From assembly GCA_037576195.1 (NCBI GenBank), contig CM075104.1:20414211-20478210 (forward strand): a stretch of DNA of 64,000 nucleotides, written 5' to 3'. Positions within the stretch are counted from its first letter, which is position 1. Every line of letters begins with the position of its first letter. The notes beneath the pieces are model-generated. The model was not told the DNA's origin and made no database searches. It saw only the letters and a program-made list of their open reading frames with translations. A program made the position numbers and the translations under genes. Shown here in pieces: positions 1-64,000 of the stretch. Source of the stretch: Phytoseiulus persimilis (Eukaryota; Arthropoda; Arachnida; Mesostigmata; Phytoseiidae).

Positions 1-1451
1 CGAGATTGCCGTTCTCCGAATCCGCGAGAGTGGGAGGTTGTAGATCACGGAGGTCCCTGAAGAGTTTCTCCAAGGGCCACTTCAGGTACTTGGTGACCTG
101 GTTGATGAGCGCCCTGCAATAGCAAATCACTCACAGTGCTCTCAACGATCCGACTTCATCCATGGCACCGTTGCTCCGATTGCGGGGCGGATGTACTGAT
201 GCGGGCGAAATTCGCGCCATCGCGTAAGTGGCGGAAGCGAATAATAAAAACGTGAAGGATGGGAGTCACGAAATTCGCGTCCGCACCACTTCATAGTCTC
301 GTTGCGCATTCCTGTGAGAACATGAAAACTTCTGCGGAGCGGCGAAAGCTCCCCAATGGTGCCTCATGAACCGTACTCACGTGGGATAATCGTCTGATGC
401 GTCACAGTAGAACTTTTGGAATCCTGCACACGATGGAGGATGACTGTTACCCAAGGAACCGCCTATTTCTTCCTCGTTAGGAAATTCCGACGGTCCCCCC
501 TCGTCTGGGGTGTGCGTTGCGTGCCCTCCCGGATATGTTTCATCCTGATTTGGGTCCCGCTTTCCGTACTCGTTAGGATCCTCTTCATCTTCGACGTCGC
601 CATGAGAAACGGAGGCACGGTATGAAGATGCGGCCATAGCTTTAAGCGACGGGTGGGTTTTCTGGTGATTCCGCATACTTGCCGCCGCGAGTGTTCGGAG
701 CTCCTGCACCCGCGGTAAAGGGAGTTCAGCTGAAAGAACCGGTCAATCAATCAGCGCACCTCGAGAGGATGAGCTCACCGTGCGGAGCGGCGATTCAGGG
801 AGGAAGGTGGGAGTATATCGTCGCTGGACAAGTCGGTCCTACCCAAGTTTCCCATCCAAGAGTCAACCGAATAGAGAGCTTTCCGGTTCTCATTCAGGAG
901 GGTTTTCGCTTGTCTGGACATCGGGAACCGTAGAGCTTCCGCTTTTGGGGCGTCCCCGGACCGGGTCTGCGTGGAGTTCGTGGTATTCGCTGACAGTACA
1001 GGATCCTTCAATATCTTGGACTTGGAGGCTCGCGATTTTTCAGGTGCTTTGCTCCGCGAGCCCCGACTCGAAGCTGGGTTAGATGGAGCATCGGTTGAGT
1101 TGGTTCCTGTGAGGTTGAACAATTCGGCAGGCATCCAGATATCGTGCAAGGACGTGATGTTCCGATCCGAGTATTCACTCGCAACCAGAAGCGACGCCAT
1201 GAGCAGCTGCAAATAAAGGTCACCATCACGAATGCGTCAGCCAGGGTCTACGATTTCAATAATGGCCGCGCGATCTCCTCCCAGGAATCAAATTACTGCC
1301 GCGCCATCGAACTCTTTGAGGTGTACGTAGTGCTAGGAAAAAGTCCCTCTGAGAGAGCTGCCGCATTTCGTCAAAGTCAACAGGGATAAGTTGTTTCATT
1401 TACCAAGAAAAGCACCAGTATCCAGACCAGCACTGCACGTAATCCGAACAT
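1..1451 (-). CDS. Spatzle-like secreted prepropeptide, 3' end off window
   Basis: Four minus-strand exons join in phase: 1451-1404, 1206-843, 729-381 and 113 to beyond base 1. The start codon at 1451 opens a signal peptide split by intron 1 (MFGLRAVLVWILVLFL, then LLMASLLVAS). A Ser/Asn-rich prodomain with NIT, NLT and NST sequons follows, then an acidic linker (DVEDEEDPNEYGKRD) and a Cys segment with the pattern C-A-G-F-Q-K-F-Y-C-D-x3-DYP, continuing into a helix-like stretch (ALINQVTKYL). A two-cysteine segment ending in xYP followed by a helix is what precedes the cystine knot in Spatzle/neurotrophin-like ligands, which activate Toll receptors after cleavage. The knot itself would lie left of base 1, so the family call rests on the prodomain edge and overall layout. 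Donors are GTAAAT, GTAGGA and GTGAGT. The intron 2 donor is a choice; an alternative GTGAGC 64 bp downstream breaks the phase. The gene structure is well supported, the Spatzle identity moderately. Confidence 0.6.
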
Positions 1452-4400
1452 TGTTTGATTTTGAGGCTGAAGCTTCGGTGGGGCACGCACAGATTCGTCA
1501 CTCAACGGAATCATGAAGCCGGGGCATATTCTTGAAGTCTAACAATCGAAGTCCGAACGTTTTTGCGCGCGAACCTTTCACTTGAGAACGGATTTGTGAT
1601 TTTTCGTAAGCAAACTACCATATTTGCGCCTTCGATTGGTTCTGCGAGCGAGAGTAAACTTCCTCACCTTCTCCCCCAGTGAAGCTTCACTACCTATTAG
1701 GGTTACCAGCGGCCGTGAATAATTGCTGACGGACGAAAACTCATCCAAATTCAAAAAAAAACAGTGAGCGGAACAATCACTCTGAGATGAGCGGTGAGAC
1801 GGGAGTGAGAAAGAGACCGTCTGACCGGTAGTCCATGCCTGTCCGCGGACGGCCACTAGCACCGTACGCTTTCAGGCGTGAATGACGCGCCAGAGGCGAC
1901 AACCCACGACCGTTGTGTCCATACCATCGTCCGAATCCATAGTAGCGCACGAGCTCTTTGAGCCGAAGTCGTGCTTGTTGAAGTTTGAAGCGAGACCGGA
2001 CATCGTATAACGGATGGAAGTGTTTCGGCGTCGGTCCCGACCATTCTCTGCGTTTTACGGCAGTGCGAACCGAGTCATCCAACTACGGCCTTTCTTCTTA
2101 CAGTAATCAAGGGGTGGATTACTTCGATGAGTGGGACTCACTTCCGATAGTGAGCCTTCCCGTCTGTGTGGTCATGTCGGCTGCAGGAAGGGAGCAGGCC
2201 CAAGAGCGTTCCGGTGCACGGCTGAATTTTCTTCATGACTCTTGCGATTCGCGAGTGAGCCGAGCCAAAAGCTTATTTTTCCGTAAAAACGACCGACCCG
2301 TGGAGGAAGCTCCGGAAAAATCATAAAGATAAATCAATTTCGAGCAAAGCGCGGAATGAAAGAAGGTTCATGAAAATAAAAGCGGAATGATGAACATCGT
2401 CGGATTTTTCACAGCATTCGGAATCAGGCGGCATAGCTCACACGAAGCGCTGGCCCATAAGATCGCTGATACCGTGTGCCTCCTGTTTCGATCTCGAGTT
2501 ATGCGGTTCCGCAAGAGCTCCGTGGGCTTTCAGGCCTCCGCAGAGCGTCAACGAACAGCTGATCCTCTTCCATGATCCCACGCGTTCGGCGGGATTTCAG
2601 CTTGGATATTCTTCCCCTGATGAACACGCCGCTACTATCATCCGTCTATCGAGGACGGCTGAGAGTTCACCATCAGGGGTTCCCTGGAATGAGGATTGTC
2701 TCCTACGATTCAACTCGACTCCAAAGCCTGAGGGAGAGCGAGCAGTTATCCAGGGGACTCCGGGACTCTCTCTTCCGGGCTCGCTCAGGACATCTGGAGG
2801 GTCATCGATGATCGCATCCCTACCAGGGCCCCCTCTGGTGCCCGTGATTTATCAGGGGCGTCGGCGGAGTCAATCACCGAGTTCGTCCATGGACGCCCCT
2901 GCGCTGATGCGTACCAGATACAGATCATCGCCCTCCGAGTTCCTCCCCAGTTTTTCAAGAGTACGATGTCCGATCTCACTGAAATGTTTCCCACATTCTC
3001 GATGCCTGACGCGAGGAGAAACGCTGTGTCGCTCCCGAACGATTCCTGCAGGTTCCTCGATAGAGAAAAACTGAACACAAGTCACGAGATTGAGGGAGAG
3101 CTCGTCGGGCTGACGCTGCCGCGCGACAATCTTCGGAAAAACGGCGTACGATGTGGGAATCGTCTTTTTCTCTCGAATTTTTTTTTCTATACATCGGCCC
3201 TGTCATCACCGGAGCTCAGAGTGTGTGAGCGGCCGAGTATTTGCAGATAGCCCGGCAACGATTAGAGAAAATGAACGGAAAGAGAATCTCTTCATAATAG
3301 CGAGGCTTGGACGATCAACATTCTGTTGTTATCAAATGAAAACATCGGAGAACTGAGGAATGATCCGTAGAGCTCAACCAAAACTCCTTGTCGTCTTTCG
3401 TTAGGACCGTCATCGAGGAGACGTTTTGCGGAGATTCAGACGCCAAGATTACGTTTATTGGGTGGACTGGCGCATTGCGAGATTCTCCTTGGTGATTCCG
3501 ATGCGTCAGTTTGGCGACATCTTCGCTCGTTCCTAGACTCCCCATTTCGGGGTCTGGTATTAGGTGTGAGAGGGCGCAGTCATTCACTTGAGAGTCAAAT
3601 CTGCCGACTTGCAAAATGCAACTGGCAGTAGAGTTATCCTACCCAACAAGCTGTCCGCATCGGTTGGGCTTTCCGGACATAGTGGGATTCCGTGCTTATC
3701 ACGAGCATGACCAATCGTGAATGCCAGAAGGCACTGCGATACCTATCTGGGGGCCAGTTAGTTATCCGGCCATTTTCTGTGAGCTTTCAGCTTTGGAGAC
3801 AAACTTCGTAACAATGCTTGTTCAAACTGCTCAGATTGAGTGCCGAGGACTACATATTTGTTGAATCTGATCTGGGGAACCGTCGGAACATTCCACTCCC
3901 GTTGAACTTCCAGGAACCCAATCGGTGGAAACTACCTACAAGACTCGGAATCTCGATGATGGGGGTAGTTCATCAGGGAGCCCGGTCCCATAATCTTCGG
4001 CTGATGCCAGAAAGTCCAGAACTCTAGAGTTGGCTTCTTTGAATCCCGCTTCATTCAAGGCAAGTGGTGGAGAGCTCTGCTGAATTCCTGGCCGTGAGCT
4101 GCCTCACCTGGAACTCGGCTGAAAGTGAAACGTGAATGGCTCCAGCGTGATGAGAAGGCGATTTTTCATATTCCTTCGCGGTGAATCAGGAACTTGAGAT
4201 GGACTTGCTCGCCTGGCATTCCGATTCTGCGATACCCCTGTCGAGCACTCAAAATTTTCTGTTTCGACGCGGAGCCCATCCGCCTCCTGTCAAGGTGGCT
4301 CTCCAGCTTCCAAGCTTTGGTGGGATGTCACTAGTGCCGTTCGTATTCCCAGAACATTCTCCTGAACTGGAGCTTCTCCGGGCGGGATCTTCTGGATCTC

Positions 4401-7400
4401 TGATTGACTGTGAAGCTGAGAAGCCGTGAAAGGGAATCCGCACCATGGGATCAATTCTGAGATATTTCCAACCCAGCCATCGCGGTCACGCTTGGGATTC
4501 GCATGAAAATTAATTCATTTTTTTCCCGAACTCCTTTGCCATTTCCGATCAATGGGTTCCAAGCCTCGCTGATCCGACTTTGCTTCGAATTTCCAAAAAA
4601 AAATATCCACAAAAAGTATTCTTCCAATGTCCGAGAAAGCGTGTTCTGCGAAAAAGGATCGAAGGATGCTCCAGAGGCCGACTCATGGATCATCAACTGG
4701 AGCAATATATCGGTAGAATATCTGAAGACAAGTTGACGACGGTTGAACGAGTTCTCGGGCACTGCTCCAGGGTCCCCACAGTTTCGGAGCCGATATGTCC
4801 ATTGAGCTCCACAGTGCTTCGAAGTTTTTTCCAGGCTTCGTCCAATTGATCCTCCCGAGCTCTAGGTGGAATCCGGCAGTTGGTACACCTCAGGACGGAA
4901 CTGGATGATCAATGCACCAAGTTATTTTCCTCAGGGAGTCTGAATTCTCCCTCGAACGTTGATCAGAAATTTCCGAAGAGCTCGGACTCCGAAAAATTCC
5001 ACGTCTGATTCATCGGACTGAATGGATATGAAATGAGCCTCATTGCTCGGAAGCCGGGCAGGTACTTTGGTTATTAGGGCTTCCTTCTGGTCGCGAACAA
5101 CCAGATTTCTCGGAGGAACGAAATTCGCTTTCTCGGAGAACGTTGTTTCCCGAAAGCGTCCATGTTGCAGTCAGCATTAAACTTGAACGATTCTCGAACC
5201 GAAATCGCGGAGAAAATAACGGAGAGCGTCCCTCATAATTTGGTTTGCTCTCTGTAGCGGATCATGCGATTTTATCTCGAGTGGTGCGCGGATCGCTTTG
5301 CGGACGGGTGGACTTCACGGATCGCGGCGTACGGGGGTCACGTAGTCCTCGAACGGGGGATGCCTGGTCTCCCGGTTTCGTCCATCCCTGGAGTACGTCT
5401 GACTCGCTCCGGCTGTGAAGACCACACCCTTCTAGATGATGATTAACCGAGGCTAATTGCAGCAGACGTGCAGCAGGCACAGACCGGCTACCACGGATCA
5501 CGGGTGTCGACCCAACAGCCGTGCAGGGCACACACAAACAGTCGTATGCCTAGAATATCTAAGGGTCAATTTAAAAGCCTGCGACACCGTTTGCCAGGCA
5601 CGCGCATGCCTCGTTTTGCAGCATGAGAAGGGCGGAACCGAGCAGGATTCGAGCACAATCACCGACCCCAGCTGATCGATTGAAGACGATCAGGAATCTC
5701 GACCGCATTGAGAAGAAACTCGAGCGTCCGACCAGACGATGGGCCAGTTAGAAACTGGAAGAAGCTGTGCATATAGTAAGAGGACGGATCGAGTGCTCGG
5801 CGATCACGTCGAAACACGAGAGGTCACTTCCTGGCACTGAAGAAGCAGAGTCACGGTGTCCCCACCACCGTACCACGGAGGATCGGCCTTCTAAACCACG
5901 AAACTCCAGACTACACGATGAGCTCAGAGATCCCTCCAGGTGTGGTGCGCTCCTCCTCCGCTTTCCTCCTGCGCTCTCGGGAACCACGGAGCCACGGTTC
6001 GAATTCTCGAGGGAGCCCGTGGGTGGGGAAAATATCGACTTCGCATGTCTCAGCTCGCTCTGGCTCTTCCCCCGAAGCCCGTTGCGCGACCGCGTGCCCA
6101 ACTCACGGAGGGCCGCTCAGGGGGCTGGCGGTCATAGATCGTGATGGCTATTGTGTGTTGCCGCGCTCGATTGTGTATGCATTCAGTCATGCAGTTCATA
6201 GGACGAGAACTAACCTGAGAGTTCGGTTTCGGCTAATCACGCAGTCACCATGACCGCTGCAGGACCACGAGAGCCGTGACGCGCGTGACTTCTCCCTCAT
6301 GAAGAATGTATCAGAGCCTCGCATTCCAGATCATGCATTTACAGCGAAGAGACACCTGCCCCGGAGCAATGCGACCTCACAACCTTTTGTTATTCTGTAC
6401 AGATCGGGGAAACGGCAAACAGGGCCCGTGAACGAACACTGTGGCCACAAGGGCCCGGGTCAGCGAACCTGATGTTGTCATCCGGCTCAGCTGAGAAGCA
6501 AGAAGATTTTCGATTTAAATGCGTGGATGCTCCGGGGAAGACGGAACTCAAACTTCAAATGCAGCGTGTAACTTGCATGTCTGAAACGGTTCTGCTCCAA
6601 CAAATCCCGCCGAAAAATGACGAACAGACGAGAGGAGTGTGGCTTCCAGCACCGAAGCTACCAGCGGGAAACGCTTCAAGAAGATCACCGAATCAACGAA
6701 AGTCGGCTTCATCCCTCGAGCTGGTTGAAGCTTCGGGGCTCGGCCGACGACTGCACCACGAGCCCACGACGTTCAGGAGAGCATGGCGAAGTCATCCGCT
6801 GCTCCGTTGGAATGAGAGATCCCGAGAGCACTTCACAGATATGTAGATGCGCGCCTTGGAAACCGCCAAACATAGAGCCATAGCAACGGGGCGTTCGGTG
6901 TGGTGGGGGTCCTCGAAGCACCAGAGCTGGAACCCCGGACGTGACCGCACTCACTCTCTTCATTATGAGATTGCCCGACGCAGACAACTGGACAACGATC
7001 TTTGAAACAGCTGGACACGATAGCCCGTTCTATATTCGATGCACTTGGACCATGTGAATTCCGGCCAGACTCATATTCAGCGGATAGCAGCCGAGGAGAT
7101 GGAGAGGAGAGAAAAGAATCTTGGTAGCATTTGATTGCTCTTTCATGCTCGGTCGAAGGCCGTCAAGGGGACGCAGCTTAAAGTTCCCAGCCTCGCAGGT
7201 TCGACGGGCCGGGCTAGAAACTTGAGGGTGACGTCTGAACATCGAAACTCTGCGGACGCACAGGAGCATGAAGCAGCCTCATCCTGCGAACGTTCCGCAG
7301 AGGACGAATCACATAGCTCAACGATCGCTCCCAGGGGCCGAAACTCGAATTTTAACTCTCCGCGCGGCAGGGAGAAAACCCGACGAACGAACGACGATGA

Positions 7401-7504
7401 TGAAAATGAGCAGCTGACAGATGATACGCACAGCAACGAGCAGAATAACGGTTCTCCCGCTAGGAGTTTGCCAAAAATCCAGGGACAGAGAGTCTTATGA
7501 GTAC
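1452..7504. other. No confident gene; unexplained 6 kb
   Basis: I see no complete gene here. Weakly coding-like minus-strand frames lie at 2870-3078, and plus-strand frames at 4181-4429 and 7135-7500 (the last is charged and disordered), but none joins to neighbours with convincing splice sites. A minus-strand AATAAA near 3450 could end an unseen gene. The stretch 5250-6250 is GC-rich with open frames on both strands that read as shadows. Confidence 0.4.
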
Positions 7505-8185
7505 AGACGCCATATGACCGGACGTTTTTTCCATGAAAACCGGACATGGTTCGGACAGGACATCGGTGCCGAAACCGGACATCAAACCGGACATTTCCAG
7601 ATCCAGCGATTATTATGACTGGAAGAGGCTCAAGCCTCGATATGTTTCCCTCATTCCATGCAGCATTGATGAGTCTCAAGTACCAGGATGATAAGTCAGA
7701 GTGAACTTTCACTCTCTCTTCAATTATATCCAAAATCTATTCATTTGAGCACCGGGTCCTTCATTCGAGATCTCCTTCAAGTTCGAGTATCTAGAGGACT
7801 TTTTCCCGCTGGGAATACGTCTTTGCGTGGGAAACTCACGCTCCGAGTCCGCGACAGGGGGATGCTCGCTCTGCTCGCGCGTTGCTTGGTGGGGGCATTT
7901 TTCTCATCAGCGTAAGTTCGCTAGCCGACGGAACAGCGTTCTGCGAAGACGGCGCTCCACCTTCCGCGGGCGTGATGCACTCAAACACGGTAAATGGTCT
8001 CTAGCGCCAGACATTTGCTCTCGAAAGGGCCTGGATTCAAGCTTGGTTTTCTTCGATCTCTCAACAATGGAGGATCCTAGGATACGAATTCGGACTTTTC
8101 CTCCCAGAATTCGGACATCTTCCCCTCAACTCTTGGAAACCGGACAAAGCTGACGGACGAGGGGATGTCCGGTCATATAGCGTCT
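7505..8185. mobile_element. Candidate non-autonomous DNA transposon (MITE-like)
   Basis: A 19-bp sequence at 7505-7523 reappears inverted at 8167-8185 with 18 of 19 bases matching, bounding a 681-bp segment. Inside both ends the heptamer CCGGACA or close variants recur: near 7515, 7540, 7551, 7575 and 7585 on the left, and near 8088, 8111 and 8140 on the right. Terminal inverted repeats plus clustered subterminal short repeats are typical of transposase-bound ends in hAT-like and related DNA elements. I find no transposase frame inside and no clear target-site duplication in the flanks, so it would be a decayed or non-autonomous copy. Superfamily not assignable. Confidence 0.4.
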
Positions 8186-9089
8186 TCACTTAGGAGGCAT
8201 TCCAGAGTGAGCTGTGGACGAGAACGCAGGCTTCTGATAGCGACGGAAACTATCTCGTGCACTGCAGACCAGCTATGGACGAAACGTGGGCAGAAAGGAA
8301 GAAAAAATTGGCTCTGATTTCGAAGGAGGGGCTCACGAGCCGGGAAAGCAATCGAGTGTATCACGGTCGGAGTCTCCTTTTATCCTGCTGATACAGGAAA
8401 CCACACTCCTTTCGGGCAGACAGGTTTCCATGCACACAGCAACGAGACCGGCCCGTAAATCCGACTGCGCACACTGACTCCCGATTAGTCTGATCGTTGT
8501 TTTAATGAGGCCCTCTCGGCACATCGAGATCACGTTGAAATGTGCGGACTCCGTTGTTCTACGTAGCTGCGGATATTCGACAAACTGTGTAATTCCCGGA
8601 CTGACTTTCCGCCTCCGAACAAAATGCTGCCGGAACCGACCAAAGTATAAAATCTAGCTCGGATAAGACCGACTGCGCTCATCTCGTGGGACTCCAACAA
8701 CCCGGGATTGTATCATTGTTGCTGCATCACCATAAAAAATTAATGCGTTTCGATTCTCGCCGAGGGACCGCCCCCCCTGCTCTTCTACAAGGAAACTGGA
8801 GCTGCGCTTGATCGCGATGGTTATTATCCCCATCGAGGACAAACTCACTGAACTCATGTGGCACAGTGTATTTCCGACATTTCAGTCATCCTTCGAAGTT
8901 CCCTTATGTGTGGGTCCCAACGAGCAAGGACACAGCTTCAATCCAGGAAATTCGCGAAATCGGATTCGCGCAACCGTGGTCGTCGAGAGAAGTGGTCATG
9001 AACGTCGCATGTCGTGTTCGAAATCTCTAGTCGCATCAGCTCAGTTCAACAGCGGAAGCGCTCCAAATCATCATCCGCGTTCAATACTC
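8186..9089. other. Upstream region of the 9.1 kb gene
   Basis: No gene seen. It holds a TATAAAA at 8646-8652 on the plus strand, a plausible promoter for the secreted-protein gene that starts at 9090. The leader would be about 410 bases and contains upstream ATGs, so a leader intron is possible. Confidence 0.35.
8646..8652 (+). promoter_or_regulatory. TATA box
   Basis: TATAAAA on the plus strand, about 440 bases before the first coding exon at 9090. The transcription start is predicted near 8676. The link to the downstream gene is inferred from order and orientation only. Confidence 0.35.
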
Positions 9090-9991
9090 ATGATTATGAT
9101 GAAGCGATCTTCATGCTTTCTTTTGTTCACAGCCGTCCTAAGCAGATCGCTGTCCCAGAGCCTTGCCGCAGATTTCCGCGATGAAAGGTTAGTTTCGAAC
9201 TGCAACTTCTGATTCCCGCGACCTGCATAGATTTTTCTCTGGAACTCCCTGAAAATCTGATGAAACGTGTGAGAGCAAGACTCCTACGCTATTGATGTTC
9301 ATTGATATTTTCTGCTTGTTAGATCAATCTTTTATGGCCCGCACTCGAATCATCTCAGCCAATTGGTCTCGTTTCTACGTTTGAAGTCCGTCGTGAAAGA
9401 AAAAGCGTACGACTGTGAACGGATCCATTACTGCACGAAAGGCGCCATCAAGTCGGTGCTCTTTCCAAAGCATCCGGCTGTCGATAACGTCATGAGGTTT
9501 GTTTCTCATTCGTCGTCCGGGAAGCTGCGGCCATTCTCTGATTCTCGGGCAATTCAGACATTGCCGTCGGTTGGCAACCTCTGTCCGGTAGTAGGATATC
9601 TTTTTTCGTGTGAAGGGGATCCGGAACACGATCATGAGCAAACTTGAGTTCTCTGAGGGAGAAAGTCTGAATATGCCGTTCCAGAATCCTGGCCGAGTAC
9701 CATCGCGGAATGCTTGGAGCGCTTGCCAACGGCTATCTGCACCAAAACTGCGACCAACTATACCCGAAATGCTTCATGAAAATTCAAGTGGTAACCAGCG
9801 ACGAACCGTGCTGGGAGGACGAGGCTTGCTACAGGGTGGGCCCGCTGGAATCCGTCGCGGCCACAGAACCAGTCTTGGATTCAAACTTGGAGACGATTGC
9901 TGGGGTAGATGTCGATGACATGTTAGAAATTCCTGATGCTGGTGGGCCCGCTGCACTTGCGGAGGATTCAGAACTACAGGCGTCCAATTAA
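9090..9991 (+). CDS. Secreted cysteine-containing protein, 192 aa, unknown family
   Basis: Three exons join in phase: 9090-9187, 9323-9496 and 9685-9991, totalling 579 bases with the stop TAA. Donors are GTTAGT and GTTTGT; acceptors are TTGTTAG and GTTCCAG. Exon 1 encodes a classical signal peptide (MIMMKRSSCFLLFTAVLSRS, cleavage likely after SLA). The mature protein has three close cysteine pairs, C-x4-C (DCERIHYC), C-x6-C (NCDQLYPKC) and C-x5-C (CWEDEAC), with helix-like sequence between the first two. It ends in an acidic Ala/Pro/Gly tail of about 45 residues without cysteines. Six spaced cysteines suggest three disulphides in an extracellular or haemolymph protein. I do not recognise the family. 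The ATG at 9090 is chosen because it opens the hydrophobic leader directly; the frame is also open further upstream. Confidence 0.7.
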
Positions 9992-11121
9992 GATTCCGGT
10001 TGTAGTTTGGTCTCTGAAGCTTCTCGGGGCCGAGGGAACCCCATAAAATACGTGGTTCCCTAACTCTCATTTAGTAATTTCTCGGAAACTTCCCTTCTTT
10101 TTGGGAATATAGGTAGAGTCATGCTGTGGAGCGAACCAAGGTCGCTCCGTGGATGTCGAGATCGAAATGTAAATTAAAGAAGTTCAAGCTGTCATCGACA
10201 TGACAAGCTCGTCATGTCGATCATGTCCAAGGATCGGAGGCGTCTTCATGTGGTCGCTTCCCTGAAGCAGGCGACACATGCGACCTCACCCCAGAGAGAG
10301 CTGTGACTCTGACAGGGTTGGAGGAATTGTCGTCAACGATGAATTTGTTTCGTCTCGATATTTTATTCAAATGGCTATTTACACGTCAGCATATATTTAC
10401 AATATGCGCCAGAATTTCAGCCATCTTCAGATAAATTTGGAATTGGACTCATTCAATAATTTTTAGTCGTTTCACTCCCTGACCATCTTTCATCGTGTGA
10501 TATCTCCATATTAGTCATACCAGCTCAAACTATTGGAATTTAGTGTACCAACTCGTTCTCAAACTCCTGCTCCTTCGTCATTTTTTCACTGTATCCAATA
10601 AAAACATTGGTAACAGGATGAAGGCTTGTGAATTATAGTTTTTTATAGCCATGAATGTTTGACTCAACGTTTGCGAACTTTTCCTCCTCTACCCGGGAGA
10701 GGGAAGAGAACTGTTTGAGCGATGTTGACTTCGAGAGTGTACAGAGTTCCACACCACGAGCAACCTCAGGGAACGTACGCGGGCATCGCAAGAGAGCTAC
10801 CGATTTCGCTAGAATCTCGAAGAACATTCAAACATCCTGGCTGTGTTAGGTGAAGTTTAGTCCTGTTCTCTGACCATTTCTCTTGGAAAGACCCATCTTC
10901 GCACTGTCATTTTCCTGGTTAGCAACCCGAGAAGGAAGGAACGTCTTAATGCATAGAAAAGTCAATAGTAGAATCGTGAGAAATCGCGAGCGAACGGGAC
11001 GGTGAGCAGGGGAGCGCCCGAGCGGAAAACAACGAACAGGTACGTAGCCAGCCGCTCACCAACTGTGACCCACTGCCGAAGACATCGATACAGTTCGAGA
11101 AATTCTTGACTTAGTAAGAAC
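9992..11121. other. Intergenic, AT-richer, convergent 3' ends
   Basis: The stretch lies between two converging genes (plus gene ending 9991, minus gene ending 11122). A plus-strand AATAAA lies near 10579 and a minus-strand AATAAA near 10355. Base composition is clearly AT-richer than the flanks. No gene seen. Confidence 0.4.
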
Positions 11122-12566
11122 TTAGAGTTCCTTCTTCTCCTTGCTACTGGGTGCAGCCTTTTTCGGAGCTTCGGCCGGTTTCGGGGTCGTAACGGGTTTC
11201 GGTGTGGCCGCTTTCTGAGTCGCTGGCGGTGGAGTTGTAGGTGCCTGAGTTGGTTTTGGGGTAGTAGCTTGAGCTCTCGCCGGAGCTTGGGTGGGCGCCT
11301 GAGTGGGTTTCGGAGTGGGTTTGGGGGTGCTGGGAGCTGCGGTCGGGGTCGCTTTGGCAGCCGAGGGCTTGCTCTCCGGAGCACGCTTGGGTGCCGCCGA
11401 GGATGGCGTACTCGGAGCTGCCTCTTTGCCGGACTGGAACTCCTCGATCTTCTTGAGTGCCAGTTTGTAATACACTTCGACCTGCTTTTGAGCAATGGCG
11501 AAGTACTTCACTGACAGTTCCTTGAGATCTCCGGCTTTCTCAACGACGATCTTGGCGTACTTCTGCAATGAGATCGAGAATGAACCGATTGCGACGTAGC
11601 GGAAACTTCTCTCAGGGGCTGCGAGAGCTCTACGGCGATACTGAACCGGATCCGATCGGCAGAGAGTCCCCGAACAGCTCATGGATACACATAGAAATCG
11701 AGGCCTGCCTGTTCGGCTTCGTCCATGAAACATCTTTCGGGACTCTCTATGGTTTTAGCGATACCGCCAGAAGTTCTCAGCATCATTTCTCCCCTCCCGT
11801 CCGCCAAACTTACCTTGGTGTACAGCTGGATGGTCGGGAGGTATTCTCTCTCGAAGGTAGCGTAGTAAACCTTGGAGTGTTTTTCGGCGACTGCGTAGTG
11901 TTCGCGAGCTCGTGCCGAAGCGACATGATAAGACTCCAAAGAGAATTGTTTAAACTCTTCCAGGGTTGGAACTCGCTGCTTCACATGGAAATGATATCCA
12001 GTGAACGTCGCTACATACAGGAATCCCGAAATAGCGGTCAAGAAGATCAGCTTACGAATCAAACTGAAGATACAGCCGCAGCCTGAAAATAACACGGCAG
12101 TGAAATCTCGCGGTCATCCGTAAGCTAGCGTTTGCAAGTGAGAACAAGAGGATAGCATTGCATCAGCTCTAGCTGTTGATTGCCCGCCCATCTTGCTGAG
12201 CGGCACCGAACCAGGAGAATCGTTAAATGGGAAGCCATCCGTCAAGGGGCAGAATGGATGACAAAGCAAGAACTCTCTACAGAGATCGTTCTACTCGATG
12301 TCAGTGAGAATTTCGACAGAATCTTGAGTGACAGCTATTCAGAGGTCACATCGTTGAGCTCTGACACAGCCTTGCTACACAGAGTATTCTGAATGGGATT
12401 GAAAAAAATAGTTTCTCATGTCGCGCGCAATGTGGAGTCGAGACAGGAACGGGAAAGCTCACTTACATCCTCTCGACGGCTTATCTTTCGTTTGCTTGGG
12501 GTTCTGCTGACCACCTTTCTTCTGTGACTGAGTTTGAGCCTGTTGAGTCTTCCCGCTTTTGGCCAT
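11122..12566 (-). CDS. Membrane-anchored coiled protein with Pro/Thr/Ala/Lys tail, 269 aa
   Basis: Three exons join in phase: 12566-12467, 12082-11814 and 11562-11122, 810 bases with TAA. Donors are GTAAGT in both introns; acceptors are TTTTCAG and CATTGCAG. The protein starts with a polar Gln/Lys-rich stretch (residues 1-32), then a Cys cluster (GCCGC) and one hydrophobic segment (about residues 41-58). Next comes an amphipathic, Tyr/Glu/Lys-rich helical region (about 60-160) with repeated A-x-x-H/K-x-x-x-Y-Y-like spacing. The last ~100 residues are a degenerate repeat of TPKPTQAPT-like units ending in KEKKEL. This suggests a single-pass membrane protein with a helical stalk and a low-complexity basic tail; topology is not settled by sequence. 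The terminal KKEL resembles but does not match an ER retrieval signal. The coding exon begins at a 3' splice site (12594), so an upstream non-coding exon is expected. Family not recognised. Confidence 0.75.
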
Positions 12567-12594
12567 CGTGAATGCTTTCAGAAGGAAGCCGGAC

Positions 12595-13045
12595 CTGGAA
12601 GTGAGAAAACACTGTCGGTGAATTCCGCCAAGAAGCTGGAATGTGAGTTTGAAATGGTAGAGTCGACACAGTCTCGATTTCCTGTTGTCACACTATACGG
12701 AATCACAGATCGGTCATGATGCTCCTTAGAACAGCTCCCATGAATTCAGAGCGATTATCAATAGTCGATCGGTTTGGCACTCTAGAATTCGGAATTCGTC
12801 ATTCTGAGAGAGAAGGCCAGTCAGGTCATGGCGCTCCAGACGAGGAAACAGAATCGCATGCAGTAGAATTGTCAGGAAACTCGCGCCCAGCTAATGGTCA
12901 GCAGCTATATGATTGACGCACAGATGTTTGCCAATCTAAGTTCAAACTCGCCAGCGGATCTGTCTCGCAGATGGTATTCTGGACACGCTGGAAGCTGAGA
13001 TATCGAACCGCGTTATCCTAAAACGAGTATAACCCAACCTGAGAC
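12595..13045. other. Probable leader intron of the 11-12.6 kb gene
   Basis: Bounded on the minus strand by a candidate donor after 13046 (CAG|GTCTCAGG) and a good acceptor at 12595 (TTTTCTCACTTCCAG). I see no coding sequence in it. Confidence 0.35.
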
Positions 13046-13153
13046 CTGAACAGCTGCGTTCATCCAGAAATCCATTACTGTGGTCTGGATACAACGCACG
13101 AACCGGGCCAACGAGACGGCGGCGAAGAGGAAGGTTTTGAGGAACTCTTTCAT
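13046..13153 (-). CDS. Candidate upstream exon with signal-peptide-like reading frame
   Basis: An ATG at 13153 opens 36 codons (MKEFLKTFLFAAVSLARF and on) up to a donor CAG|GTCTCAGG. Spliced to the acceptor at 12595 it would continue 37 codons in a different frame from the 269-residue protein and stop at 12481, giving a 73-residue product. It may simply be a 5' untranslated exon carrying an upstream frame, or a separate small secreted product. The leader-like hydrophobicity may be chance. Confidence 0.25.
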
Positions 13154-14684
13154 AAAATACGGTTCCACGTTGCCGCTAGTGGATAATCTACAAGCCATGT
13201 ACGCTGAGCTGTTCGTTCGCGGTCGAAGGTTCAACGATCGCTCACCCTCACGTACGATTTCGTCTATTCTCCGTTTGAACATTCAAGACAACGTTCCGTT
13301 CGCTCTCAGTTCGGACTTACTACCCGTGGTGCCGACCGTCTATAATGATAACAATTCGTTTTCACGAGTAATTCAGTCAACTATCTGGAGGCTTGCAGAT
13401 CAGGTAGCAAACCCTCCCCCTAACGGTGTCTGACAAGACCACGGCCTCCACTCGGGGAAAAACAGGATATAAATACCACCTGTGTCGGTAAGGAAGCAAT
13501 GCGAGGCAGTCAAAACAGTCGAAATAGAAGAATCACGAGACGCTTCTAAATTCAATCAAAACCATGAATGCCCATATTTACAAGAAGAAATCAGCAATGC
13601 AACGCCCACATCAGATTGGACTCATTAGAAAAACTCGGAGAGAGTCGATCTGAAGGAAACCGCACAGGAATCTAGCAAAGGATCGGATATGACTTTGTGA
13701 GAGAATATCAATCACGAGGAGGAAGTCGCCGGTAGTGGTAGAGCCAGAAAACTGCTGGGTAATTCTTCTCTTCGCCAAGAACACAATTTAAGAGAATATC
13801 TGAGACCGAAATTCGAATCGAATGCAGGAAACTTCTATCAAGAAACAAACTGCACCGTGATTACGTGTCGCATCGGCTGCGAACTGCGGGTTCAGCACTC
13901 AACTAGCGAGCCACGCAACCGACCGGAGATAAGGGTATCGATGGTTGAGCATTGATCACTGCTTTAAAACAACGCCGAGTAGATTTCCACGCGAAACCAA
14001 GGATGAGTACCAAACGATGCAGCCCAGAGAACACGGGGAGAAAGACTCAGAGCTTGAGGGAAACGTTGAGGAGAAAGACGGCTGGAGTCTCCAGGAAGAT
14101 CTGGATGAACGAGAGGCCGGTGTCGCCGTGACGTGTACATGGTTTTGACATTTAGGTTCCCCACAGCGCGGATCGGAGTTTCTATATTTCAGTAGCTCAG
14201 CATCGTTCTCATCATGAGTTTCATGAGGCTTTGATCCACTCACCGAAACTTGGAGCAAAGGTGTCTTTTGCCGCAGAACTCTCCCAGAGATCCTTCGCTG
14301 GATGGCTTGTCAACTCTCAACACAAAGCGAACTAACGAACATGGCGGGAGAGAGATGCTGGGCGCGAAGTTTGAATGCGCGACCGCCAAATTCGAAACAA
14401 AGAGGCAGACGAGTGCCCCTGAACGAAACTCGTTGAGCGTGCCTGCTAGTTAGTTTTGAGACGACTTTCGTTTTCTGCGCCAGTCTCTCTGTCTATCCTG
14501 TACGAGCAATGGGACAACTTGATCAACCATGGGCTGCTTTTCAGAAGCGGCTAGGGTAGAAAGTCTTCACATTCTGAGACGGGACAAACGCCGGAAATGC
14601 GAGAGTCATTTCCATATCATAACTTCAGTATGTGATGCCTAGCGAATCCATCCAACAATAGATGAAACATCCAGCTCAGTTATC
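13154..14684. other. No gene seen; TATA/E-box promoter at 13.47 kb
   Basis: Apart from the TATAAATA/CACCTG promoter candidate at 13468-13482 and a 29-codon frame starting at 13563, this stretch shows only shadow frames. Confidence 0.35.
13468..13482 (+). promoter_or_regulatory. TATA box with adjacent E-box
   Basis: TATAAATA (13468-13475) is followed directly by CACCTG (13477-13482). No convincing coding sequence follows; only a basic 29-codon frame begins at 13563. Could drive a small or non-coding transcript. Confidence 0.3.
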
Positions 14685-17468
14685 TCATCGCGAGGCATTT
14701 CCGAGAGTCTCGGCGTTGACTCCATTCATGATGACTGAATATTTGATCGAATCGCTTTCGATGCGCAGCTCCATGTAGGTGATACCTGCATGCGTGAGCC
14801 CCGGGAAGAATCTAACTTGAACGAGGGAGACGCGGTCAGGGAGCAAAACGCGTTGAGAAACCATCACCTGGTCGAGACTCATGGGCTGCAACGAGAGAAC
14901 TCCTATCCCGAGGAGAAAATTCTTCCGGAAGGTCAACGAGCTTCACGCGATGGAATTCAAGGTTGGGCAAATCATCCTCCCTGGCCGCGAATGCCCGATG
15001 AATGGGGTATGAGAGCAATTTCGGAGCCGATTGCTAAGAAAGTTCCGAATATTTTCGCGATCTCAGGAAGGAGAATGGAACCTTAAGAGAATTGTTGAGC
15101 CGGCCTAGCAGATTCAAGGCGAAAATCCCCCATCAGCCAGGCAAGCTGAAATCCAGGGCTGCCCGCACGATGGGAAACTTCGTACGGGAAGCAAAAAGAC
15201 TCCATCATTCGGAAGAATGGGCTGAAATCCGCAATCCGAATCGAATCCGACAAGCTGACACCCAGATGACACTCTGCTTCGTCTGTTCACGAAGTCATTC
15301 GCTCCGGTTTCTATGGAGATTGTCTGGCCGCACCCAATAGAGAAACGCAAAGTTTTGGCTCGGTTCAACCGTGCGAGCTCCGCGGGAAGAGTTTCCGTCA
15401 TGCCGGGAATTGTCGACCCGACAGAACTTCGAAATCAATCTCATTCCGGATTCGCAATTAGAGGAAATGATTTTCCCAAGCCAGTAACTGGCTCTAAACT
15501 CCTGTTCCTTGTGTTCAACTCGACCCGGAAAAAAATATAGCTTTCTTCTTCGAATTTCGAACGGGGTTTTCCAGCATTCGAAAACATACTGCAAATAGTA
15601 GAGATGGGCATCGTCATGACTTGAGCCCGCACTTTCAATCATCATTTATGCATCGACTCATCGATCCCATGCGAATTATTTGAAGTTCATGAATGATGCT
15701 TGGAAGTGTGTGTTCTTCTCATGACTTCACCTGGTCATAGACTTTAGCTCAGTTGAAGAGCGGCCCTCAACTAGGGTTCTGGAAGATCATCCCCTTTCCC
15801 GTCGAAACATCCGCACCGCAAACACATCCATTCGGGCATTCTTGAGCCAGTTTGGCTCGTTTCACGTCTCCAAGATGGAAAAATAGAGAGCTCCCGTAGA
15901 ATACTCAAAACTAGCTCTCTCTCTCTCGAGCAGTCTACATTTTGTTCATCATGATTAGCAATCAGCCTTCACTGGGTATTACTTCACCGGGTAAGTTTCC
16001 CCCATTCTTAACACATTTGGCCCAAAGATGCATTTACCCAGCTGCAATTTTCCTCGGAATGCGCAAAAGTTCATTTAAATCCATGTTAGTCGGTTTTCGT
16101 CGGTTTCCTCGCCTCGGTTTCAACGAGGGAGCCTCAAGACATCATCATCGAGCTCAAGGCCAACAATTTGGCCCTCCTCACAACGCTGGTAGGCCAGGAA
16201 TGTGCGTGTGGACATCGATATGATCCAACTGACTTTTGATACGTCAGCCCCAACTCCTCTTCGTAGCCGATGTCGACAATACGTTCGTGCAGAGGTCCAG
16301 GAATCAATTGAATTGTGGTGAGAGGACTCTCCGTCAGAAGAGTGAAAGGGACACGCCAATGCTCATCCAGGGCAGACGTGTTGGACGGTTCCAAGATGAG
16401 CATCTGTTCGCTGGTTACTCCAACACGGGTTACGTTCTGTCCTGTCGTTGATGCGTCTCCGATCGAGGAAAGTAGGATCTCGACTTTCCTCGGTCACTGA
16501 TGCCCGATTGAGCGTCGTAGGTCGACACTACTGCCATGCTCGTGGTAGACACGTTCGCACGAGCGGGACAACCACCGAGCGGGAGCGAGAATCTCATTTG
16601 AAATGACTACTGTCTGTCAAAACCGAAAAACTGTTCTCGCGAAAAATGCGATAATAAGATTCATATTTGTCTATAACACGTTTCTTGGTTGTGATCATTA
16701 TCAAAGTTGCAGGAAACTAAGAGGGGCCCGATCACGGGAAGCCTCCTCCATCCAGAAATAGAGGGGGTTCTCTGTTTCATCGTAGATTTTGCTGCGTCGC
16801 TTGGTGATGATGTCGAAGCTGTGGGAGAGACGTTCTGTTTGTGGTCGTGACACCTCGACACATCTAACTTCTTCCTAAAGGTGAAAGCTCACCTCTTGCG
16901 CTGATAACCGAGACTAGGACTTGCACTGGACGATGCGGATGAAGTGGTCGCTGATTGAATTCGCACTCTGGGAACTTCCCGGAATATCCGGTGTGCTTGG
17001 GAAGAATGGATCGACCCTCTCCATTGAAGTCACTCAAAGACTCAAAATGATGGTACGGATCTCGCTCTGGATTCGATTCGTGCCGACTTGCCATTAGCTG
17101 ATGAATTTCATGTCGAGTGGGGAAAATTGTAACCGGCAAGGGCTCGAGACCGACGTGAGTTGGAACTAACTAGCTCGAGACTCCGTGGTACGGTGGCCAA
17201 CATCCCCCAGGAACTCGGAACGAATCAGCCGAAGATGAATTTTCTCCTCGGGTTCTATGCCGCGACTCTCCTCCATGGACATAGTCGGAACGTGGGCGCA
17301 CCGCTCCGCTTGACTTCGATTCAGGCGCGGCTGCAGGCGGCAGATCACACACCGACCTTTTTGACCCAAATCGGAAAAAACTTGTGCATCTCGCGCAGGT
17401 GGAGCTGGTAGCGAAGGCTCGCATCGCGGGAAAACTTGGAGAATAAGCGTGTCGGAGTTTGGGAATAT
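14685..17468 (-). CDS. Multi-exon beta-rich protein, C-terminal part, function unknown
   Basis: Six exons join in phase: 17468-17171, 17032-16927, 16863-16718, 16441-16234, 14980-14947 and 14885-14685 (stop TGA). All five junctions are phase-compatible and every exon length fits, which is unlikely by chance. The product (331 residues here) begins with alternating hydrophobic strands (TLILQVFPRCEP), has a Cys pair in GRCVICRLQ, a Ser/Pro linker (STPDIPGSSQSANS), then IRIVQCVEVSRP and NPLYFWMEEASRD. It ends with strand-rich sequence (VPFTLLTESP, VSLVQVRFFPGL, SIKYSVIMNGV). The pattern suggests stacked beta-sandwich domains as in trafficking or adaptor-type proteins, but I cannot name a family. 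The 34-base exon 5 and the 1.25-kb intron before it are the weakest points; another exon may be missed there. A further upstream exon may lie around 17.6-17.8 kb. Confidence 0.5.
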
Positions 17469-18173
17469 CTGCATTGCCGGCTCCAGGAGCAAATCTCAAG
17501 CTCGCTAGCAGGGTTACAAGCTTGGGCGGCGAATTATCTACAGGCAGGAAACTCCTTGCCGAGGCAGAATATTCAGCCCTAAAACGGGTATGTTTCGTCA
17601 ACACCATTTTGGGATGTGTCTCGAGATCAACGCTCTGCAGCCGCGACCTCTGGTGTTTGTGTCTTGCAGTGCAGGAACTCTTAGGTCGAGATCCACAGCC
17701 GAAAGAATCGGCCAACCTCCGCAAAGCACGCAGTTCTGAGAGTGCCAATCGAATCGGAGCCTCCCAAACCCGTTTGCAGGAGGTAACAGGGAGCTCATGT
17801 CGATCCTTCCCACTTAGTCATTCTGATCACGTCGATGAGAATTGTCGATTTAACATTGAATCCCCATTCATGGCACGGGTCTCCCCTTGGAAATCATATC
17901 CATCATGCAAAAGAGGAAGGGATCGGAAAGAAGCAAAAGTCAGGAGGGTGTGATTTCGAGAGGTCCACGGAGGATCCTCCAGCCGTCGTTGTTCGGAAAG
18001 TCAAGGTTCGAACTTTGAGACCCGCAAAACTTGCCGCTGTGATACATTCCATGTTCTAGCCTGAGCTCTCAGGAGTGATGCGCCCCCCCCCCCCTGATTC
18101 AGGAGGTTTGGACAACACTTTGCATCGGAACTATCACGTCCCGACACCAACCAAGGAGATTCCAGAATCGAGA

Positions 18174-18209
18174 GGAGAGGGGAAACATTCAGGAGAGGGG
18201 AAACATTCA
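18174..18209. repeat. Perfect 18-bp tandem duplication
   Basis: Two adjacent identical 18-bp units (GGAGAGGGGAAACATTCA) at 18174-18191 and 18192-18209, followed by a short CATT-type microsatellite to about 18232. Confidence 0.9.
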
Positions 18210-20626
18210 CTCATCATTCATCATTCATTCCCGGTAAGGTTGAGCGCGGTGCAGGCGCCACCTGGCAATGTAAGTAAAGAAACAAAGCTTGGGTGCGGGT
18301 GACGAGGTCAAATCTCAAGAATCCACCAAGGTGAAGATTTGGCCTAAATAGCCGGAACACCACTGAAACCCCACCCCGCCAATACGAGCCTAATAACCAG
18401 AAACCGGACCTTCAGGCGAATCGCATGCTACTGTACTCACTTGGAATACATTTCTTGGCTCCGCGAAGCAGTTATCATCAGGTTGAAAGCATGACCTCGC
18501 AGAGGCCTTGACTCTGTATTGTCGTAATTTTCGCACAATGGCGAACTCTACTACGGAACTCCTTGGCGTTGAAATTTAGTTTCCGCATTGAGCATTCAAA
18601 CTCCAACTCTCAGATGTTCGTGGTGTTCGTCATAGCTCACTTCCAGTCATGCAGGTTGAGCGTTCAATCGCGCAGCTGCGAGAGTTTTGTGCAGCAGCAG
18701 GCTCGCTTTACCACGAATCAAAAAATGTTCCAAAACCTTAAGTGGCTTTCTGCGCGGCATTCCAACCAATGGCACTGACAATCCCATGCTGACTGTAGAT
18801 CAGGGATTCCCAACGTGGTCAATCTCGTCCTCCGGGGTCGACGGCCGAGGTAATTCCGGGGCCGATCTGACCTCACGGTTCAGGCTCCAGGTGGACTCCA
18901 GGATGGATTGGAGGTGATTCCGAGGCCGGCGGCCGACGCCCAGGGAGCAGAGGAGTCTAGGGAGTTTGAGAATCACTGCTGCCGATGGTCCGAATGATTT
19001 CAGCTCAGTATCTGAATCCAAAACGCGCTGATGATCAATTCCTGGAACTTCCAACGCTTGCCGAGAATGGGAGTATTTGCCAGACCGACTGTTCCTAAAA
19101 CTTCTACAAACTCCGGCAACGCCGGCTGCGCTTGGTTTCCATACAACAGAACCTGAGAGCCATCCCTGGAGCTCTCTGGGTTGAGCCCAAGAAAATGATG
19201 CATGAAAAGAAATTAATGCGGAATTTCGCGTAGTTCCGAGGCATCTCTCCATAAGGATACGATGTGGGCCGAGAATTCCTGCGAAAGCCTCTTGGTGAAG
19301 ACTGCTGCGATCAGCGAGCCATAAATGCTCGTTGGAATTTCGCAGTGGCCAGAAATCTGTACAGAGATTCGAAATGGCTCATGACACCCCCTACAGCAAA
19401 GGTTTGAAGAGTACAGGAGCCGTTCTCAGAGACCCCATCCCCGGAATCAAACCTTGACCGCTACCACGGTGCGAATGTTGCGGTCGGAAGTGCATTATTT
19501 CTTCTTGACTGAACGACTCACCCGCAAGAACGGGTGACTGGATCGGTTCCATAAGCACGGGACGCATCGAGCGGACTAGCGGCATTAAAATCGGTCCCCT
19601 GGCTCTCCGAAGATTCGAATCATCAGGTGAGTGGCCTCAAGGAGTAGCGAAATTCAGAGGTTGACCTCCAGAGGCGGCGCAATCGCTGAGCCGCTGAGGG
19701 GAACCTGAGTGCAGTATTTTCCTCAACACGCCGCTTCATGAGCGAGATCTGAATAACTTCTCAACCACATCTTGACGCTCGGAGACCCCACAGATCTTAG
19801 AATGCCTTGGAAGCGGTCAGGGAGCTCCCGCAAATCCGTCCCCCTCCCAGAGAGAAGACGGCTTCCGTCGGTCTTTCCTGGGTTCCCACTCGGCCACGGG
19901 TGCGATGCCCAAGTCTGAAAGACCAGTGCCATTTTTCAGCCACAGTGTGTTCAAATAACGATCACGCCCATTAGTCTGGACTCGACATATCAGGCACTCT
20001 TTTCCTGGGTAAGATGGGTTATTGGGGAGTTTTGGGTGCGCTCAACTCTAAACGAAGATGCGCTGAAATACTCGAGCCGACGTTCGATTCCGCAAGGTGC
20101 TGCGAAATCAGTGCTCTTGCTCTGATCTTCAGACTCAGAAGGGCTCTGAACCGATGGGAACAGAAGCGCCCTCAACCCCCAGGATCCTTCTAGAGAGTGA
20201 GCGCTGACCAGGAAGAAGCATTGACGTTGCTTGAACGGGTGGGTATGTTTCCTAACATATCGAGGGCATAATGGTTCGCTCCGGTGGAATGGGAAGTCTG
20301 AATCCGCTTCCCTTCCTCCAAGCTCCATCGTTCTGAAGACGGAATCGGTGGGCCACTGTCCTGCATCCAGGGCTCGCAAAGTAGTTTACACGTCGAGTTC
20401 AACCCGTTTCCCTCGAGCTGAAGCACCTCCCCATTTGACGCTGCATGCAGAAAACTGAGGCTCGATGAAGGGCTGGTCAAGGGCTCGTTATGAATCTCCC
20501 ACAATGAAAGCGGCACTCTCTCTCTCTCGCCAGATCCTTCTCGCCGATGGGCGGAGCGCCGTTCTACATCGGGATCTCTCTATTATTCTGCCATCAATTC
20601 CGCATAGGACCTCGAAGTGTTCACAC

Positions 20627-20643
20627 TCGAAGTCGATCGACCG
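20627..20643 (+). promoter_or_regulatory. Leader motif shared with the 49.7 kb HLH gene
   Basis: TCGAAGTCGATCGACCG lies 81 bases before the ATG of the first HLH gene. A copy matching at 15 of 17 positions lies at 49655-49671, 64 bases before the ATG of the fourth HLH gene. Its position in both leaders suggests common ancestry or a shared element. Confidence 0.35.
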
Positions 20644-20723
20644 AACGCTGAATGCGGCGCGTGCTCTTCTGAACAGGTGTAAAAAAGTGGACCGTTCTCT
20701 CAGACCCTCGAAGTGCTCCATCC

Positions 20724-20963
20724 ATGATGATCCTTCAGTCACAGTTAACCGAGAAGGTTGAGCAGTTGAGGCTGGGCAAGGAAAGCAAGACAGATGTTGT
20801 TCTTGCCAACGAAGAGTTGGACGTGTTGAAAGTTCTTCAACAGCTGCTGCCGATCCAGAACGACAGTCAGCAGAAAATGACGTCCCTGGAGATTCTTCAG
20901 TGCGCTATCGACTACATCGCGGATCTGACGAACATCTACGAAGAAACGGAAGGGTTCTGCTGA
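20724..20963 (+). CDS. Micro-HLH protein without basic region, Id/emc-like (copy 1)
   Basis: Single-exon 79-residue protein. Helix 1 is about residues 31-42 (ELDVLKVLQQLL), the loop 43-53 (starting with Pro), and helix 2 53-72 (TSLEILQCAIDYIADL), matching the HLH consensus E-I-L-Q-x-A/V-I-D-Y-I-x-D-L of Id/extramacrochaetae proteins. The segment before helix 1 is acidic (ANEE), so no DNA-binding basic region exists. In the known family such proteins dimerise with E-proteins (Daughterless) and keep proneural bHLH factors off DNA; that role is inferred here. An N-terminal motif KVEQLRL (11-17) recurs in copies 2 and 3. Unlike Id/emc it ends seven residues after helix 2 and has no intron in the coding region. 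Two ATGs (20724, 20727) are adjacent. AATAAA follows at 21201. Confidence 0.85.
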   Translation: MMILQSQLTEKVEQLRLGKESKTDVVLANEELDVLKVLQQLLPIQNDSQQKMTSLEILQCAIDYIADLTNIYEETEGFC

Positions 20964-21200
20964 GTGCTCACTGTGAAGTTCCCTTCGCTCACATGGCTGT
21001 CTTGCGAAGAACAAGCGGCTCCCTCTTCGGGACGTCCTCGCTGATCGAAACGCCACAGACTTGCTGCACATACGACAACGATACTCATAGGAAACTGTTA
21101 AAGACGTCGAACGCAGAGTTCGAGCATAAACTTTTGTGTTAATGACCCATCCTCGCTTATGGCATGTTCTTGTTTTAAGTTTGTGCAATACTGCAATATG

Positions 21201-21206
21201 AATAAA
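21201..21206 (+). terminator. Polyadenylation signal of HLH copy 1
   Basis: AATAAA 238 bases after the stop codon at 20963, followed by a TG-rich stretch. Confidence 0.7.
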
Positions 21207-22594
21207 TATGTAATTGAAAACATGATCATCCGAGTCCACTGCTCCAGGTAAAATAACTTATCGCATGAGATCTCGGAACGAGTGACACATGTTGATTACT
21301 AAATTGTTTACACAAGCTATCTCATCCATTGACGACTGGCCTCTGGAGAGGACGGTTGAGCATGCAGCTGGTGCTGAACTATCTGCCGTCACCCCCGCTT
21401 CTCGAGCACGAATCTTTTGCGTGATCGACAGTATCGTAGGAGCATGAAGCGAAAGATGCTCCGCTTTTCACGTTTCTCTATTGCTTTCTCACCCTTCGCG
21501 AAGCATTGCTCCATGCCATAACACTGATTGTGAGATGCACGTGATTCGTCCCCCCATATTCGAGTTTCTCCATACTCGGAGCTCGGGCACGGAGATTGAG
21601 AAGTCCGATGGAAGCTTTCGTTCTTTGATTTGCGCATTGCAGCGGTTGAATGTTATCGAAGGTGCTGATCATGGAGGGTCTCGATTTGAACCGAAGAACT
21701 TCGAAGGCAACGAGAGTGACTGGATGAGGTTGTTTCGAGGAACACGATCTGCGGACGGTGTTCTGTCTCAAATATATAAGTCACTCGTCACCATCGTTTT
21801 CGATATGATGAGAGAGACTGGCCGGCTGGTTTGCTGACTAGATTGTCGGTTGTTCGACTGGGTGTTCGAACGCCCACCTTTGCATCGTGATGGCCGATGA
21901 AACAATAGAATCAATTTATTTGTTTTGTTCCATCATGATCCATGACATCGTCACCTGCCCATTCTTTTTCTTCCTCTTGGTATTGCGCATGTTCTGCGGT
22001 CAGTCTCCTCCGGCAATGCTTCCTGTTCTCCGTAATTGCTCCTGTTGAGATCGTTCCGATAGCGGGGTCGATCATAAATCGTCAACCGAGCGGCGCACTT
22101 CTCGGGACCGGGCTCCGAATGGACTCGAAACCGGTGTTCATCGCACATCATCGTCTATCGAGCGACAGCGCATCAACAGAACCGAGCTCATGTCAGTGGT
22201 AGCGAAACCCCGATATGAATCAGGGTTTCCATCCCTCACGCTCAGGGAGGCCGGATCGATTCAGAAATTCCTCAGAACTCGACCTGTCTTCGACTCGAGG
22301 GTGGCGTGGAACGTGTGGATCCTTTTCCGAAAATACTTTTCGTCCATGTTCCAGACATCGCGTACGGGGGCTTCCGAAGCTCGTTGTTACACTTGCCCGG
22401 CACAAACCGTGTCGTGATTTGATCCTCGGCTTTATGCATCTTCGAAATGGCGCTCGCTACAAAGAAGACTAGTCTGCATCCAGGAGATGAAAGAGGACAG
22501 GTGGCTCTGCGCGCACGACGCACCGACAGCTGGACAGCCAGCTGCTGACTGCCCGACTGCTTGCCTGACTGACTGCCCAGCTTACCACCACCAG

Positions 22595-22660
22595 CAGGCA
22601 GGCAGAGAGACGGACGGATGGACAGGCAGGCGACCAGGCGGGCAGGCAGGCAAACAAGAA
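22595..22660. repeat. GCAG/GGCA low-complexity tract
   Basis: Imperfect tetranucleotide repeats of the AGGC/ACGG type. The reverse strand gives Leu-Pro-Ala-Cys-rich shadow frames, which are not genes. Confidence 0.7.
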
Positions 22661-24287
22661 AACAGAGAGGCACATGTTTTCACCGACAAAGCTACCGGCA
22701 TTGCTGGTTCGGCTGCCGCGGCAAACCTTTCCTTCCTCAGAACGCTGCCGGCGGTAATGTCGTCGTCGTCAACGATTTCCAACGAAATTAGCTCATTCAG
22801 TATGCCGCGGCATCGATGACCTAGGTCTCGCATACGACGGGTCCGGCAACGCGGTTCGCGCGAGCTGACCCCCACGACCGCGGATCCGGCTCCGCGATTC
22901 TGGAAAGCATTGACGGGATGCAGCGTCGCTGCCGGTGCTCACAGCAGCGAAATGCGGTGCACGCTCTACGGCGATGCTTTCGGCGAACAGCTGCCAATCC
23001 AGCATACCCACAAGTTCAAATCGTGAAGCAATCCCAAATTTAGATATCCATAGAATCATCTCAATCATCCGGCGATCGTCCACCCGGATCGGAGTTCATT
23101 GATTGTGTCCAATTACTCCTCCGACGCTGTCAACTGTTCCCGACGGTATCGAACTTGGAATCTTCGAATCCTTCCGGCGTTCTGTGGAGAATCCATTTCG
23201 AAACACAGACTGATACTCACATTCGCGAGCTCGACAGGGACGGAAGATGGCCGGCGATGTCCCCGCGAACCTCCGGGGGGGAGGGGGGGGAGCAAGTGCT
23301 GGAAGTGGGCAACTGCTCGCTCGAGCAAAACAACTAGAAGTTCTCGAGTGGCGGCTGTGAACTTCTCGCTGTGATTTCTCAGCTAGATGAATAAGAAGGA
23401 CACGACAGACGTCAGCCGAAGTTCGCCAACGTCCGCGGCTGAAGGGTTCGTTGATTTCATTACTAACCAGAAGCAAGTAATCCAGTTGGCTTCCGGCGGA
23501 GGTGGGCAGCTGCGGACCGATGCAAGCGATTCCTCAACCGAACGTCTGGTGGCCCTCTGTGTGTTCGCCATAAGGGGACCTGAAAGGGCCCAGATGGTCA
23601 CCGTCTCCGCGCGAGCGTCGTCTTCAGTCGAAGTTTCGTCTCACTTGCACTTTATTGTTCCCGAGCTTGCTCTGTCGATGACGGCGGCGGCGGCGGCTGC
23701 AGAGGTTACATGATCGGCAGCTTCCCGGAGAAAGCTTCCCATCCGCGGAAGCTCGTCGAGCTCTACCGCTGAATCTGGAAGACAAGCCACTCGGAGCTCT
23801 GCTCACAAATGACAGACATGGAAAAGGAGTTGAAGAGTCCGATTCCCATGCAGACCCAGCTGGCTGTTGAATTCCCAGGCCACCAACTGAATCCCAGTGC
23901 ACCCGGAGGCGGCTATTGTTCCTGGTCACTTGGCCATGTCTACGGCGTTCGTCTCCAGGTGTAGCGCACCTGAGCCGCCGTTTGCTTCTGTTACAATTAG
24001 GAGCAGAAGGGCGAACTGACAGAGTCAGTGACTGACGGCAGAAACTCAAAAACCGAGCAATGCGCTACTGAACCAAGAGAAACAAAGGAAGGAAGTGAGC
24101 CTTCGTCGCCGTTTTCTTCTGACCACTCGCTGGACAAAGGTTCAGGAGTGGCACTGCGGTCGCAGCTGTCGAGCCAGCGTCATGGTGGCTTCGACTCGCG
24201 ACGCTTTGTTGGGCTCGATCTGCAGCCAGCGCTCTATGCATCAAAACTCTCGCAAAAACGAGTCTTTGCGGGGCGGCTATCAACTCC

Positions 24288-25552
24288 TCAAGTCTGTCCA
24301 TTGAGCTTACATTCCCAAACTTTCTTCATTTTCAATCTCTGGCGAGCTTGGCCGGGACTGCACAGCCCGCTGAAGTTTTTGACCAGTTTTCGTGACATCG
24401 ATTTGTGACACTTTTTATTTTTTTGCTCTTCTGATATGCGGCTGGGATCTCTCTTCGCGTTTTGTATGAGCTTCGGTGTCGGTCGCCTGGTTGAAAAGAA
24501 AAGTTCCCAAGCCGGCGGAGCTGGACAGGTGTATCCAGAAGAAAATTCTATGCCGGTGCCACGGACTGGTAGCGTTACATTACGTTGATCTTCCCAACGC
24601 GTAGCGGCTGAGAACGGATGGACAAGTCCGGATGCCAAACGCCCGATTCTCATCATGCACAAGGCGAAAAGAGCGGCTCAACTTCTGTTGTGCCACTTCC
24701 CGCGCCGACAAGTTCCGACGAGACCGGAACTCATACCTTGCAGAATCGAAAACACAGGTTTCGGTCTGTAAACAGAGCTTCGCACGCCGAGCTGATACGG
24801 TTTTGTTTCTGGAGTGACTTCTATGGACCGAAAGTTCGTCACGTTAGAGGCGGAATAGATCACATCTTTGATCACAAGTATGATGAGGACTGTTCCAACC
24901 GAGCTCTCATCTGCTCGGAGACTCGGGAAAGCGCGTTGCTCGCATCCTCAAAATGAGATTCGGCTCATGTTCTCTCCAACCGAATTAGTAGTTACACACG
25001 GAACGAGACGAATATTATCGGGAGGTCAAATTTTCCGAAAGCCGTCACATCAATCACAATCAGAACCGTTCGAAGGGCTCTTCGATTCTGATCTCACTTA
25101 GTTCACCTGGCTTCAGATGAGGCTGATAGCTAACTCGTTTAGCTCCGAGCGATGATAGCCGGGCTATTAGATTTTCTGATCAAGAGGGAGATAAAATTTT
25201 AAACAAACCTCGCGGAGTCTTCGTGGATACATGTTCCCGGACGGATGATGGACCGTATTCAAATTTCGCCTCAGAAACCCTTGACCGTAAATCATCGTAA
25301 CTCGGTAACTGAAGAATTACTCGCACATAAGAGTTATCCCCCGAACAGGAGGTTCGTGATTTCTTATACAACATCATATACGGAACTATACCGAGAAGAG
25401 CGTTATTTTTGCGTGACCGAAACTCGGCAGTTCTGGATCCCGGAATGTACACTTCTCGCGCACAGCGAATCGAGGGGGCAAAATCAGAACTCGCAACGTC
25501 ATCGTCAGCAACCCACTCCAAGTTGCGGCTGTGAGCTCGCGTCGTCTCGTTT
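24288..25552 (-). CDS. Probable single-pass membrane protein, 5' end not found
   Basis: Three exons join in phase: 25552-25209, 24946-24737 and 24607-24288 (TGA). Donors are GTTTGT and GTATGA; acceptors are TTTTGAG and GTTCTCAG. The first exon carries an NET sequon, an acidic patch (ADDDVASSD), Cys residues and a strand-rich stretch (YVRVILQLPSYDDL). Exon 2 contains a hydrophobic segment (VGTVLIILVIKDVIY) and NVT. Exon 3 has another NVT, an aromatic CPAPPAWELFF stretch and a strongly basic tail (RLKMKKVWECK). The hydrophobic run is short for a membrane span, so a buried strand is the alternative. A minus AATAAA occurs inside the last exon (near 24412). Family not recognised; upstream exons must lie beyond 25552 because the first base completes a split codon. 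Confidence 0.45.
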
Positions 25553-28500
25553 CTAGACGGTGGAATGCAGGTAGATATTTTCACTCCGATCGCTTAGTCA
25601 AGTTTTTGATGGACTACCTGAGTGAGTACTCAAGGGTGAGCGGACGCTTCGCGGTGACCGGTTACCTGAGGAGGGAGAGTGGCTGACTGACCGTCGACTC
25701 GAGAGAGTGACCTGTTATTGGGATTTAGACAAATTTATTCGAAGAGAAATCGAACACCAACTGTTGTTGCTTAGCTGATTGGCTAACGATTGTTGTCTGG
25801 CTTGCTGATGCATATTTCTATGCCTGATCGGAGATAACCGCGTAGAAAGTTTCTATTCTAGCTCAATCTCTAGCCATGACGAGATTTTTTGGTTCCACGA
25901 CGCGGTGCGCAGGCGCGACCTTTACATGCGCTCAGATCGGTAAGGCCCCCCGTGTTGTATGTACATTGAAACACACTCCGTCAGTCCGTCACAGACACCT
26001 GTTCACCTACTTGTATGCACGGACGATGTAGGTACGAGAATGCCAAGTGGATTTTACTTTGAACAGAAGAGGCCAACAGAACGCGCATCGATATTTTTGG
26101 TTAACAAGTCACTCGTCTAATGTATGTACGAGTCAAGTTCTCTGCCTGAGTCTCATCGAGCGTCTAGTTTCACCCGGGCTGACGACTTCTTCCATTTGGG
26201 TTTCCCTTGTCAGATTTCATCGGAAGACCACTCTTCCTCACTTTATGTCTGGAGTCAATGAAATGCAGAAGTCGACGTAGAGAGAGCAGGCGATCGATGC
26301 GAGGATCCATATCGTCGAGTCGGTCAGACACAGTTCAGAGACATCGCTTTCTCCAAGAGCCTGAGTTTCAACGATCCGGGAATGAAGAGTCTCGATACAG
26401 ATGAGTCAAGGGGGCTCAGGATCGCTCCATTCGAGATCCGGTCACATTTCGTCAGCAAGGAATAAGTGGTATGAGATCCACATGATGGTTCCACCGAGCA
26501 TTCCATCGCTCCGACTCCTCGACTTGTATACACACACACACGATGGTCATCGATCACACGTGCGTCTCGAGATTCCAATAGACGCAATCAGTTTGTTATG
26601 TTTGAACCTCCATCCCTCCTCCTCTTCGTTCCCCCTCAAGTTCCCAGGCCGTTTGAGACATGAGTTGAGAACTGAGTTTGATTATTGTTACCGACGTCGA
26701 GTAGCCACATAAGAACGGCCACATCTGTGGAACACCAGATTCCGCTCGAGCTTGAAACGGGCTGGAAGCAAGCCGCACGGCTAATTTTCTCTCATAACGC
26801 TGCTGTTGCTTTCCCCAATACAGATTACATTTGGTGGACATGTGTGATCCAGATGGACATCTATATACGCACGCTGGCACTCAAGCGGGCGGGCGGGCAG
26901 GCAGCCACGCAAACGCTCACATTTCTTTCGCTCATCACCATGTCAAACATTTGTGCTCATGAGCTTAAGCCTATCAACTACCCCACTAGCCGACGAAGCA
27001 GTCGGTTAGCACTCATTCTATCTCCGGTCGAGCGACAGGCTTGCTAGGTGATACCGCTGTCCGAGTGAGGCGTAACCGAACGAGCGTGACCGCTGTCGTC
27101 AACTCCGTTGTCCAATCCACACGAATCTCTCAGAATCGAAGCGGCCATTCAAGCAACATTTACTCGAGCAGCCCACATCGTTAATCATCCATTATCATAT
27201 CTGTTATTTTTGACTGTTCAACCTCGCAGCTTATCTCGGGCGGCAAACGAGTCTTGAAGAGAACGCACACACTTAGCGGGCTGTCGATTTGATTATGAGG
27301 GTTCGATCAAAGTTATGGTGGAAGCCGTAGCTTCGAGAAGGAAGATCAGGGAAAACCGATCGTGAATAAACTCCGAAGGTATCGGTTTCGAACTTTTTCG
27401 AGTCTGGTACAGAGGCCCGATATGGAAACGCACATCGAAGGTTGAGGACAAAACGTGGCGAGCAGCTCTGTTGGAAGAACTCCCGCCGAAATTTCGCTGA
27501 CCAACGCGTCTCGGAATTCCCGCACCGAAATTCACCGTACTCATGATGACAGAAAACCAGAAAAATGGATCCCGCTTATCACTTCGACTTCTGCCGGAGC
27601 TTTTCTCTTCGTCTGCGGCCACCCAAAAGTGCTCATCCGCCCCTTCATTGCTAAAACTTTCCACGCTGCGCATGGGAACCACACGTTGGCTCCTCGTAAG
27701 ATCCTTTGTTGGCAGTTCTTGAGGATCGATTCTGAAGAAGCGCCCGACCTGTCGCGGCTTCGATCCAAACTCCGAAATCAGCAACTACTCCTTCGGCGCC
27801 GTGTTTCAAGGAACGCCCAAGTACTACAGACAGGAAACGTCTAATTGAGCTCAGTCAGATATCCGATTTCACCTGAGCGGAGCCGTCTCAGGTGTGATAA
27901 TCACAGATCTGCGAGTGACTCGGCGCCGCCAAACGCTCCACCCACATTTCGATTCGAGTTTTTCTCGCCGTTGTTTTTCCTCTTCTCAGTTGTAGTTCGC
28001 CATCGCGGTTATCTTCGATGAAGCCTCAAGAACAAAACCTCCGATTCCCCGAAATCTGCTAGTCTTTACGGTCGGAGGCGAGGACTTGAAGATAGTCTGA
28101 GTCGTTGAAACGCGACGATGTTCTGAAGACTTTTGACGCTTTTTAGTGGGGACCAAACACTTCGCGTGTCTGTAGGCCGCCGTTGTTCTCGACTCCCTGC
28201 TCCTTCGAGGCTCGCACTGATGCCAGTCTCAAGAATGCGTGGGCCTTCCTCTTCCGAAGAAGGTCACCTCGATGAGCGTCAGACAAACGCTGTAAATTCG
28301 TCTGATCTGATACTTACTGCGGGCCACAAAGCTTGGAGATAGCATCGACTTAGGCGGAGAAGACGATGCGAACACGAAAAAAAGAAGCGTTACTGGAACG
28401 ACTGTGAGTTCGTCACAACTCTCATAAAGCCAATAGTTCCTCCCACAGTTTGTGAATAGAGTAGCGAATGATGCCAACCGCGAGCGTTCTGATTGGGAAT

Positions 28501-29010
28501 AATTGGAGCGAATTGGTTTCAGATCTATTAGGACAAAATAATTCCCATGTCGACGCCTGGCTGAGAACGGGCGTCACAATGATCCGACGACAAGTGAGAC
28601 CGTTGATTGCGAGCGGCGGGAGAGTCCCCCGTCGGCTCAGAATGGGGGACAGACGACACACGCCGAAAGACCAAAGATCATCTGAATCATCCGCTCAGTC
28701 CCTCTGAGTGAGTTCTGATCGAGTTAGAGGATCAAAACTCATCGGGCTTTCGGACTCACACGCGTTGGAACACGATTCTGCTCATATTTAGAACCTAGTC
28801 ATGTGCCAGAAGTCTCCGATGCTTCAGTGCCATCTGGTACAAGGGGATAAATCCAGAAATGCGTATATGAACAGGCCAGACCGCAGTAGAATATGCAATC
28901 GACACGAAGCCAGTGACCAAAAACCAGACGAAATTTCAAAGGAAGACACACCAGAACGGTACCTGTGAGCGGGTGTCTGGTGTTGTGGCAACGTTGGCCA
29001 GACTCACTCT
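25553..29010. other. Unexplained; candidate coding patches
   Basis: The minus strand has a 163-codon open frame at 27293-27784 (no stop, mixed composition, no supported splice sites). The plus strand near 28340-28700 has two adjacent coding-like frames offset by one base, with a GTGAGT donor near 28405 and an acceptor near 28448, suggestive of a broken gene. A GCGG/GCAG microsatellite lies at about 26885-26910. I cannot turn any of this into a gene model. Confidence 0.3.
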
Positions 29011-29411
29011 TCAAGCGTCCTTTGTAGCATCCTTGTGATCCTGCCGATTTTTTTCTGGTTGGCCTTCCTCTGAGTGTATGGGAGGAATGTCATTCGCTTC
29101 AGCGTCCCCAGTATCGTAGAGTAGCCTGGCGGCTCTGGCATTTTTCTGTTGAGTAGCGTGATCGCCAAGAACCTTCTGCGCCGTCTCGTGGCAGGAAAGT
29201 TAATTCTGAGTCAGCGGCGGCTCAATCCAGTGGACATGGGATGGCGATTCTCCCCAGAGTCCTCCGGCGAGATGCCGCCCCCCCCCCCGGCATGGTATCC
29301 CGTAATCTTGTTATGCATTCGAATCAGTGATTCAGTTCAGTCGCTCTCCCGGAGGAGCTCACCCATCGACACAAAGACAGTGCCCCGGGTGTCGAGAAAC
29401 GCCGTCGAGCT
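29011..29411 (-). CDS. Two candidate 3' exons of an unknown gene
   Basis: The exon at 29411-29363 starts at a strong acceptor (GCCTTTCTAG), reads SSTAFLDTRGTVFVSM and ends at ATGG|GTGAGC. The terminal exon at 29184-29011 starts after CCACGAG, encodes 57 residues and stops with TGA. Its product is hydrophilic, beginning TAQKVLGDHATQQKNARAAR and ending in an acidic/basic tail (EKNRQDHKDATKDA). The phases of these two exons do not match directly, so another exon must sit between (about 29190-29360, where a Gly-rich frame crosses an 11-base poly-C run) or one call is wrong. Function unknown. Confidence 0.35.
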
Positions 29412-32400
29412 CTAGAAAGGCAACCTCCAGTCGCTTCCATCAAAGAGATCTTGGTCACTCGCTTGGCGAGAGTTTAGTCGGAATGAAACTAGACGCGGGA
29501 AGCTCGTTAAAAACTGGCAGGGATCGTTTCTGTTTGGTTCGTGCATGTCCGCTCTCTTGCATCAACGGAGCGGGGCATCGATTTCTCGAAATCATTGGGA
29601 CAGCGTTCGACATGTTTCAACGTCGCCAGGCCGAAAAGCAAGTCGGTGGAGCCACGAGAAGCGAGTAGAAATGAATAGAGCGAAGGAGACGAGGTATGAT
29701 CAGGGAAGAGGATCAAAAAGTGGAAGACAACTCAGCTGTCTGAACAAACAGCAGAGCATCTGTTTTCGGACGGCCGGAGGGAGTCAGGCAGGCGGGCGCT
29801 CAGCCAGGCAACGAGATAGCAAGACAAAGATATCTGTCCATAAGTTTATATCAGCGAGTGAACAGCAAGGATGGGAACATACGAGTCTCATCTGCTCGTC
29901 TTGGAGTCTGTGGTTTGTCATTGCTCACTGCGGCGCGGCGCCGCTCGCGCTACGATTAGAGAGCGTTTTTTCCTTTACGGTTTCACTCGCAATACGTTTC
30001 AACGTCGGAAACTGGCCAAGCCGAGCGTTTCGAGCACAAAATGAGAAATCCCGACCATACGGACATTCTCAACACCATCGCCGTACCGATGTAGCTGGGC
30101 TCAACTCACGGTATATTTTTGATCATAGTGAACCGAGGGAGGCTCACAACCAGTCCAACTTCCATCCTGAACGGTGCTCTCAGCGACGGCTCTCCGTTTT
30201 TGAGACGGTTGCAAGTGACATCACAGGAAAAAAAACGGGGGCGATTAAGGGCCTGCTGGCGGTGATTCTCCTCCTGGGCGGAATATAATCAATTCTGGGG
30301 TTTAGATGAAAAGCTCGTCTATTAACATGCGCAGGGAGCCAGCAATGCCGAACCAGGATGTGGAGAACCACTGCGATTCTGGTGAACTTCAGTTGCTCGA
30401 TAGCTGACTGCTTCAGTGGATGGCAGATCACGATCGGCTGCACTTAGAGGAATGGGAAAAAATCGGCTAAAGCTCGGCGAGTTTATTAATGGCCAGCTTT
30501 CTCTCGTCACTGAAAGAAAACGTGATTAAGCTTCCCCGTTGGAAGCCCTCGCCCCGAAGACGTCTACTTGTAACATCTAACGGAGACCCCTGAGCGCCTC
30601 ACCGCACGTGACACGAAGCCAATTCACAAGGAACAAGTACCACGGGCGGCGGCGAACGAGCCAACCGAGAATTACTCAGCTCAATGGATTCACTCTGTGA
30701 CTTGTCGACGAGCCTCACGATCATATTCTCTCGACCGTCGGCTCGCCGGAGCGTTCGCAACTTTTTCCAGCATGGATAGCGATGCGACAAATGTTGCTTA
30801 TTTTTGAGCTGACCACCCCTCGGACGCACAAAGTGTTCCTCATTAGTCCCCCTGATTCGGTTCCCCGGAATTCGAATGCGCCGGGAATTCTAACATGATT
30901 GTTTGTTTAGCCCTGCTCGGAACCCCTCCAGATTGCCAAATCGTAAAACGTGATCGCTCACAAACTCTTCGGTTCGTTTTCGTCGTCATTCGTTCCAGAT
31001 GGAAAACATGGATGGAATGCCCATGTGTTTTCGTGTCCCGAGAGCGAGCTGTATGGCGGTGTCCATGTGCCGATTGGCATGCTTCGTTTCGGGTCTCTGG
31101 AAGACCCAACACCGACCCGAAAGCTAGATTCGACCGCTTCCCGAGCGGCTTGCCTGCCCCGGGGCTCCCAGATGGTCGCGTCTCAACATGTTCTCACCGT
31201 GTTTCTTAGTCGGCCCATTTTGTCAGCGTCGCTGCAAACCAAGTGGCGCAGCGGCGCGCTGGATTCATCCATCCGTCGGAACAAACACAAGTTCATCGGT
31301 GAGATATCTATCCGAGTTAAGGCCAAGATCACGTGGTTTTATACTCTTCTTCTAAGCTTGATGCCCAAGCACTGTACTGAGCAAGTCTATCGTGAACGCG
31401 ACCTCACAGCTGCGCACTTCAAACGGGCGAGTCGCGAACAGCGCGGGCAGTTGTTCGATTTCACAGGGATCCCACTCACTCTTTTTAGGAGGTTTGTCGA
31501 TCTCGGAGGAATCTTCATGCAGGGGGAGTTGACAGATGTTGCAGCAACTCGTATGGCGCATTGTATTTTCGAAAATATTCGCGACTGTTCTCACAGCAAT
31601 TAAATGAACGAAAGTCAAGCTCGATTCCTGGCGAGAATTCCGTCGACTCTCATAGTGATCCGACGATGCAACCCGATACAACAGGAGCAAGGATCGCTGC
31701 TCCGATCTCGTTATGGAACTTCATCGGGAAGCTTTCGGGTTTTCCACCTTTTGTTTGAGCGACACGGACTCCGATCCAGTTGCTCCGATGTGTTACCCAT
31801 CTGGTGGTTTTTCGCTTTTATTTCGAGCTGATTCCGGGTGATTAATAACTATGTTTGTTAGCTTAGCTGTGAAAAGACGGTGCCATTCCCCTCGCAGTTT
31901 TTGCAGATGACCTCTGTGCTGTCCCGAGATCGGACTTATTCTCAGAATCGGATGGAAGCCAGCGAATTAGTATCAGAATTAGCCGTAACACAGGTGGGCT
32001 TCAACTCGTTGTTGTCGCTGGTCTCTCTCTCACTCTCGTCGCTGCAGTCAGCCAGCCAGCCTGTGTGAGCCTGTTTGAATGTGTTTAGGTGAATGACTGG
32101 CGGCTGATTTGCCGACGAGCATCAAGTGGGAATCTCCGCTGGTTAACCTGATGCCGAGCTCGCCTACAGTTTGACTGAATGTGAGTGAATACGGAAGAAA
32201 CAGAGAGCACCAGCACCCCTAACCTGGTTGCAGGTGTGGGCGCAGACAACTGGCGCCATGATTCGGAGGAAGTCCACTCAGATATTTGCTTTGTAGGGCA
32301 GACGAAAAAGATCTCAACATAGAACCTGAAGAGCCGAAAAGTGGCTCTTCTCGTCTCTCGCTCCTGTTCTCGTCGCCTTCATCGTTGTTGCTGTCATCGT

Positions 32401-34015
32401 CGTCGGCGTCGTCGTTTCGAAGGAATACTGGAATGTTCTATGTTGGATGGCTTCATAAGACACCCCCGATGATGGGATGCGAGGGGACGCCTTGAGAGTT
32501 GCCGCGATGGGAATGTCGCCGGCCTAGAAAAAGAGGGAAAGTCTGAAGAGTCCGATGATGGTGGATCGAAGATTCTTGGAATATTTCCCCCAAGATCGAA
32601 TGATGTTTTGTGGATGGGGGGTTCAATCGGATCAGTCAGTCCGGTGGTACGAAAGGAGAAAGCCAAGATCTTTCCGAAGCTGCCAAAGCATTCGAATTGC
32701 TCCGGCACTGAATTCATTGCTCTGTGGCTCGGTCTCACATCCGAGAGTGGAAAACTCAAGATCGCATAGTTTGGGAGCCGAATCGAGGATAGTTGTGCGA
32801 GAGAAGCTATGATTTCCTTCACATTTAGTTGGTGGGAGAGGGAGTTGAAGGCCATTTTCGGAGGAGCATACGGAATCATGGAACACACTCGCTGAGGTAG
32901 TACGACGGTGGTTTGCCACAGCCATAGCAATGCGGTGGACGCGTCGATTTGCGCGCTAGGCCCCAGTTCGCGCCGACCGCTTTTCCATCCCATCAGTTCT
33001 GGTCTCTGTATCACCCACTCTCCCAGCAAGTTCCTACTCCTACGCCATGGAACCTTTCTCATCGAAATCGGCATCGAATCGTGGGGTCTCCGACGTGGTG
33101 TGGGCGCTGCAGCTGAGGCGATTTCCAAGCAGACCGTTCGGAAAACTCACGAAGAACAGGAAAACTTGCTGAAGCTGATGGATAATGAGAACTTCAGGGC
33201 TTTTTCAGTCTGCTCTCCACATGGATCAACTCAGATATGTTTTCTTGAGTCTATAGGAGAATGAGTTCATGGCTTCTGCTGCAACTCGTATCGACACGTA
33301 TCGAAAGGTTAGAATTAAGAGGGTAGCGTTGATGATTCTACCGTTCTCCGAGGTCAGCGGTTGGCAGGAACTCGGATCCCTGCCGTAGGAAGAATTTCCA
33401 ACGGAACGCAGGTTTCAAACCCATGATCGAGCGGCTTACTCACTTTCAGGCAACTCATCCTGCCGATATTCAACGGGGCGCAAGAGAGGAATCGAGGAAT
33501 AACTTTCGCAGCGCGAGAAGGAGTTCCTTTGCCCGCGGAGACTCGCTCTATAGCCATGGATAGCTCAATACAGAACCTCGGTCTGAGTCATCCGAGGAAG
33601 AAATTGTTAGAAGCGGGTGAGACTCAAGCACTGGAAAGCGTCTGAATGAAAAAGTGGTGGTGGAAAAAGCCGACGATAGAGGACCGCTCAATACATTCAG
33701 TGGACCGTCTTGATACTGCGAAAAAAAATCACGGTGCGCTTAGCAAAAGTGAGAGAACGCATAGCCCATCGAGCCCAGTGCACGTTAACGCGGCTGCTGA
33801 AGCCCACAGGTGTTCTTGTGACGATAGCGGCCTCTCCACAAACGGGAGAGAGCGCAGTGGCAGCGGCGGCGCCAGCAGTTTTAAAGCTGCGCCCGACACT
33901 CGACCGGCTCAGAGCTCCGAGAAGACTCGACCGATCCAGTTAGTTTCGCGGATCAACCTCCGAACCTCTTTTTGCTCAAGTTGAAAGCGTGCTCGACCAC
34001 CGGGACCGATCAACC
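29412..34015. other. No confident gene apart from exon candidates
   Basis: Long open frames at 29545-30288 (+), 30950-31603 (+) and 32394-33128 (-) lack splice or family support. A coding-like minus frame at 32632-32894 follows a good acceptor (TACTACCTCAG) and could be a terminal exon. The last 300 bases are the leader and promoter region of HLH copy 2, with a TTTTAAA near 33880 and a CAGGTG E-box near 33806. Confidence 0.35.
31198..31343 (-). CDS. Candidate first exon with TATA box and CACGTG
   Basis: On the minus strand a TATAAAA (31343-31337) is followed at once by CACGTG (31335-31330). An ATG at 31296 then opens 33 codons (MNLCLFRRMDESSAPLRHLV and on) to a donor ACG|GTGAGA at 31198. Core promoter, start codon and donor are in the expected order and spacing. 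I did not find the next exon, and no protein family is apparent. Confidence 0.3.
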
Positions 34016-34252
34016 ATGATGGTGTACAAGCAAAGCTCAACCGATCTCCTCATCAGCCAGATGGAGAAACTCCAGGTTGCCATGGTCGAGGAAGATCTCG
34101 AGGGAGCAGAGTTGCTCGAGACTCTGGCCCAGTTCCGGCGATTCCTCGGCATGGACGTCTTCGTGGATGATCTCACGGTGCTCCGCTGTGCGATCCAGTA
34201 CATTCAACGATTATCGGCTGTCGTCAACCAGATGCCTCAGCCAGTGCAGTGA
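34016..34252 (+). CDS. Micro-HLH protein without basic region, Id/emc-like (copy 2, diverged)
   Basis: Single-exon 78-residue protein starting at the first of two adjacent ATGs (34016, 34019); the open frame upstream has no ATG. N-terminal motif QMEKLQV (15-21) matches KVEQLRL and KMEQLQL in copies 1 and 3. Helix 1 (about 31-44, AELLETLAQFRRFL) is preceded by an acidic run (EEDLE), so there is no basic region. Helix 2 (53-70, LTVLRCAIQYIQRLSAVV) keeps the hydrophobic spacing but has Arg for Gln/Glu, Gln for Asp and Arg for Asp at usually conserved places. The loop has lost its Pro (GMDVFVDD). It is the most diverged copy and may have a different partner. No intron; eight residues follow helix 2. 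AATAAA at 34569. Confidence 0.8.
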   Translation: MMVYKQSSTDLLISQMEKLQVAMVEEDLEGAELLETLAQFRRFLGMDVFVDDLTVLRCAIQYIQRLSAVVNQMPQPVQ

Positions 34253-34568
34253 GCAGCCATGCAGCCGATCTACCACCATCGAAAATTCAACGTTGAAGCG
34301 TTCAAGGACGGAACGACCACGGGCTCCGGTCGCAACTTCGTCGGCTTCTGTCGGTAATATGTCTACAGACCGGCTCGACGAATTGCAAACTCAACGCAGG
34401 AGGATGTCGTGAAGACTTCCACCCGGAATGCGAAATGTCATCGAACGTCCACCCCAAGCGAGTTCGACCCGATACCCGAGGTTTCCCGGAGCGCGCCGCT
34501 CCAACAACGGCAACCCGAGTTTTCCAGCCTCTTTCTACTGTGTAGCTCAATTTTCTGCCACGGAACGC

Positions 34569-34574
34569 AATAAA
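34569..34574 (+). terminator. Polyadenylation signal of HLH copy 2
   Basis: AATAAA 317 bases after the stop codon at 34252. Confidence 0.65.
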
Positions 34575-37500
34575 CTCAATGAACCATAATGAACTTAATG
34601 TTTTTACTTATTGGTAGTCTGAGATCAGCTCGTGGCTCGTCTCGTCAGATCCTGTTGTGCTCGTGCTCGAATTTTCACGGGCCTCCGGATTTCGATAGTT
34701 GCCTCCGAGCCCGAGCTGCACAAAAGCTCTTGGTCATTGAAATCTGTCTCACTCACTCAACCTCTTTGCTATCTGAAACGTCTTCCTCGTGGTCGAATGA
34801 TTTCGAGAGGATATCGCCTCCGCTGTTTGAAGTGGGACTTCGAGTCTGCAGAGCTTTGTTGCGTTTTTCCTTCCTCAAGATCGGAGCTCATAGCAAACTC
34901 AGAGAGACTCCGGAGGACTTGCGGAGAGTTGAGCGGACCGAGCGTTCTGTCGTCATTCCTGTGGATATCTTGTTGGAAAATGGAGGTACAAATATGTGTT
35001 GTTCGTGTCACTCACCCCACTAATCATCAAACTCGTCGATGACGCGCGTTATTCTCCCACGACCGCCCCTAGAAGGGGAATCGGTGCGGGTTATAGTCTT
35101 CCTTTGGAGCCGAAAGATACTCCGGATCTACCGAGCTGGGAAGAGCATGAAAACAAGAAAGTCTACGTGAAGAACTATGAGCAATGATTCAGGAGCGAAT
35201 TCCTGAGATTTCGGGTCTATTGGTGCGTACATATCCGGGGAAGCTCCTCGTCCCCCTTAATTCTATGTGGATTTCGTCCCCTGACGAGCGAAATCCCCGG
35301 CGAAGTCTTGTCCACTCTCACGAAGAAAATTGCGGCGCTGATTGCGTGCAGAGCATGGACCACGAGAAATTCAATCATTCCCGAATTTCGGTTCGATTGA
35401 GCATGACCCTTGGAAGATCTCGCCCCGTGAGCGACAATGAGAGCGACAAAGATGAGAGCCGCAGATCTTTGCCGCCGTCCTTCCATCTCTCAGCTAGGTA
35501 AGCAATCGACGAGCTGACTCGGATAGCTTAGCTGGCAGACTGACTGACTGAGAATGTTGTAGTTGCTGTTGTTGAAGCTTCTGCTGCACTCATAGATGCC
35601 ACCTAGGCCTTGGCACTTCCTCGAATCCCGGCGCCAGTAGTCTCGCTCGACACCTGGGCTACACCTAGCACCACAACCATAGCCACCACCGCCGCCGCCG
35701 CTACCGCGTCGCCGCCGCGCCGCCAATACCACCGGCTGCTATACAGAAGATCTACCGCGCGAACACAACAACAACGACAGAAACAAGCACACGTGCATTT
35801 TTGGGGGTTATGGGCAACCCGGGTTGTCTTAGGAAATGTTTTCAATGGGGAACTACTCTCAACAGCGCGCCAGTCTGCCAACCCGGTCGCCCGATCCGCC
35901 GGCAGGGCAGGCGAGCTGCAGAGGACGTGTCGGCATCATCTTCTAATTATAGGATCGAACGCATATATGGCCAACATCGGGTCATGAGGCTAAGTGGAAA
36001 CATTTGCCTCGTTGATGATATACGAACCTCAGAAACGGCTCGTCGTAGCTCATCTATTAACGAATCACTCTTCAACTCGCTCTTCAGGAAACCGGAGAGC
36101 GACATCCGCTTCTGGAGCATGGTACGTGGCGCTGCCGTTGAGTTGAAAGAGGAGCAAACGGGGCTCTCCTTCCGAGGACCATCGTACCGGAGACAACCGT
36201 CGGAACTCGGGCTTCATCTAATAATGGAGATGTAGGCGAAGGTGTTCAGCTTGGACGTTTCATTTCAGCTTTGCTCATGCTTTCCAATCATCTTCGAGAC
36301 CTTGTTGGTCAAACAGCGGCCCTAGGGCTCGAACCCACAACGAAGATGCTTCACGAAGCCGGGGATCACCCGCAGTCCAACGACTGGTAGTGAGCTTTCA
36401 TTCAGAAGGTTCCCGTTACGAGCTGAGGGCGCCGCGGCAGGTCTTCCGAGCTACTCCGAGGCTAATCCATCGTCTTTTTGAACTCTTGAAGAGCGGGATG
36501 TTTCCCGCCACTGCGTCCGCATTAAAAACAATTAGCAAGCTAGTAACATCTTGGTGCAGCTTTCGAGAACACCTCTCGGTGTTTCATCATTCTCCACGCA
36601 CGAAATCGGAGTTCCGACCGCTAATGGACCTCCATCAACGAGGCGCGGACGAAGCTCCACGTTTGAGCTATTCGTAGATTGCACTCGAGAAGCCCGTCCC
36701 CGGTTATCACAAAATCGCTCGGAGCGATTTCCGGAAACCCGATCCGAGTTCCTGAAGTTCCGAAGTCGTGTGAACCGGCAGTCGCCACTGCGCAGAGAGA
36801 ACAACGGAACCGCTGACGGCGGTGGTCGATTTTCTGGCGCCGTCTGTTTAAATATTGTACTCCCTCGACCTCTCAGATGAGCGCTTTCAGCATTCGCCGA
36901 AACTTTCGTGGAACTTGTTGTTGTTGCTGTTGCCGCCGCCGCCGCTGCCGCCGCTGTTATTATTATTAGTGGTCATGGCGACCGTGACCGCCTGTGGTAG
37001 AGGTGGTGATTGTGCGACCACGGCGCCCGCTGAAGACGACCGCTCGGCTGCAAGGGGTCGTTGCCGAGGACAGCTTCCGACCACTGGGCCGTCCGTGCGT
37101 CGGCGTCAGTTTTCGAGAGCAAATAGAGACGCTTTGTCAGCGTGTTTGCGGAATGGCTCTCGTTGCACAGATGCAGAAGTGAATGGCCTGGTGAACGGGT
37201 GACTGACTCAATGGCTGGTTAGCGAACCGAACCGATTGTGTTTCCCACGTACCAGCTGTGCGTACTACGAGACCTGATTGAAGACAAATTTCATTCATGC
37301 CTTATCGCAACCTCCGAGAAGAGCAATTGGATCGGCCCAGAAGCTGAGAAACAACAATCGCAGCCCGAGCATTCGATCAGCGGCCGACGGGCACGCTCAG
37401 TCCTGAAGGCGTTTTGCAGACTTGTCGGAGTCGTCACGATGATGATGATGGTGGTGTTTTCTGTTTTTTTTTTTTTGCAGCTACTCACTCCCATCGCCTA

Positions 37501-38947
37501 CCTGCCGCAGTGATTTCTCCGACTGACTGGGAACTACAGACTACCCGGCCGCCAGGCGACCGCTCGCCTGCCCGCCCACCTCATTCGAGAATCTCTTTCT
37601 GAGGCAAAAGGCAGCGGGACAGGCGAACGAGGTTTGTTCGCTTCGACATTTTTGCCTCCATTTTGACAGTGACATGTTCCGCGCAATTTAACCACCGAAA
37701 AACCAAAAAACGCTGAACTTCAAACGTTGCCCGACGTGAGATTGAGATCAGCCCCCCGACATTGTGTGGGAACGTCAATCTTTCGGAACCACGTCAATTC
37801 ACGGAGAAAATTCGCACACCATTACTGCGTAGACAACGTCAAGACAACGGATTACAGGGCAGAAGCAAAGAATCGACTTCTCGAGAGCTGAGTTCGGAAC
37901 GGGAGCTCGTCACAAAAGGAGGGGAGCCACCGACGTACCGATCAGGCCGGACGAGAGGCCGAGCGAGTAAGGGATAAAGGAAAATCGGTCCCACGGGATA
38001 GGTTCGGTTCGGGGAGCTGGAAAAGTCCGGTCTGAAGAACCAGGCCAGAAAAGTTCCGCTCACAACAGATGAGGCTGTAATTGGAAGCTTAAGAGGTCGA
38101 CCGAGCGAAACGGATGCTCGAAGCCCAAACGAGCTGCACAGTGTGAATGAGTGCGCGGAGGAAATCAGACTGACGGAGAAGGGCCACGACTTATTTCTGA
38201 GTCCTTTGTGTTCTTTCAGTTGAGCAGATTTTTCTTCCCCCCTCCCCCCACCTTCCCCCCAACATACGAAGCTCCTTGGGCAGCTGCGGTCGGGGTCCAA
38301 CTGTCGATGGACGATCGACGATGATGGTTATGGCGTTGATGACGTCGGCGGCGACGACGTCAACAACAGCACCAACCAATAAGCCCAGCGAGCCGGTAAC
38401 AGAGCTAGCAAGAGAAATAGTTACGCCGACCATCTGACCTGGCGGCTGTTTCTGCTGCCGCTGCACTTTGAGAGGAACCTTACGCAAGCTTCCCAGACGT
38501 TCGGCCGGCAGCAGAACGGCCGGTGAGCTGCGGTTTAGTTACTCGATGGCCTGTTCTCAAACAGCTGAATGACGGAGCGGCTCGTTGCGACGGCATATGC
38601 CAACGACGCCGCAACGTCGTCGGCGCCCTCCATTCTGGGTCGACTTGAGAGGTGAGCGACGCGGGATGAGCTCATTGCAGTCGGTCGGTCGGTCACGTGG
38701 TCTGACGGTCCCAGACTGGGATAGGTAGGTGTCTCACAACAAACCAAGAGTGCCTGCTTGCCATTACTCCACATCCGACCGTTTGCTGATTCGTGGGTTG
38801 GTTCATGCGCGGATCGACAACAGCTTGAGCCAGTGGCGGAGCGGCCCTCTAAACGCAGCTGCATGAACACGTGCACTTCTATCTTCTTCTCACATACGTC
38901 CCTGAGATTCGAGAGACAGACTGGGGAGAGTTGGCTGTGTGAGCCTC

Positions 38948-39304
38948 TATAAAAGCACTGGATGAATTTCGAATGAGTTCACACGATGTGGCGCCGGCGA
39001 CCTTTGACAAATCTCGAGGCAACGAACTCCGATAAGTTCCAGGGGAGCCCCAGATCGCACCGGGTGTTTTCCAGTCTGAGATCAGGCGATTGAATTCTCT
39101 CCAGTGACTTTCCAATAAGCGGAAGTTTGTCACGAGAAGGTTTACGGACCCTCGCGGGAGCTGAGAACAGCGCTTCGGACTCCAATCCTCAGCAGAATGG
39201 TAATCGAGTCAACCACGTTTGTCGACACGGAACTCGTCTCCAAATCAGGGCTTCACCGAAATATGGATCTCCTTGAACTCCGAGTCGTCGACAAACATTT
39301 TTGA
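38948..39304 (+). other. TATA-headed small transcript candidate
   Basis: TATAAAAG (38948-38955) is followed 240 bases later by a 35-codon frame at 39197-39304 beginning MVIESTTFVDTELVSKSG. The Met-Val/Ile-Ile start and the size recall the HLH copies, but no helix 1 or helix 2 pattern follows in any frame. Shorter upstream frames begin near the predicted start site. Could be a non-coding or micropeptide transcript. Confidence 0.2.
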
Positions 39305-41092
39305 GTCCTCTCCAGGAGCTCAGTGTGAGCGTCAGAAGCTCGCGAGAGAATCCTCTGAGTGTTATCGCAGATTCACGTTCGATTGTGTGAAACTGAGGGG
39401 ATGCGTGAAGTGTATGCTTACGTCCCTCGCGTCTTTCGGCATCTCTTGTGCAAGAGAATTCGCTAATGGACTCCCTCGAAGCTGTTTGCCAGCTCTCACA
39501 ATTTCTCACGGTTGCTTGCAAGTCCCGCGTGAGAACATGTCCGTCTGCCTGTGAGCTCTCCCGTTCGCAGAGTTGCCCGCCGGCTCGTTCCGTAAAAGCT
39601 CTCCGCTCCTCGAAGAGCTATGGCGAACTTTGAAGCGTATCGTGTTCTCTCAATTTAATACACCTGTCAAAGTTGGTCTGCTGCGACGGATGCATCGACG
39701 ATACCCCTCAGACGACCGCTAGATGGGAACCGATGCTCGTGCTGCCTGCGTCGTCGTTCATTTGCGAGCAATACCGCGCCAGGAAGCACCAGCTCCACGG
39801 CAGGCGATCACGTTCCGAGGAATATGTTGTAATTTTGAACGAGCATCATCTCGGGGAGATGGGCGCGAACACCTCCGAACAAGTGTTCCACCTGATGTGG
39901 ATCGAACAGCGACTCTCAATCTTCTGACAATCGGTAGAACGCCGGTCGCGGCGGAGTTTCCTGATTCGTTGATTCTGGTCTGGTCAATCTCAATTGTGGA
40001 GCTCCTCGGGAGTGTGTTCCTCTTGTCAGTTGTCTCCCCGGTTAACAGGGAATAAGGACAGAGAATCTGGGAAGCGTCTGCGACCGGCGCCGAAAGCCAC
40101 ACTACAGCCGCTCTCTCCGCTTGCCCAGATTGGTTTGTTTAGAATCCGCGCATCCCGCGCGGCCACAGTTCGTCTCTGTGTGTGAAAGAGACAGAAAAGG
40201 AGCAAGAAAAAAAACCGGCACCGAGAAGACAAGTAACAGTTGCCAGATGAGATGATCGGAGGTGCCGGAATGCTTTGCAGATGCGCCCCTGTAGAAATCT
40301 CTTCCCAAGGCTGGGGAAACTTTTTCGGAGTGCCCGCGTCCGCGCACTGTGGACATTCGTCGGGCGCCTACGAACTCGAGAGAGTTTCCAGCCGCGGTTC
40401 GGTCCGGCTCCGACCGGACCGCCGACCCATCCTCGCTGAGATGTCGGTCGGCTATTCATGTTGCCAAGTGGCTTCAAAAGCGAACTCGCTTCGGGTTTCC
40501 CAAGAAGATGAGAGCGAACATCTGGAAACCTGGCTCTAATTCCTCACCGAGCTTAGATCAAAGCTAAATGAAGATCAACACCCCTGCCTGCACCTGGCTC
40601 TGGGTCGGACTTCTTCGGCGGCGGAGTCGGAATCGATCCCGGAGCCGCAGTGTTCTTGGCGCCTTGTTTTCACTTTCACCCCAATCCAGGTGCAGTCGGA
40701 AGCTTCAGTCGCACCGACTGTTTCTCCGGCGCGAGTCCGTCCCATCCAAACCGCAAGACGGGCCCGAGCACCCACAGCACCCGACGAGGATTCGGGCTCC
40801 GACACTGTCGGGGATATTTCCGCGGGATGATCTCCTTCCCCCACCCCTGATCCCGCTGCGGTAGAAATGCCCGAATGAGCGGAGTTCCGTTAAACTCGGA
40901 GACGTCACTCCACACCCAGTCGCGATCGTTACCTCCTCCCGTTATCCGTGGTCTCGCCCAAACACGGACTCACTGACCCACGTAAAACAGGATCCCCACC
41001 CCTCCCCCTCTCAGATCTATCGTTGCGCCCGCGTATCCATTCCTTGGTCGGCCCGCCGATCGACCGGCCGGCCGGTCTGTCGCTGAGTCTTT

Positions 41093-41131
41093 CAGTCAGT
41101 CAGTCGGTCGGTCGGTCGGTCGGTCGGCCGG
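41093..41131. repeat. CAGT/CGGT microsatellite
   Basis: Three CAGT units followed by about six CGGT units. Confidence 0.85.
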
Positions 41132-44100
41132 TTTGTTCGACAGTCCGGATTCCTTGCTGGCGCCGGCCGTCTGGCCTTACACCTGCATGAAGATCCCGTC
41201 CGACTCCTTCACACCATCGGCGGTTCTGGTTTTTCTGCTGCTCGCCCCTAGGAATTTGCCTTTCTTCGCACCTGTGGTTGCTCGGTCGCTCTATCGCTTA
41301 CTTGCTCGCTGTATCGGCTGCTCGCTCGCTCGATCGGGCTGTGGGTCGCTCTGTCGCTATATCCTTCTATCCGTCGGTCTGTTTGTCTTCAAGTCCATCT
41401 GTCGGTGTTCAATCGATGGAACTGACGCCCCGCTGCTGACTAGTCCAGCTTGACACCAATCGCGAGAACCGCGGCGGAAAATGAAACCCGGAATCCCATC
41501 TCGCCCCCGACGTTCCAGAAACGTTAGAGGATGCAGATAGTTGGCTCACCGTTAACGAGTGAGGGAAACCGGACGTTTTCCCTGTTCCACCCAGCGCAAC
41601 GGATTTTCTCAGCTCGACGGTTCGATGGCCAACACCGAACGCGCATGTCTCTGGAACCATCCACCTGAAAGAGCCCGCGCTCCGAGGGTCTTCCGCAGTC
41701 GCGCGTTCTCGGAGCATGATCGCGGGCGCTTAGCGGTGGCGTCGACAGCAGGGAGCTGCCGCTCCCGTTCGGAACGGTCTCGATGCGCAAATGTGCCGAA
41801 CTCGCGAAAACCGCCCGGGCCGGACTGAGTCCCCGGACGTTCTTCTGACGCTTCTCAATGAAGCGCGTGCTGAGACTGCGCGCGCAGTGATGGAGCAGGG
41901 AGCGGTTGCATTGGTGGCGCTCATCGGACTAAGGAATTCGATGAACGAATTCGTGGTCTGCCTAGTTTCTCTTCTGGCCCCCTCCAGGTGGCTGTTCGAT
42001 GCTCGTGTTGGCGTCTTTGCCGTTGGCTGACGGCCGTCAGCCTGCCCCCGAGGCACGATCCACCCAGCCAGTACACTCGGCAGCGGCAAGAGATGCTGCC
42101 GCAAGAACGCAGTAATGTGAAAGCGAACGTCAGCCTGCCCGTTCGACTCGTCTGGCTGCCACCCAGCCATCCGACCCTGCATCCAGCCAATGTTGTTGTT
42201 GGCAAGGAGCCCCTTGGAATGCCGGAGCCAGTCGGCAGCGAAGGAACGTTCGCGCACACCTGTGTTACCTTTAAGCTGAAGATAAATCCGTAAGATCATT
42301 GCTCTGCTCTGACGTCGCATTCCAACGTCGATGACTCTTGGCTGAAGCCGACGGCAACGTCGGCTGTGTTGGTGGTTGCGGGAGTGGTAGCCGCGGCGCA
42401 GCGGTGGCAACGACGACGATTGTGCGCTTGTCGGCCGCGGTCGCTTATCGCCGTTTTTTCTGTCGTTTTTACTGTTTGGCTTTTTCGGTTCAGTACACAG
42501 CACAGGATGAAGTTCCGAGGTCTGGAGCAAGAACAGCCGAGGAGGTTTACTACGCGATCACCGAAACGTCGAGTAGGTTCGAGTGAATCGACGGGATGCA
42601 ATGGAAGCTCCGTGTTGCCACTGATTTATTCGAGAGTTTCGACTTCGGGGCGATTTCATGGAATGTTGTCTTCCGTCGCCTCGTGCTGTCGACGTTTTTG
42701 GACGAAACTCCTCCAGGCGGGCGTCTGCGTGCGCAAAAGACTCGCGAGCCCCGGATCTCGATTTGCTTTCTCTCCGACGATTGGTTAACAACAACGATCT
42801 TCCCCATCCACCATGTGGCCGGCAGAGTGGTTGCCGGTTAGAAATTTGTTCCCAGCAAAGCTTCATATGGTCTCCTCCAGGTGAGGTGAAGTTTCGTTAT
42901 ATGAGTGTGAGTGGGTATGGAAGGCCCTATGAGGGACATCTGCCTCTCGTCTGTTTTTTGCTGCGGCGGCGGCTCCTCGGCTGCCGTAGAGGACAACATG
43001 GCAGAACGGCAGAAGCTCACCGATGTGGGAGCAGCTGTTGGAATGCCGAGTCCCAGATGGACGATTGAATTCGACAGACGAACCAGGAAGTCCTCAACGG
43101 CTGGTTATTGAGATCGCGGCGGAACTCAAGACAAGGTCAGAGAAGAAGTCATCTGCCGATTCGAGACAGCCGGCGCGTGCCACCAACATCAGCAGCAGCT
43201 CTGGTCCCGATTGAGACTGGACGCGCTCGGTCAAGCCGTCCATCGTTGCAGACAGAACTCGTTCGCGGGTCCACGAAAAGACACACAGCTCTCGCAGAAC
43301 GCTGATCCAGCAGAATAGCCGGGTGCGGATTGCCGCGTCGCAATCGAGGTTAATTAATTGGATTCGGGCGCGCTAATCCAGTTTGTAGGGAAGAGTTCGG
43401 GGCGCGGTTCAGCACAAGCTGTTCCGCAAAAAGGAACCGCCGCATGAGAGCATCGAGGTGGACGAGTTATGGACCGGTAGGAAGAGACAAGCTGCACTTA
43501 AACAAAACAGCAACAGCCGCAACGGCGGTAACAGCAGTACCAGCACATATGTTCTCACATCTGGTCCTCTTTGCAATGCTCGGAGCGTGCGAGTGAGGGA
43601 CCCGGTGAGCGACATGGAACTGAATGGAATTCTTCACATATGCCACTTCGATGCGACTGTTGTTCGTTTTCTTCCCCTGGCAATCTGCTTTCCAATCTCG
43701 GGTGAGCCTTGCGTCCCTTGAGCTTCGCGAAACTCCGACAAAATGAAGCTCTCTCGCCGCTAAGAAAGAGTGCGACCGTCTGGGCCAGAAGTCCTGTCCG
43801 GCCTGGAGTCCTGCGCTCCGTCTCGATCAGGTCAGCGGTTCTCGGAGCGAAGTCCGACGCGAAGTTCGGGCCGTCATCGAAGGACGCTCAGGAGTCGATT
43901 GCGACAGTTCGCGGCCGCCGCCGCCGCCACCGCTGCACGGGACAGTTACTTGCGAGTCCATATCCGGTTGCGGTACCGTTCGAACACCGCTCCGGCTCGG
44001 AGAGTTTGGACCAATATTTGCGCTCAGTCGTCAGCCCGTTCGTGCTGACCGGAGTTGTGACCGGTATTCGGGTTGTTTGCTCCGGGTCCATCGAACCATG

Positions 44101-44611
44101 CAAGAATCTCTGTCTGTCCATGTATTCTCGTCTGTATACGCAAGCGAGCAACAGCTTGTCGTGAATGAAAGAAAGCTGTCTTCCTCGGCCAGCGTCGAAT
44201 CGCCCCAGCCGTGGTCGGAGCAGTTGATCGCCGAGGCTGGCAGCCAAGGTGTCTTCTCGTCTGACGTCGTGCTCCTCGTCGTCTGGATGGCGCCAGCGAG
44301 AAATCCTCAGGTGGCTGCTTTGATGTGGCCGCGGTTACTTCATGGAGGATGCTCCGTGTTCCTTTCTAGTTCGGCCTCAACCCACTTGCCCAGTGGGCTC
44401 CCCGGCCGACCGGCTGGCTGGGTGGTTGACTAGTTGCTCGGTTATCTTTAAAGTTCATCTTAATCGACCAGTCCGGCCGCCTGTTCTCAAATCGTTCCCG
44501 AGAAAATCGCGCGAGATGCGGCAGCCAGAGCTCATTCCAGAATGTCGGGAACTCCACGCAGAGACCGAGACTGGCTCTTCTTCAAACATGACGGTACACT
44601 TCAGCGTTTCG

Positions 44612-44624
44612 CCCCCCCCCCCCC
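44612..44624. repeat. Poly-C tract
   Basis: Thirteen consecutive C. Similar runs occur at 18083-18094 and 29278-29288. Confidence 0.9.
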
Positions 44625-45241
44625 TCCTCCACACGACGTGAGGCCAAAGGGTCGTTCGAGCATATGGGCGACACGCGGAAGGTGGCGACTAAGTGATTAC
44701 ATGATGACGACGACGACACGTCGATTGAAAAGTTCGAGACGGAGCCGCAGGGGGAGAGATCTGAAATTGGTTCGGTCAACGGACGGCGCCAAAGGTCTGT
44801 TCCCAGACCGCAGGCTGCCCCGAAGAGTGGGAGTTGTAGCAGCTGCTGGCTCTGTGACTTTGAGAGTGGAGCCCGAAGGAATGCGGACTCCGCAGACGGC
44901 ACCACCTACGAAGAAGCTCCAAAAATGAACATATGGTCGGCAGAAACGAACCAAAGGACAGAAAACGTTCTCTTGGGCAACGGGTGGGTCCGTCCGTCAC
45001 CTTACTTGGCGCGTACGTGTAGGCCGCGCGTACAACAACGCCGCTTTCCCGCCGCCGGCTGAAGAGCGCCGGTCGCGAGATGACATTCCGCGGCCATCTG
45101 GGTGTTTGGGAAGACGTTTGTTTGTGTCAGCTGTGCTCTACTCTGCTTGTAGTACAGAGATGTTGGGTCTATCAGCGCCGTCGTCGCTTGGCCACGAGCT
45201 AGCCGGCTAACTGCGATAGCTTGCTAGTTGGCAGGCCTGTG

Positions 45242-45347
45242 TGTGGGAAACGGACGACGAAACAGGACGACAGCTGAGAAGCTCAGCAAGAGCTGCAGCT
45301 GCGATGATGACGACGAGCCGCTGTTTCATTGAACGGACGAACACGTG
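45242..45347 (+). promoter_or_regulatory. Su(H)-type site and E-box cluster upstream of HLH copy 3
   Basis: TGTGGGAAA (45242-45250) fits the Su(H) consensus YGTGRGAAM exactly. CAGCTG E-boxes follow at 45271-45276 and 45296-45301, and a CACGTG, the class bound by Hairy/E(spl)-type or E-protein dimers, at 45342-45347. The cluster ends about 80 bases before the TATA box. Su(H) plus proneural E-boxes is the known layout of Notch-responsive bHLH genes; function here is inferred from motifs only. Confidence 0.4.
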
Positions 45348-45425
45348 CTCGCTTCCTCGCCCGCTCACTCAGCTCAGCGCTGGGAAAGAGACGACAGAGA
45401 GCTTTTGGGGGTGGCGCCTGCTCCG

Positions 45426-45433
45426 TATAAAAG
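45426..45433 (+). promoter_or_regulatory. TATA box of HLH copy 3
   Basis: TATAAAAG, 137 bases before the ATG at 45563, with predicted transcription start near 45456. The clearest core promoter in the array. Confidence 0.65.
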
Positions 45434-45562
45434 GCTCGCCCTACACCTACAGCGGTAGTTTGACTCCAACCGTCGAACAACGATCACCTCGTCCTGACCC
45501 GACAGTGAAACTCTGAACGAATCTTCGGAAAATACCCGCTGTCGAAACCTCTCTGCAGCAGC

Positions 45563-45793
45563 ATGATCTGCCAAGTGCCGTCGGAGCTCATCGTCCGCAA
45601 GATGGAACAGCTCCAGCTGGTGACCTCCCCGCGCAAAGCCGCAACTTGCGAAGAGCAGCTGGGCGAGGAGTACTTCCTCCGTCAACTCCACCGGCTACTC
45701 CCCGTCGACGTCCAGGGAATGAACGAGCTGCAGGTCCTGCAATGCGTCATCGACTACATCCAGGATCTTTACTCAGTGCTCGGCGAGAAATGA
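45563..45793 (+). CDS. Micro-HLH protein without basic region, Id/emc-like (copy 3)
   Basis: Single-exon 76-residue protein. N-terminal motif KMEQLQL (13-19) as in copies 1 and 2. Helix 1 spans about 33-46 (LGEEYFLRQLHRLL), the loop starts with Pro47, and helix 2 is 56-73 (LQVLQCVIDYIQDLYSVL), the best fit in the array to the Id/emc helix 2 consensus. The segment before helix 1 is acidic (EEQLGEEY) and cannot bind DNA. It ends three residues after helix 2, so it is a bare dimerisation domain. Codon use is strongly C/G-ending, unlike copy 5. It has a TATA box, E-boxes and a Su(H)-type site upstream and an AATAAA at 46120, giving a compact transcript of about 0.7 kb. Confidence 0.88.
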   Translation: MICQVPSELIVRKMEQLQLVTSPRKAATCEEQLGEEYFLRQLHRLLPVDVQGMNELQVLQCVIDYIQDLYSVLGEK

Positions 45794-46119
45794 GCGCTCT
45801 ACAAATCAACGGACGTTCATCTATGACCGTGCAACGGAGCTCACGGTTCGGCTTCCGGACCCTCCCGCATGACCCGCACGCTGAGTCACCGGGAACTTCA
45901 ATCACGAGCTGAGGACAGCACCGGGCTTTGTCGATGCTCCTCGATTCCGGGCAGACGCTCGTTTCCCGGCCCGGTCCATGTCAGGACCGACTGGAGCCAA
46001 GACTCGACGACTTCGAGCATCCGCGATCCGAAGAAGCTCCGGGAGGAGAGTCTCCTCAAGCTGCATCAAGAACCTCTATCCTCTCATTGATTTTTTCTTG
46101 ACAAATTTTCAAAAACCCA

Positions 46120-46125
46120 AATAAA
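46120..46125 (+). terminator. Polyadenylation signal of HLH copy 3
   Basis: AATAAA 327 bases after the stop at 45793, within an A-rich run. Confidence 0.65.
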
Positions 46126-49100
46126 AAAGGCCACCGTGTCAAGAATTACCCCGATATATTTGTCTGCTCATTACCGAGTCTTGGGTCCCGCTGTTCTTCC
46201 TTTTCCCTTCCTGGGTTCGGTGCTTTTTTCCTCCAAGTCTCCAAGCTGCGTAAACTCCGCCCCTGGATCTGCGATGACAGGGAAAACTCCCCGAATCCAT
46301 CGCTCAGGGATCGATTCCACTCAATGATGATTCACACCCACCTTGGTCAACAGACTCGTCGAGAATGACGTCGAAATGGTCCGAATGGTCGCTGCGATAG
46401 GCTATGCGGAGCTTTCTGGTGTTTTCCGATTCCCAGACCGGGATGGAACTGCAGCACCGTGAGAATTCGCTCAGGAAAGGTACTCGGCAGAGATCGCTCA
46501 GACGAAATTTCGCTCGAGCTATTCCCCTCCCTTTTAATGATGGGGCGGTGGACGTCAAAACCATCGGAATGCTTTTGACTTCTCCTGACGTCGCGCCGGG
46601 CCCGACGTCGAAGGGAGCCTGCAGAGGCAATAGCAAAAGGCAAGCCTCTCCGCCGTAGGTGGATCTCCTCGCAGACTTCTGTGGTGGTAGTGGTGGTGGT
46701 CGTTGTTGGTGTTCAAGAGGAAGCGAATGCCGTTCCACCGGCAACGACGAGGCTTAACCGAGTTCTTCAGTCGGTGGCTTCATAGCTCCGTTAGTAGCTC
46801 GGTCGGTTCTCACGCTGACTTGACTCACAGCTGTGGAATGTTGCCCTTTTTGCCTTGCCTCGCCGGCCGGCCGGCCGGTCGGCCATCCAGCTCTGAGGAG
46901 GATGAGGAGAAGAAGACGACGAGAAAGGAGAAGGTAAGCATGGGACGGAGCTGACAACGACATTCCTCCGAGGTGGGACGAACGAAGAAAACGGGATGAG
47001 ACAGACCCACATACAGACACACCTGGGTTAGCTGAGAAAAGCAGAAACGAGAAAATGGCCAGAAGTGACGCCGGCGTGAAATTCAATCAAACTTGTCAAC
47101 AGAACGTTGGTCTGACAACTGTGAGAACAGCGTAGGTGACGACCCGGATGCAAATCACGAGCTAAGCCACTTGCCCATGGCTTTCTGCCTCCGGCGGACA
47201 TTTTATTTGTTCGATATCAAAGTTTCTTTCGTGGTGGATCGATCTCCCCTCGTTCAACTCGGGCGGTGGAGGTGGCGCGCCAGCGATCGTGGAAACATCA
47301 GAACTGGGCAACTCGACCTCTTAGACTCAGAGGGATCTGGGGAAATGAGAGAGAAATATACACGACCGGTGGTTTCAGGGCTGATTCTCTGATGGAACCA
47401 CGAAGCGAACAAGAGAAAATTAGGGGAACGGGAGGAAACCGTTTTGTAGTGCGAGCGAAGGCTCGTAAGCATTCCATGGGAACGGTGACGGTCAGGTGGC
47501 CCTCGGTCCCACGGAGGGGCGGAATCGAAGGACCTGAAGAACCCACGGAGCATGGTTCCTCAGGAAGAGCTCTGGATGAAGTAGGTTCTGGCGTTCTGGC
47601 GTCGTGACCACTGTGATCGCGAAATGCACCGGACCGGCTAACCGACAGAGGAAGTGGCGACATATCTGGTTATGACATTCGTTCTGATATCTCCACCGAC
47701 GGAGCCGTTTCGAGTTTCGGCGACGCAGCCGTCGGTTTTTTCACCGGTGCGCGTTGAGCGATTCGTGTCGAATGATCGCTTTGACGAAAAGAACGAGTCG
47801 CCGGATCCAACTCGGACTATGATCTCATTCATGAGGGTCTCGATCATGTCCAGACTCGATGGCGACGTCAAGATTTTCACGTTCCTGGAACGGAGGAGAT
47901 CGCATTTTTGTTTCGCTGACAAAGGAGGCTATCTCGCTTCGGTGTATGAGGGTTTGCCGGGAAGGCCATTGAGGACCGTTCGAGCCATCTTTTCGTTTCG
48001 AGGAACGAGAACGTTGGCGCCGAGAGTCTGATGCTGCACCTGGGCTTTCACTGCACTACTCATCGGGCGGAATTCGAGCTGCAGATCCCCTAATTGCCTG
48101 CCCTCTCGACGAGGGAGGAAATTCTTGGGTGAAGCACGTTCCTCGAATTCGCGCTTCTGCCGTTCGAAACACTGCGAATAGGATTATCATTGCGCGAGCC
48201 CTTCAAGGCGGTCGCACCGAATGTTTCCCCTCAGAGTGATTTTAGGTCGAACAATGCGTTTGATCATGGCGTGATGGAATCTCGCGGAAATCAAAACGTT
48301 CACCGAACACACACATCCGAATCGAAACGAAGGGGGTGCTGCAGCAATCGTCAGGCGCTTGTGAACTCGGCTTTGTTTCGAGGAGTCCATCTGCTCGTTG
48401 GTCGCCCGATGAGCGAACGAATGCGCACTCGCTCGATCGTGGAACGCTTCGCGCAAACTGCAGATAGTTCAGTGTGTATCTGAGAAAACGCGCGAGCCCA
48501 TTCGAGCGCACTATCGAAGTGAGTGATAAACACACAGAGCTATCGGCCGAGGAACAGACTCGCCAAGAACGAGCCCGCTTCCCACGAATGTCCCCGACTG
48601 TCGCTCTCGGTCGGTTCCCACGCGAAGTCTTGTGCCGATGGGATCAAACTTCACTCGCCTCCTGACCCAACCGCCCGCCATCGATATTACAATGTGACGA
48701 AGGACTCAAATGCCAACGGCACGAGGAGTTGTCGAGATGTCAAATTCGCGTGTGTTATCCCTTCTTTAGATCCTGGTCTGCGGTTCCCGCGGGACCAAAA
48801 TCGCACGCAACCTCCGGAAAGTCGTGCTTCCGCCGGGGAGCTTCCCAACTCTCCGCACTCGCGGCGCTCGGATATCGTTGAGCGGAGAGTCCACGGAAGA
48901 TCGCTGGAAAACGCCTACCGGAGACAACGAAAACACTGTGGCATGAAGGAGTTGCGCTCAACCGAACCGAACTCGGGGAAAGCGACTGGAACTTCTTGTT
49001 GGTCGAGTGGCATATGCTCCCTCGGAGTTTTACTCGGGGCAGAACCATCTGTATTTGCTCTTCATGAACGAGCGCAACGAGAAGCCCACGCCGCGCAGAG

Positions 49101-49654
49101 AACTCCCCAGAGTCGCTGGAGTTCGTTGCAATGGGGAAGAGGAGGGAGATTCCAAGGCATTTAATCAGTGACTCAGTTATCAAACAACGCCACGACAAGA
49201 GCTCGATTGAAGTAGCATGTCTATTAAATTATTGATCCTGTTGGCTCGCTGCGCGACTGCCTGACTGGTCGACTGGTAGGTGCTCGAGACATCTGCAGGG
49301 AACCATATGTCCTTTGCCGAGGAGGACATACCCTGTCGGAAACCGCCGTCGCAGTAACAGCAGTAGCAGCACAGCGCCTGCTCGGGCCTGCCTGGCATAT
49401 GCTCCACGCACCCAGTTGCACGGCCGACCAGCTGCCAGCAGCCAAGCTCGTCTTTAACCAACCAGACCTCAACTTCATGAGATTCGATCTCAACGGCTCG
49501 CCGCCACCACGTGCTTTTGGTGTGAGGAGGAGAAAGCTTCCCTCACCACCAACGGTTGAATAAGATGAGCTGACAGTCGGCCGAAACTTCATTCATTCAC
49601 GCAGTCAGTCGATTCGAAGTGCGCGTTCCATCGTCAGCCTAACGCGGCAGACCA

Positions 49655-49671
49655 TCGAAGTCGACAGACCG
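49655..49671 (+). promoter_or_regulatory. Leader motif shared with HLH copy 1
   Basis: TCGAAGTCGACAGACCG, 64 bases before the ATG at 49735, matching 15 of 17 bases with 20627-20643. Confidence 0.35.
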
Positions 49672-49734
49672 GTTCTTCACGAGTTACCTCCGTTTTCGCC
49701 GGGCGCGCCGCACCACCGCCAAGTTCCCCTCATC

Positions 49735-49944
49735 ATGATACTCGAGAAGAGCTTCCAGCTCGAAGAATCCTTCGAGATGGAGAACAACAACCTGAACACC
49801 GAGGAACTCACGGCGGACGTTCTGGAGCTGATGATCCAGCTGCAGAGCATCCTCCCCAACAAGACGGACAGCAAACTGGACATCATCGAGAGCGCGATCC
49901 ACTACATCGCAGAACTCAACGCGATGCTCGGCCTCGTGAACTGA
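49735..49944 (+). CDS. Micro-HLH protein without basic region, Id/emc-like (copy 4)
   Basis: Single-exon 69-residue protein, the smallest copy. It starts MILEKSFQ, close to MILQRNPE of copy 5. An acidic/Asn segment (EMENNNLNTEELT) precedes helix 1 (about 28-40, DVLELMIQLQSIL). Pro41 opens the loop (NKTDSK). Helix 2 is 48-65 (LDIIESAIHYIAELNAML), with His for the usual Asp before Tyr. It ends four residues after helix 2. There is no basic region, and it lacks the N-terminal ME(Q/K)LQ motif of copies 1-3, so copies 4 and 5 form a second subgroup. It sits 4 kb after copy 3 in the same orientation. Its 3' UTR contains a relic of another copy (50045-50206), followed by an AATAAA at 50210. Confidence 0.87.
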   Translation: MILEKSFQLEESFEMENNNLNTEELTADVLELMIQLQSILPNKTDSKLDIIESAIHYIAELNAMLGLVN

Positions 49945-50044
49945 AAGTGGCTCTTCAACTTGGAAGTGCGAGCCTCAACTCCGTGTAATCGCCCTGGCGG
50001 GTAGTTGCACCGCATAGCCACCGGTCAGAAGAAAGACTTCTTGA

Positions 50045-50206
50045 TGGTTGGAACCACAGCTTCGGACGGACGTGGGAGCCCGAGCCTCACCCCTCGCCGC
50101 CGTGTTCCGACCGGAGGTCTGCTCAACGAGCATCTCAGGAACAATCGATGATGTTGACGTTTATGAATACGCGTTCGACTATATCGCAGAACTGCTGCGA
50201 GACTGA
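50045..50206 (+). pseudogene. Decayed HLH copy (helix 2 only) in the 3' UTR of copy 4
   Basis: A 53-codon frame without an ATG, opening after a TGA at 50042, ends with VDVYEYAFDYIAELLRD and a stop at 50204-50206. The end aligns with helix 2 of the neighbouring copies (IESAIHYIAELNAML; LQCAIDYIADL). Helix 1 and the loop are not recognisable upstream. The AATAAA used by copy 4 follows four bases after the stop, so the relic appears to have supplied the 3' end for the intact gene. A partial tandem duplication that then decayed explains this best. An internal translation start or readthrough product is possible but unsupported. Confidence 0.6.
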
Positions 50207-50209
50207 GTC

Positions 50210-50215
50210 AATAAA
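50210..50215 (+). terminator. Polyadenylation signal of HLH copy 4
   Basis: AATAAA 266 bases after the stop of copy 4 and directly after the relic's stop codon. Confidence 0.6.
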
Positions 50216-50433
50216 AATCGTCTGAGCTTCGGAAACAGGAACAGCCTCCGTTTTCATTGAGGATCGAGAGATTCCGCCCTTAGAGTTACAGATTCATAGA
50301 GTGTGTCTTGACGTGGGAGATGCCTAGGGAAGGGCAAATGGAACGTATCGGACTGTCGACTCTGGTGTCAATTGAATGCGATTCGCAGCCGAAACACAAC
50401 GTCAACACTCGACCAGAGTGCGGAGAACCGAAC

Positions 50434-50970
50434 TCAGAACGTGCGTTCACGTACATCAGCTCCGATTCCATGCAGTACAAAATAAAGGTGTTCGGGCGCC
50501 GGGAGCTCTTGACACATGCAAACAAATTTCCCGCTTTCGCTTTCGAACAAAAGGCGTCCCACTCGCCGATTGTAGATTCCACAGCTTAACGTTTCAAATG
50601 ACCAGGTGTTGATCTTCGTTAAAAACTAGCCATCTCCATCTGTCTGCCACGGAGATGACTCAAAACGCTTGATCAAGGTGCGATGACTCGGAGTTTTTTC
50701 AACCAAAAACAAGACAAATATTTTTCGGGGACTCACAACGGATCCCCGGCCAGAACAAAGCGGACTCCCGTCCATCCGTTCGGACAGTGCAGTTCGCACT
50801 GAATTGTTGTGCAGCGCGTCAGGAATTCGTCACCTGCCATGGAACGGACTTCGCAAGTCGAACGAGATCGGTTCTGGTCTGCTCTGCAAAATGCGATAAC
50901 AATCCACCATACGAACGACCATTATCACGCCCGGGTTGGTAGCGCACAGCCTGTTCGACGCCAGGCACGC
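50434..50970 (-). CDS. Secreted Cys-rich protein, last three exons
   Basis: Three exons join in phase: 50970-50834, 50798-50737 and 50584-50434 (TGA). Donors are GTGACG and GTGAGT; acceptors are AACAATTCAG and ACGTTAAG. The reading is VRYQPGRDNGRSYGG, then a helical stretch (HFAEQTRTDLVRLAKSVPWQ). After that comes a compact cysteine module with C-x3-C (CELHC), PNGWTG, an F-C-G turn and C-x-C (VCMCQ). Introns are 35 and 152 bases; the 35-base intron is unusually short and is the main doubt. Five cysteines and the Gly-Trp-Thr-Gly turn suggest an extracellular domain. I cannot name the family. Upstream exons are needed; a hydrophobic stretch (GCFLLSVARSISSFGLAV) near 51.1 kb could be a leader. 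Confidence 0.4.
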
Positions 50971-53900
50971 CTCACGGTTCAAACTCCACCGCGGAACAGA
51001 ACACGACTTTGGAGGCATCGCCCTGGAGTCGAAAGGGGTGAACTTCGAAGGTTCTCGCTGGACCGCGAGTCCAAAAGAAGAGATTGATCGGGCAACCGAC
51101 AAGAGGAAACAGCCGACCGCGTTATGAGAACAGTTCATTGTCAACCTGCTCGGAAATTTCCGTACATTACCGCTATCTGCGAGCACGTTGGCTCCGTCAT
51201 GGAGTCAGTGAATATGTTTCTGAGCCGGGGGAAGAGGAACAAGAAACCCGAGTTCGGCTCCACGCGCTGTTCGGCGACTCTGAGGAAAGCTCCTCACGGA
51301 GAACGCGGCGGTCGGTCTCGTCGTCATCCAACCATCTATACGGGCTTCGACTAGTTTCCGGGGGAAAGAGAACGGGATAATATGAGAAACTGCGCTTCAG
51401 TCCGAATCTCGCATACCTGAAGTTCTGGGTTTTTCTGAAAACGTCCCACCACTCCAGTCCTACCCATTTCTTCGCGAGGAACTCGCTGCGGTCACACCTC
51501 TTGCGATCCTCGTTCGGTCCGTTACATGATTCGATGGCGCACAGCTCACCGTCGAATCCGCCGAATCCATCGGCAGCGAATCAGGATACCAGACTCCGCT
51601 GCGGAGGTCTCCTCCAATCGTCCGTCCTGATTGCGTTTGTGTTGAAAACGGCGGGTCTCCCTCGCAACACTTGATTCTTTGCTCACCGCTGTTCCGTTTC
51701 TCCCAAGCCGACACACGAACCCTCCCGATCTACGTTGGTGAACGCTAGTGTGGTGCTCCCCGACTTTGCCATATTTCCAGTAAAAAAGCGATCAAAACAG
51801 CCCCGATATGCCCCAAATATATTCTCAGAACACGAGGCGTATTCAAGACTCTGAGATCGCAGCTAGTGAGTTGAATGGATTCATATCCCAAGAACGAGGT
51901 TCCGAGCTGGAAACTGAAGTGAGGCAATCAACAAGTCTCGCGGGTATACCCGGTCGAATCAGTCGAATGGTCGATGTTGCCACGGAAAACTTATTGAAGT
52001 GAGTGGGATAGACCTTCTCGGTATGAGTTCCCTCGGTTTCTCAGTCATGGGGAGGAAATAGATCTTGAGCGACAATGAGGAATCCAATCTTCAGCCATCA
52101 CCAATATAGGGCTCGAGTGAACGACATCGCCCACGGAACGGGCCGCGGGAAATTCACCGATCAAATTTTTCTGAAAGATGTCGAGGATCATGCTCACATT
52201 ATATCCTCAAGATCAGGAATCGAATCCAATCCGCTCGTGCTCGGAAGAGATCGCTTGTGCTCGCATCGAAATCTGGTATCGATACTTCAGCCGACCTTGA
52301 TAAGGCCGTGGTTTGAACATCATGTAATGCAATAGCTGAATAATGCTGCCCTCATCCCAATTTGCATACGCCGAAAAACTGCTTGTGTATCGTAGTTGAA
52401 TCGGTGCACGCCCATGAAGAGCAGTTTCATTCGATCGAGGGGCTGAAAGAGTTGAGAGGGGAATGTTGGCGCAAACTTGAGTTCTCATCAATTCAAGCGC
52501 TTATGAATCTCGCTCCACGCCGATTCTCCTCAGAGACGTTTCATTGCACGGATTGAGGACGACTGGATTCGTGACATTTACTTGCGGTCCAACTTGGTGG
52601 TATTCTTGCTCCCACAGTGATTTCTTGAACCGATTCCCAGGTCGAGACTAACATTCCATAACAATAGTCGTAATTTCATAGCAATCGATTATTCCAACCT
52701 CAAATATCTCAACTTCCGATTATTTCGACTTTCCTCCGCATCGATTAGCCAATATAATCCAGGTTGTACTACATATACCGAAATAGAGCTCATTTTCCCC
52801 TGACTCAAAAGCTCTTGTCCCTCGAAGGTTAGCCAAACTCCATGGAGTCCGCCGTTTCTGGGTGTCTCCATTGATACCAAATAATTGGTGTCCACCACTC
52901 CATGAAGGCTGGCTTCCTATCAGTGAGTTTTCCCATAAGAGTCGGACTCCGCCGGTCGCCAGGGTGCAACTTGCCCGTCGAAAATTGCCATTCGTGTTGA
53001 TTTCCAAACAGACTCGTTTCGCATAACTTGCGGGACCAGCTAGACGGTATTGCCAGCAAGATTAGCTGACGACTTCGCGAAACTAGTTCATAGGCGCGTG
53101 GAACTGTCTTGATGATCGCGCGTCTTTCCTGAAAAACGCCAATTCTATCTGATGACTGGAGTGAGAGCAGCAGCGGCGAAAAATAGTCTCCCGAAGAACC
53201 GCTATTCCGTTCCATGTCACCGAGTGACCCGTTTCATCGATAGAACACCACACAGAGCCGTGACTGACCTCCACCCGTAACGGACGCGCGAAACGTTCGC
53301 AATTCTGAGTCGGAAATCTTCGATACAAAGGCCATCTACGGCCACGGTCAGGATTCGTTTTCTAGGTTCGAATCTAATCGCTCAGAGTTTGGTGTCACGA
53401 CTCAGGGTGCTTTTGTACCACCCCAGAGACTTCACCCTGAGTGGAAGTAGTCGTGGGACATCATCATGTATGTACATACAGACAAGCATGCACTCCTGGG
53501 TGCATTCATACACTTTCCATACATAGTTTCAGAGTCAGCCACACAGACACATGCGATACCATGACTCAATGCCTGACCAAGTGGTCGTTCGCTCTGAGCA
53601 GGCACAGGTGTTTCGGCAAGGCAGGTGTGGACGACCAGGACAAACCCGGTGGGAACTGTTGGGACACGACTCTCAAGAACATATCTTAACTCCATCTGCT
53701 TGCCGCCAGAAGGCATCGGTCGCGAAAAATCGACCGACCGGCCGACCGACCAGCTATCCATTCGTTCGCTTCAAAAACACTGGAATGCTGCTAGGCGCAG
53801 ACTAACTACGAAGACTAGAAGATTTCGGAGCGACCCCACAACCTCCGCCTGAATTGCGCAACCGAGCCATCTGACACTCCTGACTTTCGATGCGCCAAAC

Positions 53901-54282
53901 TGAATGCATTGACTCTCGTCTCGGGGGCCGATTCGAACTGGGAACTGGAGCTAGCAACGTGGAGCTCGATTGAGCACCGTGTTCGAGATGCTAGAGACGC
54001 CACGAGTGTCAGTTGTCGATCGAGTTTACTGCCCTATCAGCTAACAGGGTTTTCAGGTCGGAGACTGCCTTGGGTGTCGCTGCTCGGAGAGCCTTCTTCC
54101 CACCCTTGACGCTTAACTCCGGCAGCTAACGTTTATTCTTCTCAGGCTTCTGAACATCTTCACATGCATCGAGCGAGTAGCCATCCATCCATCCATCTGT
54201 TCGGCTTTCTCTCCGCTTCTCCTTCCGAATGTCTGCCGTTGCTTCTTTCTCGCTACTCGCACCTGCACCACAGAAGAGCAGA

Positions 54283-55070
54283 TATAAAACTCAGCTGCAA
54301 CTTCCGACTTCGAACTCCAAGACGAGATAGGCCAGCTTATCCAGCTCCTTCAGCTGTCCGTCGTAATGTGAATGCATCAGTCAGCTCGTTCATGTCGCTA
54401 ATAGTTTGTCGGAGCCGCGGCTCCGGAACCGGACTCCAAGCGAACGCTCGTGTCCCTCCCCGATTCCAGTCCGTGTTTTGCACTCTGGCGATGCGGAAAC
54501 CCCGATGGAAATGTTCAGCGGCCCGCTCCTCGAAAGAGAATCGAAATCATGCAGACGGACTCTCTCGAAGAATCGACAGCGCAATGCGCAGTCGTGCTCC
54601 TGGCGTACATCATCAGGCGACAGTGCAGCCATGAAGTTATTGTTGGTGCTCTTTAGCTGCTGCAGAGCACCCATCGAAGCGAGTGAATTGAGCCGACCAG
54701 CCACAGACCGTCAGTCAGGCTACTAGTTCGTCACAGAGCTGCAGCCATCTGGATGAGCTGCCGCGATCGAAAGCAGACCAGGAACAACCAGATGGGCCCT
54801 GGCTCAAGTTCTGTACTTCGGAGCTGCAGCACAACCGAGCAGCCAACCTGGTTTCGATGGCGGAAGCGGTGTGAGGCGATCTCCCAGATGGAGGACAGGG
54901 AACCGGAAGGACACCGGAAGCAGCACTGTACTCCTTCGTTGGCTCCCACACACATCTAACTGTACTCACAGCCACACAAGGACGCGAGCTGCCAACTCAA
55001 GGCTGTAAAATAATTGAACAACTTAGCTTATCGCTCAATAATCCTTCCTCTGTGATTCTGGAGCAATAAA
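54283..55070 (+). other. TATA-to-polyA transcription unit with no recognised protein
   Basis: TATAAAA (54283-54289) is flanked by CACCTG (54260-54265) and CAGCTG (54292-54297) E-boxes. The first AATAAA downstream is at 55065. The spacing resembles HLH copy 3 (TATA to AATAAA about 0.7-0.8 kb) and it has the same orientation. No frame shows the HLH pattern. The nearest is a 35-codon frame from 54550 containing AQCAV and AYI, which I do not accept as a helix 2. Possibly a decayed family member or a non-coding transcript. Confidence 0.25.
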
Positions 55071-55469
55071 ATCATCAGACCGTCGAGCGTGGATCGCTTT
55101 CTGTGAGAATCCGCCGCCGCGAAGGCTCTCGTGTCGTGACCCGACTCGCGGGATTCGGTGCTGCCCGAACAGTTGGAAGTTCTAGAAGGGAGGTGCGAAA
55201 GTGACATGTGCAACAGGAATGCCCGGACTGAGGTTTCTCGATGTTTATTTGAGTTTAGGTCTGTCCGTTGAAATTCCCAGGACGTTGTAGAGGGACACCT
55301 GCTCCAGATGAGCGGCCAGCTGACGTTCGTCTGCTTCTCCTAGCTGAGAGTTTCGAGCGAACACAGGTACCCACAGAAAGACGTCCGTACAACAAAGAAC
55401 ATACACATGTAGACAGATGTTGAACGGTCTTATTAATAGAATGGACTGGCGACGAAATGAGCCGAAGTT

Positions 55470-55916
55470 TCACACGACGTACTGCAGTTCGAACGGAAGG
55501 AGAATGCGGTTGGAGGTAGCAGTCGGATGTGTGGGCCATCGTGGACTCTTCTTCCAGCCTGTCGGTTCGATATCGTCGATCAGCTTGACGCTCTTGGAGG
55601 GCTGGAATCGATTTCTATCCCGAATCACACTTCCGTCGAATTCGAGCGGAGTATCGCCCGCGGTTGCAGAGACAGTCGTATACAGTCTCAGAGCGATGTC
55701 TCTGATTGGGAATGAAAAATTCCAATGTCTAGGTAGACTGTCGAACGACAGATATACCTCGAGCATGAGTTGCTGATCCCTTTTCTCAGATTCTCCCGAT
55801 GCCGCGTTCGGAACAAGAGAGAACACAATTTGAGAATGTTGAATGCTTGGCTCGTGAGGTGTGTTGCAAGAACGGGCTCCACTCTCGCACGACCCAGGTG
55901 CATCGAGATGAAATAT
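55470..55916 (-). CDS. Long open exon of an unknown gene
   Basis: A 148-codon open stretch ends at TGA 55470-55472. The 3' two-thirds is convincingly protein-like: LMLEVYLSFDSLPRHWNF, IALRLYTTVSA, KLIDDIEPTGWKKSPRW and RILLPFELQYVV, alternating strands around a conserved-looking Gly-Trp. The strand/Gly-Trp pattern faintly recalls TGF-beta-family propeptides, but no cysteine-rich mature domain follows and GTGTGA at the end could be a donor rather than a stop. The upstream splice site is uncertain (candidate acceptors near 55880). Treat as one exon of unknown function. Confidence 0.35.
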   Translation of the reverse strand: MFHLDAPGSCESGARSCNTPHEPSIQHSQIVFSLVPNAASGESEKRDQQLMLEVYLSFDSLPRHWNFSFPIRDIALRLYTTVSATAGDTPLEFDGSVIRDRNRFQPSKSVKLIDDIEPTGWKKSPRWPTHPTATSNRILLPFELQYVV

Positions 55917-56102
55917 TCAGCAGCAGAAACAGACGGGGATCCTGTGTGGGAGACAGAATTTGGCCTTGGTAACCACATTGTTATAGAGAAGATTGTAAAC
56001 CCAGGAGTGTGAGGCTTGCTTCGTTTCCGATGCTCCGCATGCCGCGATCAGCTGTAGTCAGAGCGGAAGCAACCCTCGATCAGTTAGTCAATCGGACGCG
56101 AG

Positions 56103-56219
56103 ATGATTTCGATCTCCGAAATGGATTCCTTGGTCTTGCCCGAACACGTTCAGCACATCGACCTCATGTGGCGAAATAGCGCAGAACTGCTGATATCGTT
56201 GATTATTGTGGTTGATTGA
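56103..56219 (+). pseudogene. Possible second decayed HLH copy
   Basis: A 38-codon frame beginning MISISEMDSLVLPEH and ending NSAELLISLIIVVD. The last part matches the 50.19 kb relic over 18 bases with two differences. The Met-Ile start, Leu-Pro and AELL spacing echo copies 4 and 5. The leader contains CAGTTAGT, as does that of copy 2 (33938-33945). Helix 1 is missing and the match is short, so chance is a real alternative. Confidence 0.25.
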
Positions 56220-57732
56220 AGATCATTCGCGAATTAGAAGAAGAGTGGCACCAAGAGCTGTTTGGTAGGCGAAGCAAGACCACCGCGAGCGAGAGGGTCG
56301 CTGCTGGCGTCAATGATGTGCCTACAGAATCGAGCCGAGTCAAAGGTTGGTCTGCCTCAATGAGCAGCAGCAGTACTACGAGCACATCAGCAGCAACGGG
56401 TCTTCTTCTTTTTCCACCGTCGCTCCAGTGTAAACCATATGTTCATTCTACTGCGGGGAAGCGAGCGACAGACCTAGCAACTCAAAGCTGCGCACAACCC
56501 TTGGTCGGACGCTGGCTCACTTTGGTCTCATCTGTTCGGAAGTCCCTTAAGGCCGCGGCAGCATCAGCAGCTGTGCAGGCGGCAGGCAGGCACACCAACA
56601 CCGGACAGAAATAGTCCGGTCCCCACAGAGAGCAGAGTAGGGGACCGAGCGATCGACAGAGAATCCGGACCAGACGTAGCATTCATGTAACGGCCATCGA
56701 CCGAACCATCAGAGTGATGTCTGTTAAACGCCGATGCTATCTCCGTCTCATGTCCCGATAAATGAAAGCATTCGTGCCTTCGATTCGAGCTTGACAGGCT
56801 GTGGGTTGCCAAGCCCACTGCCGGAGGACAAGACGATAGGGTCCGAGAAACTTCGATCCGAGTCGAAACGTCTACGCACAATCTCAAGATGACACGCTTC
56901 GCGCAGAGTTCGGCTCGGCTCACGTCTAGACCAACCAGTTTTTGATTTGCGGAGATGACACACTCTCGAGATGGATGTCTTGCGAACATCGAGCAACATA
57001 GGTACGCAGCTCAGAAGGATCGCGTTTGTCCGTCTCGATGGAGCTTTCCTCCGATGCAAAGATGGTTCTCATACTTCAACATGTTCTATATAGTATGCGT
57101 ATGAGCATAAAAGTTTCCACTGGGCAAAAGTGTTTCGAGCAGTGAGCCCGCGCTAAGTAGTCGCAGCCGCGGACGTTGCTCAAGGTGTTGGCATTCAGCG
57201 ATGCGTGAAGCTTCTTCTCCTTCGCCTCCGTTGCCTCCACGTCGGTCTCTCCTTACGCTCGTTGCACTCGCCCTGCTCCTGGCCGAGTCAAGCTGTCGCT
57301 GCCCGCCGCCCCTGGCGACGATCCCCCCGTAGAACTGTAGCAGCCGCCGCCTAATATGAGCAACGTTCCTTACCACCAACACGGCGGCCGCCTGCCGCCA
57401 TCAGCCGCGGCTGCCGTGGCAGTAGCAAATCGAATTTAATGTTTCTGGATGGATGGCCAGGCGACTTGCAACTTGCTGAGGGGAACGAAAACCGCGTCGC
57501 GATGGAATAACTCGAGCTCAGGAACAAGCATCACGACTGTGAGGAATGGCATTGGAGGACAAGAACCGTTTGAACCAACGGCTGCCAAATTAGCGGAGGA
57601 ACAGCTGAGGAGAAGCATTCCCTGCTTGCAGAGATCGTTCTGTTAGGCGTGGGCTGCGGTCCAACAGCCGCTGCATTCGTGCCGACCCAATCTGTGTTCG
57701 AGGTTCCGGAGTTTCGTCGAGGGTCGGGGAGG

Positions 57733-57879
57733 ATGGCGGGGTCTGATCTGACTTACGACGATGTCTATCTGGGGACACAGCTGATGAACTCGAAATCAAA
57801 ACCAGATCGGAAGTTCGCGATCAGCGAGAGTGCGATGCGCCTCGTATACACTCTGAGGGAGCGCGCCCTCGACCAATGG
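57733..57879 (+). CDS. Candidate first exon
   Basis: ATG at 57733 opens 49 codons (MAGSDLTYDDVYLGTQLMNS and on, with VYTLRERALDQW at the end) to a TGG|GTCAGT donor. Composition is protein-like. The next exon is not established. If unspliced, the frame ends eight codons later. Confidence 0.25.
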
Positions 57880-58448
57880 GTCAGTCAACGACCCCGCGAC
57901 CGTTAGAAGGTCTGCTGGATGACCACAAACTACTCAATAATCGAGCTGTGACAGAGGAGACTCAGTTTCGGGGACGCAGTCTATACCTGCCTCTATCTTC
58001 CGGTTGCTGAACCGATCGTGAGTTCGATCTGCATTTGGATTTGGCCGAAAATCTGGGTCTTGAAAGTTTCGAAATCCCGACTCGATTATAAGTCTCATCA
58101 AAGATTCCCGAGAATGACGATTCGTCTCGTCGTGAACTGAGTGGTGAATTTTCCTGATCATCCTCGTTCGGAAAGCCGCCTCCGTTTCGGATCGCGAATT
58201 CCTTGACCGTTCGATTGAGTGGGAAGTACTGCAGCTCCCGACGAACGGAACGTATCCCAACTCCGCACGACTCGAGGAGAAATCTGGAGGATGCGGTCGT
58301 TCGATCGCAACACTTCATGCCGCCTCATGTTTCTGAGCCGGCTTCCATCCTCGGAGCCTCATTCGAAGTATACCATGCCTAAATAATGATTCGAAATGGA
58401 GGGCTTTGATTGAGATTTCACCCCATTTCTTTTTCTTTTTATTTCCAG

Positions 58449-58585
58449 CTCATGCCTCCAGGGGCGACACACATTTCCATGTGGATGGGAGCTTGAGCGC
58501 TGAGCTCGTGCAGACTATTCGGCTCGTTCTCGGTGCCCTGACTTCGAGAGCGGCTTTTGTCCTCTCCGGCGAAAGCCCGAGATAA
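58449..58585 (+). CDS. Candidate terminal exon behind a strong 3' splice site
   Basis: An excellent polypyrimidine tract and acceptor (TTTCTTTTTATTTCCAG, ending 58448) precedes a frame reading HASRGDTHFHVDGSLSAELV, then TIRLVLGALTSRAAFVL, with TAA at 58583-58585. The opposite strand is also open, so strand is not certain. Confidence 0.25.
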
Positions 58586-61500
58586 TCGATCCGAGGTAGA
58601 GCTCTCCTTCCTGGCTTCCGTCGCCCCTCGAGACTACACGGTATCAAACCCGAGTCCGAAGCGCTAGTCGATCGCAGTAGCGCAGTAAATCCAGAGCAGA
58701 TGGAAGTTTCGCGTATCCATGTGCGAAGTCGTTGTCTCCACAGCATTTTCGATCTAGATCATCCGGTTTGCGCCATGGCGGAACTTCCCGACGTCGATCG
58801 TGGACGTCAAGTACATGCGGCAGAAGGGACGTTCCGGTACCTTGCGGGCAAGCTTCAGCACGCCTGTGGCGGGTTCTTGCCCCTTGGAGCCATCACGGAG
58901 CCGAGTCAGATCCCGAGCTCTCGAACGTTGCTGAAAATTGAGAAGGTGCTCTTTCGGGAAAACTAACCGCAGCGAAGCCTGGCTCGATTCAGTGAGCTCT
59001 GCACTACTGTATCCGCCTTGCTTTCCGCATGCTCCAGAAGCGATCCGATCAGAAATGATTTCAGGTGTCACAGAATTGAACACGCTGCTTTGAGATCGCC
59101 TCGGAGCAGAGACCACATTTCCTCGGGATTTGGAGGATTTGTCCAGAACCAAGTTTCGGAATCAGGATGTCCGTTCGAAGACCAAGAGACTCTGATATTC
59201 GAAGAGTTTCTGGCAATGCACAGAGCTTCTCGGTAGAGCACCCTCAATGATCAAACGCAACACACTACGTGAGATTCTCCGATATTCAGGTAATCGCGTT
59301 CCTTACGGATCGGGGATGACGTATCGAGCTGGCGACTGAGGTTTCGGGAGCATCGGAGGTCTTGTTGCGGCGAATTTCAGTGGAGGTCCGGGGTAGAACA
59401 ATGAAGCGGATGGTGTTTCGATACCGTCCGGGCTTCCATCGGAATATAAGTACAAACATACACCCTGAGAAATTATTCAATAAAACAAATGAATCACTGC
59501 ATTTCAAATACGTGCTTCACGAAAAGGAAGAGTCAGACAGATTTCATTGAGACGTGTGCGGTTTATCGTAGTTATCGGGAGCACCGTTCTGTGGAGCGAG
59601 AGTCAAGGAACTCGTCGGGAATCATTGAGAAGGGATTTGAGGGTGACGCATGGTGTGAAATCAGTGGTGTGATCCGGCCTCGATCGAAAGGCTTCTCTAG
59701 TCCGTGTTGCAGGAATCGGAAGCGGTTTCGCCTCCGATACTGGATGCAGAAACCCATGACGCGATGGCTTGCACCGCCGACAAAAACTGCGAAATACGGG
59801 CAACAGTCTCGGTGCGGCAGCAGCGCATGCGGCAAACTGGGTCGCAAGCTCTCAGGCCGACTCTCACGCTCTGTATCCCCCTTCCCGGGACGGCGACGCA
59901 GCGATACGCAAATCTGCACTCGGATACAGACCGACCTAGTCCCGGAGCTCGTCGATAGTCGAACCAAACCACCCTCCAACGCAATGGTTCCTGAGGTTGT
60001 TTCGCGGCTCACAGCGTGCCGTGCATAGTTGAAGCAAGTTCCAGACGGTTAGCACTGAGTCAAGCGGTACGATTCCGCCATCCGCAATCGGCCCCTGCAT
60101 CCGAATTCTTCATGGCGTAGCTTCTTGAAGCCCTCCATTGTCTTGAAGTTTGGAGAACTGATAGTTTACGAATCGAAGGGTTTCTGTGCTGTGTCAGCTC
60201 ATGTAATTCTGATCATAATTACTCGCGTGGTCATACTCATTTGTTAAATTGCTTGAGACATATGGTCGATTTTGGAGTTTACTGACATTAGACGTTTTGA
60301 GAACTGTCCACAGCGCATCGTGTATGTCGAGCACCACCAGCTGGCTGTATGTTCAGCTCTAATAAACTAATAGTGGAAGCTGATCAGAAAGACCACTGAG
60401 TCATGACAACAATGGTCGCACGCGGTCACTACCCACCGGTCTGGCTGGCTGCATGTCCGTCTCTGAACCGACAGAGCGGCCGGCCAGCCGGCCACCCGAC
60501 CAGCCAGCAGACCTACCAACTGGAGACCAGGTGCTAAAGAGGGCTTCCCTCATCCAAACCACATGTATGACAAAACCTGCGTTCTCATGATTAAAACGAT
60601 CGCTCCCCAAATCGCAATCAAGTCAAGTACCAACGACCCATTCAGCTGAAGATCAGTCTCAGAACTGGGAGCTTCAGGAGCAATCGAAAAAACAGGACCT
60701 GGAGGAGTGAGGAGACCGGCAGAAAACAAAAAAGAAAACCAGCGACTCCTAATGACATGAAAAGCGTGAGAAATTATCAGATGTTTGTCATCTGGCGTTC
60801 CTTCCTATCGTGGACGGCAGCCTGCTCCAAGATTTATTGAGGGTAGCGAAAAAACGAGGAACGTTCTGCTTCAGGTTCGACAACCCTTCGTCGACCGTCT
60901 GCATTGTACCTTTGCGCGAACGTATACGAGCCGGTCCGGACATAAACTCGCGCTTGGTGGCTGGTCCTTCAGTTCACAGGTCCATGCCTCCTCATTTAAC
61001 TGCCTTCGGTCTTCTGCTCTTTTTTCAGGCAATTTAATCAACATCTGCTTTCGCTGATTCCAGCTGTCCTTTGGCAACAACAACTGTTGTTGTCGGCGGT
61101 GTTTACCATGCCTGCTGCTGCTCCATGGAGGTTTGTTTTGCTTGCCCGTCAGCTAGCCAGCCTGTCGGCCTGGCGGTCGCTCGGCGAAGGCTCGCTACCG
61201 TTTTTGGTCTCCTCGCCACGTTTTCCTTTCGATCCGTCGTAGCTTCCCGAGCGAGCTCCTGACCAAGAACGCTCACCAACTGGACCCTGGTTGCCATATG
61301 TAGCCCCTTCTGTCGTTGCTCATACGGTCGTTGGCGCCGAGCGCACCACCGCTGCCGTCGCCATTGGTAAGAGCTGTGTTTCTGTGGAGAACTTCTGTAT
61401 CCAATTTCGGTATCGATGCCTCGGTTCCCTCTATCTCCCCTAAAGGGGCGAAACAGCCACAGCGAGCAGTCATTCAGAGGTTCGGTGCCAGCCCCCATCT

Positions 61501-61920
61501 GGCGTTGCATTCATTGACAACTACTCACGGAAACGGCGGAGCGGCACTCACGAAGCCCGACGGAGCCGGGGCGGAGCAGCCGCGGCTTGATCATGTCCGC
61601 GTTAGTTCATTGTCGATGTCTCCTCTCCCCGCATCCCAATCCAATTCATCGCTGGGGTAGTTTGCTAAGTGGAGATCGTAATCAACGCGGCAATTGTCAC
61701 ACCGATGTTTGATAATCGCGGTAGTGGCGGCGGCGGCGGCATCACCGACGGGCGGCGAGCCACGTGCAGAGAACCAGCCCTCGCCACAAAGTGCTGCTGG
61801 GAGAGAAAGGAGGGAAGCACCTTGGCCACTGCTATGGTCCTCCTGTCGGCACAAGGCTTGTACCGATCTTGCCTCTCGCTTCCCACTAGTCGTTACAGTC
61901 TTTCGTTGTTGTTGGTCGTG

Positions 61921-62142
61921 ATGATTCTACAGAGAAACCCCGAACTGTTTCCCACAATCATCATGGACAAAGACCTGATAGAAGACAACGAAGTGTTGAA
62001 CCTTCTAGAGCGGTTGCAGGGCTTGCTACCGAAGAAGCGTCCCAACCTGACCAACTTGGAAGTGCTGCAAAGTGCCATAGACTACATCCAAGACTTGAGT
62101 TTGCTCCTGGAGAGCCGGCGGCCCGAGCAGACCCTAGTGTGA
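61921..62142 (+). CDS. Micro-HLH protein without basic region, Id/emc-like (copy 5)
   Basis: A 73-residue protein. The frame is open upstream, but the ATG at 61921 is chosen because MILQRNPE matches MILEKSFQ of copy 4. Helix 1 (about 23-36, NEVLNLLERLQGLL) follows an acidic segment (MDKDLIEDNE). The loop PKKRPNLTN is the closest in the array to the Pro/basic loop of Id/emc. Helix 2 (46-63, LEVLQSAIDYIQDLSLLL) matches the family consensus almost fully. Ten residues follow, the longest tail of the five. No basic region. Codon use is A/T-richer than copy 3. No TATA box is visible; an ATG at 61834 would add a hydrophobic leader and is judged unlikely. AATAAA at 62594. Confidence 0.87.
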   Translation: MILQRNPELFPTIIMDKDLIEDNEVLNLLERLQGLLPKKRPNLTNLEVLQSAIDYIQDLSLLLESRRPEQTLV

Positions 62143-64000
62143 CGTTGTACGGCGACAGAACCCGAAGAGTCTTCGAGGGAGGCCAGAGATGTTTCATCTT
62201 ATGGACGATGTGCAGTTTGACGGATCGCGACGCGCAAGGGCCGACCAAGAGGCGAATCTCAGTCAAGTAGAAGTGGAATCTAGTCCTTGTGAACGATGCG
62301 TGCGCGTTTCGTCCACAGTCGTTAGGTCGTCGGCCGTGGTGAATGTGAACTTTACGACCGAATTCATCTGATTGTATTATATTTATTGTGAGAAACGATA
62401 CACGGAAAGACTGTCGTCCGAGTGGATCCAGGAACAGGAGGAAACAGGATTTTGTATCGAAGGCCACCGTTCGGACGAAGACAGTAGAGCAGGAAAAATA
62501 CAGTTGGAGGTCCATTGTATTCATCATGTACGTGTAATGACTAAGTGAAAGAAGATTACAGAGCTGTAAAGAGCGAGCAGGCCCAACCCGTGGAATAAAA
62601 TGTTATCCGATACTTTCTGAACATCATGGATGGTTTTGTTTCCTGTCACGAGCGCATCCACTCCGCGTTCTGACTTTCTCCGCATCGAGAACCACGAAAT
62701 TCAAGGAACGCCCAAGTCGAACTGGTCTCTCACACACACGGTATAGTTCTCACTGCTGTGTCTTCCGAAACTACACAGCAGCTCCACCCTTCGAGTGGGC
62801 CAGCTCGCATGGAAAGGTTCGCCGGAAATCCGGCGAGCCTTTTCCCGCTTCCGTCTTCGGACTGTTGCGAACGACTTATTCTCCCGACTCACCACAATTT
62901 TCCACAGAGAAATATCGAAACTCGTGCGTTGCTCGCTCCCCGGATACTTCGTTCTGGGTTCGAAATCCGACGTGTTATGTAATCCACCCTTTAGACAAAA
63001 TGCTCTCGAATCCGAGTCCTCCTTTCTCCTGTAATCCTCCCCGACCCTCGGTGCTTGCCTGACTGGCAGCCTGGCAAGCGAGCGAGCGTGCTGGCTGGTC
63101 GAGTGCCAGGCGCGAAGTACATTACAAACTCGAATGAGTGCGATAAGTACACAGCTGCCGATACTCCCTGAAACCAAATCGAGTTACCTGGCGCTCTCAT
63201 TCAACCCCTCCTCTGGCTGCTGTGCGATCATCACTGCTGTATCAGCTGCTGCTGCCGCCGGACCAACTCCAGAGTCCTTGGCGTGGCAAGCGAAGGAACA
63301 CGCAGGCGAGCGGGCAGGTGTGTCGAAACAGGGATCTGGACTAGAAAGTCAGCCAGCGAAGCTTCGTCAACATCTGCCGCGCGCCTTGCAGCTGCCGCAA
63401 AAAGAGTACAGCTGCTCATTGGTATTGGTGTCGGAATTCATGCAAGCCGCGCCTGCTCTCCTCAGGAGGGCTGTTGCACATTTTCGATAATGAAATGTCC
63501 CCGGCTCCCGCAACGCTCGCCCGCTTCCGCTCCGCTTGAAGCGTTTATTCGCTCGCTTCTGTGTCTCGGACTCATGCTCGAAAAGCATCGAGCGCTGTCG
63601 ATTTCCTTACTCAATAGATCAGACAGAGGCATAAACACAGATGGGACTCGAATCGGATCGCGCATGTGGTCCATCCATATCCACCGAAACATAGAGAAAA
63701 ACGAATTTAGTCGACCCTAAGATTTGCGCAAGAAACACCATGAAAGTGCGGGCGAGCCGAGCCACTCACGACCGGAAGAAGCGATCTTCGCCGGAATCGA
63801 CGATGCACGGTGGGAGCCGAGAAACCCGGGTTGAAAAACCCGAATTCCAGGTTTGAACCAGCGGACCGGTGTAACGACGCGTGGAAGTTTTACCGAGCTG
63901 TCGGTTCGTTAAAATAGACTGTCATCTGAGGCATTCTCCACATTGTTAGTCCTCCATTTGAGGGACCACGCTCGAGCGAAGCAGACCGAAAAGAGGTTTA
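62143..64000. other. 3' UTR of HLH copy 5, then no gene seen
   Basis: The UTR runs to the AATAAA at 62594-62599. The remaining 1.4 kb shows only shadow frames and GCTG/GCAG-rich sequence near 63.07-63.28 kb. Confidence 0.4.
62594..62599 (+). terminator. Polyadenylation signal of HLH copy 5
   Basis: AATAAA 451 bases after the stop codon. The longest 3' UTR in the array. Confidence 0.6.

Follow-up and report, generated by a model that had tools for sequence, protein, structure and literature searches.

The closest described counterparts of the locus reported here are Id1-4 and Drosophila Extramacrochaetae (Emc), the class V helix-loop-helix (HLH) proteins, which carry an HLH without a basic region. 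Two other groups invite comparison: the members of the Drosophila Enhancer of split [E(spl)] complex, which are bHLH-Orange repressors with a C-terminal WRPW, and the atypical HLH proteins of the plant ILI/PRE type, which are small, multi-copy and HLH-only and titrate bHLH factors. In an excerpt of PMC9010114 emc is given as the only Id of Drosophila, and its product forms inactive heterodimers with Daughterless (Da) and with proneural bHLH proteins, Da appearing to stabilise Emc (excerpt of PMC5915177). An excerpt of PMC4575448 reports that no E(spl)-C genes were found in four chelicerate genomes.

The window analysed here, a 64,000-nucleotide stretch of the Phytoseiulus persimilis genome, holds an array of five small HLH-type genes. 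Like Id/Emc, their proteins have no basic region, copies 1, 3 and 5 have a helix 2 resembling EILQ-x-x-IDYI-x-DL, and ID-1 is the top solved-structure family for the array profile. Unlike emc, which is one gene, the array consists of neighbouring uninterrupted genes, and its proteins differ from Id/Emc in their low identity, diverged loops and very short tails. With the E(spl) complex it shares small clustered genes and E-boxes in the DNA, its opposition to proneural genes being only a proposal; in contrast to the E(spl) products, the array proteins are of a length that cannot accommodate an Orange domain, lack the basic region, and in none of the five sequences end in WRPW. Helix 2 is also similar to that of the achaete-scute proneural bHLH proteins, which however possess the basic region missing here. 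The plant ILI/PRE proteins are alike in being small, multi-copy and HLH-only, but belong to a different kingdom, and the Pfam bHLH_ILI model matched only one of 16 aligned array members and relatives (E 0.082), so that we did not assign the array to this family. Among the literature matches listed, none describes an array of HLH-only genes from a mite or another chelicerate.

Layout of the array

The original prediction had placed five plus-strand ORFs of 69-79 aa in this window, and all were present as uninterrupted frames, with neighbours 3.9-13.1 kb apart:

20724..20963, plus strand: copy 1, HLH-only ORF of 79 aa; Pfam HLH 26.6 bits; relatives P0003 (95% identity) and P0004 (92%)
34016..34252, plus strand: copy 2, HLH-like ORF of 78 aa, the most divergent; no Pfam HLH match in a single-sequence search, 92.7 bits with the relatives' profile; relative P0002 (95%)
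45563..45793, plus strand: copy 3, HLH-only ORF of 76 aa; Pfam HLH 13.0 bits (below cut-off), 91.7 bits with the relatives' profile; relatives P0001 (96%) and P0007, P0008 and P0010 (67-75%)
49735..49944, plus strand: copy 4, HLH-only ORF of 69 aa, with the most relatives found (five); Pfam HLH 17.4 bits (below cut-off)
61921..62142, plus strand: copy 5, HLH-only ORF of 73 aa, the copy matched by an Id consensus; Pfam HLH 23.9 bits; relative P0006 (64%)

Each gene is putatively single-exon, as judged by open frames that correspond to the relatives from end to end. Outside the HLH the five copies have a common start, M-[IV]-[LYC]-[QKE], when copies 1 and 2 are counted from their second M. The start of copy 5 is less sure because two in-frame ATGs lie upstream (61705 and 61834); the listed start of its relative P0006 is MILQ. 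The copy-4 relatives carry an N-terminal QESFE, likewise outside the HLH. Seven columns of the five-copy alignment are invariant, one being the start M and six falling either in the last part of helix 1 or within helix 2 (L42, L55, I62, Y64, I65 and L68 in copy 1 numbering).

In the rest of the window, ten long ORFs were compared with Pfam without a match at E 0.1, and neither a tRNA nor an Rfam match was found. One minus-strand ORF of 203 aa (11122-11733), for which no Pfam match was obtained, encodes a helical-looking segment rich in lysine that leads into a long tail rich in Pro, Thr and Ala, and is perhaps a real exon.

HLH identity and relatives of the five copies

In single-sequence searches the Pfam HLH cut-off (20.7 bits) was passed by two of the five copies: the HLH profile search proposed with the original prediction was significant for copies 1 and 5, sub-threshold for copies 4 and 3, and without a match for copy 2. 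Among 16 aligned members (the five copies and 11 relatives) Pfam HLH was matched at E <= 1 by 14. The relatives were obtained by searching a protein collection with a five-member profile, which returned 11 proteins among 127 candidates, and with a 16-member profile, which returned 13 among 1711 candidates, 12 of them within the family; the remaining one, P0014 (E 3.2), was placed outside it. P0006 was returned by the five-member search and is absent from the 16-member list.

Relatives total 13, with at least one per copy, and are of near-equal length to their copies. Identity to the nearest relative is 92-96% in the case of copies 1-4 and 64% in that of copy 5. Copies 2 and 5 have one relative each and copy 1 has two, the further relatives of copy 3 stand at 75, 74 and 67%, and the five relatives of copy 4 at 93, 72, 70, 66 and 65%. 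Their divergence suggests that the relatives come from other species. A protein search with the copy-4 alignment found nothing beyond the five known copy-4 relatives, and in all six sequences of this group the core K-T-D-S-K-L-D-I-I-E is invariant. P0012 and P0013 have extra residues upstream of MILQ that are dissimilar between the two, as would fit untranslated sequence having been conceptually translated.

A profile built from the 13 relatives alone scored the five window ORFs at 61-93 bits, against 8.6 bits for the best of 30 Markov-resampled (shuffled) windows. The next-best ORF of the window (50045-50203, plus strand) reached 8.1 bits, inside the shuffle range, and was rejected as a sixth copy. 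The small size of the ORFs could suggest that they are chance or decaying frames; against this stand the near-equal lengths of the relatives of every copy, the invariant copy-4 core, the gap to the shuffled controls and the AATAAA located past each stop (see below). We regard chance or decay as extremely improbable, chance ORFs being ruled out by the relatives' profile compared with the shuffles and by the relatives themselves. By profile comparison the five ORFs are thus confirmed as real, conserved and HLH-similar, copy 2 through the relatives' profile only.

Basic region, tail and predicted fold

The absence of a basic region claimed by the original prediction held for all five copies, which are HLH by profile and have no ER-x-R/K motif. 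Within the 15 residues ahead of helix 1, K/R never exceed D/E in any copy. The further claim of an acidic segment in every copy was borne out for copies 2, 4 and 5, which are clearly acidic there, but not for copies 1 and 3, in which the charge is balanced (3 K/R vs 3 D/E and 2 vs 2, respectively). Tails had been put at 3-10 residues past helix 2; measured from the end of Y-I-x-x-L they comprise 7-14 residues across the five copies, and the two predicted models made, for copies 1 and 4, show the greater part of the tail as helix. The copy 4 model is HLH-like, with helices at residues 27-39 and 47-68. Its structure matches, all with weak scores, span USF, MITF, MAX, CLOCK and ID, and since they cover so many HLH classes the predicted fold does not name a partner. 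ID-1 is among the PDB matches of copy 5.

Search of the genome for paralogs, canonical Id/emc and candidate partners

Each of the five copies served as a query against the genome (181 Mb, 127 contigs). Strong matches were the array copies themselves, the remainder being weak (bHLH genes or chance), and no sixth paralog was found among the best-scored candidates. Of the lineage-specific expansion that had been proposed, an expansion is therefore seen at this one locus only, and relatives of each copy exist elsewhere.

For canonical Id/emc genes the query was an Id consensus written from recall, which scored 39-57 bits against solved ID1, ID2 and ID3. It had nine matches in the genome, namely eight bHLH genes of the ordinary kind, scoring up to 25.6 bits, and copy 5 (22.8 bits, 43% identity), the sole one of the nine lacking a basic region; the other four copies were not matched. 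The Pfam HLH model gave 62 matches in the genome, of which 42 were translated (30 at L007-L036 and 12 within L050-L061, L055 being without a readable domain), two are array copies, two are Da-like and 16 were judged by profile position. No Id-like domain was encountered among the translated matches that were read. By that measure the 16 include no complete HLH that begins past the basic region: each reaches the end of the basic region or adjoins another match that does. A canonical Id/emc gene is thus likely to be absent from this genome, the assembly of which may be incomplete.

A Da bHLH stretch, also written from recall, found two Da-like loci, L075 (G000:C1:7846863) and L076 (G000:C2:19142209), at 130 and 125 bits and 86 and 82% identity, which indicates that conserved HLH genes are detectable by a query of this kind. 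Drosophila has one Daughterless gene. Five further bHLH domains (L016, L017, L018, L020 and L021) are ones that we take to be achaete-scute complex (AS-C)-like. The same number of AS-C-like bHLH is reported for the mite M. occidentalis in an excerpt of PMC7738191. Judged by these matches, candidate partners are likely present in the form of the two Da-like loci and the five AS-C-like domains.

3' ends, promoters and spacer DNA

The following elements were located around the ORFs:

21201..21206, plus strand: AATAAA of copy 1, 238 bp past the stop
34569..34574, plus strand: AATAAA of copy 2, 317 bp past the stop
45426..45431, plus strand: TATAAA, possible core promoter of copy 3, 137 bp before the ATG (sequence match only)
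46120..46125, plus strand: AATAAA of copy 3, 327 bp past the stop
50210..50215, plus strand: AATAAA of copy 4, 266 bp past the stop
62594..62599, plus strand: AATAAA of copy 5, 452 bp past the stop
20001..63000, strand not applicable: spacer DNA with proneural-type E-boxes (RCAGSTG), 44 sites with overlaps merged, ORFs excluded (1.05/kb)

An AATAAA 238-452 bp after all five stops has a chance probability of about 8e-6 at the plus-strand density of 0.22/kb, the 460-bp reach having been set post hoc, and it is the only word that stands out among those common to the 3' regions. Short words common to the upstream regions were barely above shuffles. CACGTG, noticed post hoc (P 0.001) and given no weight here, occurs at 45342 (-221 of copy 3), 49508 (-227 of copy 4) and 61761 (-160 of copy 5).

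The density of RCAGSTG in the spacers (1.05/kb) was compared with that in random genomic DNA (three regions; 9 in 30 kb, 0.30/kb, P 1.1e-4), at HLH-hit loci (68 in 137 kb, 0.50/kb, P 1.2e-4; 42 loci retrieved through HLH or weak matches, with L006 holding no HLH gene) and in the flanks (16 in 30 kb, 0.53/kb, P 0.011). All spacer site tests were chosen post hoc and their P values are uncorrected; palindromic E-boxes count twice in raw counts, and merging them shifts the P value for the random control from 4.7e-6 to 1.1e-4. Taken singly, neither CAGCTG (P 0.096) nor CAGGTG (P 0.11) was significantly enriched relative to the flanks. With the ORFs included, CAGCTG was the most over-represented of 2080 hexamers relative to the HLH-hit loci; in rankings of the same type GTGGGA, the Su(H) core, came 263rd of 2080 hexamers and ACAGGTG 2002nd of 8192 heptamers. 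The evidence that the spacers are moderately E-box-rich is suggestive.

Su(H) sites (YGTGRGAAM) occurred at 0.29/kb against 0.13, 0.12 and 0.17/kb in the three controls (P 0.13, 0.024 and 0.22). With the patterns used, paired Su(H) sites were absent from the window, as were Brd-boxes and K-boxes from the 1.5 kb past each stop, and GY-box strings past copies 2 and 5 lie beyond the AATAAA. Notch control of the array is, on these motif matches, weakly supported at best. The analogy to E(spl) regulatory logic drawn by the original prediction is accordingly supported in part, by the moderate E-box richness and a weak Su(H) enrichment, the paired Su(H) sites, Brd-boxes and K-boxes being absent from the regions searched.

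Origin of the array

A tree of 38 HLH cores was constructed from 17 array sequences (the five copies and 12 of the 13 relatives, with P0004 left out), three Id fragments, the five AS-C-like domains and 13 other HLH of the genome, the 18 genomic domains being a choice among those translated and their family labels being our presumption. Forty-eight columns were kept and analysed under plain LG+G4, with long-branch warnings. The array formed one clade (100/94, starred), and the best tree under these settings set it beside Id (93/84, unstarred). The tree with Id that had been proposed as a check thus leans toward Id, but an achaete-scute origin was not rejected, since a clade uniting array and AS-C had a p-AU of 0.345. 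Among families with solved structures ID-1 scored highest against the array profile (26.5 bits, ASCL1 22.7), and matches at the sequence level favoured ID, ASCL1 and MyoD over other classes.

Alternatively, the array may go back to a bHLH gene of the achaete-scute type whose basic region was lost, in which case its products would still be dominant negatives and the Id trick would have originated separately. The unrejected clade agrees with such an origin, as do the resemblance of L-R-C-A-I-x-Y-I in copy 2 to the AS-C helix 2 and the scores on the array profile, on which the AS-C-like gene on C67 (25.2 bits) is tied with the ID1 fragment (25.8 bits); the position in the best tree and the ranking of solved-structure families speak against it, and we consider it rather unlikely. 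These comparisons tentatively favour descent from Id. We kept the array outside the Id class because its sequence did not prove to be a conserved Id-type HLH, the Id consensus giving 22.8 bits on copy 5 vs 39-57 bits on ID1-3; of the original assignment to the Id/emc class, the HLH without a basic motif therefore stands, whereas in sequence the copies resemble Id much less closely than true Ids do.

Proposed mechanism

Our main reading, to which we give a probability of roughly 0.6, is that the array encodes HLH-only dominant negatives that would sequester E-proteins under E-box feedback, with transcription, binding, inhibition and feedback alike inferred. The HLH of each protein would serve to form dimers with E-proteins of the Daughterless type, and perhaps also with proneural bHLH proteins, and the resulting dimers would be unable to grip an E-box, as with Emc/Id. 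The E-box richness of the spacers suggests that bHLH factors themselves may switch the array genes on, which would close a negative feedback. The diverged loops and the weak fold scores are points against sequestration.

The proteins might instead pair with partners of another HLH class or with each other, acting as adaptors or titrators that have no connection with either E-proteins or proneural genes. The breadth of the structure matches is compatible with such partners, but the sequence matches favour ID, ASCL1 and MyoD, which are all E-protein partners, and the E-boxes in the spacers are of the E-protein type; we judge this explanation unlikely.

Implications

Under the reading of E-protein sequestration, the five genes may together serve to switch off regulators of nerve and cell fate. 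A wider proposal, which we put forward tentatively and hold to be possible though not probable, is that this lineage lost canonical Id/emc and that a five-gene HLH-only array with separate, E-box-fed promoters stands in for emc and the E(spl) complex alike. Id/emc proteins set the level of free E-protein, for which Drosophila uses a single gene. A genome with no detectable canonical Id and five stripped-down HLH genes at a single locus would, if this is true, suggest that such a control point can be rebuilt and subdivided. The array would then also offer a minimal natural HLH set for testing what an Id needs in loop and tails, and it bears on how chelicerates, reported to be without an E(spl) complex (excerpt of PMC4575448), restrain their proneural genes.
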